Below, piece after piece: positions 1 through 64,000 of a stretch of DNA of 64,000 bases. The DNA is taken from positions 1 to 64,000 of the forward strand of contig QOQB01000001.1 of assembly GCA_003331305.1 (NCBI GenBank), in the 5' to 3' direction. Source of the DNA: Flavobacteriales bacterium (GTDB lineage Bacteria; Bacteroidota; Bacteroidia; Flavobacteriales; Flavobacteriaceae). Every line of letters starts with the position of its first letter. Position 1 is the first letter of the stretch. The notes under the pieces are model-generated. The model made no database searches, was not told where the DNA came from, and was given only the letters and a program-made list of their open reading frames with translations. A program made the translations under genes and the position numbers.

Positions 1-299
1 TGGATATTGATGGAAATGAAGAAATCTGGAATTTTTTGTCAAAATTTGATAAAAACGGACTCATTAATTCCCTTTCGGTAAATGAGGTTATGGAGACAAT
101 AAAAATATATCCAAATCCATTCGACCAATATTTAAATATTGAAAATATTAAAAATGATCTTTTGCTTTTTGATATTAACGGAAGACAAATTAAAATCAAT
201 ATCAAAAACAATAAAATAAATACAAGTCATTTAAATAAAGGCATTTATTTTTTAATAACAACTGATCAAAAGAAAAACATATATAAACTGATTAAATAA
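1..299 (+). CDS. C-terminal end of a T9SS-secreted protein, probably an esterase (5' end outside window)
   Basis: The reading frame is open from base 3, so the TTG at 36 in the ORF track is not the start and the gene begins upstream of the window. The visible part starts DIDGNEEIWNFLSKF, which resembles the last helix of PHB-depolymerase/LpqC-type alpha/beta hydrolases. A type A Por-secretion sorting domain follows: the motif IYPNPF, short beta strands, and the ending KGIYFL...YKLIK. The protein is therefore expected to cross the outer membrane by the type IX system and be anchored or released at the surface. Base composition is clearly more AT-rich than the downstream genes. The sorting domain is certain from its motif. 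The hydrolase call rests on one short segment and is an inference. Confidence 0.75.
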   Translation, partial: DIDGNEEIWNFLSKFDKNGLINSLSVNEVMETIKIYPNPFDQYLNIENIKNDLLLFDINGRQIKINIKNNKINTSHLNKGIYFLITTDQKKNIYKLIK

Positions 300-335
300 G
301 TTCAAGATTAATTCTTAAGAATATCAATGACAAAT

Positions 336-357
336 AAAAAAAGCGCCCTAAGGAGCT
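336..357 (-). terminator. Probable intrinsic terminator of the carbonic anhydrase transcript
   Basis: Read on the minus strand, AGCTCC-TTAG-GGCGCT forms a stem with one mismatch and is followed by seven T. It lies about 22 bp after the carbonic anhydrase stop codon. Confidence 0.55.
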
Positions 358-379
358 ATTTGTTATGCTCAAATAATTC

Positions 380-1009
380 TTAGAGCCATTTAACTTCTCC
401 GTTTGCAAGCTGATACACACCGCCTTTTATGGCGATGCTTCCTTCTGCTTCAAGTTCTGAGAGTATTGGACTCATGCTGCGAATCTCAGTAATGGTATGT
501 GATACGTTTTCTACAATTGACGCATTTACAAAAACAGTATTTCCACTATCATAGGGGCCCTCTACAGTAGCTTTAACGCTATTGACAGCAGGCTGAATAT
601 TTGAAAGTAGTGCCGTAATATTGCCGAGCTCCACGTCGTCGCACGCTGCCTTTACAGCTCCGCAGCCCTCGTGACCCAAAACAACAATAAGCTTACTCCC
701 TGCTACCTTGCATGCATACTCCATACTTGCAACGATATCGGTATTTACAAAATTTCCAGCAACGCGAGCGACAAATATATCGCCCAAAGCTTGATCAAAA
801 ACTTCCTCTACTACAACGCGAGAGTCAATACATGACAATACTATTGCTTGTGGTGCCTGCCCAGATTCAGAGGCCGCTCGTAAGCTACTATTATCTGTTT
901 GTGTAAGCGAGTCGTTGGTATAGTTTGAATTCCCTTTCTTAAGATTTTCAAGTACTAGTTCTGGTGTGAGTTGTGCTTGAGCATCAGCTGTTAAAATATC
1001 TTTTCTCAT
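380..1009 (-). CDS. Beta-class carbonic anhydrase
   Basis: Interconverts CO2 and bicarbonate. The zinc-binding and catalytic signature of the beta class is complete: C60-x-D62-S-R64 in SCIDSR, and H113-x-x-C116 in GHEGCGAVKA. Length (209 aa) is normal for a bacterial enzyme. There is no signal peptide, so it acts in the cytoplasm. It lies 7 bp downstream of the SulP transporter on the same strand and is almost certainly co-transcribed with it. A carbonic anhydrase coupled to a SulP permease points to bicarbonate uptake and interconversion, for example to feed carboxylases or for pH balance. A weak terminator follows. The enzyme family is certain; the physiological role is inferred from the neighbour. 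Confidence 0.95.
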   Translation of the reverse strand: MRKDILTADAQAQLTPELVLENLKKGNSNYTNDSLTQTDNSSLRAASESGQAPQAIVLSCIDSRVVVEEVFDQALGDIFVARVAGNFVNTDIVASMEYACKVAGSKLIVVLGHEGCGAVKAACDDVELGNITALLSNIQPAVNSVKATVEGPYDSGNTVFVNASIVENVSHTITEIRSMSPILSELEAEGSIAIKGGVYQLANGEVKWL

Positions 1010-1016
1010 AATTCAA

Positions 1017-2873
1017 TTATTTATTTAATGACTTAATATGTTTTAAAAAATCGGGTAGTTCCTCAAAAATATTTGCCGCTGGAACCAATCTCGGCACGAT
1101 GCCAATGCGCTCCATCATGTAGCGAGGTTGGCTAGGTAGATCAATAAAGTGAACCTCCTTATTTTCTTTCGCTAAATCTACCAACAAATCTTCAAGTGCA
1201 TATAAACCCGATTGGTCAATATATTCCATTCGATCAAAGCGGAACAAAACCGTTTCGGCAGCTGAAGGAATTTCTTTAGCCAGTTTACTGAACCCGTCAG
1301 TAGATCCAAAAAATAGTGGCCCATTGATATGTTTGATTGCAATTTTATCGCTTTTTAATTCAGCAAAAGATGCTTCGTCATCCCAAAGCTTTTCTTTGCT
1401 CCCTGATAAAACTTTTGACCTACTTTCGGTTAAGTCGCCAATCTTTTTCATAAACATCAACGATGCCATTACAAGACCAATACCAACAGCATAAACTAAA
1501 TTCCAAACAGTAGAAAGCAGCATAACAACAAGCATGACAACTACTTCAGAACTTATTCCTAATTTACCTATTTTAATGTCTCTTGGAAGAGACGGAATAG
1601 CGCGTAGCCCTTTATAGTCCATAACGCCAATACCAACTGTAACCAAAATACCGGCAAGTACAGCAGCAGGAATGGTTGATGCAGCATCACTAAACAATAA
1701 TAAAATCATCAACAACACAATTCCGGCAACCATTCCCGAGATACGGGTTTTTCCACCAGAGTTGATATTTACTACCGTACGAATAGTCGCCCCTGCTCCA
1801 GGAATTCCGCCAAACATGGCAGAAATACTGTTTCCTATTCCTTGACCAATAAGTTCTTTGTTAGGTTTATGGCGGGTTTTAGTCATGTTGTCTGCAACCA
1901 CACTTGTTAGTAACGAGTCTATTGCACCTAAAAGCGCTAGCGTAAGTGCCGTGAACACATAAGGAAGTAATTGTCCAACGCTTAGTTCGGTAAATATTTC
2001 CCATTTAGGGAGTGGAAACCCCTGTGGAATTGCCGTTATGGGTCGGTAGTTTGGCACAAAAATAATGGCAACTCCTGTCATGACGACTAACGCAACAAGT
2101 GTACTGGGAACAGCGCTAGTAATGCGTTTAAATCCATAAATGATAAAAATCGTTCCCAGCGCAAGAATAAACTCTATCCAACTAATATTTTGCAATGCGC
2201 TTGGCATAACGCGCAAAGCCCCCAAAACTCCTGAGGCAGATTTTGCGGCCAAGGTTTGTGATTCTTCCAAGATTTGCGAATCAGTAATGGCTTCTCCTCT
2301 TGAAACCGTTTCTGAGAAATCTTCTAAAACCAGAAGATCTTCACCTGCTTCTTCGTCCAAAATATTCCCCAAGATAACGGCTTCGGCTTGAGGTTTAAAG
2401 GTTTCAACATACGCAGTATCTTCTTTGGCATAGTACCCCAAAACAGGTAAAACTTGCGTGATTAATATAATCAGACCAATAGCCGTCATAAAGCCAGAGA
2501 CCACTGGATAAGGAATATAGCGAATGTATTTTCCTAATTTAAGAAACCCTAATCCTACTTGCATTAAACCTGCAAGCATAAATACTGCTAAAATAATGGG
2601 AAGTGCCTTTTCAACACTACCATCATTGGATGCAATTAGCGTGCTGATTATAACCATACTAACTGCTGTCATAGGGGCAGTAGGCCCAGAAATTTGTGTG
2701 TTAGTACCCCCTAGAAGGGCAGCAAAGAAACTTAAAAATATAGCGCCGTATAAACCAGCTGTGGGTCCCAATCCGGAGGAAACACCAAATGCTAAGGCCA
2801 AAGGAAGCGCAACGATACCAGCGGTTAGCCCACCGAAAATATCGCCCTTAATGTGAATGAATGCTTTTTTCAT
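1017..2873 (-). CDS. SulP-family inorganic anion transporter with STAS domain (possible BicA-type bicarbonate carrier)
   Basis: A 618-aa permease. The N-terminal part (DIFGGLTAGIVALPLALAFG) is the typical SulP first helix and is followed by about a dozen hydrophobic segments. A cytoplasmic STAS domain occupies roughly residues 500-610. Known SulP substrates are sulfate and bicarbonate. The directly adjacent carbonic anhydrase favours bicarbonate and suggests symport like cyanobacterial BicA, but sequence alone cannot settle it. An odd feature is an acidic insert of about 65 residues (from about 150 to 215, rich in E, D and S) between membrane helices, probably extracytoplasmic. A degenerate -7 element (TACTTTCG on the minus strand, about 41 bp upstream) could start the operon. 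Confidence 0.93.
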   Translation of the reverse strand: MKKAFIHIKGDIFGGLTAGIVALPLALAFGVSSGLGPTAGLYGAIFLSFFAALLGGTNTQISGPTAPMTAVSMVIISTLIASNDGSVEKALPIILAVFMLAGLMQVGLGFLKLGKYIRYIPYPVVSGFMTAIGLIILITQVLPVLGYYAKEDTAYVETFKPQAEAVILGNILDEEAGEDLLVLEDFSETVSRGEAITDSQILEESQTLAAKSASGVLGALRVMPSALQNISWIEFILALGTIFIIYGFKRITSAVPSTLVALVVMTGVAIIFVPNYRPITAIPQGFPLPKWEIFTELSVGQLLPYVFTALTLALLGAIDSLLTSVVADNMTKTRHKPNKELIGQGIGNSISAMFGGIPGAGATIRTVVNINSGGKTRISGMVAGIVLLMILLLFSDAASTIPAAVLAGILVTVGIGVMDYKGLRAIPSLPRDIKIGKLGISSEVVVMLVVMLLSTVWNLVYAVGIGLVMASLMFMKKIGDLTESRSKVLSGSKEKLWDDEASFAELKSDKIAIKHINGPLFFGSTDGFSKLAKEIPSAAETVLFRFDRMEYIDQSGLYALEDLLVDLAKENKEVHFIDLPSQPRYMMERIGIVPRLVPAANIFEELPDFLKHIKSLNK

Positions 2874-2923
2874 TATTTGTATTTAGTAAATGTGAAATTT
2901 GAAAGTTGGGGAGTCGAAAGTAC

Positions 2924-3253
2924 TTACGCTTCTTCAGGGGGAGGGGAGTCCAGCGTATTTGTAACTTCAAAAAAAACGCTTTCATTGTAAAGTGTGCTCA
3001 AATTTTCATCAGAAAAAAATGCAAATTTGGGAAAATCAGTGATTAAAAACTTACTCTCCTCCAAAAAATCTGATGCATTTTTACCCTCTTTAGGTTTAGG
3101 CTCTTCACTCTCTTGTGATAATACATAAGCCTCGTGAGTTGAAAAGTCAAGTGCAGCAACAGCAATAGTAGAAAGCTGTGACATCAACACAATAAACAAC
3201 AAAGACTTAATTGTCTTTTGTGTAAAAAATAAAAAATGATGCTGTTGAATCAC
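2924..3253 (-). CDS. Small secreted hypothetical protein
   Basis: A 109-aa protein read from a GTG. The N terminus has positive and aromatic residues followed by a hydrophobic stretch (SLLFIVLMSQLSTIAVAA), consistent with a signal peptide or anchor. The rest is acidic and low in complexity, ending in PPPEEA, with no Cys pairs or catalytic motif that I recognise. It precedes the SulP gene on the same strand by 50 bp. It has its own good promoter (TTG-N17-TATTTTTG) and may be co-transcribed with the bicarbonate genes. Function unknown. The reading frame is supported by the promoter and the lack of a better ORF on the other strand. Confidence 0.6.
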   Translation of the reverse strand: MIQQHHFLFFTQKTIKSLLFIVLMSQLSTIAVAALDFSTHEAYVLSQESEEPKPKEGKNASDFLEESKFLITDFPKFAFFSDENLSTLYNESVFFEVTNTLDSPPPEEA

Positions 3254-3279
3254 AGAGCTATATTCTTTTTAAAGCATTT

Positions 3280-3307
3280 CAAAAATACACTTTTATTTGA
3301 ATTTCAA
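3280..3307 (-). promoter_or_regulatory. Promoter of the small secreted protein gene
   Basis: On the minus strand TTG (3305-3307), a 17-bp spacer and TATTTTTG (3280-3287) match the Bacteroidetes vegetative consensus. The distance to the GTG start is 26 bp. Confidence 0.6.
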
Positions 3308-3378
3308 ATTATAAATGCATGTTAAAATATCCTAAAAATGTTACGGTCAAGACATTACCAAAATCTACGAAAATTATT

Positions 3379-6300
3379 TTACTTCTTAATAATTTTTAAG
3401 ATTTGGTATTTAGCATTTGAAACAGCAATAACTTTTGCAAAATAGATACCGCTTTGATGACTAGAAAAGTCAATGTTTTCATCAAAGCTTGTCATAACTT
3501 TTTTACCTGAAACATCATAAATCTCAACATAAACCTCCTCTTCTGAAGTAACAGTAAACTTTCCAGAAGTTGGGTTTGGATACATCACAACAGGAAAATC
3601 AGGATTTGCCGTATCAAAGCTCAAAGTACAACTTGTACCTACTTCGTATTGAAAATATTTGGTAACCGAAAGCCCTCCCGCATAAGCAAATTTTACGGCA
3701 TAACTTATCTCTTCTCCTTGCGTAAAACCACCCAAAGTTTTGGTAAACACATTTTTGCCCTGAGCATCCATTTGCGTCTCGCCAAATGGAGACTGCTTAA
3801 ACAAAAACACTACAACTCCAGACTTATCAGTATCTAAAAGCTCGGAAGTAAATTTTACACTGCTACCAATAGTTTCAAAAGTAATGTTATAGCCCGTCGA
3901 AAATGGATTTCCATCAATGTGAACATCAGATCTAAAGTTACAATAATAACGTTGATTTACGGTTATTGAAATAGGTGATGAGGTGGCAGTACCAGCATCA
4001 TTATCTATTGCTTTGGCTGTTATACTGTAAGAATCCACCGCGGGATTACTCCAAGAAAATGTATACGGCTGAGTACTATCCTCACCTAATTTTGTGTTAC
4101 CTTGATAAAATTCAACTTTTGCAATCGTTCCATCAAAATCTGAAGCAGAAGCAGTAATCTCAACAGTATCGCCCAAAACAAATACATCGCCATCATCAGG
4201 AGAGGTTATGGATACACTTGGCAATCCATTACTGCCATTTTGCACATTAACATAAACCGCATCCTTGACGGTAGTATTAGAAGCTGTAAGGAACAGTTCA
4301 AATTTATAAATCCCTGACACCAAATTTGAAACTGTGGTGGTAAGTGATTGACTGTCTGCAAAACTCACTGTCGAAGGCCCAAAAATTTGTGTCCATTTAG
4401 ATATTGTGTTATCCACATCAGGAATGCTACTTTGTGTTGCGTCAAGCGTTGTCGTAGTGGCTGGAATTACAACCGTAATATTTCCTCCAGCTTCGGCAAT
4501 AAGCGGCGTGTAATCTAAGCCTGAAGTTCGTGTGAAAACCATATCACCTAAATTGAATCCACCCTTTGCAACATCAACTCTTAATATATGTTCTCCTTGA
4601 ATCAAAGGAATTCCATTGACCGATTTGGTTGCCCATGCATCCCATTTACCTGTTGAAGAAACTGTAATGTTGGATGCAACTTGTTGACCGTCTAATTCAA
4701 GGTTAAATGGCCCACCAGAATTATTCTCCGTTGCATAACGAAAATCCATTTTATAGTAGCCCGATTGCGTGACATCAATAGTGTATTCTAGCCACTCCCC
4801 TGCCTCAATCCAACCAACTGTTTCACCCTCGACGTCGGATACCGCATCTACATATTCATCAGTCCTAAAATCACCATTTTCAGCTCCTGAATTTCCTACA
4901 GTTGAATCAAAATAAGAAATATCTTGTCCTTTACCTCCTTCAAAATAATCGTAGTTTCCCGCTTGAATTGTACCCGGAATTTGAAAAGGTTGATTTAAAT
5001 AGGGTTTTTGTTCTCCCACAACAACTTGTACAGAGTTAGTCGTAACAAATCCTGAGCTGTTATGCACTTTGGCATAAAAATTATGAATGCCTGATGTAAG
5101 GTTTTCAGCAGTTGCCATATATGGGGCCGTGTTGTCAGTCGCTACCAGTCCGCTGTCATTAAAAAACTCAACCTTGGTGATTCCAATCCCTGTAGCTTCG
5201 GTGGTCAAATCTACACTACCTCCTACATATGCCTGATTAAAGCTTGTACTTATTGTACCCGACAAATCAACATCTCTGTTGGTTTTCATGGTATTGGCAG
5301 GGACATTTAATGAAAATCCGTCAGAAAAATCCACGGTTATGTCAGTGTCAGAATAATTTTGTGCTACATAGGTGGTTTCTCCATTCTGATCAAATGCAGC
5401 AGCAATAGGGTGGTTTGCCGTAATATTTGTCTTGACCGTTCCCAAGGCCTTCATATTATGTATCCAGTAATACGTATGGGCATCTGAAATACCAAATTTT
5501 AAGCCTCTGTCAGGGTTGGAGTCATAAAGTTCAATGGCCTTATCTGGGTCGATAAAAGCAGCGTAGCACCAATAGACATCATGCCATAAATTTGCATTTA
5601 CCTCGTTGGACAAAATTCCTGTATTCTGTTGCATTTCATTCCATAATTTTTGCACATAGGTCGTGTTGTGTCCCAAATACAATGAACCCCCATGTATAGG
5701 GTACATCTCTATTCCATAAGCAGCAGCGATATCTGCTGTCCAAAAGGTGCCGCTGTCGTATGAATTTCCCCATACTCTAGAAGCAATGCTGTATGAATAG
5801 GTGTTTGAAAAAATACGTTCATTAACATCAAACCAATACTCTTCAACCGCAGTTTGTTCAGTGGTATATAAATAAATACCCAAATCCCGAATCGCGTCGT
5901 TTCCCGTAACAGAACCCCAATGGATCAAAGAAGAGTTAAATTGCATACTTTCTGAAGTAGATTCTTGGTCATTACCCTGCGGAAAAGTTGCAAATCCATT
6001 TGCCCAAGCATGTCCTGCATAAGGACTAAAATTCCGTAAAAACGGAAATTTGTCATCTGTTCGGCTTGATGAGGCAGCATCCCGTACAAGCATATTAATC
6101 ATATCTCCCCATTGATTTGCCCAGCCAGGTTCAAATTGTTCAACAAATGCTGCCGCATGAATAAAATAACCCCAATGAAAATGGTGGTCGTTAATGTTAG
6201 AGTCTTGTCCGTGACCACCTGGATATCCGATGAGAGTAGACCATGCATTGTTATAATAAAATAAAAAAGCAACCTCACCAGACTCATAGCTGAGCCAATC

Positions 6301-7500
6301 TTCCAGTCGTTCTTTTACCGTGGCAATCATTTTGTCTCTTGCCTCAGTGTCGCCAATTTTGTGGGCTATCCGTGCTGTTTGTACCAAACGATTCATCATT
6401 TGCCCTTCATTATATGAGTCAGTCCACGTTGCCAATGCATCATTTTCTAACAAGTTTACCTTACTGCCCATGTCAGAGGGATTGAATGAATCGCTATAAT
6501 TAGCCAAATACGGAAGGGTAGGCAAAATACCATAAAATGCATTTTCAGTAGCAAATGCATTCCCATCTAACATTTTCAAATCTCCGCGAATAGAACTATA
6601 CGTTTCACGGTTTGGTGAAGGTGAATCTGCGGCCAAATGCGACCACTGATGCGGTAGAAGTCCTTGTAACACTGTGTTGTATGTTCCCTCTTTAACGTCA
6701 GGGGTTATTTCAAAATCGGTGCGTAGAACACTCGTATTTTCGTTGAAATTCCAATTTACAGTAGTATTGGAAGGAAATACATAAGCAAACTTTTTGTAGG
6801 TGTTGGCTATTTGCAAAGCGTTGGTATTACTTTGTGGAAGCATGACAACAGACCAATAGTCTTTTCCGTTAAGAGTCGATGTATACACCGCTCCATTTTG
6901 CGTCCACGAACTACCTGTAGGCGCATATATGGCATAATCAACTCCATCTTGAGCGTTTTCTATCAAAATCATTTCTCCGTGAAGCGTTGCCGTGCCTGCT
7001 TTCACCTCTACGGAAGCAACATCTGAACTTCCCTTTTTCAAATAAATAAAGGGCATACCAATACCACTTGTGGCCGATAAATAGCGCCCATTTGCAGACC
7101 ATTCCATACTTACCGTCCAATCAGAATGATTAGAAACAGTCGCTCTAGAGCTGTTAAGGTTTTGAACACCAACATTTATCGTTTGTCTATCTCCAACAAC
7201 CCCAAAAGGAATATAGGTAATCCCCAAACCAGCTGTAGTCGTTCGCATAGTAAACGGGTAGTTAAAGAGATTACTCACATGGTCGTCCCTGAGAAGAAGT
7301 GACCACCAATCGTTTGTTGGGATGGGCTTGCTTTGCGCAACACCAGAAAGCTGAGGAGATCCACCCGGGTATTCATTCCTTCCTGCTGAATCAGACCCAG
7401 GAAATGTATTGGTATAACTACCACTGCCAACGGGGATTATTTGAGCATAGGTACTGCATGAAAATAAAACAAAAAGTGTGAATTTGAAAAAATTTGTCAA
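3379..7500 (-). CDS. Multidomain GH81 endo-beta-1,3-glucanase (laminarinase) secreted by T9SS
   Basis: Hydrolyses beta-1,3-glucans such as laminarin outside the cell. Domain order in 1373 aa: signal peptide (1-19); GH81 catalytic region (about 25-730) with the family entry motif PTNDWWSLL, the catalytic stretch DHHFHWGYF near 440 and the acidic motif NDQESTSESM near 512; Ig-like domain (about 743-823); CBM6 (about 838-987, GWIEAGEWLEYTI); PKD/K319L-like domain (about 1000-1087); second Ig-like domain (about 1092-1177); a CBM56-like beta-1,3-glucan-binding module (about 1183-1287, moderate certainty); and a T9SS type A sorting domain (about 1300-1373, MYPNPTSGKF). The start codon is TTG. No in-frame ATG exists upstream before a stop, and the TTG gives a good signal peptide. 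No SusC/SusD pair is nearby, so it stands outside a classic polysaccharide utilization locus. Confidence 0.95.
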   Translation of the reverse strand: MTNFFKFTLFVLFSCSTYAQIIPVGSGSYTNTFPGSDSAGRNEYPGGSPQLSGVAQSKPIPTNDWWSLLLRDDHVSNLFNYPFTMRTTTAGLGITYIPFGVVGDRQTINVGVQNLNSSRATVSNHSDWTVSMEWSANGRYLSATSGIGMPFIYLKKGSSDVASVEVKAGTATLHGEMILIENAQDGVDYAIYAPTGSSWTQNGAVYTSTLNGKDYWSVVMLPQSNTNALQIANTYKKFAYVFPSNTTVNWNFNENTSVLRTDFEITPDVKEGTYNTVLQGLLPHQWSHLAADSPSPNRETYSSIRGDLKMLDGNAFATENAFYGILPTLPYLANYSDSFNPSDMGSKVNLLENDALATWTDSYNEGQMMNRLVQTARIAHKIGDTEARDKMIATVKERLEDWLSYESGEVAFLFYYNNAWSTLIGYPGGHGQDSNINDHHFHWGYFIHAAAFVEQFEPGWANQWGDMINMLVRDAASSSRTDDKFPFLRNFSPYAGHAWANGFATFPQGNDQESTSESMQFNSSLIHWGSVTGNDAIRDLGIYLYTTEQTAVEEYWFDVNERIFSNTYSYSIASRVWGNSYDSGTFWTADIAAAYGIEMYPIHGGSLYLGHNTTYVQKLWNEMQQNTGILSNEVNANLWHDVYWCYAAFIDPDKAIELYDSNPDRGLKFGISDAHTYYWIHNMKALGTVKTNITANHPIAAAFDQNGETTYVAQNYSDTDITVDFSDGFSLNVPANTMKTNRDVDLSGTISTSFNQAYVGGSVDLTTEATGIGITKVEFFNDSGLVATDNTAPYMATAENLTSGIHNFYAKVHNSSGFVTTNSVQVVVGEQKPYLNQPFQIPGTIQAGNYDYFEGGKGQDISYFDSTVGNSGAENGDFRTDEYVDAVSDVEGETVGWIEAGEWLEYTIDVTQSGYYKMDFRYATENNSGGPFNLELDGQQVASNITVSSTGKWDAWATKSVNGIPLIQGEHILRVDVAKGGFNLGDMVFTRTSGLDYTPLIAEAGGNITVVIPATTTTLDATQSSIPDVDNTISKWTQIFGPSTVSFADSQSLTTTVSNLVSGIYKFELFLTASNTTVKDAVYVNVQNGSNGLPSVSITSPDDGDVFVLGDTVEITASASDFDGTIAKVEFYQGNTKLGEDSTQPYTFSWSNPAVDSYSITAKAIDNDAGTATSSPISITVNQRYYCNFRSDVHIDGNPFSTGYNITFETIGSSVKFTSELLDTDKSGVVVFLFKQSPFGETQMDAQGKNVFTKTLGGFTQGEEISYAVKFAYAGGLSVTKYFQYEVGTSCTLSFDTANPDFPVVMYPNPTSGKFTVTSEEEVYVEIYDVSGKKVMTSFDENIDFSSHQSGIYFAKVIAVSNAKYQILKIIKK

Positions 7501-7551
7501 GATGTTATTATTAAAAATTAAAATCGCATAAAATTATGTCAATATTATTAC

Positions 7552-7582
7552 CAAATCTAAAATTAAAAACCATACATTTCAA
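7552..7582 (-). promoter_or_regulatory. Promoter of the GH81 laminarinase gene
   Basis: The minus strand reads TTG (7580-7582), a 20-bp spacer and TAGATTTG (7552-7559), a perfect -7 element. It predicts a leader of about 47 nt. Confidence 0.65.
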
Positions 7583-7584
7583 CT

Positions 7585-7605
7585 ACATATACAAAACGTA
7601 TATGT
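7585..7605. repeat. Inverted repeat next to the GH81 promoter, candidate operator
   Basis: ACATATAC-AAAAC-GTATATGT is a perfect 8-bp inverted repeat with a 5-bp spacer. It sits 2 bp upstream of the -33 TTG of the GH81 promoter, a place suited to an activator or repressor dimer. The rest of the 312-bp gap 7501-7812 is AT-rich and holds no ORF or RNA gene that I can see. Confidence 0.5.
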
Positions 7606-7800
7606 TACGTCGGATAAAAACAGTAGACATACTTAATCTACATAAAAGGTCTAAGAAGTAAAACGAAATATCGAAGCTTCTTTTAATGTTTTATATGTAT
7701 GAAACTAAAGCTTTAATGTTCGTTTTTTTAATTTAAATAAATGTTAGTGAATGGTTAACCTAAAACGGGTTATTTAAACAATTATTAGCAAAAACCCCAA

Positions 7801-7808
7801 TATCTTTG
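7801..7808 (+). promoter_or_regulatory. -7 promoter element of the XRE regulator gene, predicted leaderless
   Basis: TATCTTTG matches TAnnTTTG and ends exactly 4 bp before the ATG at 7813. No TTG lies at the usual -33 distance. Confidence 0.6.
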
Positions 7809-7812
7809 ACAA

Positions 7813-8091
7813 ATGACAATACATGACAGATTACGTCAAATTATTGCTGACAAAAAAATATCCATTTCTAAGTTCGAACGCACCATTGGTGTAGGGCAAA
7901 ATTCAGTTTCTTCATGTCTTAGGCGTGAATCAAGTGTAAACCACGAAGTGCTGCTTGGAGTCAAAGTAAATTTTCCTGAATACAGCTTGGATTGGATTAT
8001 AACTGGCAAAAAGTCAGAAAATGAAGAACTTGTAACTCTAATTAAGAATAATTTACGTGAATTGGAAAAAGAGGTTAATAAAATCACCTAA
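7813..8091 (+). CDS. XRE-type helix-turn-helix regulator
   Basis: A 92-aa protein with an N-terminal helix-turn-helix (about residues 15-45, ISISKFERTIGVGQNSVSS) and the segment YSLDWIITG, which is common in phage-repressor-like XRE proteins of Bacteroidetes. The C-terminal 25 residues are charged and probably helical, suited to dimerization. It is transcribed divergently from the GH81 gene 312 bp away and converges on hisS, overlapping its end by 8 bp. A role at the GH81 promoter is possible but not shown. The start is supported by the -7 element immediately upstream. An antisense ORF of similar length covers the same bases and is treated as a shadow. Confidence 0.8.
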   Translation: MTIHDRLRQIIADKKISISKFERTIGVGQNSVSSCLRRESSVNHEVLLGVKVNFPEYSLDWIITGKKSENEELVTLIKNNLRELEKEVNKIT

Positions 8092-9454
8092 TGAATAACG
8101 ATGCGTCAATCGTATCAATACTAATTTTTTCAGTCGCTCCGTCAACCATATTTTTTAGGGATATTACTTTTTTCTTCTGTTCTTCTTCTCCATAAAACAA
8201 TGCCCATGGGGCATTCGACTGATTCGCAAACTGCATTTGTTTTTTTAGTTTATGAGTGGTAGGATACGTAAATACGCGAACCCCCTTTGCACGCCACCCT
8301 ATGATGTGTGGCATCAATTCTTGCATAAATTCATCACCAAAATGCAGCACAACAACGTCTACCGCTTGCTGTAATGTTTTTGGATACAAATCCAATTCCT
8401 CCAAAACCATACAAAGACGGTCTAAGCCAAAAGAAATACCAAGCCCGTGCATATCTTTAAGACCAAAAAGTGCTGTGAGATCGTCATAGCGACCACCTGC
8501 TCCAATAGAGCCTAGAGCAACCTTTTGGGGAGGTGCTACCTCATAAATAATTCCTGTATAATAATTAAGTCCGCGCGCAAGCGTCAAATCAAAAGCCAAG
8601 TTACTCGCGTTTAAGGGGGAAACAAATCGTAATACATGACGCAAATGTGCAATTCCTTCAACAGCCAAAGGTTGATCTGAAAGCAACGATTCGAGCGTAT
8701 CTAGTTGTTTTTCTATAGGTCCCGAAAGCGCTATCAAGGGAGTAAGCTTTGCAAGTGCATCTTCACCAAAGCCTTTTTGTTTCAATTCGTCAAAAACACC
8801 AGCTGCGCCAATTTTATCTAACTTATCTAATGCCACAGTAAAATCTGTGATGCGATCTGGTGCGCCCAAATACGTTGCAATACCAGACAAAATACACCTG
8901 TGGTTGATACGAATCGTAGCGTCTTTTAAATCAAGTGAGTGGAAAACAGCATCAAATAATTGAATACATTCAGCCTCTAAAATCGGACTCACAGCGCCCA
9001 CAACATCCGCATCGCATTGGGTGAATTCCTGAAAACGCCCACGTTGCGGTCTATCAGCACGCCAAACCGATTGCACTTGATACCTTTTAAACGGAAAGTT
9101 AAGTTCGTTTTGATGTTGCACCACAAAGCGTGCAAAGGGTACGGTCAAATCGTAACGCAATGCCTTTTCAGAAATGGACTGCGTAAAAAGTCCCAGCTTA
9201 TTTTCTGCTAATGCAGCTACATCTGCTTTTTTTACCTTCTCGCCAGAATTCAACACATGGAACATCAGTCGATCGCCTTCTTCGCCATACTTCCCTAGCA
9301 GAGAAGCCGACTTTTCCATCGATGGCGTTTCGATTGGCAGAAAACCATAGCGTTCAAATTGGGTTTTGATGGTATTGATAACGTATGACCGGCGCGCTAC
9401 ATCAGCGGGTAGAAAGTCGCGGGTGCCTTTTGGAATACTCGGTTTTTGTGCCAT
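8084..9454 (-). CDS. hisS: Histidyl-tRNA synthetase
   Basis: Class II aminoacyl-tRNA synthetase that charges tRNA-His. The sequence shows the N-terminal KGTRDFLP, motif 2 (WRADRPQRGRFQEFTQCD), and the histidine-binding signature ARGLNYYTG in the catalytic core, followed by the anticodon-binding domain. Length (456 aa) is usual for the Bacteroidetes form. It ends 8 bp inside the convergent XRE gene. Upstream, a degenerate -7 element (GATATTTG) lies 14 bp before the ATG, just after the terminator of the ribosomal operon. Confidence 0.98.
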   Translation of the reverse strand: MAQKPSIPKGTRDFLPADVARRSYVINTIKTQFERYGFLPIETPSMEKSASLLGKYGEEGDRLMFHVLNSGEKVKKADVAALAENKLGLFTQSISEKALRYDLTVPFARFVVQHQNELNFPFKRYQVQSVWRADRPQRGRFQEFTQCDADVVGAVSPILEAECIQLFDAVFHSLDLKDATIRINHRCILSGIATYLGAPDRITDFTVALDKLDKIGAAGVFDELKQKGFGEDALAKLTPLIALSGPIEKQLDTLESLLSDQPLAVEGIAHLRHVLRFVSPLNASNLAFDLTLARGLNYYTGIIYEVAPPQKVALGSIGAGGRYDDLTALFGLKDMHGLGISFGLDRLCMVLEELDLYPKTLQQAVDVVVLHFGDEFMQELMPHIIGWRAKGVRVFTYPTTHKLKKQMQFANQSNAPWALFYGEEEQKKKVISLKNMVDGATEKISIDTIDASLFIR

Positions 9455-9490
9455 GGCAACAATTTATACAAATATCTGGTTTTAACGAAA

Positions 9491-9512
9491 AAAAGCCGCA
9501 AAAAGCGGCTTT
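9491..9512 (-). terminator. Intrinsic terminator of the rpsF-rpsR-rplI operon
   Basis: The minus strand reads AAAGCCGC-TTTTT-GCGGCTTT, continuing as a T-rich tail. It lies 22 bp after the rplI stop codon and before hisS. Confidence 0.9.
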
Positions 9513-9533
9513 ATATTTTGAAAAAAAGGTGGT

Positions 9534-9992
9534 TTATGCCTTTTCTTTAGCCTTAGTCACTTCAAATGCTACATCCGCAAATACCTCACGATGCAAACGA
9601 ACTGACGCCGTATGTTTCCCTAAGGTCTTAACAGATCCTCCTGGTAATTTGATAGCTTTTCGCTCAATAGACTGACCCGCTTTAGAAAGTGCTGCTTCTA
9701 AATCTATAGTTCCAACAGAACCAAATAGTTTGTTACCAGCACCTGCTTTTGCTTCAATTTTAAGTTCCAATTTGGCCAAATCTTTAGCTTTCTTTTGAGC
9801 ATCTTCAATAAGCTTTTGCTCTTTAAAGGCACGTTGCTTCAGATTTTCGGCCAGCACTTTTTTCGCAGAAGATGTGGCCAAAATTGCTAAACCCTGTGGA
9901 ATCAAAAAATTACGTCCGTGGCCATTTTTTACTGTTACGATATCGTCTTTGAACCCTAGGTTCTCAACGTCTTGTTTTAAAATAAGTTCCAT
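9534..9992 (-). CDS. rplI: 50S ribosomal protein L9
   Basis: A 152-aa structural protein of the large subunit. The N-terminal domain begins MELILKQDVENLGFKDDIVTVKNGHGRNFLIPQG in shortened family form, followed by the long charged helix (about 45-75) and the C-terminal RNA-binding domain. It is last in the rpsF-rpsR-rplI operon, 5 bp after rpsR, and is followed by a strong intrinsic terminator. Confidence 0.98.
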   Translation of the reverse strand: MELILKQDVENLGFKDDIVTVKNGHGRNFLIPQGLAILATSSAKKVLAENLKQRAFKEQKLIEDAQKKAKDLAKLELKIEAKAGAGNKLFGSVGTIDLEAALSKAGQSIERKAIKLPGGSVKTLGKHTASVRLHREVFADVAFEVTKAKEKA

Positions 9993-9997
9993 GGTAA

Positions 9998-10291
9998 TTA
10001 TTTTAGCATATCAGCAACATAAGGCATTAGCGCCAAGTGACGCGCACGCTTAATCGAAACCGATAATTTACGTTGGTATTTAAGAGATGTTCCGGTTAAA
10101 CGACGTGGTAAAATTTTACCTTGCTCGTTAACAAACTTTAACAAATAATCTGCGTCTTTGTAGTCGATATACTTGATACCAGCCTTTTTGAATCGGCAGT
10201 ATTTTTTGGCTTTAGAAGTTTCAATATCTAACGGAGTTAAATACCTAATTTCGCCTTGTTTTCCGCCTTTACTTTCTTGTTCAATAGACAT
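9998..10291 (-). CDS. rpsR: 30S ribosomal protein S18
   Basis: A 97-aa small-subunit protein. The core [15 protein letters not shown]...LLKFV and the [28 protein letters not shown] end are diagnostic. It has an N-terminal extension of about 20 residues relative to E. coli S18 (75 aa), as is common in Bacteroidetes. It lies 3 bp after rpsF and 5 bp before rplI, so translation is probably coupled. Confidence 0.98.
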
Positions 10292-10294
10292 AAT

Positions 10295-10633
10295 TTATAC
10301 TTTTTCAGTTAAACGATCTCTTCTCTTAACAGCCCAAACCTCTGCGTGCTTGTCTAATTTTACCGTAAGATAGCGCATGATGCGCTCATCGCGACGGAAT
10401 TCAACTTCAAAAGGATTAATGGCTTCGCCATCAAGTTTGAAATCTAATAAGTGGTAAAAGCCACTTTTTTTGTTTTGAATAGGATAGGCAAACTTTTTCA
10501 AGCCCCAGTCCTCTTTGGCGACAATCTCGCCACCGCGAGACGTTATAAACGTCTCATACTTTTCTACTGCTTCCTTTACCTGATCTTCAGATAAAACGGG
10601 ATTCAATATGAAAACAGTTTCGTAATGGTTCAT
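10295..10633 (-). CDS. rpsF: 30S ribosomal protein S6
   Basis: A 112-aa small-subunit protein that partners S18. The sequence opens MNHYETVFILNPVLSEDQV and contains LKKFAYPIQNKKSGFYHLLDF, both typical of S6. It is the first gene of the operon, with a promoter close to consensus 22 bp upstream. Confidence 0.98.
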   Translation of the reverse strand: MNHYETVFILNPVLSEDQVKEAVEKYETFITSRGGEIVAKEDWGLKKFAYPIQNKKSGFYHLLDFKLDGEAINPFEVEFRRDERIMRYLTVKLDKHAEVWAVKRRDRLTEKV

Positions 10634-10655
10634 AAATGATTTTTTAATTGGACGG

Positions 10656-10685
10656 CGAAAATACGGATTTTATTGGGTTGTACAA
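10656..10685 (-). promoter_or_regulatory. Promoter of the rpsF ribosomal operon
   Basis: TTG (10683-10685) and TATTTTCG (10656-10663) are separated by exactly 19 bp on the minus strand, with one mismatch in the -7 box. Confidence 0.7.
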
Positions 10686-10699
10686 ACCTGTTTATAGAA

Positions 10700-13135
10700 T
10701 TATTGTGGGTCAACATCTACGGATACCTTAACTTGCTTAAACGCACCTACTTGCGCAAAGCTGTGCAGTAATGCACTCAAACGAGATTTGGCAGCCGATT
10801 GCGACGCGTCAAGCGGAAGCTTGATAAGCGTATGTAAAATATAATAATTACGTTGTCTTGCTACCAACGGTGGTACCGGTCCTAGCACTGACGAAAAACG
10901 TTCTTGTAGTCCGTGTTTGAGCCAGTTACCAGCATCTATAAGCGAAGACATGTTTTTATGGCGCAACTCAATTCGGATAATGCGCCTAAACGGTGGGTAA
11001 GCAAATTGTTCCCGTTGTTCAATTTGTTGTTCAAAAAAAGAAGTATAGTCGTATTCTTGAACAAATTTCAACACAGGATGACTAGGGAGAAATGTTTGTA
11101 TCAAAACCTTACTCTTATCGCCTAATCGTCCCGCGCGACCTGCCACTTGTGTGAGCACTTGAAAGGCACGTTCGTGTGCTCTGAAATCTGGAAAATGCAA
11201 GAAATTATCAACTGACAACACACCAACTAAGGTAACATGCTCAAAATCCAGTCCTTTCGTAACCATTTGTGTACCGATCAAAATATCAATTTGACGTTGA
11301 GCAAAAGCTGAAATTAGTTTCTGATGTGCATGCTTTTTTCGGGTAGTATCTAAATCCATTCGTGCTACGCTTGCCGATGGAAATAGTTGCTGTATTTCTT
11401 CTTCCAGTTGCTGCGTTCCCAGTCCATGCGTTTGGGGCGAAACGGTCCCGCATGCAACACAAGCCGCTGCGTATTGCTCCATATATCCACAATAATGGCA
11501 ACGTAACTCGTTACTCACTTGATGGTACGTAAGGCTCACATCACAGCTAGGGCACTGCGGCACGTGTGCGCACTGACTGCATTCTACAAATGAGGCATAT
11601 CCACGCCTATTTTGAAACAACAATACCTGCTTTTTCGCCAATAAGGTTTTTTCAATCGCTTGCGCAAGTGATTGTGCTAAATGCCCTTTCATTTGCTTTT
11701 TTCGATAGGCTTCTGCTAAATCAACAAAGTGAATTTCGGGCATTTGCGCATCTTGAAAACGTTCGGTGAGCGATACCAAGCCGTACTTGCCTGTAGAGGC
11801 ATGCTGATACGATTCTACACTAGGAGTTGCTGTTCCTAAAACTACTTTTGCTTGATGCATATGTGCCAAAACCATGGCAGCGTCTCTGGCGTGATACCGT
11901 GGAGCAGCATCGTATTGTTTGTAAGAGGTTTCGTGTGACTCGTCCACAATAATTAACCCCAACCGCTGAAAGGGTAACAAAACCGCTGAACGTGCACCTA
12001 AAACCAATTTTGCATCAGCTCTACTTTCGTTAATTTTACCCCAAGTTTCAGCGCGTTCCTGCGGGCTATATTTGGAGTGGTACACAACCAACTGTTGACC
12101 GAAAAAAGTAAACAGACGCTGCATCAGTTGCGTAGTCAAACTGATTTCAGGCACTAAAAACAACACTTGTTTTCCCAAGCGTAATTGATTGGCAATAAGC
12201 TGCATATACACTTCTGTTTTTCCCGAACCCGTAACGCCGTGAAGCAGTGTAATATTTTTTGTTTTCCAATGATTTTCAATGGAAGTTTTTGCCTTTTCTT
12301 GTGGAGGCGATAACGGCAATAGCGGATTGTCAGGTGTCGTTTTGGCAGGCAAGCGATCTACTACACGCGCTTGCTTCACTAAAACCTCCTGTTTTATTAG
12401 TGTTTTTAATGATGATGGGCTAACCGTTTCTAGTTTTGAAAACGCCGAAAAAACCACGGTATCTTTCTGTTGTAAAAACGTCAGCAATGTTTTGTGTTGC
12501 TTTGGTTTAGATGCTAAAGATTCTAGTAATTGTTTGAGTGCATCATCATTTTTTAGCCGTGGATGCAACACTACTTCTGTTTGAGTTTTGGGTCGATACT
12601 GCGCATAAACCTCCTCTTTTAAGACAGCGTAATTTGACTCGACCAATTCGTTTAAAACAGGAAAAGGGTTTTTGACCCCAATAAGCTGCTGCACCTGAGA
12701 CAAAGACACTGTGCTATTTGGCTGTACTTGTTGTAATAGTTTTATGGCGTTTTTGGATAGCGTTGGCAAAAGCCTTTCCCATTCATGAATAATAATTTCC
12801 GTTTCGCTTTCTAACAACATTACAGAAGGCAGTGCTGTTCGAAAGACCAATCCTAAAGGCGCTTGGTAGTAAGAAGCTATCCAGGCTAAAAACGAAAGCT
12901 GAACTGACGAAATCACCGAACTGCTATCAATTATACTGTCTATTTGTTTGGGTTGATAGGCTTTTGGCGCAGCTTGGTGCACCTTAAAAACTATTGCCGT
13001 ATACATTTTTCTTTTTCCAAATGGAACCACTACGCGCATTCCGGGCTGAAGCACTTCGGCTTCGGCTGGTGTAATAACATAAGTAAAGGTCTCCTTTAGC
13101 GGTAAGGGAAGAACTACATCTAAAAAAAACGACAT
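10700..13135 (-). CDS. priA: Primosomal protein N' / replication restart helicase PriA
   Basis: Restarts stalled replication forks. The 811-aa protein has the N-terminal 3'-binding domain (FFLDVVLPLPLKETFTY), a helicase core with Walker A (GVTGSGKTEVY) and the Walker B motif as DESH rather than the usual DEEH/DEAH, and the paired zinc site (CSQCAHVPQCPSCD and CHYCG). Helicase motifs include LLFQNRRGY, GTQMVTKGLDF and QVAGRAGR. Its ATG overlaps the stop of the upstream yihY-type gene by one base (TAATG arrangement), so the two are co-transcribed. Confidence 0.98.
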   Translation of the reverse strand: MSFFLDVVLPLPLKETFTYVITPAEAEVLQPGMRVVVPFGKRKMYTAIVFKVHQAAPKAYQPKQIDSIIDSSSVISSVQLSFLAWIASYYQAPLGLVFRTALPSVMLLESETEIIIHEWERLLPTLSKNAIKLLQQVQPNSTVSLSQVQQLIGVKNPFPVLNELVESNYAVLKEEVYAQYRPKTQTEVVLHPRLKNDDALKQLLESLASKPKQHKTLLTFLQQKDTVVFSAFSKLETVSPSSLKTLIKQEVLVKQARVVDRLPAKTTPDNPLLPLSPPQEKAKTSIENHWKTKNITLLHGVTGSGKTEVYMQLIANQLRLGKQVLFLVPEISLTTQLMQRLFTFFGQQLVVYHSKYSPQERAETWGKINESRADAKLVLGARSAVLLPFQRLGLIIVDESHETSYKQYDAAPRYHARDAAMVLAHMHQAKVVLGTATPSVESYQHASTGKYGLVSLTERFQDAQMPEIHFVDLAEAYRKKQMKGHLAQSLAQAIEKTLLAKKQVLLFQNRRGYASFVECSQCAHVPQCPSCDVSLTYHQVSNELRCHYCGYMEQYAAACVACGTVSPQTHGLGTQQLEEEIQQLFPSASVARMDLDTTRKKHAHQKLISAFAQRQIDILIGTQMVTKGLDFEHVTLVGVLSVDNFLHFPDFRAHERAFQVLTQVAGRAGRLGDKSKVLIQTFLPSHPVLKFVQEYDYTSFFEQQIEQREQFAYPPFRRIIRIELRHKNMSSLIDAGNWLKHGLQERFSSVLGPVPPLVARQRNYYILHTLIKLPLDASQSAAKSRLSALLHSFAQVGAFKQVKVSVDVDPQ

Positions 13136-14007
13136 TAGCGAGACTGTTTTAGCTTAGCGATAGAGGCATTGAGTTCAAATCCTAACAACAAGACAATCGC
13201 ATTCAACCAAATATAAAGCATCAAAATAAGGATCGCTCCAATAGACCCATAGAGTTGATTGTATTGGGCAAAATTATCCAAGTAGACCCCAAAGCCATAA
13301 GAAGTAAGAGCGAATAAAAAAGTGGTGACCAACGCACCTGCAGAAAAGAAGCTTGAAAAACCGCGATGTGTACCAAAATAAAAGAGGATAGAGCTTACCA
13401 AATAAGCCATTCCAAAGAAAAAAACCAGTCGTATCCACATGTTTAACTCAAATCCAAAATCAAATATTTGTGCTACCAAAAGTTCAAAGAATAAGTATCC
13501 GGCAATGGAAATTAAAAAAATCAATCCTAACAATACTCCTACTCCAACAGCATAAATATACTGTTTGATAAAATGTCTGTTAAGACTTACATGAATGGAT
13601 TCGCTAAACCCTCCGAAAATGGCGTTTACACCATTACCCATAAAAAATATAGAGAGTAAAAAGGTAGACGAAAGCAAACCACGCCTTGGTTTAGACTGAA
13701 TATCATACAACACACCGTTTAAAAATTCTTGAGCCTCAGTAGGTGCCACAGATAAAAAAAAAGAGGAAAACGTATCTTCGATATTGGCAATTGGAAAAAA
13801 TGGAATTAAGTTTAAAACAAAAATTAAAAAAGGAAACATTGCCATAAAAAAACTAAAAGCAATACTGCTTGCTCTTGTGGTTAGTGTTCCTTTAATAATA
13901 CCCAAAAAATAAAGCTCAACAATTTGATAAAGGGAAATAGCACCTGCATCGCCAAAGCGAATGCGATGCATCCAACTTGTAATATGTTGCCCGATTTTTT
14001 CAACCAT
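13135..14007 (-). CDS. YihY/BrkB-family inner membrane protein
   Basis: A 290-aa integral membrane protein with about six hydrophobic helices. The family features are an N-terminal amphipathic region, SIAFSFFMAMFPFLIF, and a final helix ending LLLGFELNASIAKL. The family was once annotated as RNase BN, which is wrong; its function is unsettled, with a transporter-like role suspected. It is divergent from rlmH across a 56-bp gap and overlaps priA by one base. Its -7 element TAACTTAG lies 4 bp from the ATG, which predicts a leaderless mRNA. Confidence 0.93.
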   Translation of the reverse strand: MVEKIGQHITSWMHRIRFGDAGAISLYQIVELYFLGIIKGTLTTRASSIAFSFFMAMFPFLIFVLNLIPFFPIANIEDTFSSFFLSVAPTEAQEFLNGVLYDIQSKPRRGLLSSTFLLSIFFMGNGVNAIFGGFSESIHVSLNRHFIKQYIYAVGVGVLLGLIFLISIAGYLFFELLVAQIFDFGFELNMWIRLVFFFGMAYLVSSILFYFGTHRGFSSFFSAGALVTTFLFALTSYGFGVYLDNFAQYNQLYGSIGAILILMLYIWLNAIVLLLGFELNASIAKLKQSR

Positions 14008-14011
14008 TGTG

Positions 14012-14019
14012 CTAAGTTA
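14012..14019 (-). promoter_or_regulatory. -7 element of the yihY-type gene, predicted leaderless
   Basis: TAACTTAG (one mismatch to TAnnTTTG) is followed by CACA and the ATG. The gap is 4 bp, the same as at rlmH on the other strand. Confidence 0.45.
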
Positions 14020-14051
14020 ACTATTAAAATGGAGGCTTCCATGAGAATTAA

Positions 14052-14059
14052 TACCTTAG
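14052..14059 (+). promoter_or_regulatory. -7 element of rlmH, predicted leaderless
   Basis: TACCTTAG is followed by CATT and the GTG start of rlmH. It has the same TTAG variant and the same 4-bp gap as the divergent gene. Confidence 0.45.
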
Positions 14060-14063
14060 CATT

Positions 14064-14537
14064 GTGAAAATCAAAGTCATCTGTATGGGTAAAACCAATC
14101 ACGTTTCTTTACGCGATTGGTTACCCGAATACCAAAAACGCCTTTCGCATTATGTCAAATTTGAATGGGTGGAGCTACCAGAGTTAAAAAACACCAAAAA
14201 CTTACGTGAATCTGTACAAAAGGAAGAAGAAGGAAAACGGGTGTTCAAACAACTCAATTCACAAGACGTATTGGTGCTTTTTGATGAGGTTGGTAGTCAA
14301 TACACTTCAAAGGGTATGGCTAATTTTCTACAAAAACGCATGAATGCTGGAACTAAAAATCTGATTTTTGTCATCGGCGGTCCTTATGGTTTTTCAGATG
14401 AAATATATAAAAGAGCTCAATATAAAATCTCCCTATCTGCCATGACATTTTCGCATCAAATGGTGCGTATTTTTGTGGCAGAACAACTTTACAGAGCATT
14501 TTCAATTCTTAATAACGAACCCTACCATCACGAATGA
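14064..14537 (+). CDS. rlmH: 23S rRNA (pseudouridine-1915-N3)-methyltransferase
   Basis: A SPOUT-class methyltransferase that modifies helix 69 of 23S rRNA using S-adenosylmethionine. The 157-aa protein has the SAM-binding knot (FVIGGPYGFSDE) and the family end (MTFSHQMVRIFVAEQLYRA...PYHHE). The start is GTG: the family begins MKIKxIxxGKT, and no in-frame ATG fits. The -7 element lies 4 bp before it. The 3' end overlaps rdgB by 4 bp (ATGA), so the two are translationally coupled. Confidence 0.97.
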   Translation: MKIKVICMGKTNHVSLRDWLPEYQKRLSHYVKFEWVELPELKNTKNLRESVQKEEEGKRVFKQLNSQDVLVLFDEVGSQYTSKGMANFLQKRMNAGTKNLIFVIGGPYGFSDEIYKRAQYKISLSAMTFSHQMVRIFVAEQLYRAFSILNNEPYHHE

Positions 14538-15112
14538 AAAAACTCATTTTTGCCACACACAATCAAAATAAAGTTCAGGAAGTAAAAGCTGTTTTTGAGG
14601 ACTATTCTATAGCAAGCTTAGCTGATTTGGGGTATCATCAAGATATTGCCGAGACCGAAAATACTTTTGTTGGAAATGCTCTCCTAAAAGCAAGGCATGT
14701 TTTTGAGGTATTCAAAACACCTGTTTTTGCAGATGATAGTGGTTTGGAAGTTACTGCATTAAACGGTGCCCCTGGAGTGTATTCGGCGCGTTATGCTGGA
14801 GAAGAAAAAAACCATGACAAAAACAACGCCAAGTTATTGGTAGAGTTAGCAAGCGAGTCGAGTCGAGCAGCGCAATTTAAGACTGTAATTGCGTATAAAG
14901 ATGCCACAACAGAAATGACTTTTGAAGGCATTGTTAATGGGTTTATTTCTGAAAAGCCAACAGGCTCGGGTGGTTTTGGATACGATCCCCTTTTTATTCC
15001 AGAGGGATACGATAAAACATTTGCTGCCCTTCCCAATGAAGTAAAACTACGTTTAAGTCATCGTAGTCGTGCCGTTGCAAAGCTGTACCGTTATTTAAAA
15101 TCCCTAACATAA
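14534..15112 (+). CDS. rdgB: XTP/dITP diphosphatase (RdgB/HAM1 family)
   Basis: Removes deaminated purine nucleotides (dITP, XTP) from the pool by pyrophosphohydrolysis. The 192-aa protein shows the substrate-binding start ATHNQNKVQE, the metal-binding FADDSGLEV, the loop SGGFGYDPLFIP and the closing SHRSRA, all in the normal order and spacing. It overlaps rlmH by 4 bp. Confidence 0.97.
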   Translation: MKKLIFATHNQNKVQEVKAVFEDYSIASLADLGYHQDIAETENTFVGNALLKARHVFEVFKTPVFADDSGLEVTALNGAPGVYSARYAGEEKNHDKNNAKLLVELASESSRAAQFKTVIAYKDATTEMTFEGIVNGFISEKPTGSGGFGYDPLFIPEGYDKTFAALPNEVKLRLSHRSRAVAKLYRYLKSLT

Positions 15113-15173
15113 TGTTAATTTTAGGGAAAAATATTGCAGACAAAAATGGAATGCACGTAGTTTGTAGTATCAT

Positions 15174-15926
15174 ATGATGAGACCCTTTACGCTTTGTTTT
15201 TTATTGTTGAGTTGTTCCGTGGTTTTCGGTCAAGAAGTTGTTGGCTTTGTTGAGAGCTCTGCGGATCAAAAACCCATATCAACAGTGCATATCATCAATC
15301 TTAATAAAGTTACCATGTCAATTACAAACAAAGAGGGAAAGTTTGAAATTGATGCTGAGGTCAACGATACGCTATACTTTTCATATTTGGGCTACAAGTC
15401 CATCAAAGTTCGTGTTTCTAATGACCTTATAAAATATCCGAACACCCGATTTCAACTTACCGAACTAGCACTAGCTTTGGAAGAGGTCGTGGTTAGGCCA
15501 TATCAATTAACAGGGTATTTAGATATTGACGCAAGGAATATCCCTATCAACAGAACACGTCGCTACAGCATTCCCGGATTACCATCTGGTGGATATGAAG
15601 CAGGCAATCGAACACCAGGAACAGCTATGCGAATTTTGCAAGCTGTTACCAATCCAGCCGATTTCTTATACAATATCTTCGGACGAAAACCCAATCAATT
15701 GCGAAAGCTTAAAAAAGTACGCGCAAACAATGAGCTTCGTGACCTGTTAGCGGTAAAATATGACCGAAAGACACTCGAAGAACTTCTTCAAATAGATCGT
15801 GTGGATATCGACGAAATTCTTCGCAAATGCAGTTTTTCAGACAGCTTCATTAAAGGTGCCAACGACTTGCAAATTTTGGAAGCCATAAGTGGATGCTACG
15901 AAGAATACAAAGTGTTAAATCGTTAA
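15174..15926 (+). CDS. Secreted protein with CarboxypepD_reg-like domain
   Basis: A 250-aa protein with a clear signal peptide (TLCFLLLSCSVVFGQ). A CarboxypepD_reg-like beta-sandwich follows (about 20-105; VGFVESSADQKPISTVHI ... YFSYLGYKSIKV ... ALEEVVV), the same module found at the N terminus of SusC-like receptors. Here there is no plug or barrel; the C-terminal half is basic and helical with no known motif. It is probably periplasmic or attached to the outer membrane. The start could be either of two adjacent ATG codons (15174 or 15177). It lies 39 bp before purB, which has its own -7 element. Confidence 0.85.
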   Translation: MMRPFTLCFLLLSCSVVFGQEVVGFVESSADQKPISTVHIINLNKVTMSITNKEGKFEIDAEVNDTLYFSYLGYKSIKVRVSNDLIKYPNTRFQLTELALALEEVVVRPYQLTGYLDIDARNIPINRTRRYSIPGLPSGGYEAGNRTPGTAMRILQAVTNPADFLYNIFGRKPNQLRKLKKVRANNELRDLLAVKYDRKTLEELLQIDRVDIDEILRKCSFSDSFIKGANDLQILEAISGCYEEYKVLNR

Positions 15927-15944
15927 GAAATAGCGAAATTCTCT

Positions 15945-15952
15945 ACCTTTGC
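15945..15952 (+). promoter_or_regulatory. -7 promoter element of purB
   Basis: TACCTTTG lies 13 bp before the purB ATG. No clear -33 TTG is present. Confidence 0.5.
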
Positions 15953-15965
15953 ATTTTGAAACCAT

Positions 15966-17309
15966 ATGCTACTAAACAAATTAAGTGCAATTTCACCGGT
16001 TGATGGCCGTTATCGTGCTAAAACCAAACCACTAAGCCCTTATTTTTCTGAATTTGGATTGATTCAATACCGCGTGCGTGTTGAAGTAGAATATTTTATT
16101 GCGCTTTGCGAATTGCCCTTACCGCAATTAGCCGACTTCCCAATATCTATTTTTGAAGAACTGCGTAGCGTATATCGGCATTTTAATTTAGACCAAGCGC
16201 AAGCTATCAAAGACATTGAAAAGGAAACCAATCACGATGTCAAAGCTGTTGAATATTTTTTAAAAAATGTGTTTGATGACTTAAATATTGGCGCATATAA
16301 AGAGTTTATCCACTTTGGACTGACATCACAAGATGTGAACAATACCGCAATTCCACTTTCGATTAAAGAAGCATATGAGAAGGTTTATGTAAAAGAACTG
16401 AGCAATGTGTTAAACGCTCTGGATATGCTAATATCTCAATGTGATGGTGTGTCCATGTTGGCACGAACACACGGTCAGCCTGCATCGCCATCAAGGTTAG
16501 ACAAAGAACTTTCAGTTTTTAAAACGCGTATTGAAGAGCAAATCGTATTGCTAAAACAGGTGCCAATGGCAGCGAAGTTTGGTGGTGCTACAGGGAATTA
16601 CAATGCGCATGTTATTGCTTATCCGAACATAGACTGGAAGGCTTTTGGAACTGCATTTGTTGAGAAAAACTTAGGCTTGAAGCATTCTTTCCCAACAACT
16701 CAAATTGAGCATTACGATCACTACGCCGCGTTTTGCGATGCACAAAGACGTATCAATACCATTTTAATTGATTTTGCACGTGATATATGGACGTACATTT
16801 CTATGGATTACTTTAAGCAGCAAATTAAAGACGGTGAGGTGGGCTCGTCTGCGATGCCGCATAAGGTCAATCCAATTGATTTTGAAAACGCAGAAGGAAA
16901 CCTTGGTGTTGCCAATGCGTTACTCTCACATTTGGCAGAAAAATTGCCAGTCTCAAGATTGCAACGCGACCTAACGGATAGTACTGTGCTACGCAATGCA
17001 GGAATTCCGATGGCCCATATGCTTATCAGCTTTGCATCGTTAACCAAAGGAATGGGTAAATTATTGGTTAATAAGGGAAAAATTCAAAATGACTTAGATC
17101 AAAATTGGGCAGTACTCGCCGAAGCCATACAAACGGTGTTACGCCGCGAAAGTTATCCAAAGCCCTACGAAGCACTCAAGGCGCTTACACGCACCAACAA
17201 ACATATTGACGAGCCGGCTATACGTGCATTTATTGAAACATTGGATGTGTCTGACGCAGTAAAAGAAGAACTGCGTGCTTTACGTCCCGAGAATTATACC
17301 GGAATTTAG
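15966..17309 (+). CDS. purB: Adenylosuccinate lyase
   Basis: Catalyses two fumarate-releasing steps of purine synthesis (SAICAR to AICAR, adenylosuccinate to AMP). The 447-aa protein carries the superfamily signature GSSAMPHKVNPIDFENAEGN (about 295-315), the catalytic region HFGLTSQDVNNTA and ARTHGQPASP. It converges on the DUF4252 gene with a 4-bp overlap. The other purine gene in this window, purL, is far away, so there is no purine operon here. Confidence 0.98.
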   Translation: MLLNKLSAISPVDGRYRAKTKPLSPYFSEFGLIQYRVRVEVEYFIALCELPLPQLADFPISIFEELRSVYRHFNLDQAQAIKDIEKETNHDVKAVEYFLKNVFDDLNIGAYKEFIHFGLTSQDVNNTAIPLSIKEAYEKVYVKELSNVLNALDMLISQCDGVSMLARTHGQPASPSRLDKELSVFKTRIEEQIVLLKQVPMAAKFGGATGNYNAHVIAYPNIDWKAFGTAFVEKNLGLKHSFPTTQIEHYDHYAAFCDAQRRINTILIDFARDIWTYISMDYFKQQIKDGEVGSSAMPHKVNPIDFENAEGNLGVANALLSHLAEKLPVSRLQRDLTDSTVLRNAGIPMAHMLISFASLTKGMGKLLVNKGKIQNDLDQNWAVLAEAIQTVLRRESYPKPYEALKALTRTNKHIDEPAIRAFIETLDVSDAVKEELRALRPENYTGI

Positions 17310-17839
17310 AGCATCCCGCTTATCATTTTTGCAGCGTTTTCTAGTCCATTTCCACGTTGAATAACACCTGCCAATAACATCGCTTTTTCTACCTGCATAT
17401 TCCGTCCAATGAGGCGTGCCAAAATAAAACCTTCGTCAGCAGAGCCAAAAAACACAATTTCGTCAGGACGCTCTATTGAACCTTCAAGAACGAGTTTTCC
17501 CGAGTATTGTCTGTCGTTCATAACCAAAAGAGGCTCAAAAAGCGTATCGTCTATAGTTGAACGCACTGTGGATAGTTCTGCAGGAAGCTGATCTGCATTA
17601 GCTGCTGTTTTGCGAAACAATAACACATTAACTTTTTGAAACGAGCTAAGTGCATCTTGTTCTTCTTTGGAAAGCGCGTTATTATCTATGCCCAAAATCG
17701 ATGTTGGAATATCAATCACTAAAAAATTTGGGTCTTCGGATTTAGATACATAATATTCTTGAATGCTTGGGGTGGAGGAACAACTCACCAACACCAAAGC
17801 AAGAACGTAAAACCAGAGTCTATTCATTTTCTTTTTCAT
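17306..17839 (-). CDS. DUF4252-type lipoprotein
   Basis: A 177-aa protein with a lipobox-like N terminus (FYVLALVLVSCSS), so it is probably anchored in a membrane facing the periplasm. The pattern is that of DUF4252 proteins: a helical stretch, VLLFRK, and two repeats of short strands. It overlaps the preceding paralogue by 20 bp if it starts at 17839, or by 8 bp if it starts at the internal ATG 17827 (MNRLWFY). It is the last gene of the sigma-factor operon. The biochemical function is unknown. Confidence 0.82.
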   Translation of the reverse strand: MKKKMNRLWFYVLALVLVSCSSTPSIQEYYVSKSEDPNFLVIDIPTSILGIDNNALSKEEQDALSSFQKVNVLLFRKTAANADQLPAELSTVRSTIDDTLFEPLLVMNDRQYSGKLVLEGSIERPDEIVFFGSADEGFILARLIGRNMQVEKAMLLAGVIQRGNGLENAAKMISGML

Positions 17840-18374
17840 TTAATTTTCCCAATTGTTGTCCTCCTGGAAGGTTCATTTGATTGACCAGTTTGGAGATTTG
17901 TGTCAAGTTAATATCACCACTTAAGTAGAGTAAAACGGTCTCAGGTTTGCGATCACCCAAATTGATTTCTTTGGTATTGATTTCAGTTACAAACATCAAA
18001 AGCTCTTCGGCTAAATCATTATTTTTACCTGACTTCACATAAAAATTTACATACGCATCTTGATCACGGACGCGCATCAATTCTTCCATTTTCACTGATT
18101 TAATATGCTTATCTACCCAACGTTGAATTTCACTTGAGATATCACTGCTTTCGGTTGTAATTACCTTAAAAGATTCGATTTTTTGGACAAGAGATAAAAA
18201 TTGGTCTGCTTCTGGGTCATTGGTTTCAATGCTGAGTTTTGCTAGCATTTCAAACATTTTCGGACTTATAGAAAAATAACTGACGCTGTCGTCATACTCG
18301 TATTTCTCAAATACGTCTTGCCCCCAACTTAGCGACAAAGTCAAAAGGGCAACTAAAATAATTTTCTTTTTCAT
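17820..18374 (-). CDS. DUF4252-type secreted protein
   Basis: A 184-aa protein with a cleavable signal peptide (KIILVALLTLSLSWGQ) and a DUF4252-like body of helices and strands (SYFSISPKMFEMLAKL ... ETVLLYLSGDINLTQISKLV). It is a paralogue of the next gene but has no lipobox, so the pair may be one soluble and one lipid-anchored version. It starts 1 bp after the stop of the putative anti-sigma gene, showing tight co-transcription. In related flavobacteria DUF4252 genes are commonly found next to ECF sigma factors; the function is not established. Confidence 0.85.
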   Translation of the reverse strand: MKKKIILVALLTLSLSWGQDVFEKYEYDDSVSYFSISPKMFEMLAKLSIETNDPEADQFLSLVQKIESFKVITTESSDISSEIQRWVDKHIKSVKMEELMRVRDQDAYVNFYVKSGKNNDLAEELLMFVTEINTKEINLGDRKPETVLLYLSGDINLTQISKLVNQMNLPGGQQLGKLNEKENE

Positions 18375-18375
18375 G

Positions 18376-18807
18376 TTATTCTGTTTTTAAATATTTATTT
18401 GTGGTTTCATTAAATGTATCTATGTAGGCCACACCTTGCTTTCCTTTGTTTAGCTGTTCGGCTACGAGATACATGTTTGTTTTAAATGCTTCAAAAGCAA
18501 TTTCTTCTGGCGAAGGTTGCTGTGGCACGAAGGTTTGTTGCCATACAAAAACCCCTACAATTGAAGCCGCAGCTACTGCTGTAAAACGTTTTAATGATAT
18601 TATTTTTGTGCTTTTTACAGGGTTAAAACTTCCTGTAAAGCGTTGCTTACGTTGCTGTGCAATAGCGGTAAAATACGGTTTGTAGTGCAACAGGGTTTCG
18701 TCAATGTTTGGTTGAGAAAAATAAGCTTCCAAAACGTCTTTTTCTTCTAATGAAGTTTCTCCTTCTAGGTAGCGATCTATGTACTTATGAACCTGTTTCA
18801 ATTCCAT
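18376..18807 (-). CDS. Putative anti-sigma factor (single-pass membrane protein)
   Basis: A 143-aa protein. Residues 1-65 are acidic and helical (VHKYIDRYLEGETSLEEKDVLEAYF), the usual form of the cytoplasmic N terminus of Bacteroidetes anti-sigma proteins. One hydrophobic helix (FTAVAAASIVGVFVW, about 75-90) follows, then a short periplasmic tail. No zinc-binding HxxxCxxC motif is present. It overlaps the end of the sigma gene by 23 bp, the usual arrangement for a sigma/anti-sigma pair. The assignment rests on position and topology rather than on a diagnostic motif. Confidence 0.7.
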   Translation of the reverse strand: MELKQVHKYIDRYLEGETSLEEKDVLEAYFSQPNIDETLLHYKPYFTAIAQQRKQRFTGSFNPVKSTKIISLKRFTAVAAASIVGVFVWQQTFVPQQPSPEEIAFEAFKTNMYLVAEQLNKGKQGVAYIDTFNETTNKYLKTE

Positions 18808-19339
18808 GCTGGTGTGCTTTGATGAGTTTTTTTTGTAAAGTCTTTCTGGCGCGTGATAATGCCACTCTAACAGCGCCTTCTGAGAGTTCAGTAATTTGGG
18901 CTATAGTCTCAAAATCGTACTGCTCTACATCACGGAGTTGTAGCACAATTTTTTGGAGTTTGGGCAATGCCTCCATAAAGGCAAAAACTTGTGCCACACT
19001 GTCACGATATTCTATTTGTTTGTCTAAAGAAGCTGAGGCTTTATCGTGCTTAAAATGCACCAACCGTAACTCTGACGCTTGCCTTGATTTTAGCCTGTCT
19101 AAACAATAGTTTTTAGTCATGATCATCGCGTACCCTTCAATGTTTGATAGTGTTGCTATTTTGTTCATATTCTGCCACAATTTTGCCAATACTTCCTGTA
19201 CGGCATCTTCGGATTCCTCTGTGGATTTTAGTAAGCTTTTTGCCAAACGAAACATGCTATCTTGAATAGCTAAAATTCGCTGTAAAAATGCGCCTTTATC
19301 CATTTGAGTTGCCAAAGATTTAGTGGGTGTTTGTTTCAT
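18785..19339 (-). CDS. ECF-type RNA polymerase sigma factor
   Basis: A 184-aa sigma-70-family protein of group IV. Region 2 spans about 25-95 (MFRLAKSLLKSTEESEDAVQEVLAKLW) and region 4 spans about 120-175 (LRDVEQYDFETIAQITELSEGAVRVALSRARKTLQ in full, a helix-turn-helix). It heads a four-gene minus-strand operon (sigma, putative anti-sigma, two DUF4252 proteins) and is divergent from an S41 peptidase over 80 bp. Its target promoter and inducing signal are unknown. Confidence 0.95.
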   Translation of the reverse strand: MKQTPTKSLATQMDKGAFLQRILAIQDSMFRLAKSLLKSTEESEDAVQEVLAKLWQNMNKIATLSNIEGYAMIMTKNYCLDRLKSRQASELRLVHFKHDKASASLDKQIEYRDSVAQVFAFMEALPKLQKIVLQLRDVEQYDFETIAQITELSEGAVRVALSRARKTLQKKLIKAHQHGIETGS

Positions 19340-19358
19340 TAACGATTATACGCTCGGA

Positions 19359-19388
19359 TTGTTACAAGAACTACTTTCGATATTTTTG
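19359..19388 (+). promoter_or_regulatory. Promoter of the S41 peptidase gene
   Basis: TTG (19359-19361), a 19-bp spacer and TATTTTTG (19381-19388) match the vegetative Bacteroidetes consensus perfectly. The gap to the ATG is 31 bp. Confidence 0.75.
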
Positions 19389-19419
19389 TACATTAGCTTA
19401 GTCTCTTTCAATCAAACCT

Positions 19420-20790
19420 ATGAAAAAATTACTTTTCCTTTTTGTTTTCTTATTCGTTTTTGCTTGTAAAGATGACATAGATGACAGCGTACTAGTAACT
19501 ACTACCGAAAACTTAGAAATTGAAGATTTCATCTACAAGGTAATGAACTATTGGTACTTGTGGCAAGAGGACGTTCCGAATTTGGCCGATAATCGATTTA
19601 GTAATGACAAAGAATATACTGCTTTTTTACAATCATTTGATGGACCTGAAGAGCTGTTTGATAGCTTACAGATTATCGAAGATAAATACAGTTATATCAC
19701 TAACGATTATGTTGCTTTCTTAGAAAGTCAAAAAGGGATAGCTCTTGGTAATGGTATGGTATTTGGATTGGTTCGGCTTTCAGAAGGCAGTTCTGAAATC
19801 TTTGGATATGTGCGTTATGTATTACCCGACTCCGATGCCAAAACAAAAGGCATAAAGCGCGGAGATATTTTTTCGCATGTAAACGGAGTAAAACTCTCAG
19901 ACACAAACTATCTAGGTTTGTTATTTTCGAATGCCCCTAGCTACACCATTGGTTTAGCTACTATTAGTAACAGTCAAATTACAACTACGGGAGAAAGCGT
20001 AGCTCTAAACAACTCTCAACAAACCGAGCAAAGCGTGCATATTGCCAAAGTAATAGAGTACGACGGCAAGAAGGTAGGCTACTTGATGTATAATGGCTTT
20101 ATTGAACCACAAGAAGATAATTTAAGAGCAGCATTTACTACTTTTTCAGCAGCACAAATAGACGAGCTTGTGGTAGACTTGCGCTACAACAGTGGAGGCC
20201 GAGTATCCACCGCGCAATTAATGGCTGGGCTCATTGCAGGGGAGGATGGAGACAAGATTTTTGGTCGGCTTATTTTCAATGAAAAACGAAGCGCACAAAA
20301 CAATGAAATTTCTATTACCAATACTGATATAAGACTTGGATTGTCACGGGTGTTTTTACTAACTACAAAAAGCGCTGCTTCGGCTAGCGAAATGATAATT
20401 AACGGACTTAAGCCTTATATGAATGTGATTCAAATTGGGGATAAAACAGCAGGAAAAGATGTGGGATCTAATCCCTTTTTAGACATTATTGACGACAAAG
20501 GAACCGTAAATCCAAATCATGCCTATCTTTTATTACCCATTACATTCAAATACTACAACAGTGATGGTATTGGCGACTATTCCGATGGACTAACCCCAAC
20601 TATTATGCTTCCTGAGACCCTTTCAAACTTAGGTTTGCTTGGTGATGTAAACGAACCGCTGTTAAAAAAAGCCCTTGATGTTATTAGTGGGAGAGTAATT
20701 GCTACGAATTCGTTTTCCACAAACAACAAATTACCGTTCAGCGAAATCCAAATGAAAGAAGGTAGGGCTATATATAGCCCTACCGACTAA
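19420..20790 (+). CDS. S41-family peptidase, lipoprotein
   Basis: A 456-aa C-terminal-processing-type serine protease. The lipobox LFVFLFVFACKDD predicts a lipid-anchored protein on the periplasmic or outer side. A PDZ-like region (about 130-170, DSDAKTKGIKRGDIFSHVNG) precedes the catalytic domain with VDLRYNSGG and the nucleophile region SAASASEMIINGL. The second catalytic region contains GDKTAGKDVG. It is divergent from the ECF sigma operon but uses a vegetative-type promoter. Its last codons form a 24-bp perfect palindrome shared with the convergent btuB end. Confidence 0.95.
   Translation: MKKLLFLFVFLFVFACKDDIDDSVLVTTTENLEIEDFIYKVMNYWYLWQEDVPNLADNRFSNDKEYTAFLQSFDGPEELFDSLQIIEDKYSYITNDYVAFLESQKGIALGNGMVFGLVRLSEGSSEIFGYVRYVLPDSDAKTKGIKRGDIFSHVNGVKLSDTNYLGLLFSNAPSYTIGLATISNSQITTTGESVALNNSQQTEQSVHIAKVIEYDGKKVGYLMYNGFIEPQEDNLRAAFTTFSAAQIDELVVDLRYNSGGRVSTAQLMAGLIAGEDGDKIFGRLIFNEKRSAQNNEISITNTDIRLGLSRVFLLTTKSAASASEMIINGLKPYMNVIQIGDKTAGKDVGSNPFLDIIDDKGTVNPNHAYLLLPITFKYYNSDGIGDYSDGLTPTIMLPETLSNLGLLGDVNEPLLKKALDVISGRVIATNSFSTNNKLPFSEIQMKEGRAIYSPTD
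20761..20784. terminator. 24-bp perfect palindrome inside the S41 3' end, likely btuB terminator
   Basis: GGTAGGGCTATATATAGCCC plus TACC reads identically on both strands. It encodes the last residues (GRAIYSPT) of the S41 protein. It begins 2 bp past the btuB stop on the minus strand and is followed there by TTCTTTCATTT, so it can act as that gene's terminator. Confidence 0.65.
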
Positions 20791-22619
20791 AAAGCGTACT
20801 GCAAGCCAATATTTAGATTTTTTCCCAATACCGAGTAGCCAATAAACTCTGTATATGACACGTCAAATAGATTGGTTAACGCAAATGATACATTAGCATT
20901 CCCAATGAAATTGGGTAAAGTGACGCGCACATCTACGAGTGCAAATTCCTTTAGTTTTTGAGTCGTGGACGGATATGTGGAGAAGTCCGCATCGTATCGA
21001 GAACCCACATAACGAAAATGCGCACCCCATTGCGCTTTTGCCGCAGCATAGGTTAGCCCTACGTTTGCAGCGTGTTTTGGCAAACGCAATGGCTCCTGTT
21101 TCACTTTTTCTGTAAACGTATAATTGGCTTGTACACTTAACTTTTGAAACGAAAAATTCCCTTCTAGCTCTATGCCTCTAACTTTTTGTTCTTTAACATC
21201 GTTAAAATAGCCTGAAGGGTTCTTCCAGAGTATTATATTATTTTCGGTACGCTGAAAACCAACTACCGTAATTCGACTATTTTCCGCAACATACTCAACA
21301 CCCAATTCCCATGTTTTATTTTCCTCAGGTGATAAACCAAGGTTGCCATACATTGGATCAAATAATTTATAATGTGTGGGCGCGATAAACGAGGTTGCAT
21401 AAGAACCAAAAAGCTTCCAATACGTTGCTTCGGAATCCGAAAAAATATAATAGGGATTGATGGTGAATGTTTGGTGGGCGCCAAAGGCACTATGTACCGA
21501 ATTTCTACCACTTAGCTGTAATGCAAAGCCTTTCGGGTGTTGCCAATTCGCGCTTATAAAAAAAGCTACGTTTTCATGTGCAAAAGTATCTTCGCTAGAA
21601 GAGCTTTCAGAGCTAAAATCTTGATACAAACCTCCTCCCAAAAAAGTTAGTTGCGCTGTTATATCGTAACGCCATGTAAGCTCAGAAGTAAACACATCTG
21701 AGAAGGACGAACGAGGGAAGCTATCATTAAAAGTAAGTTCTGTATCTGACCATGATACATGCGCTTGCAAGTGTGATTTACCTTTTGTAAAGGAAGGTGA
21801 AATACCATATCGATTATTTTTACTTGACAAGGTATAAGGCGCATCCACAAAGCCAAAGCTATCATCGAAATCGGAATCAATAAGATCTCGATGAAAAAAG
21901 GCCTTCCACCCCCAAGGTCCATCATATTGGCTTTTGGCATTAAGCTGTATATTTTCCTTTAAAACGGCATCGGTTTCTGTACCCACCACAGAAGACATCC
22001 CATCAGAAGTAAAGCGACTTACCGAAGCACTAAGTCCAATTTTGGCAATACTACGTTGAAGTTGTAGATATTGCTTCTGAACATCAGAAAAAGAACCCAA
22101 TTTTTGATTGTGTGTATTTTGAGTACCCCATTCTTGCGCTATTTGCAAACTTGTTTTCTCGGTAGCTGTATTTTTGGTTGTGATATCAATTACAGCAGTT
22201 GCTGCGCCACTGCCGTACAGACTACTTGATGCCCCTTTTACCACCTCAACGGACTGAATTTGGTCCAAGGCAAGAAGACGCAAGTCAAATTCAGATTCTA
22301 TTTGAGATGGGTCGCTTACCACTATCCCATCAATACGCACCAATACCTGACGGTTATTACCGCCACGAATAAAGTACGATAGATTTTGTCCGGGATGCAA
22401 CTGACTTCCAGATATGTATATTCCAGCATATTGATTTAAAAGTTGCGCAAGAGATATTCCTTTATTTTTTTCAATCTCCTTTGCTGTTATTTTAACGACA
22501 GCTTTTCCGCTGTTTTTTCTCGATTTGGGGATGCGCGAATCTGAAACGATTACTTCATCCAGACGCTCTTGTGCATGTGCTACCGCACAGCAAAGTAGCA
22601 TGGCTACAATGTATTTCAT
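20787..22619 (-). CDS. btuB: TonB-dependent outer membrane receptor, BtuB-like (cobalamin uptake)
   Basis: A 610-aa outer membrane beta-barrel with a signal peptide (MLLCCAVAHAQ), a plug domain (about 25-150; ISLAQLLNQYAGIYISG, VEVVKGASSSLYGSGA) and a 22-strand-type barrel ending in an aromatic residue (GLQYAF). The size and plug resemble E. coli BtuB (about 594 aa), much smaller than SusC. The cobalamin riboswitch in its 5' leader makes vitamin B12 or a corrinoid the likely substrate. The gene overlaps the end of the convergent S41 gene by 4 bp. Confidence 0.93.
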   Translation of the reverse strand: MKYIVAMLLCCAVAHAQERLDEVIVSDSRIPKSRKNSGKAVVKITAKEIEKNKGISLAQLLNQYAGIYISGSQLHPGQNLSYFIRGGNNRQVLVRIDGIVVSDPSQIESEFDLRLLALDQIQSVEVVKGASSSLYGSGAATAVIDITTKNTATEKTSLQIAQEWGTQNTHNQKLGSFSDVQKQYLQLQRSIAKIGLSASVSRFTSDGMSSVVGTETDAVLKENIQLNAKSQYDGPWGWKAFFHRDLIDSDFDDSFGFVDAPYTLSSKNNRYGISPSFTKGKSHLQAHVSWSDTELTFNDSFPRSSFSDVFTSELTWRYDITAQLTFLGGGLYQDFSSESSSSEDTFAHENVAFFISANWQHPKGFALQLSGRNSVHSAFGAHQTFTINPYYIFSDSEATYWKLFGSYATSFIAPTHYKLFDPMYGNLGLSPEENKTWELGVEYVAENSRITVVGFQRTENNIILWKNPSGYFNDVKEQKVRGIELEGNFSFQKLSVQANYTFTEKVKQEPLRLPKHAANVGLTYAAAKAQWGAHFRYVGSRYDADFSTYPSTTQKLKEFALVDVRVTLPNFIGNANVSFALTNLFDVSYTEFIGYSVLGKNLNIGLQYAF

Positions 22620-22683
22620 GTTATTTGTTACTAAACTGTAAACTGATAATGCTTATCCCGAGCGCTAGCAGCATGAATCTCTT

Positions 22684-22838
22684 AGGCAGGTCTCCTGACT
22701 TGTACCGTTCAATGTGCCTTCCCATGCGCCGTGGCGCACAGTGGCTTGAAGCATTGAACCTTGCAGTACTTACAGTTGCGGGAACAGCAAAGGTCTTGCA
22801 CCTTTTTCCCTTTTCATCCTTCACTACAAAAGAACCTA
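22684..22838 (-). ncRNA. Cobalamin (B12) riboswitch controlling btuB
   Basis: Read on the minus strand, the leader contains the ordered conserved blocks of a cobalamin aptamer: GGTGCAAGACC after a GGGAAAA stretch, GCTGTTCCCGCAACTGTAA, GCCACTG, GGGAAGGC, and the B12 box AAGTCAGGAGACCTGCC. The block order and spacing are diagnostic. About 60 nt separate it from the btuB ATG, leaving room for an expression platform. Together with two promoters it fills the 302-bp gap 22620-22921. Confidence 0.95.
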
Positions 22839-22848
22839 AAAGCTAACT

Positions 22849-22856
22849 CAAAGGTA
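22849..22856 (-). promoter_or_regulatory. -7 promoter element for the riboswitch-btuB transcript
   Basis: TACCTTTG on the minus strand lies just upstream of the aptamer, giving a leader of about 225 nt. No -33 TTG is clear. Confidence 0.6.
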
Positions 22857-22896
22857 GGTTTTTAATAAAATAATAAGATAAAAAACGAAAAAAATG

Positions 22897-22904
22897 TACC
22901 TTTG
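22897..22904 (+). promoter_or_regulatory. -7 promoter element of the DUF6580 gene
   Basis: TACCTTTG lies 17 bp before the ATG at 22922 and is divergent from the identical box used by btuB 40 bp away. Confidence 0.6.
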
Positions 22905-22921
22905 TATAAGAACTTAATACT

Positions 22922-23407
22922 ATGGCATTTAGCAAAAAAGAGACCGTCCTAATTAGTTTTGTAGTCGTTGCTGTTCTTATACGATTTCTTCCGCACCCCC
23001 CAAATGTTGCGCCCATTACCGCCGTGGCACTTTTTGCCGGTACGTTTTTTAACAAGAAACATTGGGCTTTCCTGATGCCGCTTTTGGCAATGGTTATTAC
23101 TGATATGTTTTTGGGCTTTTCGACGATTACACCCATAGTATATTTTTCTTTTTTAGCGATTACGGCAGTTGGCATACTGTTTAAGAAAATGAATATAGGC
23201 ACGGTGCTGCTGAGCAGTTTCGTTTTTTTTGTTCTCACTAATCTTGGCGTCTGGGTATTGCATTACCCTCTTACCCCCGAAGGGCTCATCACGTGTTTTA
23301 CACTTGCCATACCTTTTTTTATAAATTCACTTATAGGCGATATTTTCTTTAGTGCTGTGTTGCTGTTTGGCTATCGTTATGCTGTGAAACGAATGCAATT
23401 AGCATAA
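22922..23407 (+). CDS. DUF6580-family membrane protein, possible corrinoid-related S component
   Basis: A 161-aa integral membrane protein with about five helices and little else (PPNVAPITAVALFAGTFF, LLAMVITDMFLG, FFINSLIGDIFFSAVLLFGY). The layout resembles the small substrate-binding subunits of ECF transporters. It is divergent from the riboswitch-controlled btuB; in many Bacteroidetes members of this family sit beside cobalamin genes, so a part in B12 uptake is a reasonable inference. No transporter ATPase is nearby, and the riboswitch itself does not cover this gene. Confidence 0.8.
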   Translation: MAFSKKETVLISFVVVAVLIRFLPHPPNVAPITAVALFAGTFFNKKHWAFLMPLLAMVITDMFLGFSTITPIVYFSFLAITAVGILFKKMNIGTVLLSSFVFFVLTNLGVWVLHYPLTPEGLITCFTLAIPFFINSLIGDIFFSAVLLFGYRYAVKRMQLA

Positions 23408-23418
23408 GTGTTACAACT

Positions 23419-23802
23419 ATGCAGGCCTTTTCATTCAATCACCTTGCATTAGCTGTTAAGGACGTAGAGGTATCCACGGCATTTTACCAAGCCGTATTTA
23501 ACTTTAAGGAAATAGACAACACCGCATCAAAATCAAAAACGAGGTGGTTATCGCTTGGCGAAGGTAAAGAATTGCACATCATCCCAAGACCTAAGGCCAA
23601 TATCAAAACGGTTAAAGCCGTTCATATTGCCTTTAGTACAAACGACTTTGATGGGTTTATGACACATATATCTTCTCTAAACATTTCATATTTTGATTGG
23701 TTGGGATCGCCCAACACCTACAACGTCCGAAACGATGGCATAAAACAACTGTATTTCCAAGACCCAAGTACCTATTGGATTGAAGTTAATGATGCTACTT
23801 AA
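23419..23802 (+). CDS. VOC-superfamily (glyoxalase/dioxygenase fold) protein
   Basis: A 127-aa protein with the paired beta-alpha-beta-beta-beta modules of the VOC fold. The first module starts FNHLALAVKDVEVSTAFYQ with the metal-site His; the second carries AVHIAFSTNDFDGFM, and the C-terminal YWIEVND supplies the usual metal-binding Glu. Substrate unknown; options include glyoxalase-like isomerases and resistance proteins. It starts 11 bp after the DUF6580 gene and 16 bp before an aldo/keto reductase, so it is probably in an operon with both. Confidence 0.88.
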   Translation: MQAFSFNHLALAVKDVEVSTAFYQAVFNFKEIDNTASKSKTRWLSLGEGKELHIIPRPKANIKTVKAVHIAFSTNDFDGFMTHISSLNISYFDWLGSPNTYNVRNDGIKQLYFQDPSTYWIEVNDAT

Positions 23803-23818
23803 AGGCAAGTAAAAAGAC

Positions 23819-24685
23819 ATGATAAATAACTCGAAAATTATTATTGGTTGTATGGCTTGGGGAGATTGGGGTAAACAATTATCTCTCAAAGAGCACACTG
23901 AAATGATAGCGTTTTGCGTAGAAAGTGGCAACAAAACCTTTGACCATGCCGATATTTATGGGGATTACACCACTGAAAGAAGTTTTGGAAATGCATTAGC
24001 AGAGAGCACCATTAACAGAGAGGAAATTCAACTCATTTCTAAATGTGGGATTCAATATGTTGGCAAAAATCGCAACAATAAAATAAAACATTACAACTAT
24101 TCAAAAGATTACATTATTTGGAGTGCTGAAGAGTCTTTAAGGAATTTAAAAACAGATTATTTAGATACTTTTTTATTACATAGACCAAGTCCTTTAATGC
24201 ACCCAACTGAAATCGCTGAAGCAATTAGGAATCTTCAAGAAAGTGGAAAAATTATCGAGTTTGGCGTGTCAAACTTTACACCAGCTCAAGTAGATTTAAT
24301 CTCTAATAAAATTAAAGTTTCCGTGAATCAAATTGAGTTTTCTTTAACTCAGCATACTGCCATGCTAGATGGAACTTTAGACCAAATGTTACTGAATACT
24401 ATTCACCCAATGGCTTGGAGTCCATTAGGGACTGTTTTTAAAAAAGAAAACGAACAGAATTTAAGAGTAAAAAAGATGCTAAAAAAACTATCAGAAAAAT
24501 ATAGTGTTTCTGAAAATGCCATTCTTTTAAGTTGGATATTGAAGCATCCTGCAAATATTTCTCCCGTTATTGGGACAACAAATAAAAAACGAATTAAAAG
24601 CGCTAATGAAGCGCTAAATGTTACGTTGGAATTAGAAGATTGGTTTATGCTTTTAACTGAAAGTCAAGGGCATAAAGTTCCTTAA
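23819..24685 (+). CDS. Aldo/keto reductase
   Basis: A 288-aa NADPH-dependent oxidoreductase with the complete AKR catalytic tetrad: Asp and Tyr in FDHADIYGDYTTE, Lys in LISKCGI and His in FLLHRPSP. The sequence is closest in style to the YdhF-type group (MAWGDWGK near the N terminus, PVIGTTNKKRI in the cofactor region). Substrate unknown. Base composition looks more AT-rich than the neighbouring VOC and rmuC genes, which may reflect recent acquisition. Confidence 0.92.
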   Translation: MINNSKIIIGCMAWGDWGKQLSLKEHTEMIAFCVESGNKTFDHADIYGDYTTERSFGNALAESTINREEIQLISKCGIQYVGKNRNNKIKHYNYSKDYIIWSAEESLRNLKTDYLDTFLLHRPSPLMHPTEIAEAIRNLQESGKIIEFGVSNFTPAQVDLISNKIKVSVNQIEFSLTQHTAMLDGTLDQMLLNTIHPMAWSPLGTVFKKENEQNLRVKKMLKKLSEKYSVSENAILLSWILKHPANISPVIGTTNKKRIKSANEALNVTLELEDWFMLLTESQGHKVP

Positions 24686-24766
24686 ACGACGAACTATGTG
24701 TAAAGTTCTGTTTTAAAACATGAAGCTAAATCATACACCTATACATTACAATCATCTCAGGCGAGT

Positions 24767-25876
24767 CTACTCTTCGCTTGCTGGACGTTCTAGCATATCG
24801 GGTTGGTAATCTAGGGCATTTCCTTCACCAGAGAGGCGAATAATATCCTTGTCAATCTTTTTAAACTCTTTTGCCGAGCTGTTATAATGGTTTACCACCG
24901 TTCCAATGGATTTCCCCAACCTTCCGTGGACATCCTCAAAGGCATTAAGGTGTGCAGAGAGTTTATCTACATTTTTTAAAATATCTTGTATGGAGTTTTC
25001 AATTTTCAAGTTATGCAGCGCCTTAACCGTAATCTGTAGCATAGGAAACAAACTCATCGGTGACACGATCATTACCTTTTTTTCATAGGCATAAGACACC
25101 AAATCTCGGGAGTTAATTTGCAAGGTTCCTACTCGACTATTCAGTAAGTCTTGGTATAACCCATCGGCAGGAATAAACATATAGGCGTAGTCTGTTGTAT
25201 CTTCATTTGGGCGAATATATTTTGCCGTTTCATCAATGCGTTTTTTGATATCTCCCTTAAAGGTTTGTTCCAATGTCTTAATGGCTTCAGCGTCGCTGCT
25301 TTCTACCATTTTGTTGTAATTGTCCAATGAAAACTTCGCATCAATAGGAATAATAAAATCGCCCACTTTTACGATTGCATCTACTGCTTCGCCGTTGGTA
25401 AAGCTGTATTGCATTTGAAACAGTTCGGGAGGCAGCACATTTGCCAATAAATTTTCTAATTGGATTTCACCCAAGATGCCACGCTGTTTGGAATTGCCCA
25501 AAATTTTCTCCAGTGTTTTCATCTGGTTGGCAAAACTGAGTACTTGCTCGTTGGTGCCTTTGATTTCAGAAAGCGCTTTGGTCACGTCGGTGATGGCCTT
25601 TTTGGACTCTGTAAATTGCTGTGTTATGGACAGGTTCGAGGAACGCTGATAATCGCTAATACCTTTGGTGATATTATCTAGCTTCTGCTCCAGCTCAACC
25701 CGGGTTTCTTTGGCATTGGCGTCTGTTTCTTTGCGGATGCTCTGTATCTCTTCACGCAGCTGCGCATTAAGTTGCATTAAAAACGCATCCGAAACGCCTT
25801 TGGATTGATTCTTTTGATTGATAAGAAAAAACAAAACAAGCGCCACTAAAACAATGGCAACTGTAATCCACTCCAT
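24767..25876 (-). CDS. rmuC: DNA recombination protein RmuC
   Basis: A 369-aa protein with an N-terminal membrane anchor (TVAIVLVALVLFFLI), a long coiled-coil (about 25-125) and the RmuC nuclease-fold domain (GNSKQRGILGEIQLENLL ... IPIDAKFSLDNY ... YAYMFIPADGLYQDLL). The family limits sequence inversions and rearrangements. It is on the same strand as carB, 40 bp downstream of it, and converges with the aldo/keto reductase. Confidence 0.96.
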   Translation of the reverse strand: MEWITVAIVLVALVLFFLINQKNQSKGVSDAFLMQLNAQLREEIQSIRKETDANAKETRVELEQKLDNITKGISDYQRSSNLSITQQFTESKKAITDVTKALSEIKGTNEQVLSFANQMKTLEKILGNSKQRGILGEIQLENLLANVLPPELFQMQYSFTNGEAVDAIVKVGDFIIPIDAKFSLDNYNKMVESSDAEAIKTLEQTFKGDIKKRIDETAKYIRPNEDTTDYAYMFIPADGLYQDLLNSRVGTLQINSRDLVSYAYEKKVMIVSPMSLFPMLQITVKALHNLKIENSIQDILKNVDKLSAHLNAFEDVHGRLGKSIGTVVNHYNSSAKEFKKIDKDIIRLSGEGNALDYQPDMLERPASEE

Positions 25877-25899
25877 ACTAAAATGTTTGCTTAAATATA

Positions 25900-25911
25900 C
25901 GTGAATTCACG
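25900..25911. repeat. 12-bp perfect palindrome between carB and rmuC
   Basis: CGTGAATTCACG is a perfect palindrome 4 bp beyond the carB stop and 23 bp before the rmuC ATG. Without a T-run it is not a terminator; a protein-binding role is only a possibility. Confidence 0.3.
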
Positions 25912-25915
25912 CAAT

Positions 25916-28768
25916 CTATTTGGTCAAATACATCTTTCTACGTCCGTACAACTCGTAAAATTCGTCGTCTTGAAGGTTGTCTATAAATAAGATACTTTCG
26001 CCTGTGCTTTTCATTTCTGGACCTAGTGCCTTGTCGACGTTTGGAAATTTGTTAAATGAAAAAACCGGTTGCTTGATGGCAAAGCCTTCCAATTGCGGAT
26101 TAAAATTAAAATCAGACACTTTTTTATCTCCGATCATAACTTTCGTAGCGTAGTTTACATATGGCTCCTTGTATGCTTTCGCAATAAAGGGAACCGTTCT
26201 CGAAGCCCGCGGATTAGCCTCAATGATGTACACCACATCATTTTTTATAGCAAATTGAATATTGATAAGCCCAACGGTATTTAACGCTAGCGCAATCTTA
26301 TTGGTGTGATCAATAATCTGTTGCATCACGAAGTCACCCAAATTAAATGGAGGCAACGTCGCGTTAGAATCACCGGAGTGAATACCGCAAGGTTCAATAT
26401 GTTCCATAATTCCGATGATATACACATTTTCGCCATCGCAAATAGCATCTGCTTCTGCCTCAATAGCACCATCCAAATAGTGGTCTAACAAAAGTTTGTT
26501 GTTTGGAATTTTATGTAATAAATCAACCACATGCTTGACCAAATCCTCTTTATTAATGACAATTTTCATTCCCTGTCCACCCAATACATATGAGGGTCTA
26601 ACCAATATGGGGAAGTTTAACTTATCCGCCAGGTTAAGTGCTTCATCTGCAGTTTCTGCCACACCAAATTCAGGGTACGGGATGTTATTCTCTTTAAGTA
26701 ATGTAGAGAAGCTTCCACGGTCTTCTGCTAAGTCCAACGATTGGTAGCTCGTCCCCATAATCTTAATCCCGTAGCGGTCTAATTTTTCGGCAAGTTTTAA
26801 TGCCGTTTGACCACCCAACTGCACGATGACGCCTTCGGGTTTTTCATGACGAATGATATCGTAGATATGTTCCCAGAAAACAGGTTCAAAATAAAGTTTA
26901 TCTGCCGTGTCAAAATCGGTAGAAACTGTTTCGGGGTTACAGTTAATCATAATGGTTTCATAGCCTGCTTCGCTTGCAGCCAATACGCCGTGAACACAGC
27001 AATAATCAAACTCAATTCCTTGTCCAATTCGGTTTGGTCCAGAGCCCAGGACTACGATTTTTTTACGATCAGAAACCACACTTTCATTGTGTACAGCTAC
27101 ATTACCGTCAGCGGATTCCATTGTGCTTTCAAAAGTTGAATAGTAGTAGGGTGTTTTTGCAGTAAATTCTGCTGCGCACGTATCCACCAATTTGTAAACA
27201 CGCTGGATATTCATTTCATCGCGCTTACTATTCACCTGGCTTTCCAAACAACCCAACATGTGCGCAATTTGACGGTCGCCATACCCTTTTTGTTTGGCTT
27301 CTAATAATAATTCTTTATTGATACTGTCAATGGTATACGTAGAAATTTCTTTCTGTAATTGGAATAATTCTTCATATTGCTTCAAATACCACATGTCAAT
27401 TTTGGTAATATCATAAATCTTACTCAATGGAATGCCCATGGCAATAGCATCGTAAATAACAAAGACTCTATCCCAAGAGGCATGGGTAAGCTTATGAATG
27501 ATTTGATTGTAGTCTGTGTAGCCTTTCCCGTCGGCACCCAATCCGTTGCGCTTAATTTCTAACGATTGCGTGGCTTTGTGCAGGGCTTCTTGAAACGAAC
27601 GTCCAATACCCATGACCTCGCCAACAGCTTTCATTTGTAATCCTAGCGTTCGATCTGATCCTTCAAACTTATCAAAGTTCCAACGTGGAATTTTTACAAT
27701 AACGTAATCTAACGTTGGCTCAAACAAAGCCGAAGTCGATTTTGTAATTTGGTTATCTAGCTCATCAAGTCTATAGCCAATTGCCAATTTGGTAGCTACT
27801 TTTGCAATAGGATATCCTGTTGCTTTACTTGCCAAGGCGGATGAGCGTGACACACGTGGATTGATTTCAATGGCAATAATATCTTCTTTGTCATCAGGAC
27901 TCACCGCAAATTGAACGTTACAACCTCCTGCAAAATCTCCAATACTGCGCATCATTTTGATAGCCATATCACGCATTTTCTGATAGGTTCTGTCCGACAA
28001 TGTCATGGCTGGCGCGACGGTTATAGAATCGCCCGTATGGATTCCCATGGGATCCATGTTTTCGATCGAACAAATGATAACCACATTATCGTTATTGTCT
28101 CGTAGCAACTCCAATTCGTATTCTTTCCATCCCATCATGGCTTTGTCGATCATGACCTCATGGATGGGTGAAACTTCCAATCCACGTCGCATGAGTTCGT
28201 CAAAATCTTCTTCCTTATATACAATGGCAGCACCTGCACCACCTAAGGTATATGAAGCTCTGATACAAAGGGGAAAACCAAATTGCTGAGCAATTTCTTT
28301 CCCTTTCAAGAATGATGTTGCTGTGGCTTGTGGCGCCATCGGCACATCAATTTTACCCATGAGCTCACGGAATTTCTCACGGTCTTCTGTAATATTTATT
28401 GCGTCAATGTTTACGCCAATGAGCTTTACATCAAAGTCTTTCCAAATCCCTTTTTCGTCAGCCTCTATACACAGATTTAGAGCAGTTTGTCCACCCATAG
28501 TGGGCAACACGGCATCAATTTGAGGATGCGCTTTTAGGATTTTAATGATGGATTTTGTGGTTAGCGGCAACAGATATACATGATCTGCCATTGAAGGGTC
28601 GGTCATGATAGTTGCTGGATTAGAATTGATAAGTATGGTTTCAATTCCATCTTCTCTTAGTGAGCGTAACGACTGCGATCCCGAGTAATCAAACTCACAT
28701 GCTTGGCCAATAATAATGGGGCCAGATCCAATAATAAGTATGCTGTTTAGGTCTTTTCTTTTTGGCAT
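25916..28768 (-). CDS. carB: Carbamoyl-phosphate synthase large subunit, short form
   Basis: Makes carbamoyl phosphate from bicarbonate, ammonia and ATP for pyrimidine and arginine synthesis, with CarA supplying ammonia. Both homologous halves with ATP-grasp folds are visible (ILIIGSGPIIIGQACEFDYSG at the start in shortened form, and VVLGSGPNRIGQGIEFDYCC near 565). The protein is 950 aa, against about 1073 in E. coli. It stops just after GPEMKSTGE...YGRRKMYLTK and lacks the C-terminal MGS-like allosteric domain that binds UMP and ornithine. No carA is adjacent. Confidence 0.97.
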   Translation of the reverse strand: MPKRKDLNSILIIGSGPIIIGQACEFDYSGSQSLRSLREDGIETILINSNPATIMTDPSMADHVYLLPLTTKSIIKILKAHPQIDAVLPTMGGQTALNLCIEADEKGIWKDFDVKLIGVNIDAINITEDREKFRELMGKIDVPMAPQATATSFLKGKEIAQQFGFPLCIRASYTLGGAGAAIVYKEEDFDELMRRGLEVSPIHEVMIDKAMMGWKEYELELLRDNNDNVVIICSIENMDPMGIHTGDSITVAPAMTLSDRTYQKMRDMAIKMMRSIGDFAGGCNVQFAVSPDDKEDIIAIEINPRVSRSSALASKATGYPIAKVATKLAIGYRLDELDNQITKSTSALFEPTLDYVIVKIPRWNFDKFEGSDRTLGLQMKAVGEVMGIGRSFQEALHKATQSLEIKRNGLGADGKGYTDYNQIIHKLTHASWDRVFVIYDAIAMGIPLSKIYDITKIDMWYLKQYEELFQLQKEISTYTIDSINKELLLEAKQKGYGDRQIAHMLGCLESQVNSKRDEMNIQRVYKLVDTCAAEFTAKTPYYYSTFESTMESADGNVAVHNESVVSDRKKIVVLGSGPNRIGQGIEFDYCCVHGVLAASEAGYETIMINCNPETVSTDFDTADKLYFEPVFWEHIYDIIRHEKPEGVIVQLGGQTALKLAEKLDRYGIKIMGTSYQSLDLAEDRGSFSTLLKENNIPYPEFGVAETADEALNLADKLNFPILVRPSYVLGGQGMKIVINKEDLVKHVVDLLHKIPNNKLLLDHYLDGAIEAEADAICDGENVYIIGIMEHIEPCGIHSGDSNATLPPFNLGDFVMQQIIDHTNKIALALNTVGLINIQFAIKNDVVYIIEANPRASRTVPFIAKAYKEPYVNYATKVMIGDKKVSDFNFNPQLEGFAIKQPVFSFNKFPNVDKALGPEMKSTGESILFIDNLQDDEFYELYGRRKMYLTK

Positions 28769-28811
28769 ATGTTGTTGCTAAAAGGTGGTCAAAATTCTTT
28801 CGAAGATATAC

Positions 28812-28843
28812 AAAAAAAGGCGCTACTCATAAAGTAGCGCCTT
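28812..28843 (-). terminator. Intrinsic terminator of rpmH
   Basis: The minus strand forms AAGGCGCTAC-TTTATGA-GTAGCGCCTT with a perfect 10-bp stem followed by seven T, 24 bp after the rpmH stop. Confidence 0.9.
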
Positions 28844-28866
28844 GATGTTTTCAACGTTTTATTCAC

Positions 28867-29025
28867 TTATTTTTTGTGACGTACTTCAGATGATACAGAA
28901 AGTTTTTTGCGTCCTTTTGCACGGCGTGATGCCAGTACTTTACGACCCGCTGCTGACGACATGCGATCCATAAAACCGTGTTTGTTGCGGCGTTTTCTTT
29001 TTGAAGGTTGAAACGTTCTTTTCAT
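28867..29025 (-). CDS. rpmH: 50S ribosomal protein L34
   Basis: A 52-aa very basic protein ([18 protein letters not shown] ... SSEVRHKK). The ORF-track start at 29082 adds 19 residues that do not belong; the ATG at 29025 gives the exact family start and lies downstream of the promoter. It is monocistronic, with its own promoter and terminator. Confidence 0.98.
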
Positions 29026-29048
29026 CTTATTTTTACTTAAACTGGATG

Positions 29049-29078
29049 CAAATATACAATAACTGACCTCACCAACAA
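29049..29078 (-). promoter_or_regulatory. Promoter of rpmH
   Basis: TTG (29076-29078), a 19-bp spacer and TATATTTG (29049-29056) on the minus strand match the consensus fully. It lies 23 bp before the true ATG and so supports the shorter rpmH. Confidence 0.75.
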
Positions 29079-29092
29079 ACAACCTTATTACA

Positions 29093-29108
29093 TAAATTTG
29101 TAAATTTG
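29093..29108 (+). promoter_or_regulatory. Tandem -7 elements before the TPR-like membrane protein gene
   Basis: TAAATTTGTAAATTTG is two consecutive copies of the -7 box. The second ends 17 bp before the ATG at 29126. Confidence 0.5.
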
Positions 29109-29125
29109 CAAATCAAAAGAAAGCT

Positions 29126-29641
29126 ATGTTCCCAAAAACTATAAAAATTGTTTTAGCAACGCTATCCATCGGTTATGCTATTTATCAGTTTATCGAATCT
29201 AATATTGGAAATGGAATCGCTCTAATTTTCCTTTCGGGTGTATTTGTGTTCTTATACTATAAAAACGAGTTTATACTTCTTTCATTTCTTCGACTTCGAA
29301 AGCAAGACTTTGATGGCACATTGCGGTGGTTGCAACGGATCAAAAATCCTAAATCAGCACTGACTCAAAAACAACAAGGCTATTTTTTCTTTTTACATGG
29401 AGTCATTGAATCTCAAAAAAATCTAACCAAAGCAGAACGGCATTTCAAAAAAGCTATCTCTCTTGGTTTAAACATGAAGCACGACTTGGCAATGGCAAAG
29501 CTAAGCTTGGCGGGAATTGTAATGCAAAAGCGTCGCAAGCGTGAAGCCACTTCTCTACTCAATGAGGCCAAAAAGCTTGATAAGCAAGGAATGTTGACAG
29601 ACCAAATAAAAATGATGCAACAACAGTTGAAGAAAATCTAG
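29126..29641 (+). CDS. Small membrane protein with TPR-like C-terminal region
   Basis: A 171-aa protein with two hydrophobic segments at the N terminus (IVLATLSIGYAIYQF and GIALIFLSGVFVFLYY), then a helical, basic region with the spacing of two to three tetratricopeptide repeats (GVIESQKNLTKAERHFKKAI; LAMAKLSLAGIVMQKR). It is probably anchored in the inner membrane with the repeats in the cytoplasm, serving as a protein-binding scaffold. I do not recognise a named family member. It converges on the alpha/beta hydrolase gene with a 1-bp gap. Confidence 0.75.
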   Translation: MFPKTIKIVLATLSIGYAIYQFIESNIGNGIALIFLSGVFVFLYYKNEFILLSFLRLRKQDFDGTLRWLQRIKNPKSALTQKQQGYFFFLHGVIESQKNLTKAERHFKKAISLGLNMKHDLAMAKLSLAGIVMQKRRKREATSLLNEAKKLDKQGMLTDQIKMMQQQLKKI

Positions 29642-29642
29642 C

Positions 29643-30317
29643 TCAACCTCTCCAGTTATTTAAGATTATTTTAGGTAAATTTTCGCTAAACCAACTTGCA
29701 CGTAAAACTATCATCACGTGCGTCCCTTTGGGTACAGGGATATAGTCTTTCAAATAAAACACAGGGAAAACCAAATCATAAGTGCCGTGAATATGCACCA
29801 CATTGGACAACGGCTCCTCTTGATTCCAATTAAAAAAAGATTCTAGCGCCCAATCTAAATACTCCGGATCTCTAACAGACAGGTATTTTTTGTTTAAATC
29901 CATACGTTTTCGTGCCGCAGGCCCAAACATAAATCCAACAAAATCTTCTAAGTTGTCTACCCATTGTGTAGGAAAGAAACGATACGCTTTTGTTTTACGA
30001 GTGATGCGCATATGTATAGGAAATTCTTTATGACTTCGAACGCTTGAAACAATAATTACGTTTCGACAAGAAATAAGTTTAGACATTTCCTGCACCAAAA
30101 CACCACCAAAAGATACACCGACTAATACAGGGTTTGGATGTGTAACCTTCTCACACATCCGCATGGCGTAAGAAGTCAACGTTTCATTTTTATTTGGCGT
30201 AAGCCAATCTAAGCGATGAATTTCGAACAAATTACCTAGTGTAATAAAATCAAAAATAGACGTATTAGCAGCCATTCCAGGCATCATGTATACATGTATT
30301 ATATTCGCCTTTTCCAT
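29643..30317 (-). CDS. Alpha/beta hydrolase
   Basis: A 224-aa cytoplasmic hydrolase. The nucleophile elbow is GVSFGGVLVQEM (Ser near 80), the acid is probably Asp in HGTYDLVFP near 180, and the His is in GTHVMIV near 200, so the triad is complete. Substrate unknown. It is shorter than most family members because the cap region is reduced. It is divergent from the GNAT-like gene over 52 bp. Confidence 0.85.
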   Translation of the reverse strand: MEKANIIHVYMMPGMAANTSIFDFITLGNLFEIHRLDWLTPNKNETLTSYAMRMCEKVTHPNPVLVGVSFGGVLVQEMSKLISCRNVIIVSSVRSHKEFPIHMRITRKTKAYRFFPTQWVDNLEDFVGFMFGPAARKRMDLNKKYLSVRDPEYLDWALESFFNWNQEEPLSNVVHIHGTYDLVFPVFYLKDYIPVPKGTHVMIVLRASWFSENLPKIILNNWRG

Positions 30318-30344
30318 TGTTAACTAAATGTACATATTTTTTTG

Positions 30345-30352
30345 TAAATTTG
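30345..30352 (+). promoter_or_regulatory. -7 promoter element of the GNAT-like gene
   Basis: TAAATTTG ends 17 bp before the ATG at 30370. Confidence 0.5.
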
Positions 30353-30369
30353 CATCCTAGCAATTTTTT

Positions 30370-30663
30370 ATGGGTAAAATTAACGTCACTGACAATTCTT
30401 TCTTGCGCCAATTTGAAACAGAAGTTGAAGGAGAACTCGCCAAAATAGAATACGCACAACAAGAGCGTAAAATATTTCTCACCAAACTAGTTGTCCCAAA
30501 AGACAATTGTCCCAATGACTTTAGCGATGCATTTATTAAAGAAGTACTTTCCATAATTGCGGAACGCAACGTTAGTATGATGCCAACAAGTCCAGAGATT
30601 GTGCGTTTTATTAGAAAAAATAAGCGTTATCGCAGCATGCTCCCTATTGGTGTGCGTATCTAA
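30370..30663 (+). CDS. Small GNAT-like acetyltransferase-fold protein (YjdJ/COG2388 type)
   Basis: A 97-aa protein resembling the short N-acetyltransferase-like family: an N-terminal strand-rich part (EGELAKIEYAQQERKIFLTKLVVP), then FSDAFIKEVLSIIAERNVSMMPTSPEIVRF and the end YRSMLPIGVRI. Full-length GNAT enzymes are longer; proteins of this group keep the acetyl-CoA cleft but their substrates are unknown. Its 3' end overlaps the convergent mtaB by 4 bp. Confidence 0.8.
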   Translation: MGKINVTDNSFLRQFETEVEGELAKIEYAQQERKIFLTKLVVPKDNCPNDFSDAFIKEVLSIIAERNVSMMPTSPEIVRFIRKNKRYRSMLPIGVRI

Positions 30664-31991
30664 GCCACCTGTGTTCCCACAGCGTTATTAAATTTAAAAT
30701 CTACCAAGCCATCATCGGCTATTTGGGTTAGCTCTATGGTGTGTATGGTATTACACAGAGCAGGATCCCAATAGGTTTTCACTTTAACATAATTGGGCGT
30801 GAAGCCGTGAATATATCCGTTTTTGTTTTCTGATTCAAAAAGCACCTCTTGGGTAGTTCCTAACTGTTGTTCGTAAAATGCCCTACGTTTTTTTTGCGAT
30901 AAGCCGCGTAACATTTTGCTACGCTTTACGCGTATATTTTTTGGGACAGGGTTTGGCAATTCAGCGGCAATTGTATTGGCGCGCTCAGAATATGAAAATA
31001 CGTGTAAATAGGACACATCTAGCTCACTTAAAAAATGATAGGTTTCCATAAAGTGCTCATCCGTCTCGCCAGGAAATCCTACTATAACATCCACGCCAAT
31101 ACACGCATGTGACATTCGGTTTTTAATTTGATCTACACGTTTAACATACAATTCGCGCTGATACCTACGGCGCATAGCCGCTAAAACAGCATTACTCCCA
31201 CTCTGCAGGGGGATATGAAAGTGGGGGACAAAGCGCTTGGACTGCGCTACAAAATCAATGGTGTCTTGCCGCAGCAAGTTGGGCTCAATTGATGAAATCC
31301 GAATACGGGCCAATCCTTCTGTCTCATCTAACGCATGAACCAAGTCAAAAAAAGTATGTTCGTGTTTTTTAGCACCGAATTCTCCTTTGCCAAAATCACC
31401 GATATTTACGCCTGTTAGGACAATTTCTTTAATGCCTTGCGCCACGATTTCATGTGCCTGATTTAAAATATTTGAAAGCGTGTCGCTTCTAGAAAAGCCA
31501 CGAGCTAGCGGGATAGTGCAGTAAGTGCACTTGTAATCGCATCCGTCTTGAACTTTTAAAAACGCGCGTGTACGCTCTCCTATGGCATAGCTACCAACAT
31601 ACTGCTCTACCTCATCAATAGTACATGCATGAACGCCACGGGGTGATTTACTCTCAAGAAAATCTACTACATTAAATTTTTCATTTGCTCCTAAAACCAA
31701 ATCCACACCATCTAATGCGGCTGACTCTTCAGGCTTTAGTTGGGCGTAACATCCAATAGCAACCAAAAAGCCGTCAGGGTTTTGCTTGAGTGCCTGTTTC
31801 ACGACAGACTTAAATTTTTTATCTGCATTTTCAGTTACCGAACACGTATTTATTACATATACGTCGGCAGTTTTATCAAAGGAAACTTGCTCGTAACCAG
31901 CAGTAGTAAACGATCGGGCAATGGTAGATGTCTCTGAAAAATTCAGTTTACATCCCAGCGTATAAAATGCTACCGTTTTTGAAGTGGACAT
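30660..31991 (-). CDS. mtaB: tRNA t6A37 methylthiotransferase MtaB
   Basis: A radical-SAM enzyme that converts t6A to ms2t6A at position 37 of tRNAs reading ANN codons. The 443-aa protein has the N-terminal MTTase domain (FYTLGCKLNFSET, NTCSVTENADKK, GCYAQLKPEE, supplying three cluster Cys), the radical-SAM motif CDYKCTYCTIP (about 150-160) and a C-terminal TRAM-type region. The wording of the motifs separates it from MiaB and RimO. A promoter with a 21-bp spacer lies upstream. Confidence 0.96.
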   Translation of the reverse strand: MSTSKTVAFYTLGCKLNFSETSTIARSFTTAGYEQVSFDKTADVYVINTCSVTENADKKFKSVVKQALKQNPDGFLVAIGCYAQLKPEESAALDGVDLVLGANEKFNVVDFLESKSPRGVHACTIDEVEQYVGSYAIGERTRAFLKVQDGCDYKCTYCTIPLARGFSRSDTLSNILNQAHEIVAQGIKEIVLTGVNIGDFGKGEFGAKKHEHTFFDLVHALDETEGLARIRISSIEPNLLRQDTIDFVAQSKRFVPHFHIPLQSGSNAVLAAMRRRYQRELYVKRVDQIKNRMSHACIGVDVIVGFPGETDEHFMETYHFLSELDVSYLHVFSYSERANTIAAELPNPVPKNIRVKRSKMLRGLSQKKRRAFYEQQLGTTQEVLFESENKNGYIHGFTPNYVKVKTYWDPALCNTIHTIELTQIADDGLVDFKFNNAVGTQVA

Positions 31992-32005
31992 TTGATAATT
32001 TATGG

Positions 32006-32037
32006 CAAATATACAATGCTAATTTGCTATTAATCAA
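32006..32037 (-). promoter_or_regulatory. Promoter of mtaB
   Basis: TTG (32035-32037), a 21-bp spacer and TATATTTG (32006-32013) on the minus strand, 14 bp before the ATG. The TTG is inside the 3' end of the upstream GlmU-like gene. Confidence 0.6.
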
Positions 32038-33200
32038 AGAAATGATTGACGAAAACTCTTTGTGTTTTCAAAAATATAGGTTAGTACTAGTTTTGAGGAT
32101 TCGCTGAGATCTTTCGCTCGTCTCTCCATAACAGTCGCAGCCGTTTCTAAGACTTTATCAAGTCGATTTTCGGCAAACCCCTGAGCTCCTCCACGTGAGA
32201 AACTCGGCACATAAGCGCGCGGAAAACCAGTCGAGAAAATATTACAACACACTCCGATTACCGTGGCAGTATTTAATGCAGTGTGAATAGCCGTTTTGGA
32301 ATGGTCTCCTATTATAGGTCCACAAAACTGTAGTCCTGTGCGAATAAATTTTTGTTGGGTATAATTCCATGCGCGAACTTCACCATAATCGTTTTTTAGA
32401 TTTGATGCATCTGTGGCCGCGCCAAGATTGCACCATTCACCTACAACAGCGTTACCTAAAAAACCATCGTGTCCTTTGTTGCTATTTCCAAAAAAAATAA
32501 CGTTGTTGAGCTCACCTCCAACTTTCGAGTTTTCACCCAAACTAGTCCCGCCATACACTTTAGCTCCCATTTTGATAACGGAGTTTTTACCAACATATAA
32601 CGGTCCTCGCAAAAGTGAGCCTTCCATGACTACTGCGTCGTCATCTAAAATGACAGGCCCTTGAGTAGTGTTAAAAGTAGCTGCTAACGCTGATACATTG
32701 GCACCAACTATGACAGGGTGTTTTCCAAAATGTTGATTAGAATCGTGAAGTATGTTGTTATGGGTTTCTTCAAAAAAGGTAGCATCGTCACATATAGCTT
32801 GTGCGTTGTGTGTAAACAAATCCCAAGGATAGCGAATAATTGTTACGGGTTTAGAAAAACTGATTTTTTCGAGTGCATTTATTTTATCTGCCGCACTAGA
32901 CTGCGCTCCCCTAAAGGCTAATAGCTGATCGTTATATAGCAACTTTTGCCCCTCTTTTAGTTGCTTAATCGCTTTTATTAAATCTATAGACGGCAAACAA
33001 CCAGCTAAAACAGCTACATCAAAAGATGGTGTTTTTGGTTGTAAGTAGGCTTCTGTTTCTGCAACAGCTACGGCATCTAGCACATGCTCCCAGCGTTTTG
33101 CTAGCGTCATCCCGCCCATAAACAAATCTGCTACAGGCCGCGTATACACAAGTGGAAGTAAGTCGGTGCGGTTTGGTCCGTCAAATAAGCATAAACGCAT
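32034..33200 (-). CDS. GlmU-family putative sugar nucleotidyltransferase/acyltransferase
   Basis: A 388-aa protein found widely in Bacteroidetes. The N-terminal half (GPNRTDLLPLVYTRPVADLF) resembles a degenerate nucleotidyltransferase without the usual GxGTRxxP loop. The C-terminal half shows hexapeptide repeats of a left-handed beta helix (VIVGANVSALA, NSVIKMGAKVYGG, NSKVGGELNNVIFFG, HSKTAIHTALNTATVIG). Substrate unknown; a role in cell-envelope sugar activation is a guess from the fold. It has a predicted leaderless start: TATCTTTG is 4 bp from the ATG. Confidence 0.85.
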   Translation of the reverse strand: MRLCLFDGPNRTDLLPLVYTRPVADLFMGGMTLAKRWEHVLDAVAVAETEAYLQPKTPSFDVAVLAGCLPSIDLIKAIKQLKEGQKLLYNDQLLAFRGAQSSAADKINALEKISFSKPVTIIRYPWDLFTHNAQAICDDATFFEETHNNILHDSNQHFGKHPVIVGANVSALAATFNTTQGPVILDDDAVVMEGSLLRGPLYVGKNSVIKMGAKVYGGTSLGENSKVGGELNNVIFFGNSNKGHDGFLGNAVVGEWCNLGAATDASNLKNDYGEVRAWNYTQQKFIRTGLQFCGPIIGDHSKTAIHTALNTATVIGVCCNIFSTGFPRAYVPSFSRGGAQGFAENRLDKVLETAATVMERRAKDLSESSKLVLTYIFENTKSFRQSFL

Positions 33201-33204
33201 TTTC

Positions 33205-33237
33205 CAAAGATAAGCGTAAATAAAAAAACCTCCACAA
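33205..33237 (-). promoter_or_regulatory. Promoter of the GlmU-like gene, predicted leaderless
   Basis: On the minus strand TTG (33235-33237), a 22-bp spacer and TATCTTTG (33205-33212) are followed by GAAA and the ATG. The -33 TTG lies inside the rpmE2 terminator hairpin. Confidence 0.6.
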
Positions 33238-33243
33238 GGGAGG
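33222..33243 (-). terminator. Intrinsic terminator of rpmE2
   Basis: On the minus strand CCTCC-CTTGT-GGAGG is followed by a run of seven T, 24 bp after the rpmE2 stop. Confidence 0.85.
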
Positions 33244-33267
33244 CTCTAAATTGTGCGGAAAATTAAA

Positions 33268-33519
33268 CTACTTCTTAAATTTCGCGTATTTGTTCTTAAA
33301 TTTATCGATACGACCAGCAGTATCCACCAATTTGGATTTACCCGTATAAAATGGATGCGACGTACGAGAAATCTCTAATTTAACAAGCGGATACTCTATA
33401 CCGTCTAAGTCAATAGTCTCTTTGGCATTGGCAGTTGATTTGGTAATAAATACGTCTTGGTTAGACATATCTTTAAACGCCACCAAGCGATAGTTTTCTG
33501 GATGAATACCTTGTTTCAT
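33268..33519 (-). CDS. rpmE2: 50S ribosomal protein L31 type B
   Basis: An 83-aa protein beginning MKQGIHPENYRLVAFKDMS and ending KFKNKYAKFKK. It has no cysteines and is therefore the zinc-independent type. The ORF-track start at 33546 adds nine residues; the family begins at the ATG at 33519. It is a single-gene unit with a -7 element (TAAATTTG) 24 bp upstream and a terminator downstream. In other bacteria the zinc-free paralogue is induced under zinc limitation; no Zur-like site was recognised here. Confidence 0.97.
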   Translation of the reverse strand: MKQGIHPENYRLVAFKDMSNQDVFITKSTANAKETIDLDGIEYPLVKLEISRTSHPFYTGKSKLVDTAGRIDKFKNKYAKFKK

Positions 33520-33543
33520 AATGCTTTTACCTTTAAAGGGATG

Positions 33544-33551
33544 CAAATTTA
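33544..33551 (-). promoter_or_regulatory. -7 promoter element of rpmE2
   Basis: TAAATTTG on the minus strand, 24 bp before the ATG at 33519, which argues for the shorter rpmE2. Confidence 0.5.
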
Positions 33552-33601
33552 ATTATTTTATCTAAATTTACCATACACTTAATCGATAAAAAAGACAACA
33601 C

Positions 33602-34108
33602 ATGGAAACTACACCAAAATTAGGAACCTACAGCTACCGTTTTGGACTTATTGCAGCAGGCACTAGCATCGTATTTAGCCTAATGCTTTACTTTATGGAC
33701 ATGACCTATAATCAACCACCCATAATTCAGGCTTTTAACGTACTTATTCCAACAACGCTTGCCGTTCTAGCAATAGTAAATTTTAAAAAAGACAATCAAG
33801 GCTTGCTTTCGTTAAAGCAATCCATTAAGATGGGAGTTGGCGTATTCTTGGTTACAGGAATCATAGGCCTTTTTTATTTTGCCATTTTTATTACTGTGAT
33901 TGAACCAGATTTTGTTACCAATACGGCACAATTGCAAGCCGAAACACTGCGAGAAACTAATCCTGAACTAGGCGAGGATGTCATCCAAATGCAACAAGAT
34001 AATACAGAGAAATTTTTCTACATGAGTTTTCCATTCATATTGATTATGAACGTCATTATAGGTCTTGTTATAGGGCTTGTAACTGGATTATTTGCAAAAA
34101 ACAGCTAA
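33602..34108 (+). CDS. DUF4199-family membrane protein
   Basis: A 168-aa protein with four hydrophobic segments (FGLIAAGTSIVFSLMLYFM, VLIPTTLAVLAIVNF, MGVGVFLVTGIIGLFYF, FPFILIMNVIIGLVIGLVTGLF) and an acidic loop between the last two. This matches the DUF4199 pattern of Bacteroidetes, whose function is not known. Its stop codon abuts the TTG start of the glycosyltransferase, so the pair is co-transcribed, a common pairing in this phylum. Confidence 0.85.
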   Translation: METTPKLGTYSYRFGLIAAGTSIVFSLMLYFMDMTYNQPPIIQAFNVLIPTTLAVLAIVNFKKDNQGLLSLKQSIKMGVGVFLVTGIIGLFYFAIFITVIEPDFVTNTAQLQAETLRETNPELGEDVIQMQQDNTEKFFYMSFPFILIMNVIIGLVIGLVTGLFAKNS

Positions 34109-35086
34109 TTGGCAAAACACCCACAATTATCGGTAATTATTCCTTTTTTGAACGAAATAGAGTCGCTACCTGAACTCTATCCGTGGATCGTTCGTACTTT
34201 AGAAAAAGCTGCCCTTTCTTTTGAACTCATTTTAATTGATGATGGTAGCACCGACAGTTCTTGGTCCTGGGTTGAAGAAATTGCAGAGAACGATAAGCGC
34301 GTGTTAGGCATTCGCTTTTTGCGTAACTATGGTAAATCCCAAGCATTACACGCAGGTTTTTTACAATGTAACGGAGACGTTGTATGTACCATGGACGCGG
34401 ATTTACAAGATTCTCCTGAGGAGTTACCCGATTTATATCGCCTAATCACTGATGATGATTATGACATGGTTTCGGGTTGGAAAAAAAAGAGATATGACTC
34501 TATTTTGTTTAAAAACACCCCCTCTAAAATTTTTAATTGGGCAGCACGCAGAGTCTCGGGCATCAAATTGCACGATTTTAATTGCGGACTCAAAGCATAT
34601 CGTTCAGATCTTGTGAAGACAATTGAGGTCTATGGTGAAATGCACCGCTATATACCAGTACTGGCAAAGCAAGCTGGCTTTATTCGGATAGGGGAAAAAG
34701 TAGTGCGACATCAAGCGCGAAAATTTGGACATTCCAAATTTGGCCCAGAACGATTTGTAAAAGGTTTTTTAGACCTTATAACACTTTGGTTTTTGCATCG
34801 ATTTGGACGACGTCCTATGTATATTTTTGGGTTGATTGGAAGCATAATGCTTCTACTAGGGTTTAGCTTCGCTATATATTTAGGTTTCGATAAGCTTTTT
34901 GTCAATCCGTCTGGAAGGCTGATTGCCGATAGGCCACAATTTTACGTAGCCCTCACCACTATGATTTTAGGTAGTCAGTTTTTTTTAGCAGGATTTATTG
35001 GAGAAATTATTGTTCGAAATCGAGACCACAAATTGCGCTACAAAATAAAAGAAACGATTAGCCCCAACTCAAACGGGAATACGTAA
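34109..35086 (+). CDS. Family 2 glycosyltransferase with two C-terminal membrane helices
   Basis: A 325-aa enzyme of the DPM1/GtrB type that moves a sugar from a nucleotide donor to a lipid carrier at the inner membrane. Motifs: LSVIIPFLNEIESL, DDGSTDSSW, TMDADLQDSPEEL (metal-binding), and HRYIPVLA with RKFGHSKFG. Two hydrophobic helices follow (about 235-290). The start is TTG at 34109, directly after the DUF4199 stop in the same frame. The family begins with a few residues before LSVIIP, and no ATG is available before the motifs, so TTG is the best choice. Confidence 0.93.
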   Translation: MAKHPQLSVIIPFLNEIESLPELYPWIVRTLEKAALSFELILIDDGSTDSSWSWVEEIAENDKRVLGIRFLRNYGKSQALHAGFLQCNGDVVCTMDADLQDSPEELPDLYRLITDDDYDMVSGWKKKRYDSILFKNTPSKIFNWAARRVSGIKLHDFNCGLKAYRSDLVKTIEVYGEMHRYIPVLAKQAGFIRIGEKVVRHQARKFGHSKFGPERFVKGFLDLITLWFLHRFGRRPMYIFGLIGSIMLLLGFSFAIYLGFDKLFVNPSGRLIADRPQFYVALTTMILGSQFFLAGFIGEIIVRNRDHKLRYKIKETISPNSNGNT

Positions 35087-35091
35087 ATTTG
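35084..35091 (+). promoter_or_regulatory. -7 promoter element of the phosphoglucomutase gene
   Basis: TAAATTTG overlaps the stop codon of the glycosyltransferase and ends 17 bp before the ATG at 35109, supporting that start over the GTG at 35094. Confidence 0.55.
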
Positions 35092-35108
35092 TCGTGCAAA
35101 AACACTTC

Positions 35109-36815
35109 ATGAGCACATCTTTTTTAGAACAAGTAGACATTTGGCAAAAAGCACCTTTTGACAATGAAACGCAACAAGCAGTTGCCGCATTGAAAAACAA
35201 CCCAGAAGCCCTAGAAGATGCCTTTTATAAAGATTTAGAATTTGGCACAGGCGGAATGCGAGGGGTTATGGGTGTCGGCACGAACAGAGTAAATAAGTAC
35301 ACTTTTGGGCGTACAACGCAAGGACTGAGCAACTACATAAACAGTCAATTTACAACAGAAACACCACGTGTTGTTATTGGGTATGATTGTCGTCACAACA
35401 GCAAAGAATTAGCAGAAATTGTAGCTGACATTTTCGCTGCAAACAATATCGACGTATTCCTTTTTACTGATCTTCGTGCCACTCCAGAAGTGTCGTTTGC
35501 CGTACGTCACTTAGGTTGTCATTGTGGAGTTGTACTCACCGCATCACACAATCCGCCAGAGTATAATGGCTATAAAGTCTATTGGCAAGACGGAGGGCAA
35601 ATTGTACCACCGCAAGACCGTGCTATTATTGATGAAATCAACAGAACAAATTATCAGGACATACGTTTTGACACACAACAAAGCCGAATTCAACATATTG
35701 ATTCAGATGTTGACCATGCGTTTCAAAAGGCTTCTGTAGAAGTTGGGCGGATTGGGAACGGAAACAGAAGCGCTGTTAAAATTGTTTTTACCTCATTGCA
35801 CGGAACTTCCATCACCGCCATTCCGCAAGTGCTCAAAGCAGCAGGTTATGATAATGTCAGCATCATTGAAGAACAAGCAAAACCTGACGGAAATTTTCCA
35901 ACTGTAAATTCTCCAAACCCCGAAGAACCTGAGGCATTGAAGATCGCCATGCAAAAAGCAAATGACATTGGTGCAGATATCGTGATTGGAACCGACCCCG
36001 ATGCCGACAGATTGGGGATTGCTGTGCGAAATGAAAACAACGAATTAGAACTTTTGAATGGTAATCAAACTATGGTTGCTATGACGGACTTCATCCTAAG
36101 CAAAGGAAGTTTTACAGATACTGACAATGCTTTTGTGGGCTCTACGATAGTTTCCACTCCCATGATGCTGTCTTTGGCCAAGCATTACGGGATTGAGTGC
36201 AAACTTGGACTTACAGGGTTTAAGTGGATTGCCCAGATGATAGAACATTATCCCAACCAAAAGTGTCTTGGTGGTGGCGAGGAAAGCTTTGGTTTTATGG
36301 TGGGAGATTTTGTTCGTGATAAAGATGCCGTCACAGCTGCTTTGTTAGCTTGCGAATTGGCAGCAGAGGCTAAATCGAATGGAAGTTCATTTTTTAAAAC
36401 GCTGCTATCCATATATAATAATTTAGGCCTTTTTCAAGAACGGTTGGTATCTCTAGTGAAAAAAGGAAAGGCAGGGGCAGCCGAAATTGAAACACTAATG
36501 AAGGAATTACGCAACAATCCGCCCAAAACCTTAGACGGTAACACCATCACACATATTGAAGATTACGCATCGGCAACTCGCTACAGCTTGCAATCACAAG
36601 AAAAAGAAATAATACCTTTGCCCAAAGCCAACGTATTGATTTTTATAGCTGAAGATGGTACACGAGTAGCTGCTCGTCCCAGTGGAACAGAACCAAAAAT
36701 TAAGTTCTACTTGAGTGTAAATACTTCATTAAATGCCACAGAAAACTACAGAACAACTAAAGCGGTTTTAGATCAAAAAATCAACCGTATTTTGACTGAA
36801 TTAGGCATATCATGA
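35109..36815 (+). CDS. Phospho-sugar mutase (phosphoglucomutase type)
   Basis: Interconverts hexose 1- and 6-phosphates. The 568-aa protein has the catalytic phosphoserine loop (LTASHNPPEYNGY), the metal-binding GTDPDADRLG, the sugar-binding GGGEESFGFMVG and the C-terminal phosphate-binding RPSGTEPKIKFY. The ORF track starts at a GTG five codons earlier; the ATG fits the promoter and the usual MSTSFLEQV-like beginning. It overlaps the ABC transporter gene by 4 bp (ATGA). Glucose or mannose phosphate specificity cannot be decided from sequence alone. Confidence 0.95.
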   Translation: MSTSFLEQVDIWQKAPFDNETQQAVAALKNNPEALEDAFYKDLEFGTGGMRGVMGVGTNRVNKYTFGRTTQGLSNYINSQFTTETPRVVIGYDCRHNSKELAEIVADIFAANNIDVFLFTDLRATPEVSFAVRHLGCHCGVVLTASHNPPEYNGYKVYWQDGGQIVPPQDRAIIDEINRTNYQDIRFDTQQSRIQHIDSDVDHAFQKASVEVGRIGNGNRSAVKIVFTSLHGTSITAIPQVLKAAGYDNVSIIEEQAKPDGNFPTVNSPNPEEPEALKIAMQKANDIGADIVIGTDPDADRLGIAVRNENNELELLNGNQTMVAMTDFILSKGSFTDTDNAFVGSTIVSTPMMLSLAKHYGIECKLGLTGFKWIAQMIEHYPNQKCLGGGEESFGFMVGDFVRDKDAVTAALLACELAAEAKSNGSSFFKTLLSIYNNLGLFQERLVSLVKKGKAGAAEIETLMKELRNNPPKTLDGNTITHIEDYASATRYSLQSQEKEIIPLPKANVLIFIAEDGTRVAARPSGTEPKIKFYLSVNTSLNATENYRTTKAVLDQKINRILTELGIS

Positions 36816-38635
36816 GTCCCATTCGGTATATATTACGTTACGCGCTTCCTTACAAGGGGTACATCGCACTTAATATTGTGTTTAATGTGCTGTACGCGCT
36901 TTTTAATGCCATCTCTTTTTTGGCTTTAATGCCCATGCTGGAAGTGCTTTTTGGCAACAACAAAGCACCATTAGAAATGCCTACACTAAAAGGAAGTGAA
37001 TCCTATCGTGAATATGTGTTTGATTCATTTAGATTTCAAATTGCTCATTATGCACAAGACGATGCTGTTAAGGCATTAATGCTGGTTATAGGTGGTGTTT
37101 TAATAACCTTTTTACTAAAAAATCTCTTTAATTATTTTGCTGTCTTTTTTATTACTTATATGCGTAATGGTGTTGTTAAAGACATACAACGAAACCTCTA
37201 TAAAAGGTTGATTTCATATCCTGCAAGTTTCCATGCCAACAACAAAAAAGGAGATACTATAGCCCGTGTTACATCTGATGTAACAGAAGTACAGCGCTCT
37301 TTTTTAAGCGTCTTTGAAATGCTAATAAGAGAACCTTTTACCATTATTTTTGCGTTAACTGCCATGTTTGCTTTGAGTACAAAGTTGACACTGTTTGTTT
37401 TGGCATTTATTCCTATTGCAGGATGGCTTATTTCAATTATTGGAAAAAGCTTAAAATCACGGTCAGAAAAAGTACAGCGAGAACAGGGAGAACTGCTGTC
37501 CTATTTGGAAGAATCTCTTACGGGAATACCCATCATTCAAATCTTTACAGCAGAAGGTATTTTCAATAAAAAATTTGCTGCTATCACCCAACGACTTTTT
37601 AATTTTTCAAATAAACTTATTCACAGAGAAAGTCTTGCAAGCCCAATAAGCGAATTTTTAGGAGTTGCTGTAATTGGTGTTATACTATATATAGGTGGGC
37701 GCCTTGTTTTGGTTGAGCAATCGCTAAGCGGAGAAGAATTCATCACATATATGACTTTGGCTTACGGTGTACTGACTCCGGCTAAATCTATGAGTAGAGC
37801 TGTATACAGTATTCGAAAAGGTAACGCTGCAGCGCAACGTATTATGGAATACCTCTTCCACAAATCAGAAATTCAATCTCCGAAAGAGCCCATAGTACTT
37901 CCTGAATTTTCCTCAGAAATCATTTTTGACAAGGTCCAGTTTAGCTATGAAGAAGAAACAGTAATTCATGGATTAAATTTAAAAATACCAAAAGGACATT
38001 CTGTAGCTCTGGTAGGTGCATCAGGAAGTGGTAAAACAACCTTAGCAAACTTATTAGCGCGTTTTTACGACCCGCAAAAAGGGACCATAAAAATTGACAA
38101 TACACCTATTAATTTGGTAGATCTAAAAGAGCTTCGTAGCATGTTTGCTTACGTAACGCAAGACGCCATACTTTTTCATGACTCGGTAAAAGAGAATCTA
38201 CTTGTAGCAAAGCCAAACGCAACGAATAAAGAAATCGAAAAGGCGCTACAGATTGCCAACGCATCTGACTTTGTAAATCAGCTCCCGCAAGGCATCGACA
38301 CCATTATTGGTGATGCTGGAAACAAACTTTCGGGTGGACAAAAACAACGTTTGGCCATCGCCCGTGCCGTACTTAAAAATCCGCCTGTCATGATTTTGGA
38401 CGAAGCTACTTCGGCTTTGGATACCGAATCAGAAAAACTTGTTCAAGATGCCCTTCAAAAAATGATGCAAAATCGTACTTCGCTTGTCATTGCACACCGT
38501 CTATCCACAATCAAAAGTGCAGATGAAATCATTGTACTGAACAAAGGAGAGATTGTAGAAAGAGGCACACATAAAGAAATGATGGCACAAGAAGGCATGT
38601 ATAAAAAACTGATTGATTTACAATCATTTAACTAA
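36812..38635 (+). CDS. ABC transporter, fused permease-ATPase (MsbA-like)
   Basis: A 607-aa half-transporter that works as a homodimer. Six transmembrane helices lie in residues 1-330 and an ATP-binding domain in about 365-600 with Walker A (ALVGASGSGKTTL), Q-loop (AYVTQDAILF), signature LSGGQKQRLAIARA and Walker B (VMILDEATSALD). The overall pattern is that of lipid A/lipid exporters in Bacteroidetes. It overlaps the sugar mutase by 4 bp and precedes the RNA methyltransferase by 4 bp, giving a three-gene operon. Confidence 0.93.
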   Translation: MSPIRYILRYALPYKGYIALNIVFNVLYALFNAISFLALMPMLEVLFGNNKAPLEMPTLKGSESYREYVFDSFRFQIAHYAQDDAVKALMLVIGGVLITFLLKNLFNYFAVFFITYMRNGVVKDIQRNLYKRLISYPASFHANNKKGDTIARVTSDVTEVQRSFLSVFEMLIREPFTIIFALTAMFALSTKLTLFVLAFIPIAGWLISIIGKSLKSRSEKVQREQGELLSYLEESLTGIPIIQIFTAEGIFNKKFAAITQRLFNFSNKLIHRESLASPISEFLGVAVIGVILYIGGRLVLVEQSLSGEEFITYMTLAYGVLTPAKSMSRAVYSIRKGNAAAQRIMEYLFHKSEIQSPKEPIVLPEFSSEIIFDKVQFSYEEETVIHGLNLKIPKGHSVALVGASGSGKTTLANLLARFYDPQKGTIKIDNTPINLVDLKELRSMFAYVTQDAILFHDSVKENLLVAKPNATNKEIEKALQIANASDFVNQLPQGIDTIIGDAGNKLSGGQKQRLAIARAVLKNPPVMILDEATSALDTESEKLVQDALQKMMQNRTSLVIAHRLSTIKSADEIIVLNKGEIVERGTHKEMMAQEGMYKKLIDLQSFN

Positions 38636-38639
38636 CATT

Positions 38640-39854
38640 ATGCGCTTACACAAAAACCTCGTTTTGGCTGTTTTAAATGGTCTTCAACAAATTTTTAATG
38701 AAGATAAATACGCCGACAAAGTTGTGGCGCAAGTACTCAAAAGCGATAAACGCTGGGGAAGTCGCGACCGTGGTTTTATTGCAGAAACTTCCTATGAAAT
38801 TGTGCGCTGGAAACGCCTTTACGCGACCATTGCTGAAGTACAAGAGCCTTACAATAAAAATGATTTATGGCGGATTTTTGCTGTTTGGGCAACATTGCGT
38901 GGATATCCCCTTCCCGATTGGAAACCTTTTGTTGGAACGCCAACTAGGCGTATAAAAGGACGATTTGAAGCATTACGGAAAGAACGCAAATACCGTGAGT
39001 CTATCCCCGACTGGTTGGACGAACTGGGAATGCATGCCTTGGGAGAAAAAAAATGGGAACAGGAACTTGAAGCCCTAAATACCATGGCGCCAGTTGTATT
39101 ACGCGCAAACACCATAAAGACACTTCCTAAACTCTTGCGAAATACATTGCTTGAGGAAAAAATAACGACACAATTCTTGTCTAAGTATGCTGATGCATTA
39201 ATGCTTGATGAACGTAGTAATGTGTTTAGTACAGAAGCATTTCAAAAAGGTCTTTTTGAGGTGCAAGATGCTGCTTCTCAATGTGTTGCGCCTTTTACGC
39301 AAGCAGAATCGGGCATGCGTGTTATTGATGCCTGTGCAGGAGCGGGTGGAAAATCGCTACATCTTGCTGCCTTTATGCAAAACAAAGGGCAACTTATTGC
39401 ATTGGATATCCATCAATACAAACTACGTGAGCTTAAACGCAGAGCAAAACGCGCTGGTGCACACAACATAGAAACACGCTTGATTGATTCTACCAAAGTG
39501 ATAAAAAAACTGCATCAAACAGCAGATCGAGTTTTGCTTGATGCGCCCTGTAGTGGCTTTGGGGTATTGCGCAGAAATCCAGATGCAAAATGGAAACTAA
39601 GTCAAGAATTCATTGAACGTATTCTGAAAGAACAACAACAAATCCTAACGCAATATGCGCATATGGTAAAACCTGGCGGGAAACTCATATATGTTACATG
39701 TTCCATATTGCCACAAGAAAATGAGGCACAAATTGCTCAGTTTTTACAGTCAGAAATCGGCAAAGCTTTTTCACTAGAAAAAGAAAAACACTTTTGGCCC
39801 TCCGTCCATGGGTTTGACGGGTTTTATATGGCGCGCCTTCAAAGGGCTGTTTAG
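38640..39854 (+). CDS. RNA m5C methyltransferase of the RsmB/NSUN family
   Basis: A 404-aa S-adenosylmethionine-dependent enzyme that methylates cytosine in RNA, probably 16S rRNA. The SAM site is DACAGAGGKSLHLA; the catalytic Cys residues are in DAPCSGFGVLRRNPD and VTCSILPQENE. The ORF-track start at 38613 lies inside the ABC gene; the ATG at 38640 (MRLHKNLVLAVL) is 4 bp after that stop and is preferred. The N-terminal domain is not the NusB-like one of E. coli RsmB, so the exact target is uncertain. Confidence 0.92.
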   Translation: MRLHKNLVLAVLNGLQQIFNEDKYADKVVAQVLKSDKRWGSRDRGFIAETSYEIVRWKRLYATIAEVQEPYNKNDLWRIFAVWATLRGYPLPDWKPFVGTPTRRIKGRFEALRKERKYRESIPDWLDELGMHALGEKKWEQELEALNTMAPVVLRANTIKTLPKLLRNTLLEEKITTQFLSKYADALMLDERSNVFSTEAFQKGLFEVQDAASQCVAPFTQAESGMRVIDACAGAGGKSLHLAAFMQNKGQLIALDIHQYKLRELKRRAKRAGAHNIETRLIDSTKVIKKLHQTADRVLLDAPCSGFGVLRRNPDAKWKLSQEFIERILKEQQQILTQYAHMVKPGGKLIYVTCSILPQENEAQIAQFLQSEIGKAFSLEKEKHFWPSVHGFDGFYMARLQRAV

Positions 39855-39926
39855 TTTGTTGATAAATAAGTGGGTTTCGTTTATTTTTTACACTCATAAT
39901 ACTAGTCAAGCGAGCAGTAGTATCCC

Positions 39927-39934
39927 TATTTTTG
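39927..39934 (+). promoter_or_regulatory. -7 promoter element of purL
   Basis: TATTTTTG ends 17 bp before the ATG at 39952. Confidence 0.55.
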
Positions 39935-39951
39935 TGGTTTAATCATTGTCT

Positions 39952-42900
39952 ATGATTTGTTTTTTTGGTGACCCAAAACAGCACCTATACGTAGTCCAGA
40001 AAGAACTTCCGATATCGGAAGAAGACCAAAAAAAGCTAGAGTGGCTTTTTGGCGGCTACCCCCTTCTCAGAAAATCATTTGTGCAAGCTGCGCTAATAGG
40101 GCCACGTATCAGCATGATTACACCCTGGAGTACCAATGCTGTGGAAATATGTCATAATATGGGAATTAAGGATATAATTCGCATTGAACAGTTTTGGGCA
40201 GAAGAAAACGTGAGTCCTTTTGATGCCATGGTGCATCAGCGTTTTAATGAGTTAGACCAACATATTTTTGACACCAAGCGTTCTGCTGAATCTGTCACTT
40301 ATATCGGAGATATTACGGCTTACAACGAACAAGAAGGCCTATCGCTAAGCAAAGATGAAGTATCCTATCTGGAGGATTTAGCAAAGCGACTCGGTCGAGA
40401 GCTTACAGACTCTGAAGTCTTTGGGTTTTCTCAAGTAAACTCGGAGCATTGTCGGCATAAAATTTTTAATGGTACGTTTATAATCGATGGTAAAACAAAA
40501 AAGCAATCGCTATTTGATCTCATCAAAAAAACATCTAAAAAGAATGGCGCAAATCTTGTTTCTGCATATAAAGATAATGTCGCTTTTATCAAAGGGCCAA
40601 CACTTGTACAGTTTGCACCAAAAAGACCAAATGTACCTGATTTTTATACCAAAAAATCGTTTCTTTCTGTATTATCGCTCAAGGCAGAAACTCATAATTT
40701 TCCCACAACCGTAGAGCCTTTTAATGGTGCAGCTACTGGCTCGGGGGGTGAGATCAGAGATCGTTTGGCAGGTGGGCAAGGCTCTATTCCAATGGCGGGA
40801 ACTGCCGTATATATGACCGCATATCCACGATCAGAAGCCAATCGTCCTTGGGAACAACTTCCTCCCAGACCGTGGCTTTACCAAAGCCCTGAAGACATAC
40901 TGATAAAAGCATCCAATGGTGCCTCCGATTTTGGAAATAAATTTGGACAACCGCTAATTGCTGGCTCGCTACTCACGTTTGAACACAACGAAAATGAGCA
41001 AACTATTGGCTATGATAAAGTCATTATGCTTGCGGGGGGAATAGGCTATGCTAAAGCACAGCAAAGTCTCAAAAAAATACCGAAAAAAGGCAATAAAATT
41101 GTGGTTATGGGTGGCGACAATTACCGTATTGGAATGGGAGGTGCTGCCGTGTCATCGGCCGATACAGGTGCTTTTGAGTCGGGAATTGAACTTAATGCCG
41201 TACAGCGCTCAAACCCTGAGATGCAAAAACGTGTTGCCAATACTGTCAGGGCTGCTGTTGAAGCCGAAAACAACCCTATTATTTCTATCCACGACCACGG
41301 AGCAGGCGGACATTTAAATTGTTTATCAGAACTTATAGAAGAAGTCGGTGGGACAATTAACTTAGACACATTACCTGTTGGCGATCAAACGTTATCGGCA
41401 AAGGAAATTATTGGAAATGAGTCGCAAGAGCGTATGGGACTTATTACCAACTCTCGTGGACTGGAACAATTAAAAGAAATTGCCGCACGTGAGCGAGCTC
41501 CTATTTTCGAGGTAGGAGAAACCAAAGAAAATAATCACTTTGAAGTGCGCTCGGAAAAGAGTGGTCGATCACCCATTGATTTAGCGCTCTCTGACTTTTT
41601 TGGAAAAACGCCAAAAACAATCATGCAAGACAGCACCAGTGAAACGGCTTATGCAGCGATACCAGAACCAAAATCGCTTGAGGAAAGTGTAGCTTGGTTG
41701 CTTAAGCTTGAAGCCGTGGCTTGTAAAGATTGGCTAACGAACAAAGTAGACCGCTGCGTTACAGGGCGTGTAGCACAACAACAATGTATTGGACCGCATC
41801 AATTGCCATTGGCAAATTGTGGTGTTATGGCATTTGATTTTGAAGGAGTTCATGGCATGGCAACATCTGTTGGGCATGCACCACTTGTTGGACTTATCGA
41901 TGCTGGTTTGGGAAGTAAAAATGCTATCGCAAAGGCATTGACCAATATTATTTGGGCGCCTATTTCAGGAGGTCTATCCTCGGTGAGCTTGTCAGCAAAT
42001 TGGATGTGGGCGTGCAATAATCCTGGAGAGGATGCGCGACTTTACGAAGCTGTAAAAGCCTGCTCAGATTTTGCTGTCAGTCTAGGAATCAATATTCCAA
42101 CAGGGAAAGATTCCCTGTCTATGAAACAGAAATATAAAGATCAAGAAGTTATTGCGCCAGGAACAGTAATCATTTCTGCTGCGGCTCATTGTAATGCCAT
42201 TGATAAAGTCATAACGCCTGAGCTCAAGGATGGTGGCGGGCATGTATATCGCATTGATTTGTCGGACTCTGTGGCTGCATTAGGAGGCTCAGCTTATGGT
42301 CAACTCAATCAAGCTATTGGCACGCAAGCACCCGATGTTGCCAAAGCAAAGTATTTCAAAACAGTGTTTAACGCTATTCAAAAAGAATTACAAAAAGGCA
42401 CAATCGTAGCTGGACATGATATTAGTTCTGGCGGACTCATTACTACATTGCTCGAAATGTGTTTTGCTGCTGATGGACTCGGTATGGATGTCAAATTACC
42501 AAAATCTGAATGTAGCACCGAACAAACGCTTTTATCTGAGCAAGTTGGAATACTCATCCAAACAGATGATGCAACGGCATCAAAATTGAAGAAAAAAGGA
42601 ATTACAATTGAACGCATTGGAAAGCTAACGAAAACAAATACGTTGGTTATTAAAGCGGGTAAAACAGACTATAAATTTGATATTCCAGCATATAGAAAGC
42701 ATTGGTTTAAAAGCTCTTACTTATTAGATCGCAGACAAAGTGGGGAAGAAAAAGCTGCAGCACGCTTTGAGTCATTTGATAAAACCCCGTTGCAATTCAA
42801 CTTTCCAAAAAGTTTTGATGGCATTCTCAAATCAGAATCAAAGCCCAAAATAAAGGCAGCTGTACTTCGTGAAAAAGGCAGCAACTCAGAACGTGAAATG

Positions 42901-43593
42901 GCCTATATGATGCACCTGGCGGGCTTTGAGGTCAAAGATGTTCACATGACGGACCTAACTTCCGGGAGAGAAGATTTAAGCGACATACAATTGCTTGTTG
43001 CCGTGGGCGGATTTTCCAATTCAGATGTCCTTGGTTCAGCGAAAGGCTGGGCAGGAACCATCAAGTATAACGAAAAAGCAAAACAAGCAATCCAGGTATT
43101 TTTTGAACGTCCTGACACGCTTAGCCTAGGAGTTTGTAATGGTTGTCAACTATTTATTGAATTAGGATTATTACATCCATACCACAAGGAAAAACCGCGT
43201 ATGCTGCACAATGATTCGGGTAAGTTTGAATGTGTGTTTACAGATGTTGTAATTGAAGAATCACCTGCCATTATGTTGCAGCGATTACAAGGCAGTAGAT
43301 TGGGAATTTGGGCCGCTCACGGTGAGGGTAAATTTGTATTCCCAAAAGAAGAAAAAGCTTATGCTATATCTGGGAAATATGCATATGACTCCTATCCGTC
43401 AAACCCGAATGGCTCTGATTTTAATGCCGCTATGGTGAGTAGTGAAGATGGACGCCATTTGGTGATGATGCCCCACCTAGAACGTTCTATTTTCCCATGG
43501 AATTGGGGACACTATCCGCAAGACCGAACAGACGCTGTTAGCCCATGGGTTTTGGCATTCGAAGACGCCTTCAACTGGATTTCGAATAGGTAA
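39952..43593 (+). CDS. purL: Phosphoribosylformylglycinamidine synthase, single-chain form
   Basis: Converts FGAR to FGAM with glutamine and ATP in purine synthesis. This 1213-aa form fuses the synthetase halves with a C-terminal glutaminase. Motifs: VNSEHCRHKIFNG and KAETHNFPTTVEPF in the synthetase core, HDHGAGGHLNCLSEL, and the glutaminase region with the nucleophile Cys in LGVCNGCQLFIELG and a distal His in AAHGEGKF. The ORF-track start is a TTG two codons earlier; the ATG fits the promoter. It stands alone with a 97-bp gap before it. Confidence 0.97.
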   Translation: MICFFGDPKQHLYVVQKELPISEEDQKKLEWLFGGYPLLRKSFVQAALIGPRISMITPWSTNAVEICHNMGIKDIIRIEQFWAEENVSPFDAMVHQRFNELDQHIFDTKRSAESVTYIGDITAYNEQEGLSLSKDEVSYLEDLAKRLGRELTDSEVFGFSQVNSEHCRHKIFNGTFIIDGKTKKQSLFDLIKKTSKKNGANLVSAYKDNVAFIKGPTLVQFAPKRPNVPDFYTKKSFLSVLSLKAETHNFPTTVEPFNGAATGSGGEIRDRLAGGQGSIPMAGTAVYMTAYPRSEANRPWEQLPPRPWLYQSPEDILIKASNGASDFGNKFGQPLIAGSLLTFEHNENEQTIGYDKVIMLAGGIGYAKAQQSLKKIPKKGNKIVVMGGDNYRIGMGGAAVSSADTGAFESGIELNAVQRSNPEMQKRVANTVRAAVEAENNPIISIHDHGAGGHLNCLSELIEEVGGTINLDTLPVGDQTLSAKEIIGNESQERMGLITNSRGLEQLKEIAARERAPIFEVGETKENNHFEVRSEKSGRSPIDLALSDFFGKTPKTIMQDSTSETAYAAIPEPKSLEESVAWLLKLEAVACKDWLTNKVDRCVTGRVAQQQCIGPHQLPLANCGVMAFDFEGVHGMATSVGHAPLVGLIDAGLGSKNAIAKALTNIIWAPISGGLSSVSLSANWMWACNNPGEDARLYEAVKACSDFAVSLGINIPTGKDSLSMKQKYKDQEVIAPGTVIISAAAHCNAIDKVITPELKDGGGHVYRIDLSDSVAALGGSAYGQLNQAIGTQAPDVAKAKYFKTVFNAIQKELQKGTIVAGHDISSGGLITTLLEMCFAADGLGMDVKLPKSECSTEQTLLSEQVGILIQTDDATASKLKKKGITIERIGKLTKTNTLVIKAGKTDYKFDIPAYRKHWFKSSYLLDRRQSGEEKAAARFESFDKTPLQFNFPKSFDGILKSESKPKIKAAVLREKGSNSEREMAYMMHLAGFEVKDVHMTDLTSGREDLSDIQLLVAVGGFSNSDVLGSAKGWAGTIKYNEKAKQAIQVFFERPDTLSLGVCNGCQLFIELGLLHPYHKEKPRMLHNDSGKFECVFTDVVIEESPAIMLQRLQGSRLGIWAAHGEGKFVFPKEEKAYAISGKYAYDSYPSNPNGSDFNAAMVSSEDGRHLVMMPHLERSIFPWNWGHYPQDRTDAVSPWVLAFEDAFNWISNR

Positions 43594-43647
43594 AATCAAA
43601 AAAATATCGTTTTTTTGGCTATTGGCTTTTTGTCAACTCACTAATTT

Positions 43648-45429
43648 ATGACGCACATGGAAACACCTAAAAGACTATTTGACTTTATTGATTTAATGGC
43701 TGAGCATCGTTCACAAGACAATGCGGTAAACTCAAAAGTAAAAGGTAAATGGGTAGGTCTTTCAACAAAAGAAGTAAAAAAACAAGGCGATAAGTGTAGT
43801 GTAGGCCTGCTAAATTTAGGTATTTCGGCAGCAGATAAAATCGCGATGATTTCTTCAACCAATCGTACCGAATGGGTATTAGCCGATTTTGGTATGTCTC
43901 AAATTGGTGCCATAAACATCCCTATATACCCCACCATTTCATCTGAAGATTACGCCTATATTATGAATCATGCTGAAGTTACGTGCTGCTTTGTTTCTGA
44001 CGAGGAAGTATTGGGTAAAGTTCGAGAGATTCAATCAAAATGCCCTACGCTCAAAAATATTTTTAGTTTTGACGAAATTAATGGTTGCGAACATTTTGAA
44101 ACCTTGTTTGCTAAAGAAGCCGATAAAGCAACACTTGCGGAAATTGAAAAAAGAAAAAATGCCATAAACCCACTTGACCTCGCTACCATTATTTACACCT
44201 CAGGAACAACAGGAAAGCCCAAAGGAGTTATGCTCAGTCATAACAATATCGTTACCAATGTCATTGCGAGCAAAAAAAGGTTGCCGCTAGGCTATTTTAA
44301 AGCAAAAGCGCTTAGTTTTTTGCCGTTATGTCACATTTATGAACGCATGTTGCTGTACTTGTATTTCTATAGTGGGACTAAAATCTACTTTGCTGAATCA
44401 TTAGAAACCATATCCGAAAATTTGAACGAAGTAAAGCCTGAGTTTATGACGGCTGTGCCGCGACTTTTAGAAAAGCTTTTTGATAAAATTATTGCCAAAG
44501 GAGCATTACTGAGCGGGATAAAGAAAAAATTGTTTGATTGGGCTGTTGACCTTGGACTGCGTTATGAGCCATATGGTAAGAATGGTTGGTGGTATGAGTT
44601 TCAACTTAAAATTGCACAAAAACTCATTTTCAAAAAATGGCAAGAAGCTTTAGGTGGTAATTTGACAACGATTGCATCGGGAAGTGCGGCCCTTCAGCCT
44701 AGATTAGCGCGTGTGTTCACTGCTGCTGGAATGACCATCGCAGAAGGCTATGGGCTTACTGAGACTTCACCAGTGGTGTCTGTTAACGATATGCGTAATT
44801 TTCAAATGAGGATTGGAACAGTTGGGCCACTTTTAGATGGTGTCGAAGTTAAAATTGCAGAGGACGGGGAAATTTTATGCAAAGGGCCTAATGTGATGAT
44901 AGGGTATTACAAAGACCAAGAAAAAACGGATGAGGTACTCAAAGACGGATTTTTCCACACAGGTGATATTGGCTTTGTCGACAAAGACGGCTTTCTGAAA
45001 ATTACAGATAGGAAAAAGGAAATGTTTAAAACCTCAGGGGGGAAATACATTGCACCGCAGGTGATTGAAAACGCTATGAAACAATCTACGTTTATAGACC
45101 AAATAATGGTTGTTGGTGATGGACAAAAGTTTCCTGCTGCCCTGATCCAACTTAATTTTGACACTATTGAAGCATGGGCCTCAAAACAAGGGATTTCATT
45201 AGCAAAAAATGAAACTTGGAGTGATAATAAAAAAGTATATGTGAAAATACTTGATGAAGTAAATCAAATCAATGAACGCTTTGGACAATGGGAAAAAATC
45301 AAAGAAATTCGCATCACCCCTGACGTCTGGTCTGTTGAAGAAGGACACCTCACTCCCACAATGAAGCTCAAGCGCAAGAGCGTTAAATCAAAATACCAAA
45401 CGCTTTACAATTCCATTTACAATTTATAA
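43648..45429 (+). CDS. fadD: Long-chain fatty acid-CoA ligase
   Basis: Activates fatty acids to acyl-CoA for beta-oxidation through an acyl-adenylate. The 593-aa AMP-binding enzyme has the P-loop signature IIYTSGTTGKPKGVMLSH (about 180-197), YGLTETSPVVS, TGDIGFVDKDGFLKITDRKKE and the C-terminal catalytic Lys region (HLTPTMKLKRK). The size and motifs match the eukaryote-like long-chain ligases. It precedes marR and the fadNAE-type operon. A strong hairpin after its stop separates it from marR. The start may be ATG 43648 or the ATG three codons on. Confidence 0.94.
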   Translation: MTHMETPKRLFDFIDLMAEHRSQDNAVNSKVKGKWVGLSTKEVKKQGDKCSVGLLNLGISAADKIAMISSTNRTEWVLADFGMSQIGAINIPIYPTISSEDYAYIMNHAEVTCCFVSDEEVLGKVREIQSKCPTLKNIFSFDEINGCEHFETLFAKEADKATLAEIEKRKNAINPLDLATIIYTSGTTGKPKGVMLSHNNIVTNVIASKKRLPLGYFKAKALSFLPLCHIYERMLLYLYFYSGTKIYFAESLETISENLNEVKPEFMTAVPRLLEKLFDKIIAKGALLSGIKKKLFDWAVDLGLRYEPYGKNGWWYEFQLKIAQKLIFKKWQEALGGNLTTIASGSAALQPRLARVFTAAGMTIAEGYGLTETSPVVSVNDMRNFQMRIGTVGPLLDGVEVKIAEDGEILCKGPNVMIGYYKDQEKTDEVLKDGFFHTGDIGFVDKDGFLKITDRKKEMFKTSGGKYIAPQVIENAMKQSTFIDQIMVVGDGQKFPAALIQLNFDTIEAWASKQGISLAKNETWSDNKKVYVKILDEVNQINERFGQWEKIKEIRITPDVWSVEEGHLTPTMKLKRKSVKSKYQTLYNSIYNL

Positions 45430-45430
45430 A

Positions 45431-45458
45431 AAATACTATGCACGCATAGTATTTTTTT
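45431..45458 (+). terminator. Hairpin after fadD: terminator and possible marR operator
   Basis: AAATACTATG-CACG-CATAGTATTT is a perfect 10-bp inverted repeat followed by seven T, 2 bp after the fadD stop. It covers the region where the -33 element of the marR promoter would lie. Confidence 0.8.
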
Positions 45459-45459
45459 G

Positions 45460-45467
45460 TATGTTTG
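45460..45467 (+). promoter_or_regulatory. -7 promoter element of marR, predicted leaderless
   Basis: TATGTTTG is followed by GGGC and the ATG at 45472, the 4-bp gap seen at six other genes in the window. Confidence 0.6.
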
Positions 45468-45471
45468 GGGC

Positions 45472-45921
45472 ATGCAAGTAACAACTTCATACCCTACCAT
45501 TGACGCCCTTTATCGTGCAACATGGCAAGCTATTGCCAAAATGTATAATGAAGAAGCATCTAAATATGACACCACTATGGCAACAGGATTAGCGCTGCTT
45601 TCCATTGATCCTGTTCATGGAACGCCATCTACCGCCATTGCTCCAAAAATGGGAATGGAAGCTACAAGTCTTTCTCGAACGCTTAAAGCGCTTGAAGACA
45701 AAAAGCTTATTGAGCGCGTACCTAATCCTGAAGATGGACGAAGTGTATTGCTTAAACTTACCACACTTGGATTAGAAAAAAGGGATTTATCAAAATCACT
45801 CGTGCTGCAATTTAACAAGCAGATTGAGGAGCGTGTTGGTGAAAATAAAATTGAAGCTTTTAGAGAAGTTTCTGAAACCATCATTCAACTTATCCAATCC
45901 AAAAAAATCTACGACAAATGA
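45472..45921 (+). CDS. MarR-family transcriptional regulator of the beta-oxidation genes
   Basis: A 149-aa dimeric winged-helix regulator. The DNA-binding domain spans about 45-110 (PSTAIAPKMGMEATSLSRTLKALEDKKLIERVPNPEDGRSVLLKLT in full; recognition helix about 58-72). The ORF-track start 45457 is a TTG five codons upstream and lies before the -7 element; the ATG at 45472 is preferred. Its stop overlaps the next gene (ATGA), so it is translated together with the fatty-acid oxidation enzymes. An acyl-CoA ligand and autoregulation through the upstream inverted repeat are inferences. Confidence 0.9.
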   Translation: MQVTTSYPTIDALYRATWQAIAKMYNEEASKYDTTMATGLALLSIDPVHGTPSTAIAPKMGMEATSLSRTLKALEDKKLIERVPNPEDGRSVLLKLTTLGLEKRDLSKSLVLQFNKQIEERVGENKIEAFREVSETIIQLIQSKKIYDK

Positions 45922-48320
45922 AAAGAAGAATTAACAAAGTAGCCGTTTTGGGTTCTGGCATAATGGGCGCTGGTATTGCATGTCATTTTGCCAATATCGG
46001 CGCCGAAGTGCTGCTCTTAGATATAGTCTCCAAAGAGCCAAACGATGCTGAAAAAGCGAAAGGCTTAGATACAACACACGCCCAAGTCCGCAATCGAATT
46101 GTAAACGAAAACTTGTTGAAAGCCATCAAAAGCAAGCCTGCACCACTCTACCACGCTGCATTTAAAGACCGCATTACCACAGGAAATTTTGAAGACGATA
46201 TGTCTAAGATTGCCGACGTGGATTGGGTTATTGAAGTAGTTGTGGAGCGCTTAGACATTAAAAAAATAGTGTTTGAACAAGTGGAAAAATTCCGCACACC
46301 GGGAACACTCGTTAGCTCCAATACATCTGGGATTCCGATCAAGTTTATGAACGAGGGAAGGTCAGAAGATTTTCAACAGCACTTTACAATTACACATTTC
46401 TTTAACCCACCCCGTTATTTAAAACTATTTGAAGTAGTCCCGGGGCCAAATTGCAAGCCAGAGGTTGTGGACTTCCTGATGGATTACGGTAGTCGATTTC
46501 TTGGAAAATCGTCTGTGCTAGCAAAAGACACCCCTGCATTTATTGGAAATCGCGTGGGGATTTTTTGTATTCAAAATCTGTTTCATCAAATGAAACCCAT
46601 GGGGTTAACAGTTGAAGAAGTGGATAAACTTACAGGGCCTGTAATGGGCCGTCCAAAGTCTGCTACGTTCAGAACCGTTGACGTGGTAGGTCTAGACACA
46701 CTTGTTCATGTCGCCAATGGACTTCATGAGAATTGCCCAGACGACGAGCGTCATGAGGTATTCAAATTACCTGATTTTATCCAAAAAATGATGGATGAAA
46801 AATGGTTGGGTAGCAAGACCGGACAGGGGTTCTACAAGAAAGTAAAAAACAAAGACGGAAGGTCTGAAATACAAGTATTGGATTTAGACAGCATGACGTA
46901 CAGAGCAAAAAAGAAGGCTTCGTTTGCTACACTTGAAAAAACAAAAACAGTTGAGCGTGTTGCAGATCGTTTTCCCATATTGATTAATGGCAATGATAAA
47001 GCTGCTGCTTTCTATCGAAAAATTCTTGGTGAAACCTTTGCCTATGTGCAGTTTCGAATCCCTGAAATTGCAGATGAATTATTCCATGTTGATGACGCCA
47101 TGAAGGCGGGTTTCGGTTGGGAGCACGGGCCTTTTGAACTTTGGGATGCTGTTGGGCTAACCACTGGAATTGAACTCATTAAAGAGGCTGGACATCCTGT
47201 TGCCCCTTGGATTGAGACACTTAAAACTAAATGTGAGAGCTTTTATAAACTTGAGGCGAACAAAAAGCATTACTACAATATTGGTAAAGCAGAATTTATT
47301 CCAATTCCTGGTCAGGATGCCTTTATTATTTTAGACAATGTCAAAGAAAATAAAACGATTTGGCAAAACAAAGAATGCTCGGTTATTGACATAGGCGATG
47401 GCATTCTAAACATCGAATTTGACTCCAAAATGAATACCATCGGCGCAGGGGTTCTACAAGGTATCAATAAAGGTATTGATTTGGCTGAGGCGGGTTATGA
47501 AGGCGTTGTAGTTGGAAATAACGGAGCTAATTTTTCAGCAGGTGCCAATTTGGGTATGATTTTTATGATGGCTGTAGAGCAAGAATACGATGAGCTCCAT
47601 ATGGCAATTAAGTATTTTCAAGACACAATGATGCGCATGCGCTACTCGAGTATTCCTACCGTAGCTGCTCCTCACGGACTTACTCTAGGTGGCGGTTGTG
47701 AACTTTCCATGCATGCCGACAAAGTAGTTGCTGCTGCAGAAACCTATATTGGACTTGTAGAGTTTGGAGTGGGTGTCATTCCAGGTGGTGGTGGCTCAAA
47801 AGAAATGACACTTCGTGCTTCGGATATCTTCCGCAAAAACGATGTTGAGCTTAATGTTTTACAAGAGTATTTCCTCACCATTGGTATGGCAAAAGTGGCT
47901 ACTTCAGCTTATGAAGCATTTGATATTGGTGTCCTTCAAAAAGGAAAAGATACAGTTGTTGTAGACAGCAAACGTCAATTGAGTATTGCCAAACAAGAAG
48001 CGCTTTTAATGGCACAGCGCGGCTATACACAACCCCTTCAACGCACAGACATCAAGGTTCTTGGAAAGCAAGCATTGGGTATGTTTTTGGTTGGAACAGA
48101 TAGTATGGAAGCAGCACACTACATTTCTGAACACGATCAAAAAATTGCCAACAAACTAGCCTACGTCATGGCGGGTGGCGATTTGTCGCAAGCCACCAAA
48201 GTGAGTGAGCGCTATTTATTAGATATCGAGCGCGAGGCATTTTTATCGCTTTGTGCCGAAAGAAAAACGTTGGAACGTATTCAACATATGCTAAAAACAG
48301 GAAAACCTTTAAGAAACTAA
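45918..48320 (+). CDS. fadN: 3-hydroxyacyl-CoA dehydrogenase/enoyl-CoA hydratase, FadN type
   Basis: A bifunctional beta-oxidation enzyme of 800 aa. The dehydrogenase comes first: Rossmann motif VAVLGSGIMGAGIACHFA, SNTSGIPI, HFFNPPRYLKLFEVVPG, and the second helical domain with VGIFCIQNL. The hydratase/isomerase domain comes last (about 500-690) with NFSAGANLGMI and a glycine-rich loop (GLTLGGGCELSMHAD). This order (HCDH then ECH) is that of Bacillus FadN, the reverse of E. coli FadB. It overlaps marR by 4 bp and precedes the thiolase by 2 bp. Confidence 0.95.
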   Translation: MKRRINKVAVLGSGIMGAGIACHFANIGAEVLLLDIVSKEPNDAEKAKGLDTTHAQVRNRIVNENLLKAIKSKPAPLYHAAFKDRITTGNFEDDMSKIADVDWVIEVVVERLDIKKIVFEQVEKFRTPGTLVSSNTSGIPIKFMNEGRSEDFQQHFTITHFFNPPRYLKLFEVVPGPNCKPEVVDFLMDYGSRFLGKSSVLAKDTPAFIGNRVGIFCIQNLFHQMKPMGLTVEEVDKLTGPVMGRPKSATFRTVDVVGLDTLVHVANGLHENCPDDERHEVFKLPDFIQKMMDEKWLGSKTGQGFYKKVKNKDGRSEIQVLDLDSMTYRAKKKASFATLEKTKTVERVADRFPILINGNDKAAAFYRKILGETFAYVQFRIPEIADELFHVDDAMKAGFGWEHGPFELWDAVGLTTGIELIKEAGHPVAPWIETLKTKCESFYKLEANKKHYYNIGKAEFIPIPGQDAFIILDNVKENKTIWQNKECSVIDIGDGILNIEFDSKMNTIGAGVLQGINKGIDLAEAGYEGVVVGNNGANFSAGANLGMIFMMAVEQEYDELHMAIKYFQDTMMRMRYSSIPTVAAPHGLTLGGGCELSMHADKVVAAAETYIGLVEFGVGVIPGGGGSKEMTLRASDIFRKNDVELNVLQEYFLTIGMAKVATSAYEAFDIGVLQKGKDTVVVDSKRQLSIAKQEALLMAQRGYTQPLQRTDIKVLGKQALGMFLVGTDSMEAAHYISEHDQKIANKLAYVMAGGDLSQATKVSERYLLDIEREAFLSLCAERKTLERIQHMLKTGKPLRN

Positions 48321-48322
48321 TT

Positions 48323-49501
48323 ATGAAAACCGCATATATCGTTCGAGCCTATCGCACCGCAGTTGGAAAAGCACCTCGGGGTCTATTTCGCTTTAAGCGT
48401 CCCGACGAACTCGCAGCAGAAACCGTTGCGCATCTTATGAATTCTATTCCAGAATTAGATAAAAAACGCATAGACGATGTAATTGTTGGAAACGCCATGC
48501 CCGAAGCCGAACAAGGCTTAAATATGGCACGACTCATATCGCTTATGGGCCTAGAAACAGATGAAGTCCCTGGTGTAACCGTCAATCGCTACTGTGCCTC
48601 TGGCTTGGAAACGATTGCTATGGCAACCGCCAAAATTCAATCAGGAATGGCAGAGTGCATTATTGCAGGTGGATCGGAAAGCATGAGTTTTATTCCGTTT
48701 GGCGGATACAAACCTGTACCGGATTATGAAATCGTAAAAAAAGGAAAAGAAGATTACTATTGGGGTATGGGGCTTACTGCTGAAGCAGTAGCCAAAGAAT
48801 ACAATATCTCTCGCGAAGATCAAGACGCCTTTTCCTATGCATCGCATCAAAAAGCGCTCAACGCTATTGAAAGTGGCGCCTTTAAAGAACAAATTGTTCC
48901 CATAAATATTGAGGAAACCTATTTGGAAGGCAATACCAAAAAAACACGCAACTATGTGGCAGATACCGATGAAGGCCCGCGCGCTGATACCGCTTTGGAA
49001 AGACTGGCTAAACTACGTCCTGTTTTTGCTGATGGTGGTTCTGTTACAGCAGGAAATGCGTCACAAACAAGCGATGGTGCTGCTATGGTACTGGTGATGA
49101 GTGAAGATATGGTGAAAGAATTGGGCGTTACGCCCATTGCCCGAATGGTGAGCTATGCCGCCGCAGGCGTTCCGCCACGTATCATGGGGATTGGCCCAGT
49201 AGCGGCCATTCCAAAAGCGCTGAAACAAGCGGGAATGAAACAAGAAGATATGGAGTTATTTGAGCTAAACGAAGCCTTTGCTTCACAGTCGTTAGCGGTG
49301 ATACGAACATTGGAGCTAAATCCGGATATCATTAACGTTAACGGAGGCGCTATTGCTCTAGGTCACCCCCTTGGGTGTACGGGAACGAAGCTTTCGGTGC
49401 AGCTTTTTGACGAAATGAAAAAGAGAAATAACAAATACGGCATGGTTACCATGTGTGTGGGTACAGGACAAGGTGCCGCAGGAATTTTTGAACGATTATA
49501 A
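48323..49501 (+). CDS. fadA: Acetyl-CoA acyltransferase (3-ketoacyl-CoA thiolase)
   Basis: Cleaves 3-ketoacyl-CoA to acetyl-CoA and a shortened acyl-CoA. The 392-aa protein has the nucleophile Cys in NRYCASGLETIAMA (about 90), the His in GGAIALGHPLGCTG and the second Cys in MCVGTGQGAAG. The ORF-track start at 48251 lies inside fadN; the ATG at 48323 (MKTAYIVRAYRTAVGK) matches the family and comes 2 bp after the fadN stop. Confidence 0.97.
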   Translation: MKTAYIVRAYRTAVGKAPRGLFRFKRPDELAAETVAHLMNSIPELDKKRIDDVIVGNAMPEAEQGLNMARLISLMGLETDEVPGVTVNRYCASGLETIAMATAKIQSGMAECIIAGGSESMSFIPFGGYKPVPDYEIVKKGKEDYYWGMGLTAEAVAKEYNISREDQDAFSYASHQKALNAIESGAFKEQIVPINIEETYLEGNTKKTRNYVADTDEGPRADTALERLAKLRPVFADGGSVTAGNASQTSDGAAMVLVMSEDMVKELGVTPIARMVSYAAAGVPPRIMGIGPVAAIPKALKQAGMKQEDMELFELNEAFASQSLAVIRTLELNPDIINVNGGAIALGHPLGCTGTKLSVQLFDEMKKRNNKYGMVTMCVGTGQGAAGIFERL

Positions 49502-49509
49502 GTAAAGCT

Positions 49510-51312
49510 ATGGAAACAATAGAACAAAAAATAACAAGAGGAGGAGCGTTTATCTTACAAGAAACGCAAGCAGCAGATGTATTTACTCCAGAAGAATTTA
49601 ACGAAGAGCAGCGCATGATGCGTGAAGCCATTCAAGAATTTGTTGATCGTGATGTGTGGCCAGCACGTGAACGCTTTGAGGCTAAAGACTACGATTACAC
49701 CTTTGAACTGATGCGGAAAATTGGCGAAATGGGCTTTTTGGGTGTTAGTGTTCCCGAAGCCTACGGCGGAATGGGAATGGGATTTGTAAACACCATGCTA
49801 GTATGCGAATATATGTCTGGAGCTTCAGGTTCGTTATCTACAGCATTTGGTGCGCATACAGGAATTGGAACCATGCCTATTGTGCTGTATGGAAACGAAG
49901 AGCAAAAGAACAAATACGTTCCAAAATTAGCATCGGGTGAATGGATTGGCTGCTACTGCCTAACTGAGCCTACTGCAGGTTCAGATGCCAATAGCGGAAA
50001 AACAAAAGCTATACTTTCAGAAGACGGGTCGCACTACCTTATTTCGGGGCAAAAAATATGGATTTCAAATGCAGGCTATGCCGATTTGATGATTGTTTTT
50101 GCACGTATCGAGGATGATAAAAATATCACAGGGTTTATTGTGCAAAACGACCCTGAAAATGGGATTAGCATGGGCGAAGAAGAAAAGAAACTTGGTATTC
50201 ATGCCTCCTCTACCCGACAAGTCTTTTTTAGCGATACCAAAGTACCTGTGGAAAATATGCTTTCGGAACGTGGAAATGGATTTAAAATTGCCATGAACGC
50301 GCTAAACGTTGGTCGTATTAAGTTAGCGGTTGCTACACTTGACGGGCAGCGTCGTACCATTAACGAAGCTATTTCCTATGCCAATCAGCGTGTACAGTTT
50401 AAAACACCTATTTCAAAGTTTGGTGCTATCAAACAAAAATTAGCCATTATGGCTACAAATTTATTTGCCGGTGAATCGGCGTGTTACCGTGCGGCAAAAG
50501 ATATTGAAGATCGCATTGCCCTTCGTGATGCTGCAGGGAATAGCCATCAGGAAGCGGAGCTTAAAGGGGTAGAAGAATACGTCATTGAATGTTCTATTTT
50601 AAAAGTGGCGTGTTCGGAGCATATGCAAAGTACTGCTGACGAAGGTGTCCAGATTTTTGGTGGCATGGGCTTTTCGGCGGATGCACCTATGGAGACTGCA
50701 TGGCGCGATGCGCGAATTGCACGAATCTACGAAGGCACAAACGAAATAAATCGTATGCTAAGCGTAGGCATGCTGATTAAGAAAGCCATGAAAGGACAGT
50801 TGGATTTAATCGGTCCTGCCACGGCTGTTGGTGAGGAATTACTGGGCATTCCCGATTTTGCCATTCCTGATTTTTCAGCCCCACTAAGCCAAGAAAAACA
50901 CGTACTAGAAAACCTTAAAAAAGTGTTTTTGATGATTGCAGGTGCAGGCGTACAGAAATACGGTACTGAATTGGAAGAGCACCAACAGTTGTTGTTGGCG
51001 GTTGCTGATATACTCATTGAAATTTATTTGGCGGAATCTGCTGTATTACGTGCGGAGAAAAATGTAGGTATTTATGGCGTTGAAGCGCAAGATTATCAAG
51101 TAGCGATGAGTCAGTTGTATTTGTATCAGGCTACTGAAAAAATCACAACCAAAGGGCGTGAAGCCATACTTGGGTTTGCTGAAGGAGATGAGCAAAAAGC
51201 ACTGCTGATGGGGCTTAAACGCTACACAAAGTATGTTGAATACCCCAATGTCATTGCATTGCGCAATAAAGTAGCCGATAAGGTGGCTGAAGATAACAGT
51301 TATGATTTTTAA
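49510..51312 (+). CDS. fadE: Acyl-CoA dehydrogenase, FadE type
   Basis: Performs the FAD-dependent first oxidation of acyl-CoA. The 600-aa protein has the FAD and substrate motifs YCLTEPTAGSDANSGKT and ISNAGYADLMIVF, the region QIFGGMGFSADAPMETAWRDARI, and the catalytic Glu region IYEGTNEINRML. It is about 200 aa longer than ordinary acyl-CoA dehydrogenases; the extra C-terminal helical domain is like Bacillus FadE and the very-long-chain type. It starts 8 bp after the thiolase. Confidence 0.95.
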   Translation: METIEQKITRGGAFILQETQAADVFTPEEFNEEQRMMREAIQEFVDRDVWPARERFEAKDYDYTFELMRKIGEMGFLGVSVPEAYGGMGMGFVNTMLVCEYMSGASGSLSTAFGAHTGIGTMPIVLYGNEEQKNKYVPKLASGEWIGCYCLTEPTAGSDANSGKTKAILSEDGSHYLISGQKIWISNAGYADLMIVFARIEDDKNITGFIVQNDPENGISMGEEEKKLGIHASSTRQVFFSDTKVPVENMLSERGNGFKIAMNALNVGRIKLAVATLDGQRRTINEAISYANQRVQFKTPISKFGAIKQKLAIMATNLFAGESACYRAAKDIEDRIALRDAAGNSHQEAELKGVEEYVIECSILKVACSEHMQSTADEGVQIFGGMGFSADAPMETAWRDARIARIYEGTNEINRMLSVGMLIKKAMKGQLDLIGPATAVGEELLGIPDFAIPDFSAPLSQEKHVLENLKKVFLMIAGAGVQKYGTELEEHQQLLLAVADILIEIYLAESAVLRAEKNVGIYGVEAQDYQVAMSQLYLYQATEKITTKGREAILGFAEGDEQKALLMGLKRYTKYVEYPNVIALRNKVADKVAEDNSYDF

Positions 51313-52642
51313 AATGTATCGCATTTGCTTCATTCTTTTTAGCGTTAGCGTTGCCTTTGGGCAACAAGATTTGCGTATGTATGATATTGTAAATGCAGTG
51401 TCAGCAACTCGTATCATAAATGATGTAGAAACACTTGCTAATTTTGGCACAAGACACACCCTTAGCGATACCGTTTCACAAACAAGAGGCATCGGAGCAG
51501 CAAGAAGATGGATTAAAAAATCGTTTGAGAAAATAAGTGCAGACTGCGGAAACTGTCTTGAAGTTTTTGAGCAAAAAAACTATTTTGACGCAGACGGATC
51601 GCGTCTTACTCGAGGCGTTTGGATCAATAATATTGTGGCTATTCAAAGAGGCACCGAACATCCAAACCGTTATGTTATTATGAGTGGTGATATTGATTCG
51701 CGCGTTAGCGATCCCAATAACTTTACTTCGGATTCACCAGGGGCAAATGACAATGCCACAGGAATGGCAGCTGCCATTGAAGCGGCACGTTTATTGTCGA
51801 AGTATAGCTTTGAAAACAGCATTATTTATGTAGGTCTTTCTGGAGAAGAACAAGGATTATATGGCGGAAAAGGTTTGGCGCAATATGCACTTGATAACAA
51901 GTGGGAAATTATTGGAATACTCAACAATGATATGATTGGAAATACTGATGGTATTGATGGTGTGATTGACAACCGTAGTTTTCGTATTTTCTCTGAACCC
52001 ACACCCCCTACAGAAACAGAACGTGAGCGCAAGCAACGCCGCTTTTATGGAGGCGAGGTAGATGGCATTTCTAGGCAATTGGCACGGTATGTATATACGA
52101 CTACTAAAACTTATATGCCGGAGATGAATCCCATGCTGATTTACCGCTTGGACCGCTTTGGTAGAGGCGGCCATCACCGCCCATTTAACGACGTTGGTTT
52201 TGCTGGTATTCGCATCATGGAAGCGCATGAAAACTACAACCGTCAGCATCAAGATATTAGAACCGAAAATAGCATTGCCTATGGTGATGTATTATCTGGC
52301 GTAAACGCAGCCTATACCGCCAAATTAACAGCAGTAAATGCCATCACATTAGCATCATTGGCGTGGGCGCCTGCAGCACCCAAAGAGCTTGCTGTTGGTG
52401 GTGTGGTTGCACCAGACACTCAATTGCAATGGAGCCCATCTACCTCAGAAAACCTACGTGGATATAAGGTTTATTGGAGAGATACCACATCCCCCACATG
52501 GGACAATAGCATGTTTGTTGGCAAGAACACCCAAACCACTTTAAAAGGAATTGTCATTGATAATTATATTTTTGGAGTAGCTACCGTTGGAGCTGACGGC
52601 CACGAAAGCCCGGTGGTTTTCCCAACCAAGGTTATGCGGTAG
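51302..52642 (+). CDS. Secreted M28-family metallopeptidase with fibronectin III-like C terminus
   Basis: A 446-aa exported peptidase. The signal peptide is MYRICFILFSVSVAFGQ, counting from the internal ATG at 51314, which is 1 bp after fadE and may be the true start. M28 zinc-site motifs present are SPGANDNATG (Asp), SGEEQGLYGG (Glu) and NNDMIGN (Asp), and a His in RGGHHRPFND. The first ligand, normally His in GxHxD, is Asp here (SGDIDS). A fibronectin III-like domain follows (about 355-440). There is no T9SS sorting domain. It is probably transcribed with the fad genes by read-through; functional connection unclear. Confidence 0.9.
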   Translation: MIFKMYRICFILFSVSVAFGQQDLRMYDIVNAVSATRIINDVETLANFGTRHTLSDTVSQTRGIGAARRWIKKSFEKISADCGNCLEVFEQKNYFDADGSRLTRGVWINNIVAIQRGTEHPNRYVIMSGDIDSRVSDPNNFTSDSPGANDNATGMAAAIEAARLLSKYSFENSIIYVGLSGEEQGLYGGKGLAQYALDNKWEIIGILNNDMIGNTDGIDGVIDNRSFRIFSEPTPPTETERERKQRRFYGGEVDGISRQLARYVYTTTKTYMPEMNPMLIYRLDRFGRGGHHRPFNDVGFAGIRIMEAHENYNRQHQDIRTENSIAYGDVLSGVNAAYTAKLTAVNAITLASLAWAPAAPKELAVGGVVAPDTQLQWSPSTSENLRGYKVYWRDTTSPTWDNSMFVGKNTQTTLKGIVIDNYIFGVATVGADGHESPVVFPTKVMR

Positions 52643-52682
52643 TATCCTTTTTTATTAATATGGCGTGTTTGAATAGCTATTA

Positions 52683-53660
52683 TTACAAAAACCCTTTTTC
52701 TTTCATCCAGTCGTCGTTATACATTTTACCGACATAACGGCTACCCGAATCGTGTAACAATACCACCACTACATCATCTGGACCAAAGTGTTTTTTAAGT
52801 TGCAACACGCCTTTTACGGCAGCACCACAAGAGTTTCCAGCAAAAATACCTTCTTCACGCGCCAGCTTTCGAGTATAAACCGCAGCGTCTTTATCGGTTA
52901 CTTTTTCAAAACCATCAATAGACTTAAAGTCAACATTTTCAGGAAGGATGTCCTCCCCTATTCCTTCAGTGATGTAAGGGTAAATTTCTTTTTCGTCAAA
53001 AATGCCTGTTTCATGGTATTTCTTAAATACAGAGCCATAGGTGTCAATCCCCCAAATTTTAATTTCTGTATTCTTCTCTTTTAGGTATTTGGCAACACCC
53101 GAAATGGTACCGCCTGTTCCTACTCCCACTACAAAATGTGTAATCTTACCATCGGTTTGTTCCCAAATCTCAGGGCCTGTTTGTTCGTAATGTGCAACGG
53201 CATTTGAGGGGTTGTCGTACTGGTTTACATACCACGCATTTGGTGTTTCTCCGGCAATACGCTTTGAGGTAGAATAGTACGACCGTGGATCGTCTGGTGC
53301 CACATTTGTTGGGCACACAATAACTTCCGCCCCCACAGCACGCAGGATATCAAACTTTTCTTTGGATTGCTTATCGGTAGAAACACATATCAACTTATAG
53401 CCTTTTACAATGGCTGCCAACGCCAATCCCATCCCTGTATTACCAGAGGTTCCTTCCACAATGGTACCGCCTGGTTTTAGTCGTCCATCGGCTTCAGCAT
53501 CTTCCACCATTTTAAGTGCCATGCGGTCTTTTACAGAACTGCCTGGGTTGAAATATTCCACTTTAGCCAACACCAAAGCGTCTATTTCAGCAGTAATTTT
53601 ATTAAGTCGGATGAGCGGTGTATTGCCAATCGTTTTAAGAATGTTATCTACATAATGCAT
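52683..53660 (-). CDS. PLP-dependent cysteine synthase / cystathionine beta-synthase-type enzyme
   Basis: A 325-aa fold-type II PLP enzyme. The Schiff-base Lys is in NPGSSVKDRMA (about 43), the phosphate and substrate loops are EGTSGNTGMGLA and VGVGTGGTISGVAKYL, and the C-terminal part has FAGNSCGAAV. There is no CBS domain. The sequence GIDTYGSVFKKYHE and the overall pattern are closer to bacterial cystathionine beta-synthases than to CysK, so homocysteine may be the acceptor; both reactions are possible. Its promoter predicts a leaderless mRNA and contains a small inverted repeat. Confidence 0.92.
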   Translation of the reverse strand: MHYVDNILKTIGNTPLIRLNKITAEIDALVLAKVEYFNPGSSVKDRMALKMVEDAEADGRLKPGGTIVEGTSGNTGMGLALAAIVKGYKLICVSTDKQSKEKFDILRAVGAEVIVCPTNVAPDDPRSYYSTSKRIAGETPNAWYVNQYDNPSNAVAHYEQTGPEIWEQTDGKITHFVVGVGTGGTISGVAKYLKEKNTEIKIWGIDTYGSVFKKYHETGIFDEKEIYPYITEGIGEDILPENVDFKSIDGFEKVTDKDAAVYTRKLAREEGIFAGNSCGAAVKGVLQLKKHFGPDDVVVVLLHDSGSRYVGKMYNDDWMKEKGFL

Positions 53661-53664
53661 GGCG

Positions 53665-53695
53665 CAAAGGTAAGTAATGCACTTACGTTAACCAA
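53665..53695 (-). promoter_or_regulatory. Promoter of the cysteine synthase-type gene, predicted leaderless
   Basis: On the minus strand TTG (53693-53695), a 20-bp spacer and TACCTTTG (53665-53672) are followed by CGCC and the ATG. Confidence 0.65.
53670..53686. repeat. Inverted repeat in the cysteine synthase promoter spacer
   Basis: GTAAGT-AATGC-ACTTAC is a perfect 6-bp inverted repeat that overlaps the -7 box and lies between it and the -33 TTG. The position suits a repressor, but arms this short can arise by chance. Confidence 0.35.
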
Positions 53696-53697
53696 TG

Positions 53698-54924
53698 CTA
53701 TGGATTGATTTTAAGTGTTTGCGTTGGCGCAATACGAGCAATAATAAGTGATGGTAAAACCAGTAGGGCAAGGCAAATCAATAGCGTAAGCCCATTAAGC
53801 CATAGTACCGTTGTAACATCGATGTAAACAGGCACTTGACTTACATAATACGTAGCAGGATCTAAGGAAATGATGCCTGTTTGTTTTTGAATAAATAACA
53901 AACCGAGTCCTATAAGATTCCCCAAAAAAAGGCCTACGCCAATCAAATATCCCCCTTGAATAAGGAAAAGCTGTTGGAGTGAACGAACAGATGCGCCCAT
54001 AACACGCGTAATACCAATGAGTTGCGTCTGCTCCAAAATAAGCACCAACAAAGCGGTAATCATATTCACGCCGCCCACAATAATCATGATGATGATAATC
54101 AAAGAAATGTTAGTGCCGAACAACCGAATCCAATTAAAAATTTCGGGAAATTGCTCCTCTATATGTTGTACATCTACCAGTGCATCTATACTGTCGTAAA
54201 GCACATCGGATTGGGCAGAAAGGTCGGAGCTATTATCTAAAAAAAGTTCAAAAGCACCCACTTGATTGCTGTCCCAACCATACAATGAGCGTATAATATC
54301 CAAATGCCCAAGCACATAGGTATTGTCATAATCGGAGAAACCTGTGGTAAAAAGTCCCGATACGTTGCAACTCCGGCGTTTGGGCATGGCTGTTTCTTCT
54401 GATGCAAAATACAGCGGCACGCGATCGCCAATAGATAAAGCTAGTTTATTTGCTAAGTCTGTGGAAATCCAAATATCTTGCGTACCAAGTGCTGAAATTT
54501 TTTCTGAATCGCCAAAAAAGCTAAAAAATTCAGGATTAAACGAATCGTCTATCCCCTTAAAAACAATGCCATCAAAAGCATTTTGATTTAGGATTACACC
54601 AGGAACATACGCAACCGACTGAACAGCGGATACGTTTACTTGATTTTGCAGCGTTATTTGAATGGTTTGTGCCTCTTCGAGAGGCTTAAGTGTTTCTTGT
54701 TGCTGACTATTTTCTAGGGTAGTCACACGAATATGCCCACTAAAAGCGGCTACTTTTTGTCCGATTTTGTTTTGCAAACCCACACCAGTCCCGATGGCGA
54801 TAAGCATGGTAATTACCCCCAACGCAATGGCGATAATGCCAATGGTAATAATAGGTCCTGAAACGCTGCTACGGTGCGAACGCTGTCCAATAATTCTACG
54901 AGCAATAAACCAAGTAAAGCGCAC
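53698..54924 (-). CDS. ABC transporter permease, FtsX/LolE-like
   Basis: A 408-aa inner membrane protein with the MacB/FtsX topology: one N-terminal helix (GPIITIGIIAIALGVITMLIAIGTG), a large periplasmic domain (about 50-270) and three C-terminal helices (SLIIIIMIIVGGVNMI; LIGVGLFLGNLIGLGLLF; VLWLNGLTLLICLALLVL). Motifs resemble the lipoprotein-releasing LolC/LolE group (EQTQLIGITRVMGAS). The start is GTG (MRFTWFIARRI). The matching ATPase (LolD) is not adjacent, as is common in this phylum. Confidence 0.9.
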   Translation of the reverse strand: MRFTWFIARRIIGQRSHRSSVSGPIITIGIIAIALGVITMLIAIGTGVGLQNKIGQKVAAFSGHIRVTTLENSQQQETLKPLEEAQTIQITLQNQVNVSAVQSVAYVPGVILNQNAFDGIVFKGIDDSFNPEFFSFFGDSEKISALGTQDIWISTDLANKLALSIGDRVPLYFASEETAMPKRRSCNVSGLFTTGFSDYDNTYVLGHLDIIRSLYGWDSNQVGAFELFLDNSSDLSAQSDVLYDSIDALVDVQHIEEQFPEIFNWIRLFGTNISLIIIIMIIVGGVNMITALLVLILEQTQLIGITRVMGASVRSLQQLFLIQGGYLIGVGLFLGNLIGLGLLFIQKQTGIISLDPATYYVSQVPVYIDVTTVLWLNGLTLLICLALLVLPSLIIARIAPTQTLKINP

Positions 54925-54971
54925 TAAAGAGATTTTAAGGTTTAAATGTAAGGTATATTTTCAGTTTGGGA

Positions 54972-55463
54972 CTACACCGGTAGTTCGGATTTTAACCGCG
55001 CTACCATTTCATAAACGGCAGGGCAAACCGCTATATTTTTTGCAGTAATGCCTGTAATTTGATGAAATTTTGGTCTGTCAGTATGTGGGAATTCACGGCA
55101 GGCTTTTGGTCGATCCTCGTAAATACTACACTGATTATCTGCGCCCAAAAACGAACAGGGTACTTGCTGAAGCACCTTATCATTATCTTCATCAGTGCGA
55201 AGGTAAGTTGCCTCAAATTCTGTTGGCTTCATGCGTAGTCGTTTACTGATACGCTTGATGTCCGATGGCAAAAAGAGGGGGCCTGTGGTTTTGCAACAAT
55301 TGGCGCAGTTTAGGCAGTCTATTTTTTTAAATGTTTCATGGTGCAGCTTCGTCATCACTGCATCTAACTTTTTAGGCTTCCGTACCTTTAGCTTTTTTAA
55401 GTATTTGGCGTTTTCCTGCGCGACTTTTGCTGCTTGTTCGGGCAGTTTTTGCGGATCAATCAC
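54972..55463 (-). CDS. YkgJ-family cysteine cluster protein
   Basis: A protein of 163 aa with a Cys-rich metal-binding cluster (DCLNCANCCKTTGP, CSFLGADNQCSIYEDRPKACREFP, AVCPAVYE), typical of the zinc/iron-chelating YkgJ family, whose function is unknown. The ORF track starts it at 55508 inside queE. I prefer the GTG at 55463, which overlaps the queE stop by one base (TAGTG) and gives a family-like N terminus with a helical stretch of about 50 residues before the cluster. Last gene of the ffh-folD-queE operon. Confidence 0.88.
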   Translation of the reverse strand: MIDPQKLPEQAAKVAQENAKYLKKLKVRKPKKLDAVMTKLHHETFKKIDCLNCANCCKTTGPLFLPSDIKRISKRLRMKPTEFEATYLRTDEDNDKVLQQVPCSFLGADNQCSIYEDRPKACREFPHTDRPKFHQITGITAKNIAVCPAVYEMVARLKSELPV

Positions 55464-56092
55464 TATGGAATTTTTAGATATTTGTGCGTTTGCAACGACG
55501 CCATCCACTTTGGATTTTTAAGTACATAATCTACGATAAACGGAATAGCACTATCACGTCTACTCCACTCAGGTTGCAGGTATAATTTACAGCTTTTCGA
55601 AATTCCAATAGCCTGTTTTTCGGCAAACTGTAAATCGTCTTTATTGTATACAATAACTTTTAACTCGTCTGCAACTTTGTAAATTTCGGGTTTAGGGAGC
55701 ATACGCTTTTTTGGGGAGAGGCAAACCCAATCCCAAACGCCAGAAAGTGGATACGCACCCGATGTTTCGATATGTGTTTTCATACCCGCTGCTTGTAAGG
55801 CTTCGGTAAGTGGTGACATATTCCACATCAGCGGCTCGCCGCCAGTTACCACAACGGTATCCGAATATTGTTTTGCTTGCGAGACGATTTCGTCAATATA
55901 AGTTGGTGGGTGTAGATTTGCATCCCAACTTTCTTTCACATCACACCAATGACACCCTACATCACAGCCTCCAATGCGAATAAAAAATGCTGCACTGCCT
56001 TTGTGATATCCTTCGCCCTGAATGGTGTAAAAGGCTTCCATTAACGGAAGTGCATGACCAGAAGCAACGGCTTGTTGAAGTTCGGTTTGCAT
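55463..56092 (-). CDS. queE: 7-carboxy-7-deazaguanine synthase
   Basis: A radical-SAM enzyme of queuosine precursor synthesis (CPH4 to CDG). The 209-aa protein has the radical-SAM cluster motif CDVGCHWCD (about 43-51) with the substrate-side EAFYTIQGEGYHKG in front, and TGGEPLMW. Other queuosine genes (queC, queD, queF) are not in the window. It lies 2 bp after folD on the same strand. Confidence 0.95.
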   Translation of the reverse strand: MQTELQQAVASGHALPLMEAFYTIQGEGYHKGSAAFFIRIGGCDVGCHWCDVKESWDANLHPPTYIDEIVSQAKQYSDTVVVTGGEPLMWNMSPLTEALQAAGMKTHIETSGAYPLSGVWDWVCLSPKKRMLPKPEIYKVADELKVIVYNKDDLQFAEKQAIGISKSCKLYLQPEWSRRDSAIPFIVDYVLKNPKWMASLQTHKYLKIP

Positions 56093-56094
56093 TT

Positions 56095-56973
56095 TTAGGA
56101 GTTGCGTTTGTAGGCCAACATGGTGTTTTGCAACAACATGGCAATGGTCATGGGGCCCACACCACCGGGAACAGGTGTAATAAAACTTGCTTTCTCTTTC
56201 ACTTCATCATACGCCACATCGCCTGTAATCACATAGCCTTTTGGATGATTTTCGTCTGGAACGCGTGTAATACCTACGTCAATAATAATAGCATCTTGCT
56301 TTATCATGTCAGCGGTTACAAAATTTGGAACACCTAAGGCCGACACCACAATATCGGCTGCTTTGGTAATTTCAGCCAGATTTTGGGTACGGCTATGCGT
56401 AAGCGTTACGGTAGCATTACCAGGATTTCCCTTATTGGATAATAAAATACTCATCGGGCGACCTACAATATGACTGCGTCCAATGACAACAGCATGTTTG
56501 CCGCTGATGTCTAACTTATATCTGCGAAGCAATTCCATAATTCCAGACGGCGTTGCAGGAATAAAGGTTTCTATACCCAAGGCCATTTTTCCAAAATTGG
56601 TGGGATGAAATCCGTCCACGTCTTTGTTGGGATTTATTGCATGTAACACAACTTCCTCGTCAATGTGTTTAGGAAGTGGAAGCTGCACAATAAATCCGTC
56701 AAGTGTGGCGTCGTTATTTAGTTTGTTAATCGTTTTTATAAGTTCGTCTTGAGAAATGGTATCCTCCAAACGTATCAATGTAGAGTCGAATCCGATTTTT
56801 TCACAAGAGCGCACCTTACTGCCTACATAGGTTAAGCTAGCGCCATCATTTCCTACCAAAACGGCAGCCAAATGCGGCGGGCGTTTGCCCGACGCTTTAA
56901 GCGCAGTAACTTCTTGCGCAAGTTCTTCCTTAATTTGATTTGAAGTGGCTTTTCCGTCTAAAATAGTACTCAT
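56095..56973 (-). CDS. folD: Methylenetetrahydrofolate dehydrogenase/cyclohydrolase
   Basis: A bifunctional one-carbon enzyme linking 5,10-methylene-THF and 10-formyl-THF. The 292-aa protein has the catalytic segment YVGSKVRSCEKIG (Tyr and Lys), QLPLPKHID, the NADP site GRSHIVGRPMSILL and the closing PVPGGVGPMTIAMLL. Its ATG overlaps the ffh stop by 4 bp, so the genes are translationally coupled. Confidence 0.97.
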   Translation of the reverse strand: MSTILDGKATSNQIKEELAQEVTALKASGKRPPHLAAVLVGNDGASLTYVGSKVRSCEKIGFDSTLIRLEDTISQDELIKTINKLNNDATLDGFIVQLPLPKHIDEEVVLHAINPNKDVDGFHPTNFGKMALGIETFIPATPSGIMELLRRYKLDISGKHAVVIGRSHIVGRPMSILLSNKGNPGNATVTLTHSRTQNLAEITKAADIVVSALGVPNFVTADMIKQDAIIIDVGITRVPDENHPKGYVITGDVAYDEVKEKASFITPVPGGVGPMTIAMLLQNTMLAYKRNS

Positions 56974-58292
56974 TTTCCAAACATTTGCATCAGCTTAGAG
57001 GACTTACCACCTTGCATCATTTTCATCATTTTACTCATCTGCTCAAACTGTTTAACCAGTTTGTTAATATCGTCTAATTGTAGGCCTGCTCCTTTAGCGA
57101 TCCGCTTTTTGCGACTGTGGTTAAGGAGTTTGGGTTGTTGGCGTTCTTTGGGTGTCATGGATTGAATGAGTGCCTCTACGCCTTTAAACGCATCTTCGTC
57201 AACTTCAGCCCCATTTAATGCTTTGCTAGCGCCAGGAATCATTCCAACCAAATCTTTCATAGATCCCATACGCTGTACTTGTTTGAGTTGGCTTAAAAAG
57301 TCGTCATACCCAAATTGATTTTTGGAAATTTTTCGTTGGATGCGCTTTGCCTCTTCCTCGTCTACTTGCTCTTGAGCACGCTCTACTAAGGTAACTACGT
57401 CACCCATTCCCAAGATACGCTCCGCCATTCGGTTAGGGTAAAACACATCTAAGGCATCCACTTTTTCTCCCGTACCAATAAATTTGATAGGTTTATTTAC
57501 AACAGACTTTATGGAAAGTGCAGCACCACCTCGTGTGTCGCCGTCCATTTTAGTAAGCACAATACCATCAAATTGCAACAAGTCGTGGAAGGCTTTTGCC
57601 GTATTCACGGCATCTTGCCCCATCATAGCATCAACAACAAATAGGGTCTCCGAAGGACGAACCGCTTTGTGAATGTTTTCGATTTCCTGCATGAGTGCCT
57701 CGTCAATGGCTAATCGACCAGCGGTGTCAATGATAACTACATTAAACTGATGCGTTTTGGCATGTTGAAGAGCTTGTTTGGCTATATCAACAGGATTGTT
57801 GTTTTCAGGTTGTGCAAAAACGGCTACATCTATTTGTTCACCCAGTACTTGTAGCTGGTCAATGGCAGCTGGGCGATAGACATCACAAGCTACAAGTAAA
57901 ACCTTTTTTGCTTGCTTTGTTTTTAAATGTTTGGCAAGTTTGGCAGTACAGGTTGTTTTACCTGAACCTTGCAAACCACTCATTAATATGACAGCAGGTT
58001 TTCCCGAAACAGAAAGAGCAGCGTTTTGTCCACCAAGTAGAGTAGTCAGTTCGTCTTGCACAATTTTAACAAGTAATTGACCTGGCTTTAAGCTAGTGAG
58101 TACTTTTTGACCCAGCGCTTTCTGCTTTACATCTTCCGTAAAAGATTTGGCGATTTTAAAGTTCACATCGGCATCAAGCAACGCACGACGGACTTCTTTC
58201 ATGGTTTCAGAAACATTAATTTCAGTAATGCGTCCGTGTCCCTTAAGTATTTTTAGCGCCTTATCTAGGCGTTGACTAAACTGTTCAAACAT
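56970..58292 (-). CDS. ffh: Signal recognition particle protein Ffh
   Basis: The GTPase subunit of SRP that brings nascent membrane proteins to the inner membrane. The 440-aa protein has the N domain, the G domain with GLQGSGKTTCTAKLA (about 107), DVYRPAAIDQL, DTAGRL and TKMDGDTRGG, and the Met-rich M domain at the C terminus (FEQMSKMMKMMQGGKSSKLMQMFGK in full) that binds signal peptides and 4.5S RNA. First gene of the ffh-folD-queE-ykgJ operon. A -7 element (TAATTTTG) lies 16 bp upstream of the ATG. Confidence 0.98.
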   Translation of the reverse strand: MFEQFSQRLDKALKILKGHGRITEINVSETMKEVRRALLDADVNFKIAKSFTEDVKQKALGQKVLTSLKPGQLLVKIVQDELTTLLGGQNAALSVSGKPAVILMSGLQGSGKTTCTAKLAKHLKTKQAKKVLLVACDVYRPAAIDQLQVLGEQIDVAVFAQPENNNPVDIAKQALQHAKTHQFNVVIIDTAGRLAIDEALMQEIENIHKAVRPSETLFVVDAMMGQDAVNTAKAFHDLLQFDGIVLTKMDGDTRGGAALSIKSVVNKPIKFIGTGEKVDALDVFYPNRMAERILGMGDVVTLVERAQEQVDEEEAKRIQRKISKNQFGYDDFLSQLKQVQRMGSMKDLVGMIPGASKALNGAEVDEDAFKGVEALIQSMTPKERQQPKLLNHSRKKRIAKGAGLQLDDINKLVKQFEQMSKMMKMMQGGKSSKLMQMFGK

Positions 58293-58308
58293 GAATTGGT
58301 ATAAACTT

Positions 58309-58316
58309 CAAAATTA
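58309..58316 (-). promoter_or_regulatory. -7 promoter element of the ffh operon
   Basis: TAATTTTG on the minus strand, 16 bp before the ffh ATG. It lies upstream of ffh in the 29-bp gap after blh. Confidence 0.45.
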
Positions 58317-58321
58317 CGGAA

Positions 58322-59203
58322 TTAGTTTTTCTGGTGCATCCAAAAAATAACACCCACATGCGGAATGGTGATAGCTGCTAAAAAACCAAAAAACAAGGCA
58401 AGCAAAGATGCTGTATTTTCTCTAAAAAAAATAGAGGCAACAGCAAGACCAGTCAAAGACAATATCCAGTATGGAAATGCCATTTTGAAGTATTTATACA
58501 GGGGGCTTACATCGTTTGGATACAACACATCAGCTTGCTCTTTTAATGAGGGAATGCTATGCCACAACACAAAATAGACAGAAAAAGACCATAAAAGTGA
58601 GGTCTGTGTAAACAGCACTAAGAAAGCGATTAGCGTTAAGGATTGAAAAAACAGCTGTGACTTAATTTGTTTAATATTTAAAACACCAAAAAAAATGACA
58701 CAAACACAAGTACATATTAGCATTAACAAAAAAATACTAGGTGCAACTTGAATTCCTGAAATTTCCTGAATAATAGAGATTGTTTGGTTTTGATGGGTGT
58801 AAAAAAGTAAGGAAAAAAGAAAGGCCCCATAGGCAACGTAGAAAAGGTGGAGCTTTGTGGATTTGACAAGGCTAGATTTGTGCCATTGTTGCTCTCCAAA
58901 ATGAAATGAACTAACCAAAACAAAAAGCAAAAGTGCTAATTGAGGAACATTATAAAGCGCTAAAACCATAACAAAAACGAAAAAAACATAACTGACAAAT
59001 AAATAACCAAACTGACGTTTTTTTGTTGTTTTACTATATTTTGAGATGATATATAAATCATTTGCACCATGAATTATACCAATTATTAACACATTCACAG
59101 CTGCTAAAACCCATAAAAAAGACGCTGATAAAACAAGCCCTAACACCGTACAAACCAGGGTAATTCCTAGTTTTTGCAGTTCAAAATTGTATAATTTTAC
59201 CAT
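58322..59203 (-). CDS. blh: Brp/Blh-family beta-carotene 15,15'-dioxygenase (retinal formation)
   Basis: Cleaves beta-carotene to two retinals, the chromophore of the rhodopsin next door. The 293-aa membrane protein has about eight helices and the conserved His residues of the family iron site: HGANDLYIISKY (about 45), SSFHFGEQQWHKS, LWHSIPSLKEQ and the C-terminal IPHVGVIFWMHQ. It is divergent from the proteorhodopsin gene across 95 bp, the classic arrangement for the retinal/rhodopsin pair. The beta-carotene synthesis genes (crt) are not in the window. Confidence 0.93.
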   Translation of the reverse strand: MVKLYNFELQKLGITLVCTVLGLVLSASFLWVLAAVNVLIIGIIHGANDLYIISKYSKTTKKRQFGYLFVSYVFFVFVMVLALYNVPQLALLLFVLVSSFHFGEQQWHKSSLVKSTKLHLFYVAYGAFLFSLLFYTHQNQTISIIQEISGIQVAPSIFLLMLICTCVCVIFFGVLNIKQIKSQLFFQSLTLIAFLVLFTQTSLLWSFSVYFVLWHSIPSLKEQADVLYPNDVSPLYKYFKMAFPYWILSLTGLAVASIFFRENTASLLALFFGFLAAITIPHVGVIFWMHQKN

Positions 59204-59234
59204 GTTATTTTTATGTTGTTAGAAAAAATTTAGT

Positions 59235-59242
59235 CAAATATA
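59235..59242 (-). promoter_or_regulatory. -7 promoter element of blh
   Basis: TATATTTG on the minus strand, 31 bp before the blh ATG. No -33 TTG is clear. The proteorhodopsin promoter itself was not resolved. Confidence 0.45.
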
Positions 59243-59298
59243 TATCGTTTGTTTAATTTTTTTTAACTTGCGCTCAACAAAATTATAATTAAAAAGTT

Positions 59299-60009
59299 AT
59301 GACACTTACAAATTTAGTAACTATTGCGGACCTAAGTGATCCGGTTAATTTCACTTTTTTCTTAGGGACAATGGCAATGACAGCTGCTTCAGCTTTCTTT
59401 TTCTTGTCTTTAAACCAATTTGACAGCAAATGGAGAACTTCAATCTTGGTTTCAGGACTGATTACATTTATTGCTGCTGTTCACTATTATTACATGAGAG
59501 AAGCGGCAACTTCTGGTGGTGTAACAACTGAAATCCGTTATATAGACTGGATTTTGACTGTACCACTAATGTGTGTTGAGTTTTACCTTATTTTAAAAGC
59601 TGCCGGTGCAACAACAAAGCACCTTAGCACTTTGATTTGGGCTTCACTTGTAATGTTAGTAACAGGTTATTTTGGGGAAGTTTCTGACACGGCTAATGGT
59701 CCTGCTTTATGGGGTCTTGCTTCTGGTGCAGCATACTTCTACATTGCATGGTTAATCAAGTTTGGTCCTTTGGCTAAACTGGCTGCTGCTGCAGGTGGTT
59801 CTGTTGAAAAAGCACACAAAATGCTAACGTTATTTGTACTTATCGGATGGGCAATTTACCCATTGGGTTATATGATCGGTACTGACGGTTGGTATGACTT
59901 TGTTGACGGAATTGGTTTAAACATGGATGTTGTTTATAACATTGGTGACGCAATCAACAAAATTGGATTTGGATTAGTAGTATATGCTGCTGCCGTATCT
60001 AGCAAATAA
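59299..60009 (+). CDS. Proteorhodopsin, green-light type proton pump
   Basis: A 236-aa seven-helix light-driven outward proton pump. The retinal-binding Lys is K221 (NIGDAINKIGFG), with the counterion Asp D217 four residues before it. Helix C reads RYIDWILTVPLMCVEF: D83 (proton acceptor), T87 and E94 (proton donor) form the DTE motif of proton-pumping proteorhodopsins. The spectral-tuning residue (position 105 in the reference protein) is Met91, typical of green-absorbing flavobacterial forms. H62 matches the conserved His that partners the acceptor. There is no long signal peptide. A strong terminator ends the gene. Confidence 0.98.
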   Translation: MTLTNLVTIADLSDPVNFTFFLGTMAMTAASAFFFLSLNQFDSKWRTSILVSGLITFIAAVHYYYMREAATSGGVTTEIRYIDWILTVPLMCVEFYLILKAAGATTKHLSTLIWASLVMLVTGYFGEVSDTANGPALWGLASGAAYFYIAWLIKFGPLAKLAAAAGGSVEKAHKMLTLFVLIGWAIYPLGYMIGTDGWYDFVDGIGLNMDVVYNIGDAINKIGFGLVVYAAAVSSK

Positions 60010-60033
60010 TTTCTGAAAATTATTTCAAAAAAG

Positions 60034-60062
60034 ACCTCGATGTTTCATCGAGGTTTTTTTTT
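60034..60062 (+). terminator. Intrinsic terminator of the proteorhodopsin gene (bidirectional)
   Basis: ACCTCGATG-TTT-CATCGAGGT followed by a run of T. On the minus strand the same stem is followed by TCTTTTTT, so it can also end the argS transcript. Confidence 0.9.
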
Positions 60063-61830
60063 ACATCCTACTTGGCGCTTCAATACCCAATAAACCCAAG
60101 CTTTTTTGAATCACCTGACCCACTGCAGCACACAGCGCTACACGTAAAGATTTTACTTTGCCGTCTTCTACCAAAATAGGCACTTCTTGATAGTAAGAAT
60201 TATACTGCTTAACCAAATCATACACATAGTTAGCAACTAACGCAGGACTGTATTGGTTTGCAGCCGCAGCTACAGTAGCGGGAAACTGCCCTAACACTTT
60301 CAGTACTGCTTTTTCCTTTTCATGCAATGAAGTTGCATTGTCAAATGCAACTGTAATTGTACCAACTTTTCTTAGGATAGATTGAATTCTAGCATGGGTA
60401 TATTGTATAAATGGTCCTGTGTTTCCGCAAAAATCTACAGATGCCTTAGGGTCAAATAAAATACGTTTTTTAGGGTCAACTTTAAGTATATAATATTTGA
60501 GCGCCCCCATGCCAATAGTATGGAACAAGGTCTCTTTTTCGTCGCTACTCATACCGTCAAGCTTGCCTAACTCTTCCGAAATTTGCTTTGCCGTGGCGTG
60601 CATTTCGTCCATAAGGGCATCTGCATCTACTACCGTACCTTCCCTGCTTTTCATTTTTCCGCTGGGCAAGTCCACCATACCATAGCTAAGGTGATGTAAT
60701 TGCGAAGCCCAATCATACCCTAGTTTCTTTAAAATTAAAAACAATACCTTAAAGTGATAATCTTGCTCGTTACCCACGGTATAGACCATACCTGTCATGT
60801 TAGGATGGTTGGTGTAGCGCAAACGTGCTGTGCCCAAATCTTGTGTCATATATACTGAAGTGCCATCCGATCGAAGTAGTAATTTTTCGTCTAACCCTTC
60901 ATCTGTTAAATCTACCCAAACAGAACCATCTTCTTTTCTGTAAAAAATCCCCTTAGAAAGTCCTTCTTCAACAGTTTCCTTACCAAGCACATAGGTGTCA
61001 CTTTCATAGTAATAGGAATCAAAATGTACTCCTAAACGCTTGTAGGTTTCAGCAAAGCCATCATATACCCATGCATTCATTTGCTCCCATAGAGAACGCA
61101 CTTCAACATCATTTTGCTCCCATTTGATCAACATCTCTTTGGCTTCCAAAAGTATGGGAGCTTCATTTTTCGCTTGCTTCTCGGAAACGCCAGTAGAAAT
61201 TAAATCAGCGATTTCTTTTTTGTATTGCTGATCAAAAAGCACGTAATATTTTCCTACCAAAGCATCGCCTTTCAGCTTGGAGTTTGAAGGTGTTTCGGAA
61301 TTACCAAACTTTTGCCACGCTACCATAGATTTACAAATATGAATACCCCTATCGTTAATGATTTGTGTAGTGTGTACGTTAGTACCGTTGGCTGCTAAAA
61401 TATGAGCAACAGACGCCCCTAAAAGGTTATTGCGGATGTGACCTAGATGTAAGGGTTTGTTGGTGTTAGGAGATGAATATTCAACTAAAAAAGTGTCTGA
61501 TATTCCTGTATTAGATGCAAATCCAAAGCTGGTATCGTGTTGTAATTGCGTAAGAAAATTGATGTAGTATGCATCTGAAATTTGAATATTCAAAAAGCCT
61601 TGCACCACATTGTAGGCCTTTGCTTCTGGTATTACATCAACTAAAAAATCACCTAATTCCGCTGCAAGTTCTTCCGGTTTTTTAGGAGCAATTCTAAGTA
61701 GTGGAAACACCACAACGGTCAAATCGCCTTCAAATTGTGCTTTTGTTGGCTGAATTTCAAACGTTTCAATCTCTTTATCATACTGCGCTTTAAAGTATCG
61801 ACTAAGGTGTTTGGTGAGTATTGTCTCCAT
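60061..61830 (-). CDS. argS: Arginyl-tRNA synthetase
   Basis: A class I aminoacyl-tRNA synthetase of 589 aa. The ATP-binding HIGH-like motif is in SSPNTNKPLHLGHIRNNLLG (about 120-138), followed by the class I core, the QDLGTARLRY region and the C-terminal DALR anticodon-binding domain, ending SLGLLGIEAPSRM. The KMSKS equivalent is the segment MKSREGTVVD. A -7 element (TATCTTTG) lies 16 bp upstream. Confidence 0.98.
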   Translation of the reverse strand: METILTKHLSRYFKAQYDKEIETFEIQPTKAQFEGDLTVVVFPLLRIAPKKPEELAAELGDFLVDVIPEAKAYNVVQGFLNIQISDAYYINFLTQLQHDTSFGFASNTGISDTFLVEYSSPNTNKPLHLGHIRNNLLGASVAHILAANGTNVHTTQIINDRGIHICKSMVAWQKFGNSETPSNSKLKGDALVGKYYVLFDQQYKKEIADLISTGVSEKQAKNEAPILLEAKEMLIKWEQNDVEVRSLWEQMNAWVYDGFAETYKRLGVHFDSYYYESDTYVLGKETVEEGLSKGIFYRKEDGSVWVDLTDEGLDEKLLLRSDGTSVYMTQDLGTARLRYTNHPNMTGMVYTVGNEQDYHFKVLFLILKKLGYDWASQLHHLSYGMVDLPSGKMKSREGTVVDADALMDEMHATAKQISEELGKLDGMSSDEKETLFHTIGMGALKYYILKVDPKKRILFDPKASVDFCGNTGPFIQYTHARIQSILRKVGTITVAFDNATSLHEKEKAVLKVLGQFPATVAAAANQYSPALVANYVYDLVKQYNSYYQEVPILVEDGKVKSLRVALCAAVGQVIQKSLGLLGIEAPSRM

Positions 61831-61846
61831 AGATGTAAATCAAGTG

Positions 61847-61854
61847 CAAAGATA
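61847..61854 (-). promoter_or_regulatory. -7 promoter element of argS
   Basis: TATCTTTG on the minus strand, 16 bp before the ATG. Confidence 0.5.
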
Positions 61855-61886
61855 CAGGTTTCGACAAGCTACTTCATGTTTTCGTT

Positions 61887-61894
61887 TATCTTTG
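61887..61894 (+). promoter_or_regulatory. -7 element of the 138-aa unknown gene, predicted leaderless
   Basis: TATCTTTG is followed by TCAA and the ATG at 61899, a 4-bp gap. Confidence 0.55.
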
Positions 61895-61898
61895 TCAA

Positions 61899-62315
61899 AT
61901 GTTACAAAATGTGTCGTATAAAAATAAAAAGCAGCAAATTGAAATTGAAAGCTTGGTAGGTAAACCTTTTACGCTTTTGGAGCGCTTAAAATTGGGCGGA
62001 GTGGGCTCACCAAAACTATATGTGACAACAAGTAGTAAAGAAATTGATGCCCTTTTTTTATTAGATCATAATGATAACACCTGCAACATCGAGCTTCGCC
62101 CAAAGGGAATTATTTTACGTTTTCGATCATTACTGGAAACCTACGCACTTGTCGTTCCTTACTATAAATTAACATTATTTAAGGGTACAAGCGATGCCTA
62201 TAGCGTTCATACTGCCCACCATAAAGTTTCTGTTTTAGCGCAAGAAGCACCAATTCGTACCTTTTTTAAAAAAATACTGGAGCAAAAGGCAATACACTCC
62301 CAGGAATATCTTTAG
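61899..62315 (+). CDS. Conserved hypothetical protein
   Basis: A 138-aa soluble protein without signal peptide or membrane helices. The composition is basic and strand-rich (GSPKLYVTTSSKEIDALFLLD; NIELRPKGIILRFRSLLETYALVVPYYKLTLF in part), and might form a small beta barrel or PH-like domain. I recognise no family motif. Its end overlaps the convergent ctlX by 4 bp. The correct start is supported by the -7 element 4 bp upstream. Function unknown. Confidence 0.75.
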   Translation: MLQNVSYKNKKQQIEIESLVGKPFTLLERLKLGGVGSPKLYVTTSSKEIDALFLLDHNDNTCNIELRPKGIILRFRSLLETYALVVPYYKLTLFKGTSDAYSVHTAHHKVSVLAQEAPIRTFFKKILEQKAIHSQEYL

Positions 62316-63229
62316 AAGACTTCCGCCATCATACAGCGCACACTTCCGCCACCCAAATCTTCAATTGTAGGTATTGGACTGTGTACCAATGTAGCATATT
62401 TCGACAGTTTTTGAATTTGTTCAGGTAGTAACGCAGCATGAGCTCTTGAACTCATAACCAAAAGCGGGATGCCTTCTTTGGAGCTTAATGCAAGCATGTT
62501 ACCTGCAAATTGTGTCACTTGTTCTTCACTAATCGCAATTACATCTTTACCGGAGTGTGTGAGTGAATCGTGAAGTAATACGCGCTCCTTTAGGCTATCA
62601 ATGGCTTCTAAGCAAATTACCGCAAAGGTAACGCCCAATGCCATTATAACATTGGTATGGTATATCAACAAACGCTTATTCCTTACCGTTTGATACGCAT
62701 AAAACGGAATTGGTTTATATTCAAAATCTGTACAAAATTGATAAAACAGTTCACGATTAGCGCGTGGAGAAAGCGCGCAGTAGGCAATACGATTTTGGTG
62801 GTCTAAGACCATACTTCCAGTTCCTTCTAAGAACATATCGTTTTGCTCATGCGAAGAGTAATCTTTAACTACCAATACGTCATGCCCTAAATTACGTAAC
62901 GCATCAAAAATGCGTGTATTTCGTTCAGCCCGTCTGTTTGGGGCAAACATGGGGAAAAGTACCGCTTGGTATTTGGGAAGCAGCGCAAACCAATTATTTG
63001 GGAATAATGCGTCGGGTGTATCGGGGCTTAGCGTGTCTTCTACCACAGTAACTGTTACGCCGTGTATGCGAAGATTTGCAACAAAAGTATCAAACTCGCT
63101 GCGTGCATGTGCCAGGGCAGCTGTATTTGAAAGTAAATCTGACTTTTGAAAGTGATTGTTTATGGCAGTCTGCTCGTTAGACCGAAAGGAGGTGGGACGT
63201 ACAAGTACGACATGGCTTGTAGGTTTCAT
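62312..63229 (-). CDS. ctlX: Citrulline utilization hydrolase CtlX (amidinotransferase-fold)
   Basis: A 305-aa member of the guanidino-group-modifying superfamily (arginine deiminase/amidinotransferase fold). Superfamily features: FPNNWFALLPKYQAVLFPMF in the first repeat, an acidic EGTGSMVLD, the catalytic His in YHTNVIMALG, and the nucleophile Cys near the end in GGGSVRCMMAEVF. The name CtlX follows common annotation of this family; the actual substrate is not settled by sequence. It overlaps the upstream DDAH-like gene by 4 bp. Confidence 0.85.
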   Translation of the reverse strand: MKPTSHVVLVRPTSFRSNEQTAINNHFQKSDLLSNTAALAHARSEFDTFVANLRIHGVTVTVVEDTLSPDTPDALFPNNWFALLPKYQAVLFPMFAPNRRAERNTRIFDALRNLGHDVLVVKDYSSHEQNDMFLEGTGSMVLDHQNRIAYCALSPRANRELFYQFCTDFEYKPIPFYAYQTVRNKRLLIYHTNVIMALGVTFAVICLEAIDSLKERVLLHDSLTHSGKDVIAISEEQVTQFAGNMLALSSKEGIPLLVMSSRAHAALLPEQIQKLSKYATLVHSPIPTIEDLGGGSVRCMMAEVF

Positions 63230-64000
63230 ACTATTCTTGTTAAGGGCATGGTTACACAGCGGAATAAACCGCCTTGTTTGGCAATTTCACGGAAATTAAC
63301 TTCTTCCACGACTATATCATGTAAACGCAACCAATTGTTTAGGCGTGTGAAGCTACTATCTGAAACCACTACATCTGGGCGGAGAGAAACCACATTACAC
63401 ATCATTTGGCTCATTTCAAGGGCGGTAACTTCAAAAATATGTTCATGACCAAAAAAATCAACTAACCACCGGTATTCTTCCGGATCAGCAAAACCCTCGG
63501 GGCACGTAATAGCATAAGATGTGCCAACAGGTTGAAAACAACAATCTAGATGCAATGCATTTTTTTCCGGGATTGTATTGGATTTTATTAGCTCAAAAGA
63601 AACGACTTTTTTGTGTGGAAATGCGTTTTTAAGGGCTATAACAGCCGCTTTGTTTGTGCGGGCAGTAAGTAAATCTGAATAGTTGTCTTGTGTACATATC
63701 CCAACAAAAACATAGTCGTTGTGAACCATGACATCACCGCCTTCAACATGAACACTTTCTGGAAATATAAGTTGTTTTTCTTCTGGTATTAGTTGATAAA
63801 GTGTTTTTAGCCCTTGCAATTCAGCTGCGCGGTGGGGAATAATATTGGCTCGAACCCAAATATCATCAATAACAAAACCCAAATCCCGAGCAAAAATTTG
63901 ATTGCAATCGACAACGATATCGGGTCGAAACACAACAACATTATAACGAATAAAAACTTTCTCAAGCGTATCTAAAGCCTTCTGTAAGGCTTCTTTTTTA
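63226..64000 (-). CDS. DDAH/amidinotransferase-family protein (5' end outside window)
   Basis: The frame is open to the right edge of the window, so the GTG at 63933 in the ORF track is not the real start; upstream residues read LQKALDTLEKVFIRYNVVV. The fold is that of dimethylarginine dimethylaminohydrolase and related enzymes: FARDLGFVIDDIWVRA, HVEGGDVMVHNDYVFVG, the catalytic His in ALHLDCCFQPVG and the Cys in GLFRCVTMPLTR. It is followed within 4 bp by ctlX, a distant member of the same superfamily, so the two likely act in one pathway on guanidino compounds or arginine. Substrate unknown. Confidence 0.85.
   Translation of the reverse strand, partial: KKEALQKALDTLEKVFIRYNVVVFRPDIVVDCNQIFARDLGFVIDDIWVRANIIPHRAAELQGLKTLYQLIPEEKQLIFPESVHVEGGDVMVHNDYVFVGICTQDNYSDLLTARTNKAAVIALKNAFPHKKVVSFELIKSNTIPEKNALHLDCCFQPVGTSYAITCPEGFADPEEYRWLVDFFGHEHIFEVTALEMSQMMCNVVSLRPDVVVSDSSFTRLNNWLRLHDIVVEEVNFREIAKQGGLFRCVTMPLTRIV

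Follow-up and report, generated by a model that had tools for sequence, protein, structure and literature searches.

Seven genes with a promoter box next to the start codon

The window, i.e., the whole stretch of 64 kb that was analyzed, comprises the first part of contig 1 (QOQB01000001.1) of an uncultured, probably marine flavobacterium (GCA_003331305.1), of which the genome of 1.46 Mb is 86% complete and the nearest relatives in the cysK comparison are uncultured Flavobacteriaceae MAGs. A first-pass annotation had reported that seven genes within the window carry a -7 promoter box exactly 4 bp upstream of the start codon. All box, spacer and start positions were read from the sequence and the spacing was found at each of the seven genes (Table 1); the coordinates in the first-pass annotation denote the first base of each box and the start codon begins 12 nt further on. 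The assignment of the boxes to the consensus TAnnTTTG holds strictly for five genes, while the boxes of yihY and rlmH show one mismatch and read TAnnTTAG. The gene identities were recovered as proposed, i.e., an XRE-type HTH protein, YihY/BrkB, RlmH, a GlmU-like protein, MarR, a cysteine synthase-type enzyme (here cysK) and one protein without Pfam family, as a Pfam search with this 138-aa protein gave no match.

Table 1. Boxes, predicted leaderless genes and neighboring elements in the window.
Feature	Position	Strand	Description
-7 box TATCTTTG, strict	7801..7808	+	spacer acaa, 4 nt to ATG of XRE/Cro-type HTH gene
Predicted leaderless HTH_26 (Cro/C1-type) gene, 92 aa	7813..8091	+	Pfam PF13443, E 1.5e-4
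-7 box variant TAACTTAG, one mismatch	14012..14019	-	spacer caca, 4 nt to ATG of yihY
Predicted leaderless yihY/BrkB-family membrane protein gene, 290 aa	13135..14007	-	Pfam PF03631, E 2.5e-45
yihY/rlmH intergenic region, 56 bp	14008..14063		both predicted promoters inside
-7 box variant TACCTTAG, one mismatch	14052..14059	+	spacer catt, 4 nt to GTG of rlmH
Predicted leaderless rlmH (SPOUT rRNA methyltransferase), GTG start, 157 aa	14064..14537	+	Pfam PF02590, E 1.3e-54
-7 box TATCTTTG, strict	33205..33212	-	spacer gaaa, 4 nt to ATG of GlmU-like gene
Predicted leaderless GlmU-like sugar nucleotidyltransferase gene, 388 aa	32034..33200	-	Pfam PF13562, E 2.1e-37
Terminator-like hairpin with T-run	33222..33245	-	behind L31 gene
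L31 gene	33271..33519	-	
Near-perfect palindrome AATACTATGCACGCATAGTATT	45432..45453		just 5' of marR -7 box
-7 box TATGTTTG, strict	45460..45467	+	spacer gggc, 4 nt to ATG of marR
Predicted leaderless MarR-family regulator gene, 149 aa	45472..45921	+	Pfam PF01047, E 2.7e-10
-7 box TACCTTTG, strict	53665..53672	-	spacer cgcc, 4 nt to ATG of cysK
Predicted leaderless cysteine synthase/PLP-dependent enzyme gene, 325 aa	52683..53660	-	Pfam PF00291, E 4e-78
-7 box TATCTTTG, strict	61887..61894	+	spacer tcaa, 4 nt to ATG of 138-aa gene
Predicted leaderless gene, 138 aa, genus-conserved	61899..62315	+	no Pfam match

The predicted promoters of yihY and rlmH are divergent, and as their boxes are only 32 bp apart, binding of RNA polymerase to one and to the other is probably mutually exclusive. 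At both genes the TAnnTTAG-type box is kept in most of the genus. The palindrome AATACTATGCACGCATAGTATT is conserved in the genus and is likely to represent a MarR operator acting in autorepression. The hairpin behind the L31 gene lies upstream of the -7 box of the GlmU-like gene at a distance of 9 bp, and this tight terminator-promoter layout is conserved in the genus.

Distances between box and start codon

The distance d, i.e., the number of bp between the TAnnTTTG box and the start codon, was determined for a total of 1338 predicted gene starts, with 72% of the own genome covered and three further genomes of the genus sampled. The first-pass annotation had proposed such a histogram as a check of its reading; the histogram has a narrow peak at d = 4 (53 genes, with 9 at d = 3, 18 at d = 5 and 9 at d = 6), which is followed by a valley with 30 genes over all of d = 7-12 and by a broad hump with 152 genes over d = 13-24. 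Very short predicted leaders are depleted and the promoter-to-start distance is narrow across genes. Nine control octamers gave a mean of 0.33 at d = 4. Within the genus, the variant boxes were also enriched at d = 4, with 25 cases compared to 2.1 per position for TAnnTTTA and 5 compared to 0.7 per position for TAnnTTAG. Because TAnnTTAG has its own excess at d = 4 and because one rlmH orthologue of the genus carries a strict TATCTTTG at the same place, the variant boxes of yihY and rlmH are regarded as real. An exhaustive count of TANNTTTGNNNNATG gave 82 matches in the own genome versus 29 for the reversed pattern, and 1186 versus 354 in 16 other genomes of the genus. From the box density of the genome, a probability of about 4e-10 is obtained for five or more strict boxes falling at exactly d = 4 by chance among about 50 starts.

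The first stretches of the own genome were picked with d = 4 matches in view, resulting in an upward bias (62 of the 82 raw matches lie within the first 857 kb), which was corrected by randomly drawn leftover stretches and by blind samples of the same genus. The predicted leaderless share, expressed as (d = 3-6 net)/(d = 0-60 net), was 0.23 in the second set of stretches, 0.21 in three blind relatives (575 kb) and 0.38 in the random leftover stretches, in which 11 of 37 boxes lie at d = 3-6 and just two at exactly 4; pooled, the share was 0.29. The blind sample of genome G014 contributed only 2 of 25. Based on strict boxes up to 60 nt from the start, home-made gene calls and partial genomes, about 20-30% of these strict promoters are predicted to be leaderless in the genus, a share that is not directly comparable with published percentages, whose denominators include longer leaders.

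Promoter marks upstream of the start codon

The nn positions of the box are occupied by G in 4.7% at d = 4 and in 4.8% in leadered promoters, compared to 17.5% in all TAnnTTTG; the marR box (TATG) has one such G. Exclusion of G at nn was likewise reported for mapped F. johnsoniae promoters as TAHHTTTG rule (PMC6847099). The AT content of the d = 4 class reaches 0.81-0.85 at -17 to -19 from the start codon, centred at -18, and F. johnsoniae promoters possess an AT-rich element at the matching place relative to +1 (PMC6847099). TTG within -37 to -31 is present in only two of the seven genes and the class as a whole shows no clear peak there, as in F. johnsoniae. A pyrimidine just before the start site is a common initiator preference; the base preceding the start codon is a pyrimidine in 79% of the d = 4 class, which is modestly above the 64-72% of other genes. 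By three marks, i.e., the scarcity of G at nn, the AT-rich stretch around -18 and the pyrimidine before the start, the d = 4 boxes are predicted to be promoters.

In leadered genes, positions -12 to -9 are rich in A (0.48-0.63), which agrees with upstream-adenine signals described for Bacteroidetes (PMC6847099, PMC10783764). These positions are occupied by the promoter box in the d = 4 class, of which the spacer is not A-rich, and the base composition upstream of its starts reveals no A-rich ribosome-recruiting stretch. Bacteroidetes are not known to use Shine-Dalgarno sequences. The 16S rRNA 3' end pattern GGATCACCTCCTT (anti-Shine-Dalgarno) gave 0 matches in 21 genomes including complete ones, a result that probably reflects rRNA ends masked or missing in these sequences.

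Conservation of the spacing in orthologues

At all seven starts nearly every orthologue within the genus retains the length of 4 bp, and the letters of the spacer vary, with pairwise identities of only 0.29-0.68. The spacing is 4 in all 16 orthologues of the 138-aa gene (one with a one-mismatch box), which is present in 16 of 17 genomes of the genus, in 15/15 orthologues of marR with upstream sequence and in 15/15 of rlmH, where starts are GTG or ATG and most boxes are variants; outside the genus, d = 4 was also seen for rlmH in G017 and G018, which represent two further genera of the family. The GlmU-like gene has spacing 4 in 14 of 15 orthologues and 3 in one, 14 of the 15 loci orthologous to yihY carry a TAnnTTAG or TAnnTTTA box at this spacing of 4, and the XRE-type gene, one-mismatch boxes counted, has spacing 4 in 12 and 5 in three of 15 orthologues. 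The latter gene contains in-frame stop codons in two relatives (L283 and L284, from G012 and G015), in which it may be decaying.

For cysK, spacing 4 is found in eight close relatives. As cysK of Flavobacterium, Polaribacter, Kordia and others has a spacing of 15-22 nt or more, or is without strict box, the predicted leaderless form of cysK is specific to this lineage. In the Flavobacterium cysK neighborhoods 4 of 260 boxes lie at d = 3-6, which reflects one syntenic region sampled repeatedly and is not a genome-wide rate, so that the order-wide pattern counts given below are the better comparison. A flavobacterial cysK, 84% identical, was also found in a record titled as Bifidobacterium breve MAG (L138), a contig that is probably mislabelled or a contamination.

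Leaderless messages as the probable products

The -7 consensus TAnnTTTG of the Bacteroidetes sigma-A (sigma-ABfr) is known from F. johnsoniae (PMC6847099), F. psychrophilum (PMC9723704) and B. thetaiotaomicron (PMC7366714). The -7 box spans -12 to -5 in F. psychrophilum (PMC9723704), and 4-5 nt lie between box and start site in F. johnsoniae (PMC6847099). With the box at -12 to -5 and a spacer of 4 nt, the first base of the start codon would be +1, so that in all seven genes the start codon is expected to lie at or next to the transcription start. The peak at d = 4 together with this published geometry supports the first-pass reading of the genes as leaderless, and we consider it highly probable that the seven are Bacteroidetes sigma-A promoters with a start site coinciding with the start codon and an mRNA starting with 5' AUG or GUG. 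They resemble the known sigma-A promoters in the octamer, the rarity of G at nn, the AT-rich region at -18 and the predicted box-to-start-site distance of 4 nt.

The sequences directly show the positions, the peak and valley of the histogram, the promoter-like composition and the conserved length; where the mRNAs begin, how ribosomes are loaded and why the spacing is selected is inferred as follows. RNA polymerase would bind the TAnnTTTG box, with the AT-rich stretch a helical turn further upstream, near -18, and the first transcribed base, 4-5 nt past the box, would be the A or G of the start codon. This 5'-terminal codon would then be selected by the ribosome without the A-rich stretch that recruits it to leadered genes of this genome. 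Selection would maintain the exact spacing of 4 bp, since it is proposed that neither way of initiating translation could work with a leader of just a few nt. The identical spacing, described as striking in the first-pass annotation, is real; it is at the same time what fixed promoter geometry and, probably, selection against very short leaders would lead to.

It is conceivable, yet very unlikely, that the boxes are promoters while the main transcripts arise further upstream and most mRNAs of the seven genes are leadered. Alternatives were scanned with the strict TAnnTTTG only, which leaves room for a more distant or non-sigma-A promoter, and alternative sigma factors account for about 7% of the promoters in F. 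psychrophilum (PMC9723704). However, the 250 nt upstream of each of the seven starts contain no further strict box, the boxes of yihY and rlmH both lie inside the short region shared by the two genes, and an accessory promoter would not need a length of 4 bp conserved between species. Even less probable is a misassignment of the start codons, with translation beginning further downstream behind ordinary leaders. The starts were called mechanically and some of the genes contain in-frame downstream ATGs, but nearly all same-genus orthologues align from residue 1, RlmH aligns from residue 1 to model position 1 of Pfam SPOUT_MTase, and the cysK start agrees with those in about 80 genomes including leadered Flavobacterium orthologues. 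Furthermore, the distance to the predicted codon, GTG included, is kept by selection. For marR the alternative start TTG 45457 lies upstream of the box and the conserved start is ATG 45472. Similarly little speaks for the TTTG box being a translation signal within a leadered mRNA instead of a promoter element: Bacteroidetes use non-Shine-Dalgarno upstream signals, which makes a novel motif conceivable, but the motif matches the promoter consensus in full, down to the scarcity of G at nn and the AT-rich -18 region, leadered genes carry the identical octamer at a distance of 13-24 nt, and the known translation signals of Bacteroidetes are A-rich and not TTTG. Chance, i.e., seven matches of a common AT-rich octamer picked by eye, would account for roughly 30 of the 82 TANNTTTGNNNNATG matches in the genome but is practically negligible as an explanation, as both the histogram and the footprints in orthologues refute it, with a P of about 4e-10 for the window alone, a peak only at 4-5 and not at neighboring distances, and conservation in up to 16 species.

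Leaderless messages, which we thus favor for the seven genes, were regarded as atypical of the phylum in the first-pass annotation. Their kind is already documented in Bacteroidetes, with 5.5% leaderless mRNAs in F. psychrophilum (PMC9723704), 13% leaders of up to 10 nt in F. johnsoniae (PMC6847099) and 3.7% leaders under 10 nt in B. thetaiotaomicron (PMC7366714); unusual, and new, are the frequency, the conservation at the level of orthologues and a possible functional bias in an uncultured lineage. As in the known cases the predicted 5' end of the mRNA is the start codon, here predicted from DNA only, while the roughly 20-30% of proximal strict promoters, the genus-wide conservation of length in orthologues and the possible bias to RNA maturation are unlike them. 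The sigma-A promoters of F. johnsoniae, F. psychrophilum and B. thetaiotaomicron are mostly leadered, with medians of 24-32 nt in two of these, whereas a large share of promoters here is predicted to be placed to end exactly at the start codon. As the spacing is kept across related species, leaderless messages look like a regular, conserved mode of expression here, compared to their rarity in studied relatives. The fixed promoter-to-start distance, the predicted 5'-terminal AUG/GUG and the absence of Shine-Dalgarno sequences are shared with leaderless genes of Actinobacteria, Deinococcus-Thermus and Archaea, but sigma factor and box differ. An earlier survey by Zheng et al. (2011) relied on Pribnow-like boxes, a limitation that its authors named, and detected leaderless genes in just one of 37 Bacteroidetes/Chlorobi genomes (PMC3160421). 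Leaderless messages have so far been treated as a minor class in Bacteroidetes, and a lineage in which they are frequent, conserved between orthologues and biased to ribosome maturation would constitute a Bacteroidetes model for leaderless initiation. As the position of the box marks the start codon, it would also aid the annotation of gene starts in many uncultured genomes.

Functions of the predicted leaderless genes

The class comprises 42 predicted leaderless genes, i.e., 39 with strict box plus yihY, rlmH and the XRE-type gene, and many are low-copy housekeeping genes. Ten of the 42 act in rRNA/tRNA modification, ribosome maturation or ribosome rescue (RlmD, MnmA, an Era-like GTPase, a TsaD-family protein of TsaB size, TsaE, SmpB, RbfA, YbeY, a SpoU methylase and RlmH). 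A leadered sample of 40 genes contains none of these categories and is rich in central metabolism, such as PGK, PFK, fumarase, SOD, NDK, ACP and dihydrolipoamide dehydrogenase-type enzymes. The difference, 10/42 versus 0/40, has a Fisher P of 0.001, with categories assigned after the list was seen and the leadered sample scanned with a stricter cut-off, and the leaning of the class to ribosome-maturation and tRNA-modification genes is taken as a lead. A broader reading, in which leaderless expression in the genus and in other small-genome Flavobacteriales is a major, functionally separate mode with RNA/ribosome genes leaderless and highly expressed central metabolism leadered, is put forward tentatively and is rather doubtful. 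If it were true, immature, bS21-poor or 70S ribosomes could favor the genes that mature ribosomes. A loss of bS21 as cause of the pattern was ruled out, as bS21 is present as in other Bacteroidetes.

Occurrence in other Flavobacteriales

The net density of d = 4 matches per Mb is 36 in the own genome and 35 in the 16 other genomes of the genus, compared to 6.7 in larger genomes of the same family. It amounts to 16 in family f5, 6 in f9, 42 in f11 (1.3-2.0 Mb), 24 in f8 and 33 in f7/g60. By these pattern counts, predicted leaderless usage is high in several groups with small genomes and not in all, and because f9 is low among them, genome size alone does not set the usage. Dividing net d = 4 by net d = 15-20 gives 0.45 here, compared to 0.17 for large genomes of the same family, 0.38 for f11 and 1.33 for f7/g60. 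The f7/g60 genomes (G128, G137, G141, G146, G161 and G166; 1.6-1.8 Mb) have a 6.5-fold excess of TAnnTTTG-N4-ATG, and as their net d = 4 exceeds the net d = 15-20, leaderless promoters may be the majority class in this group.
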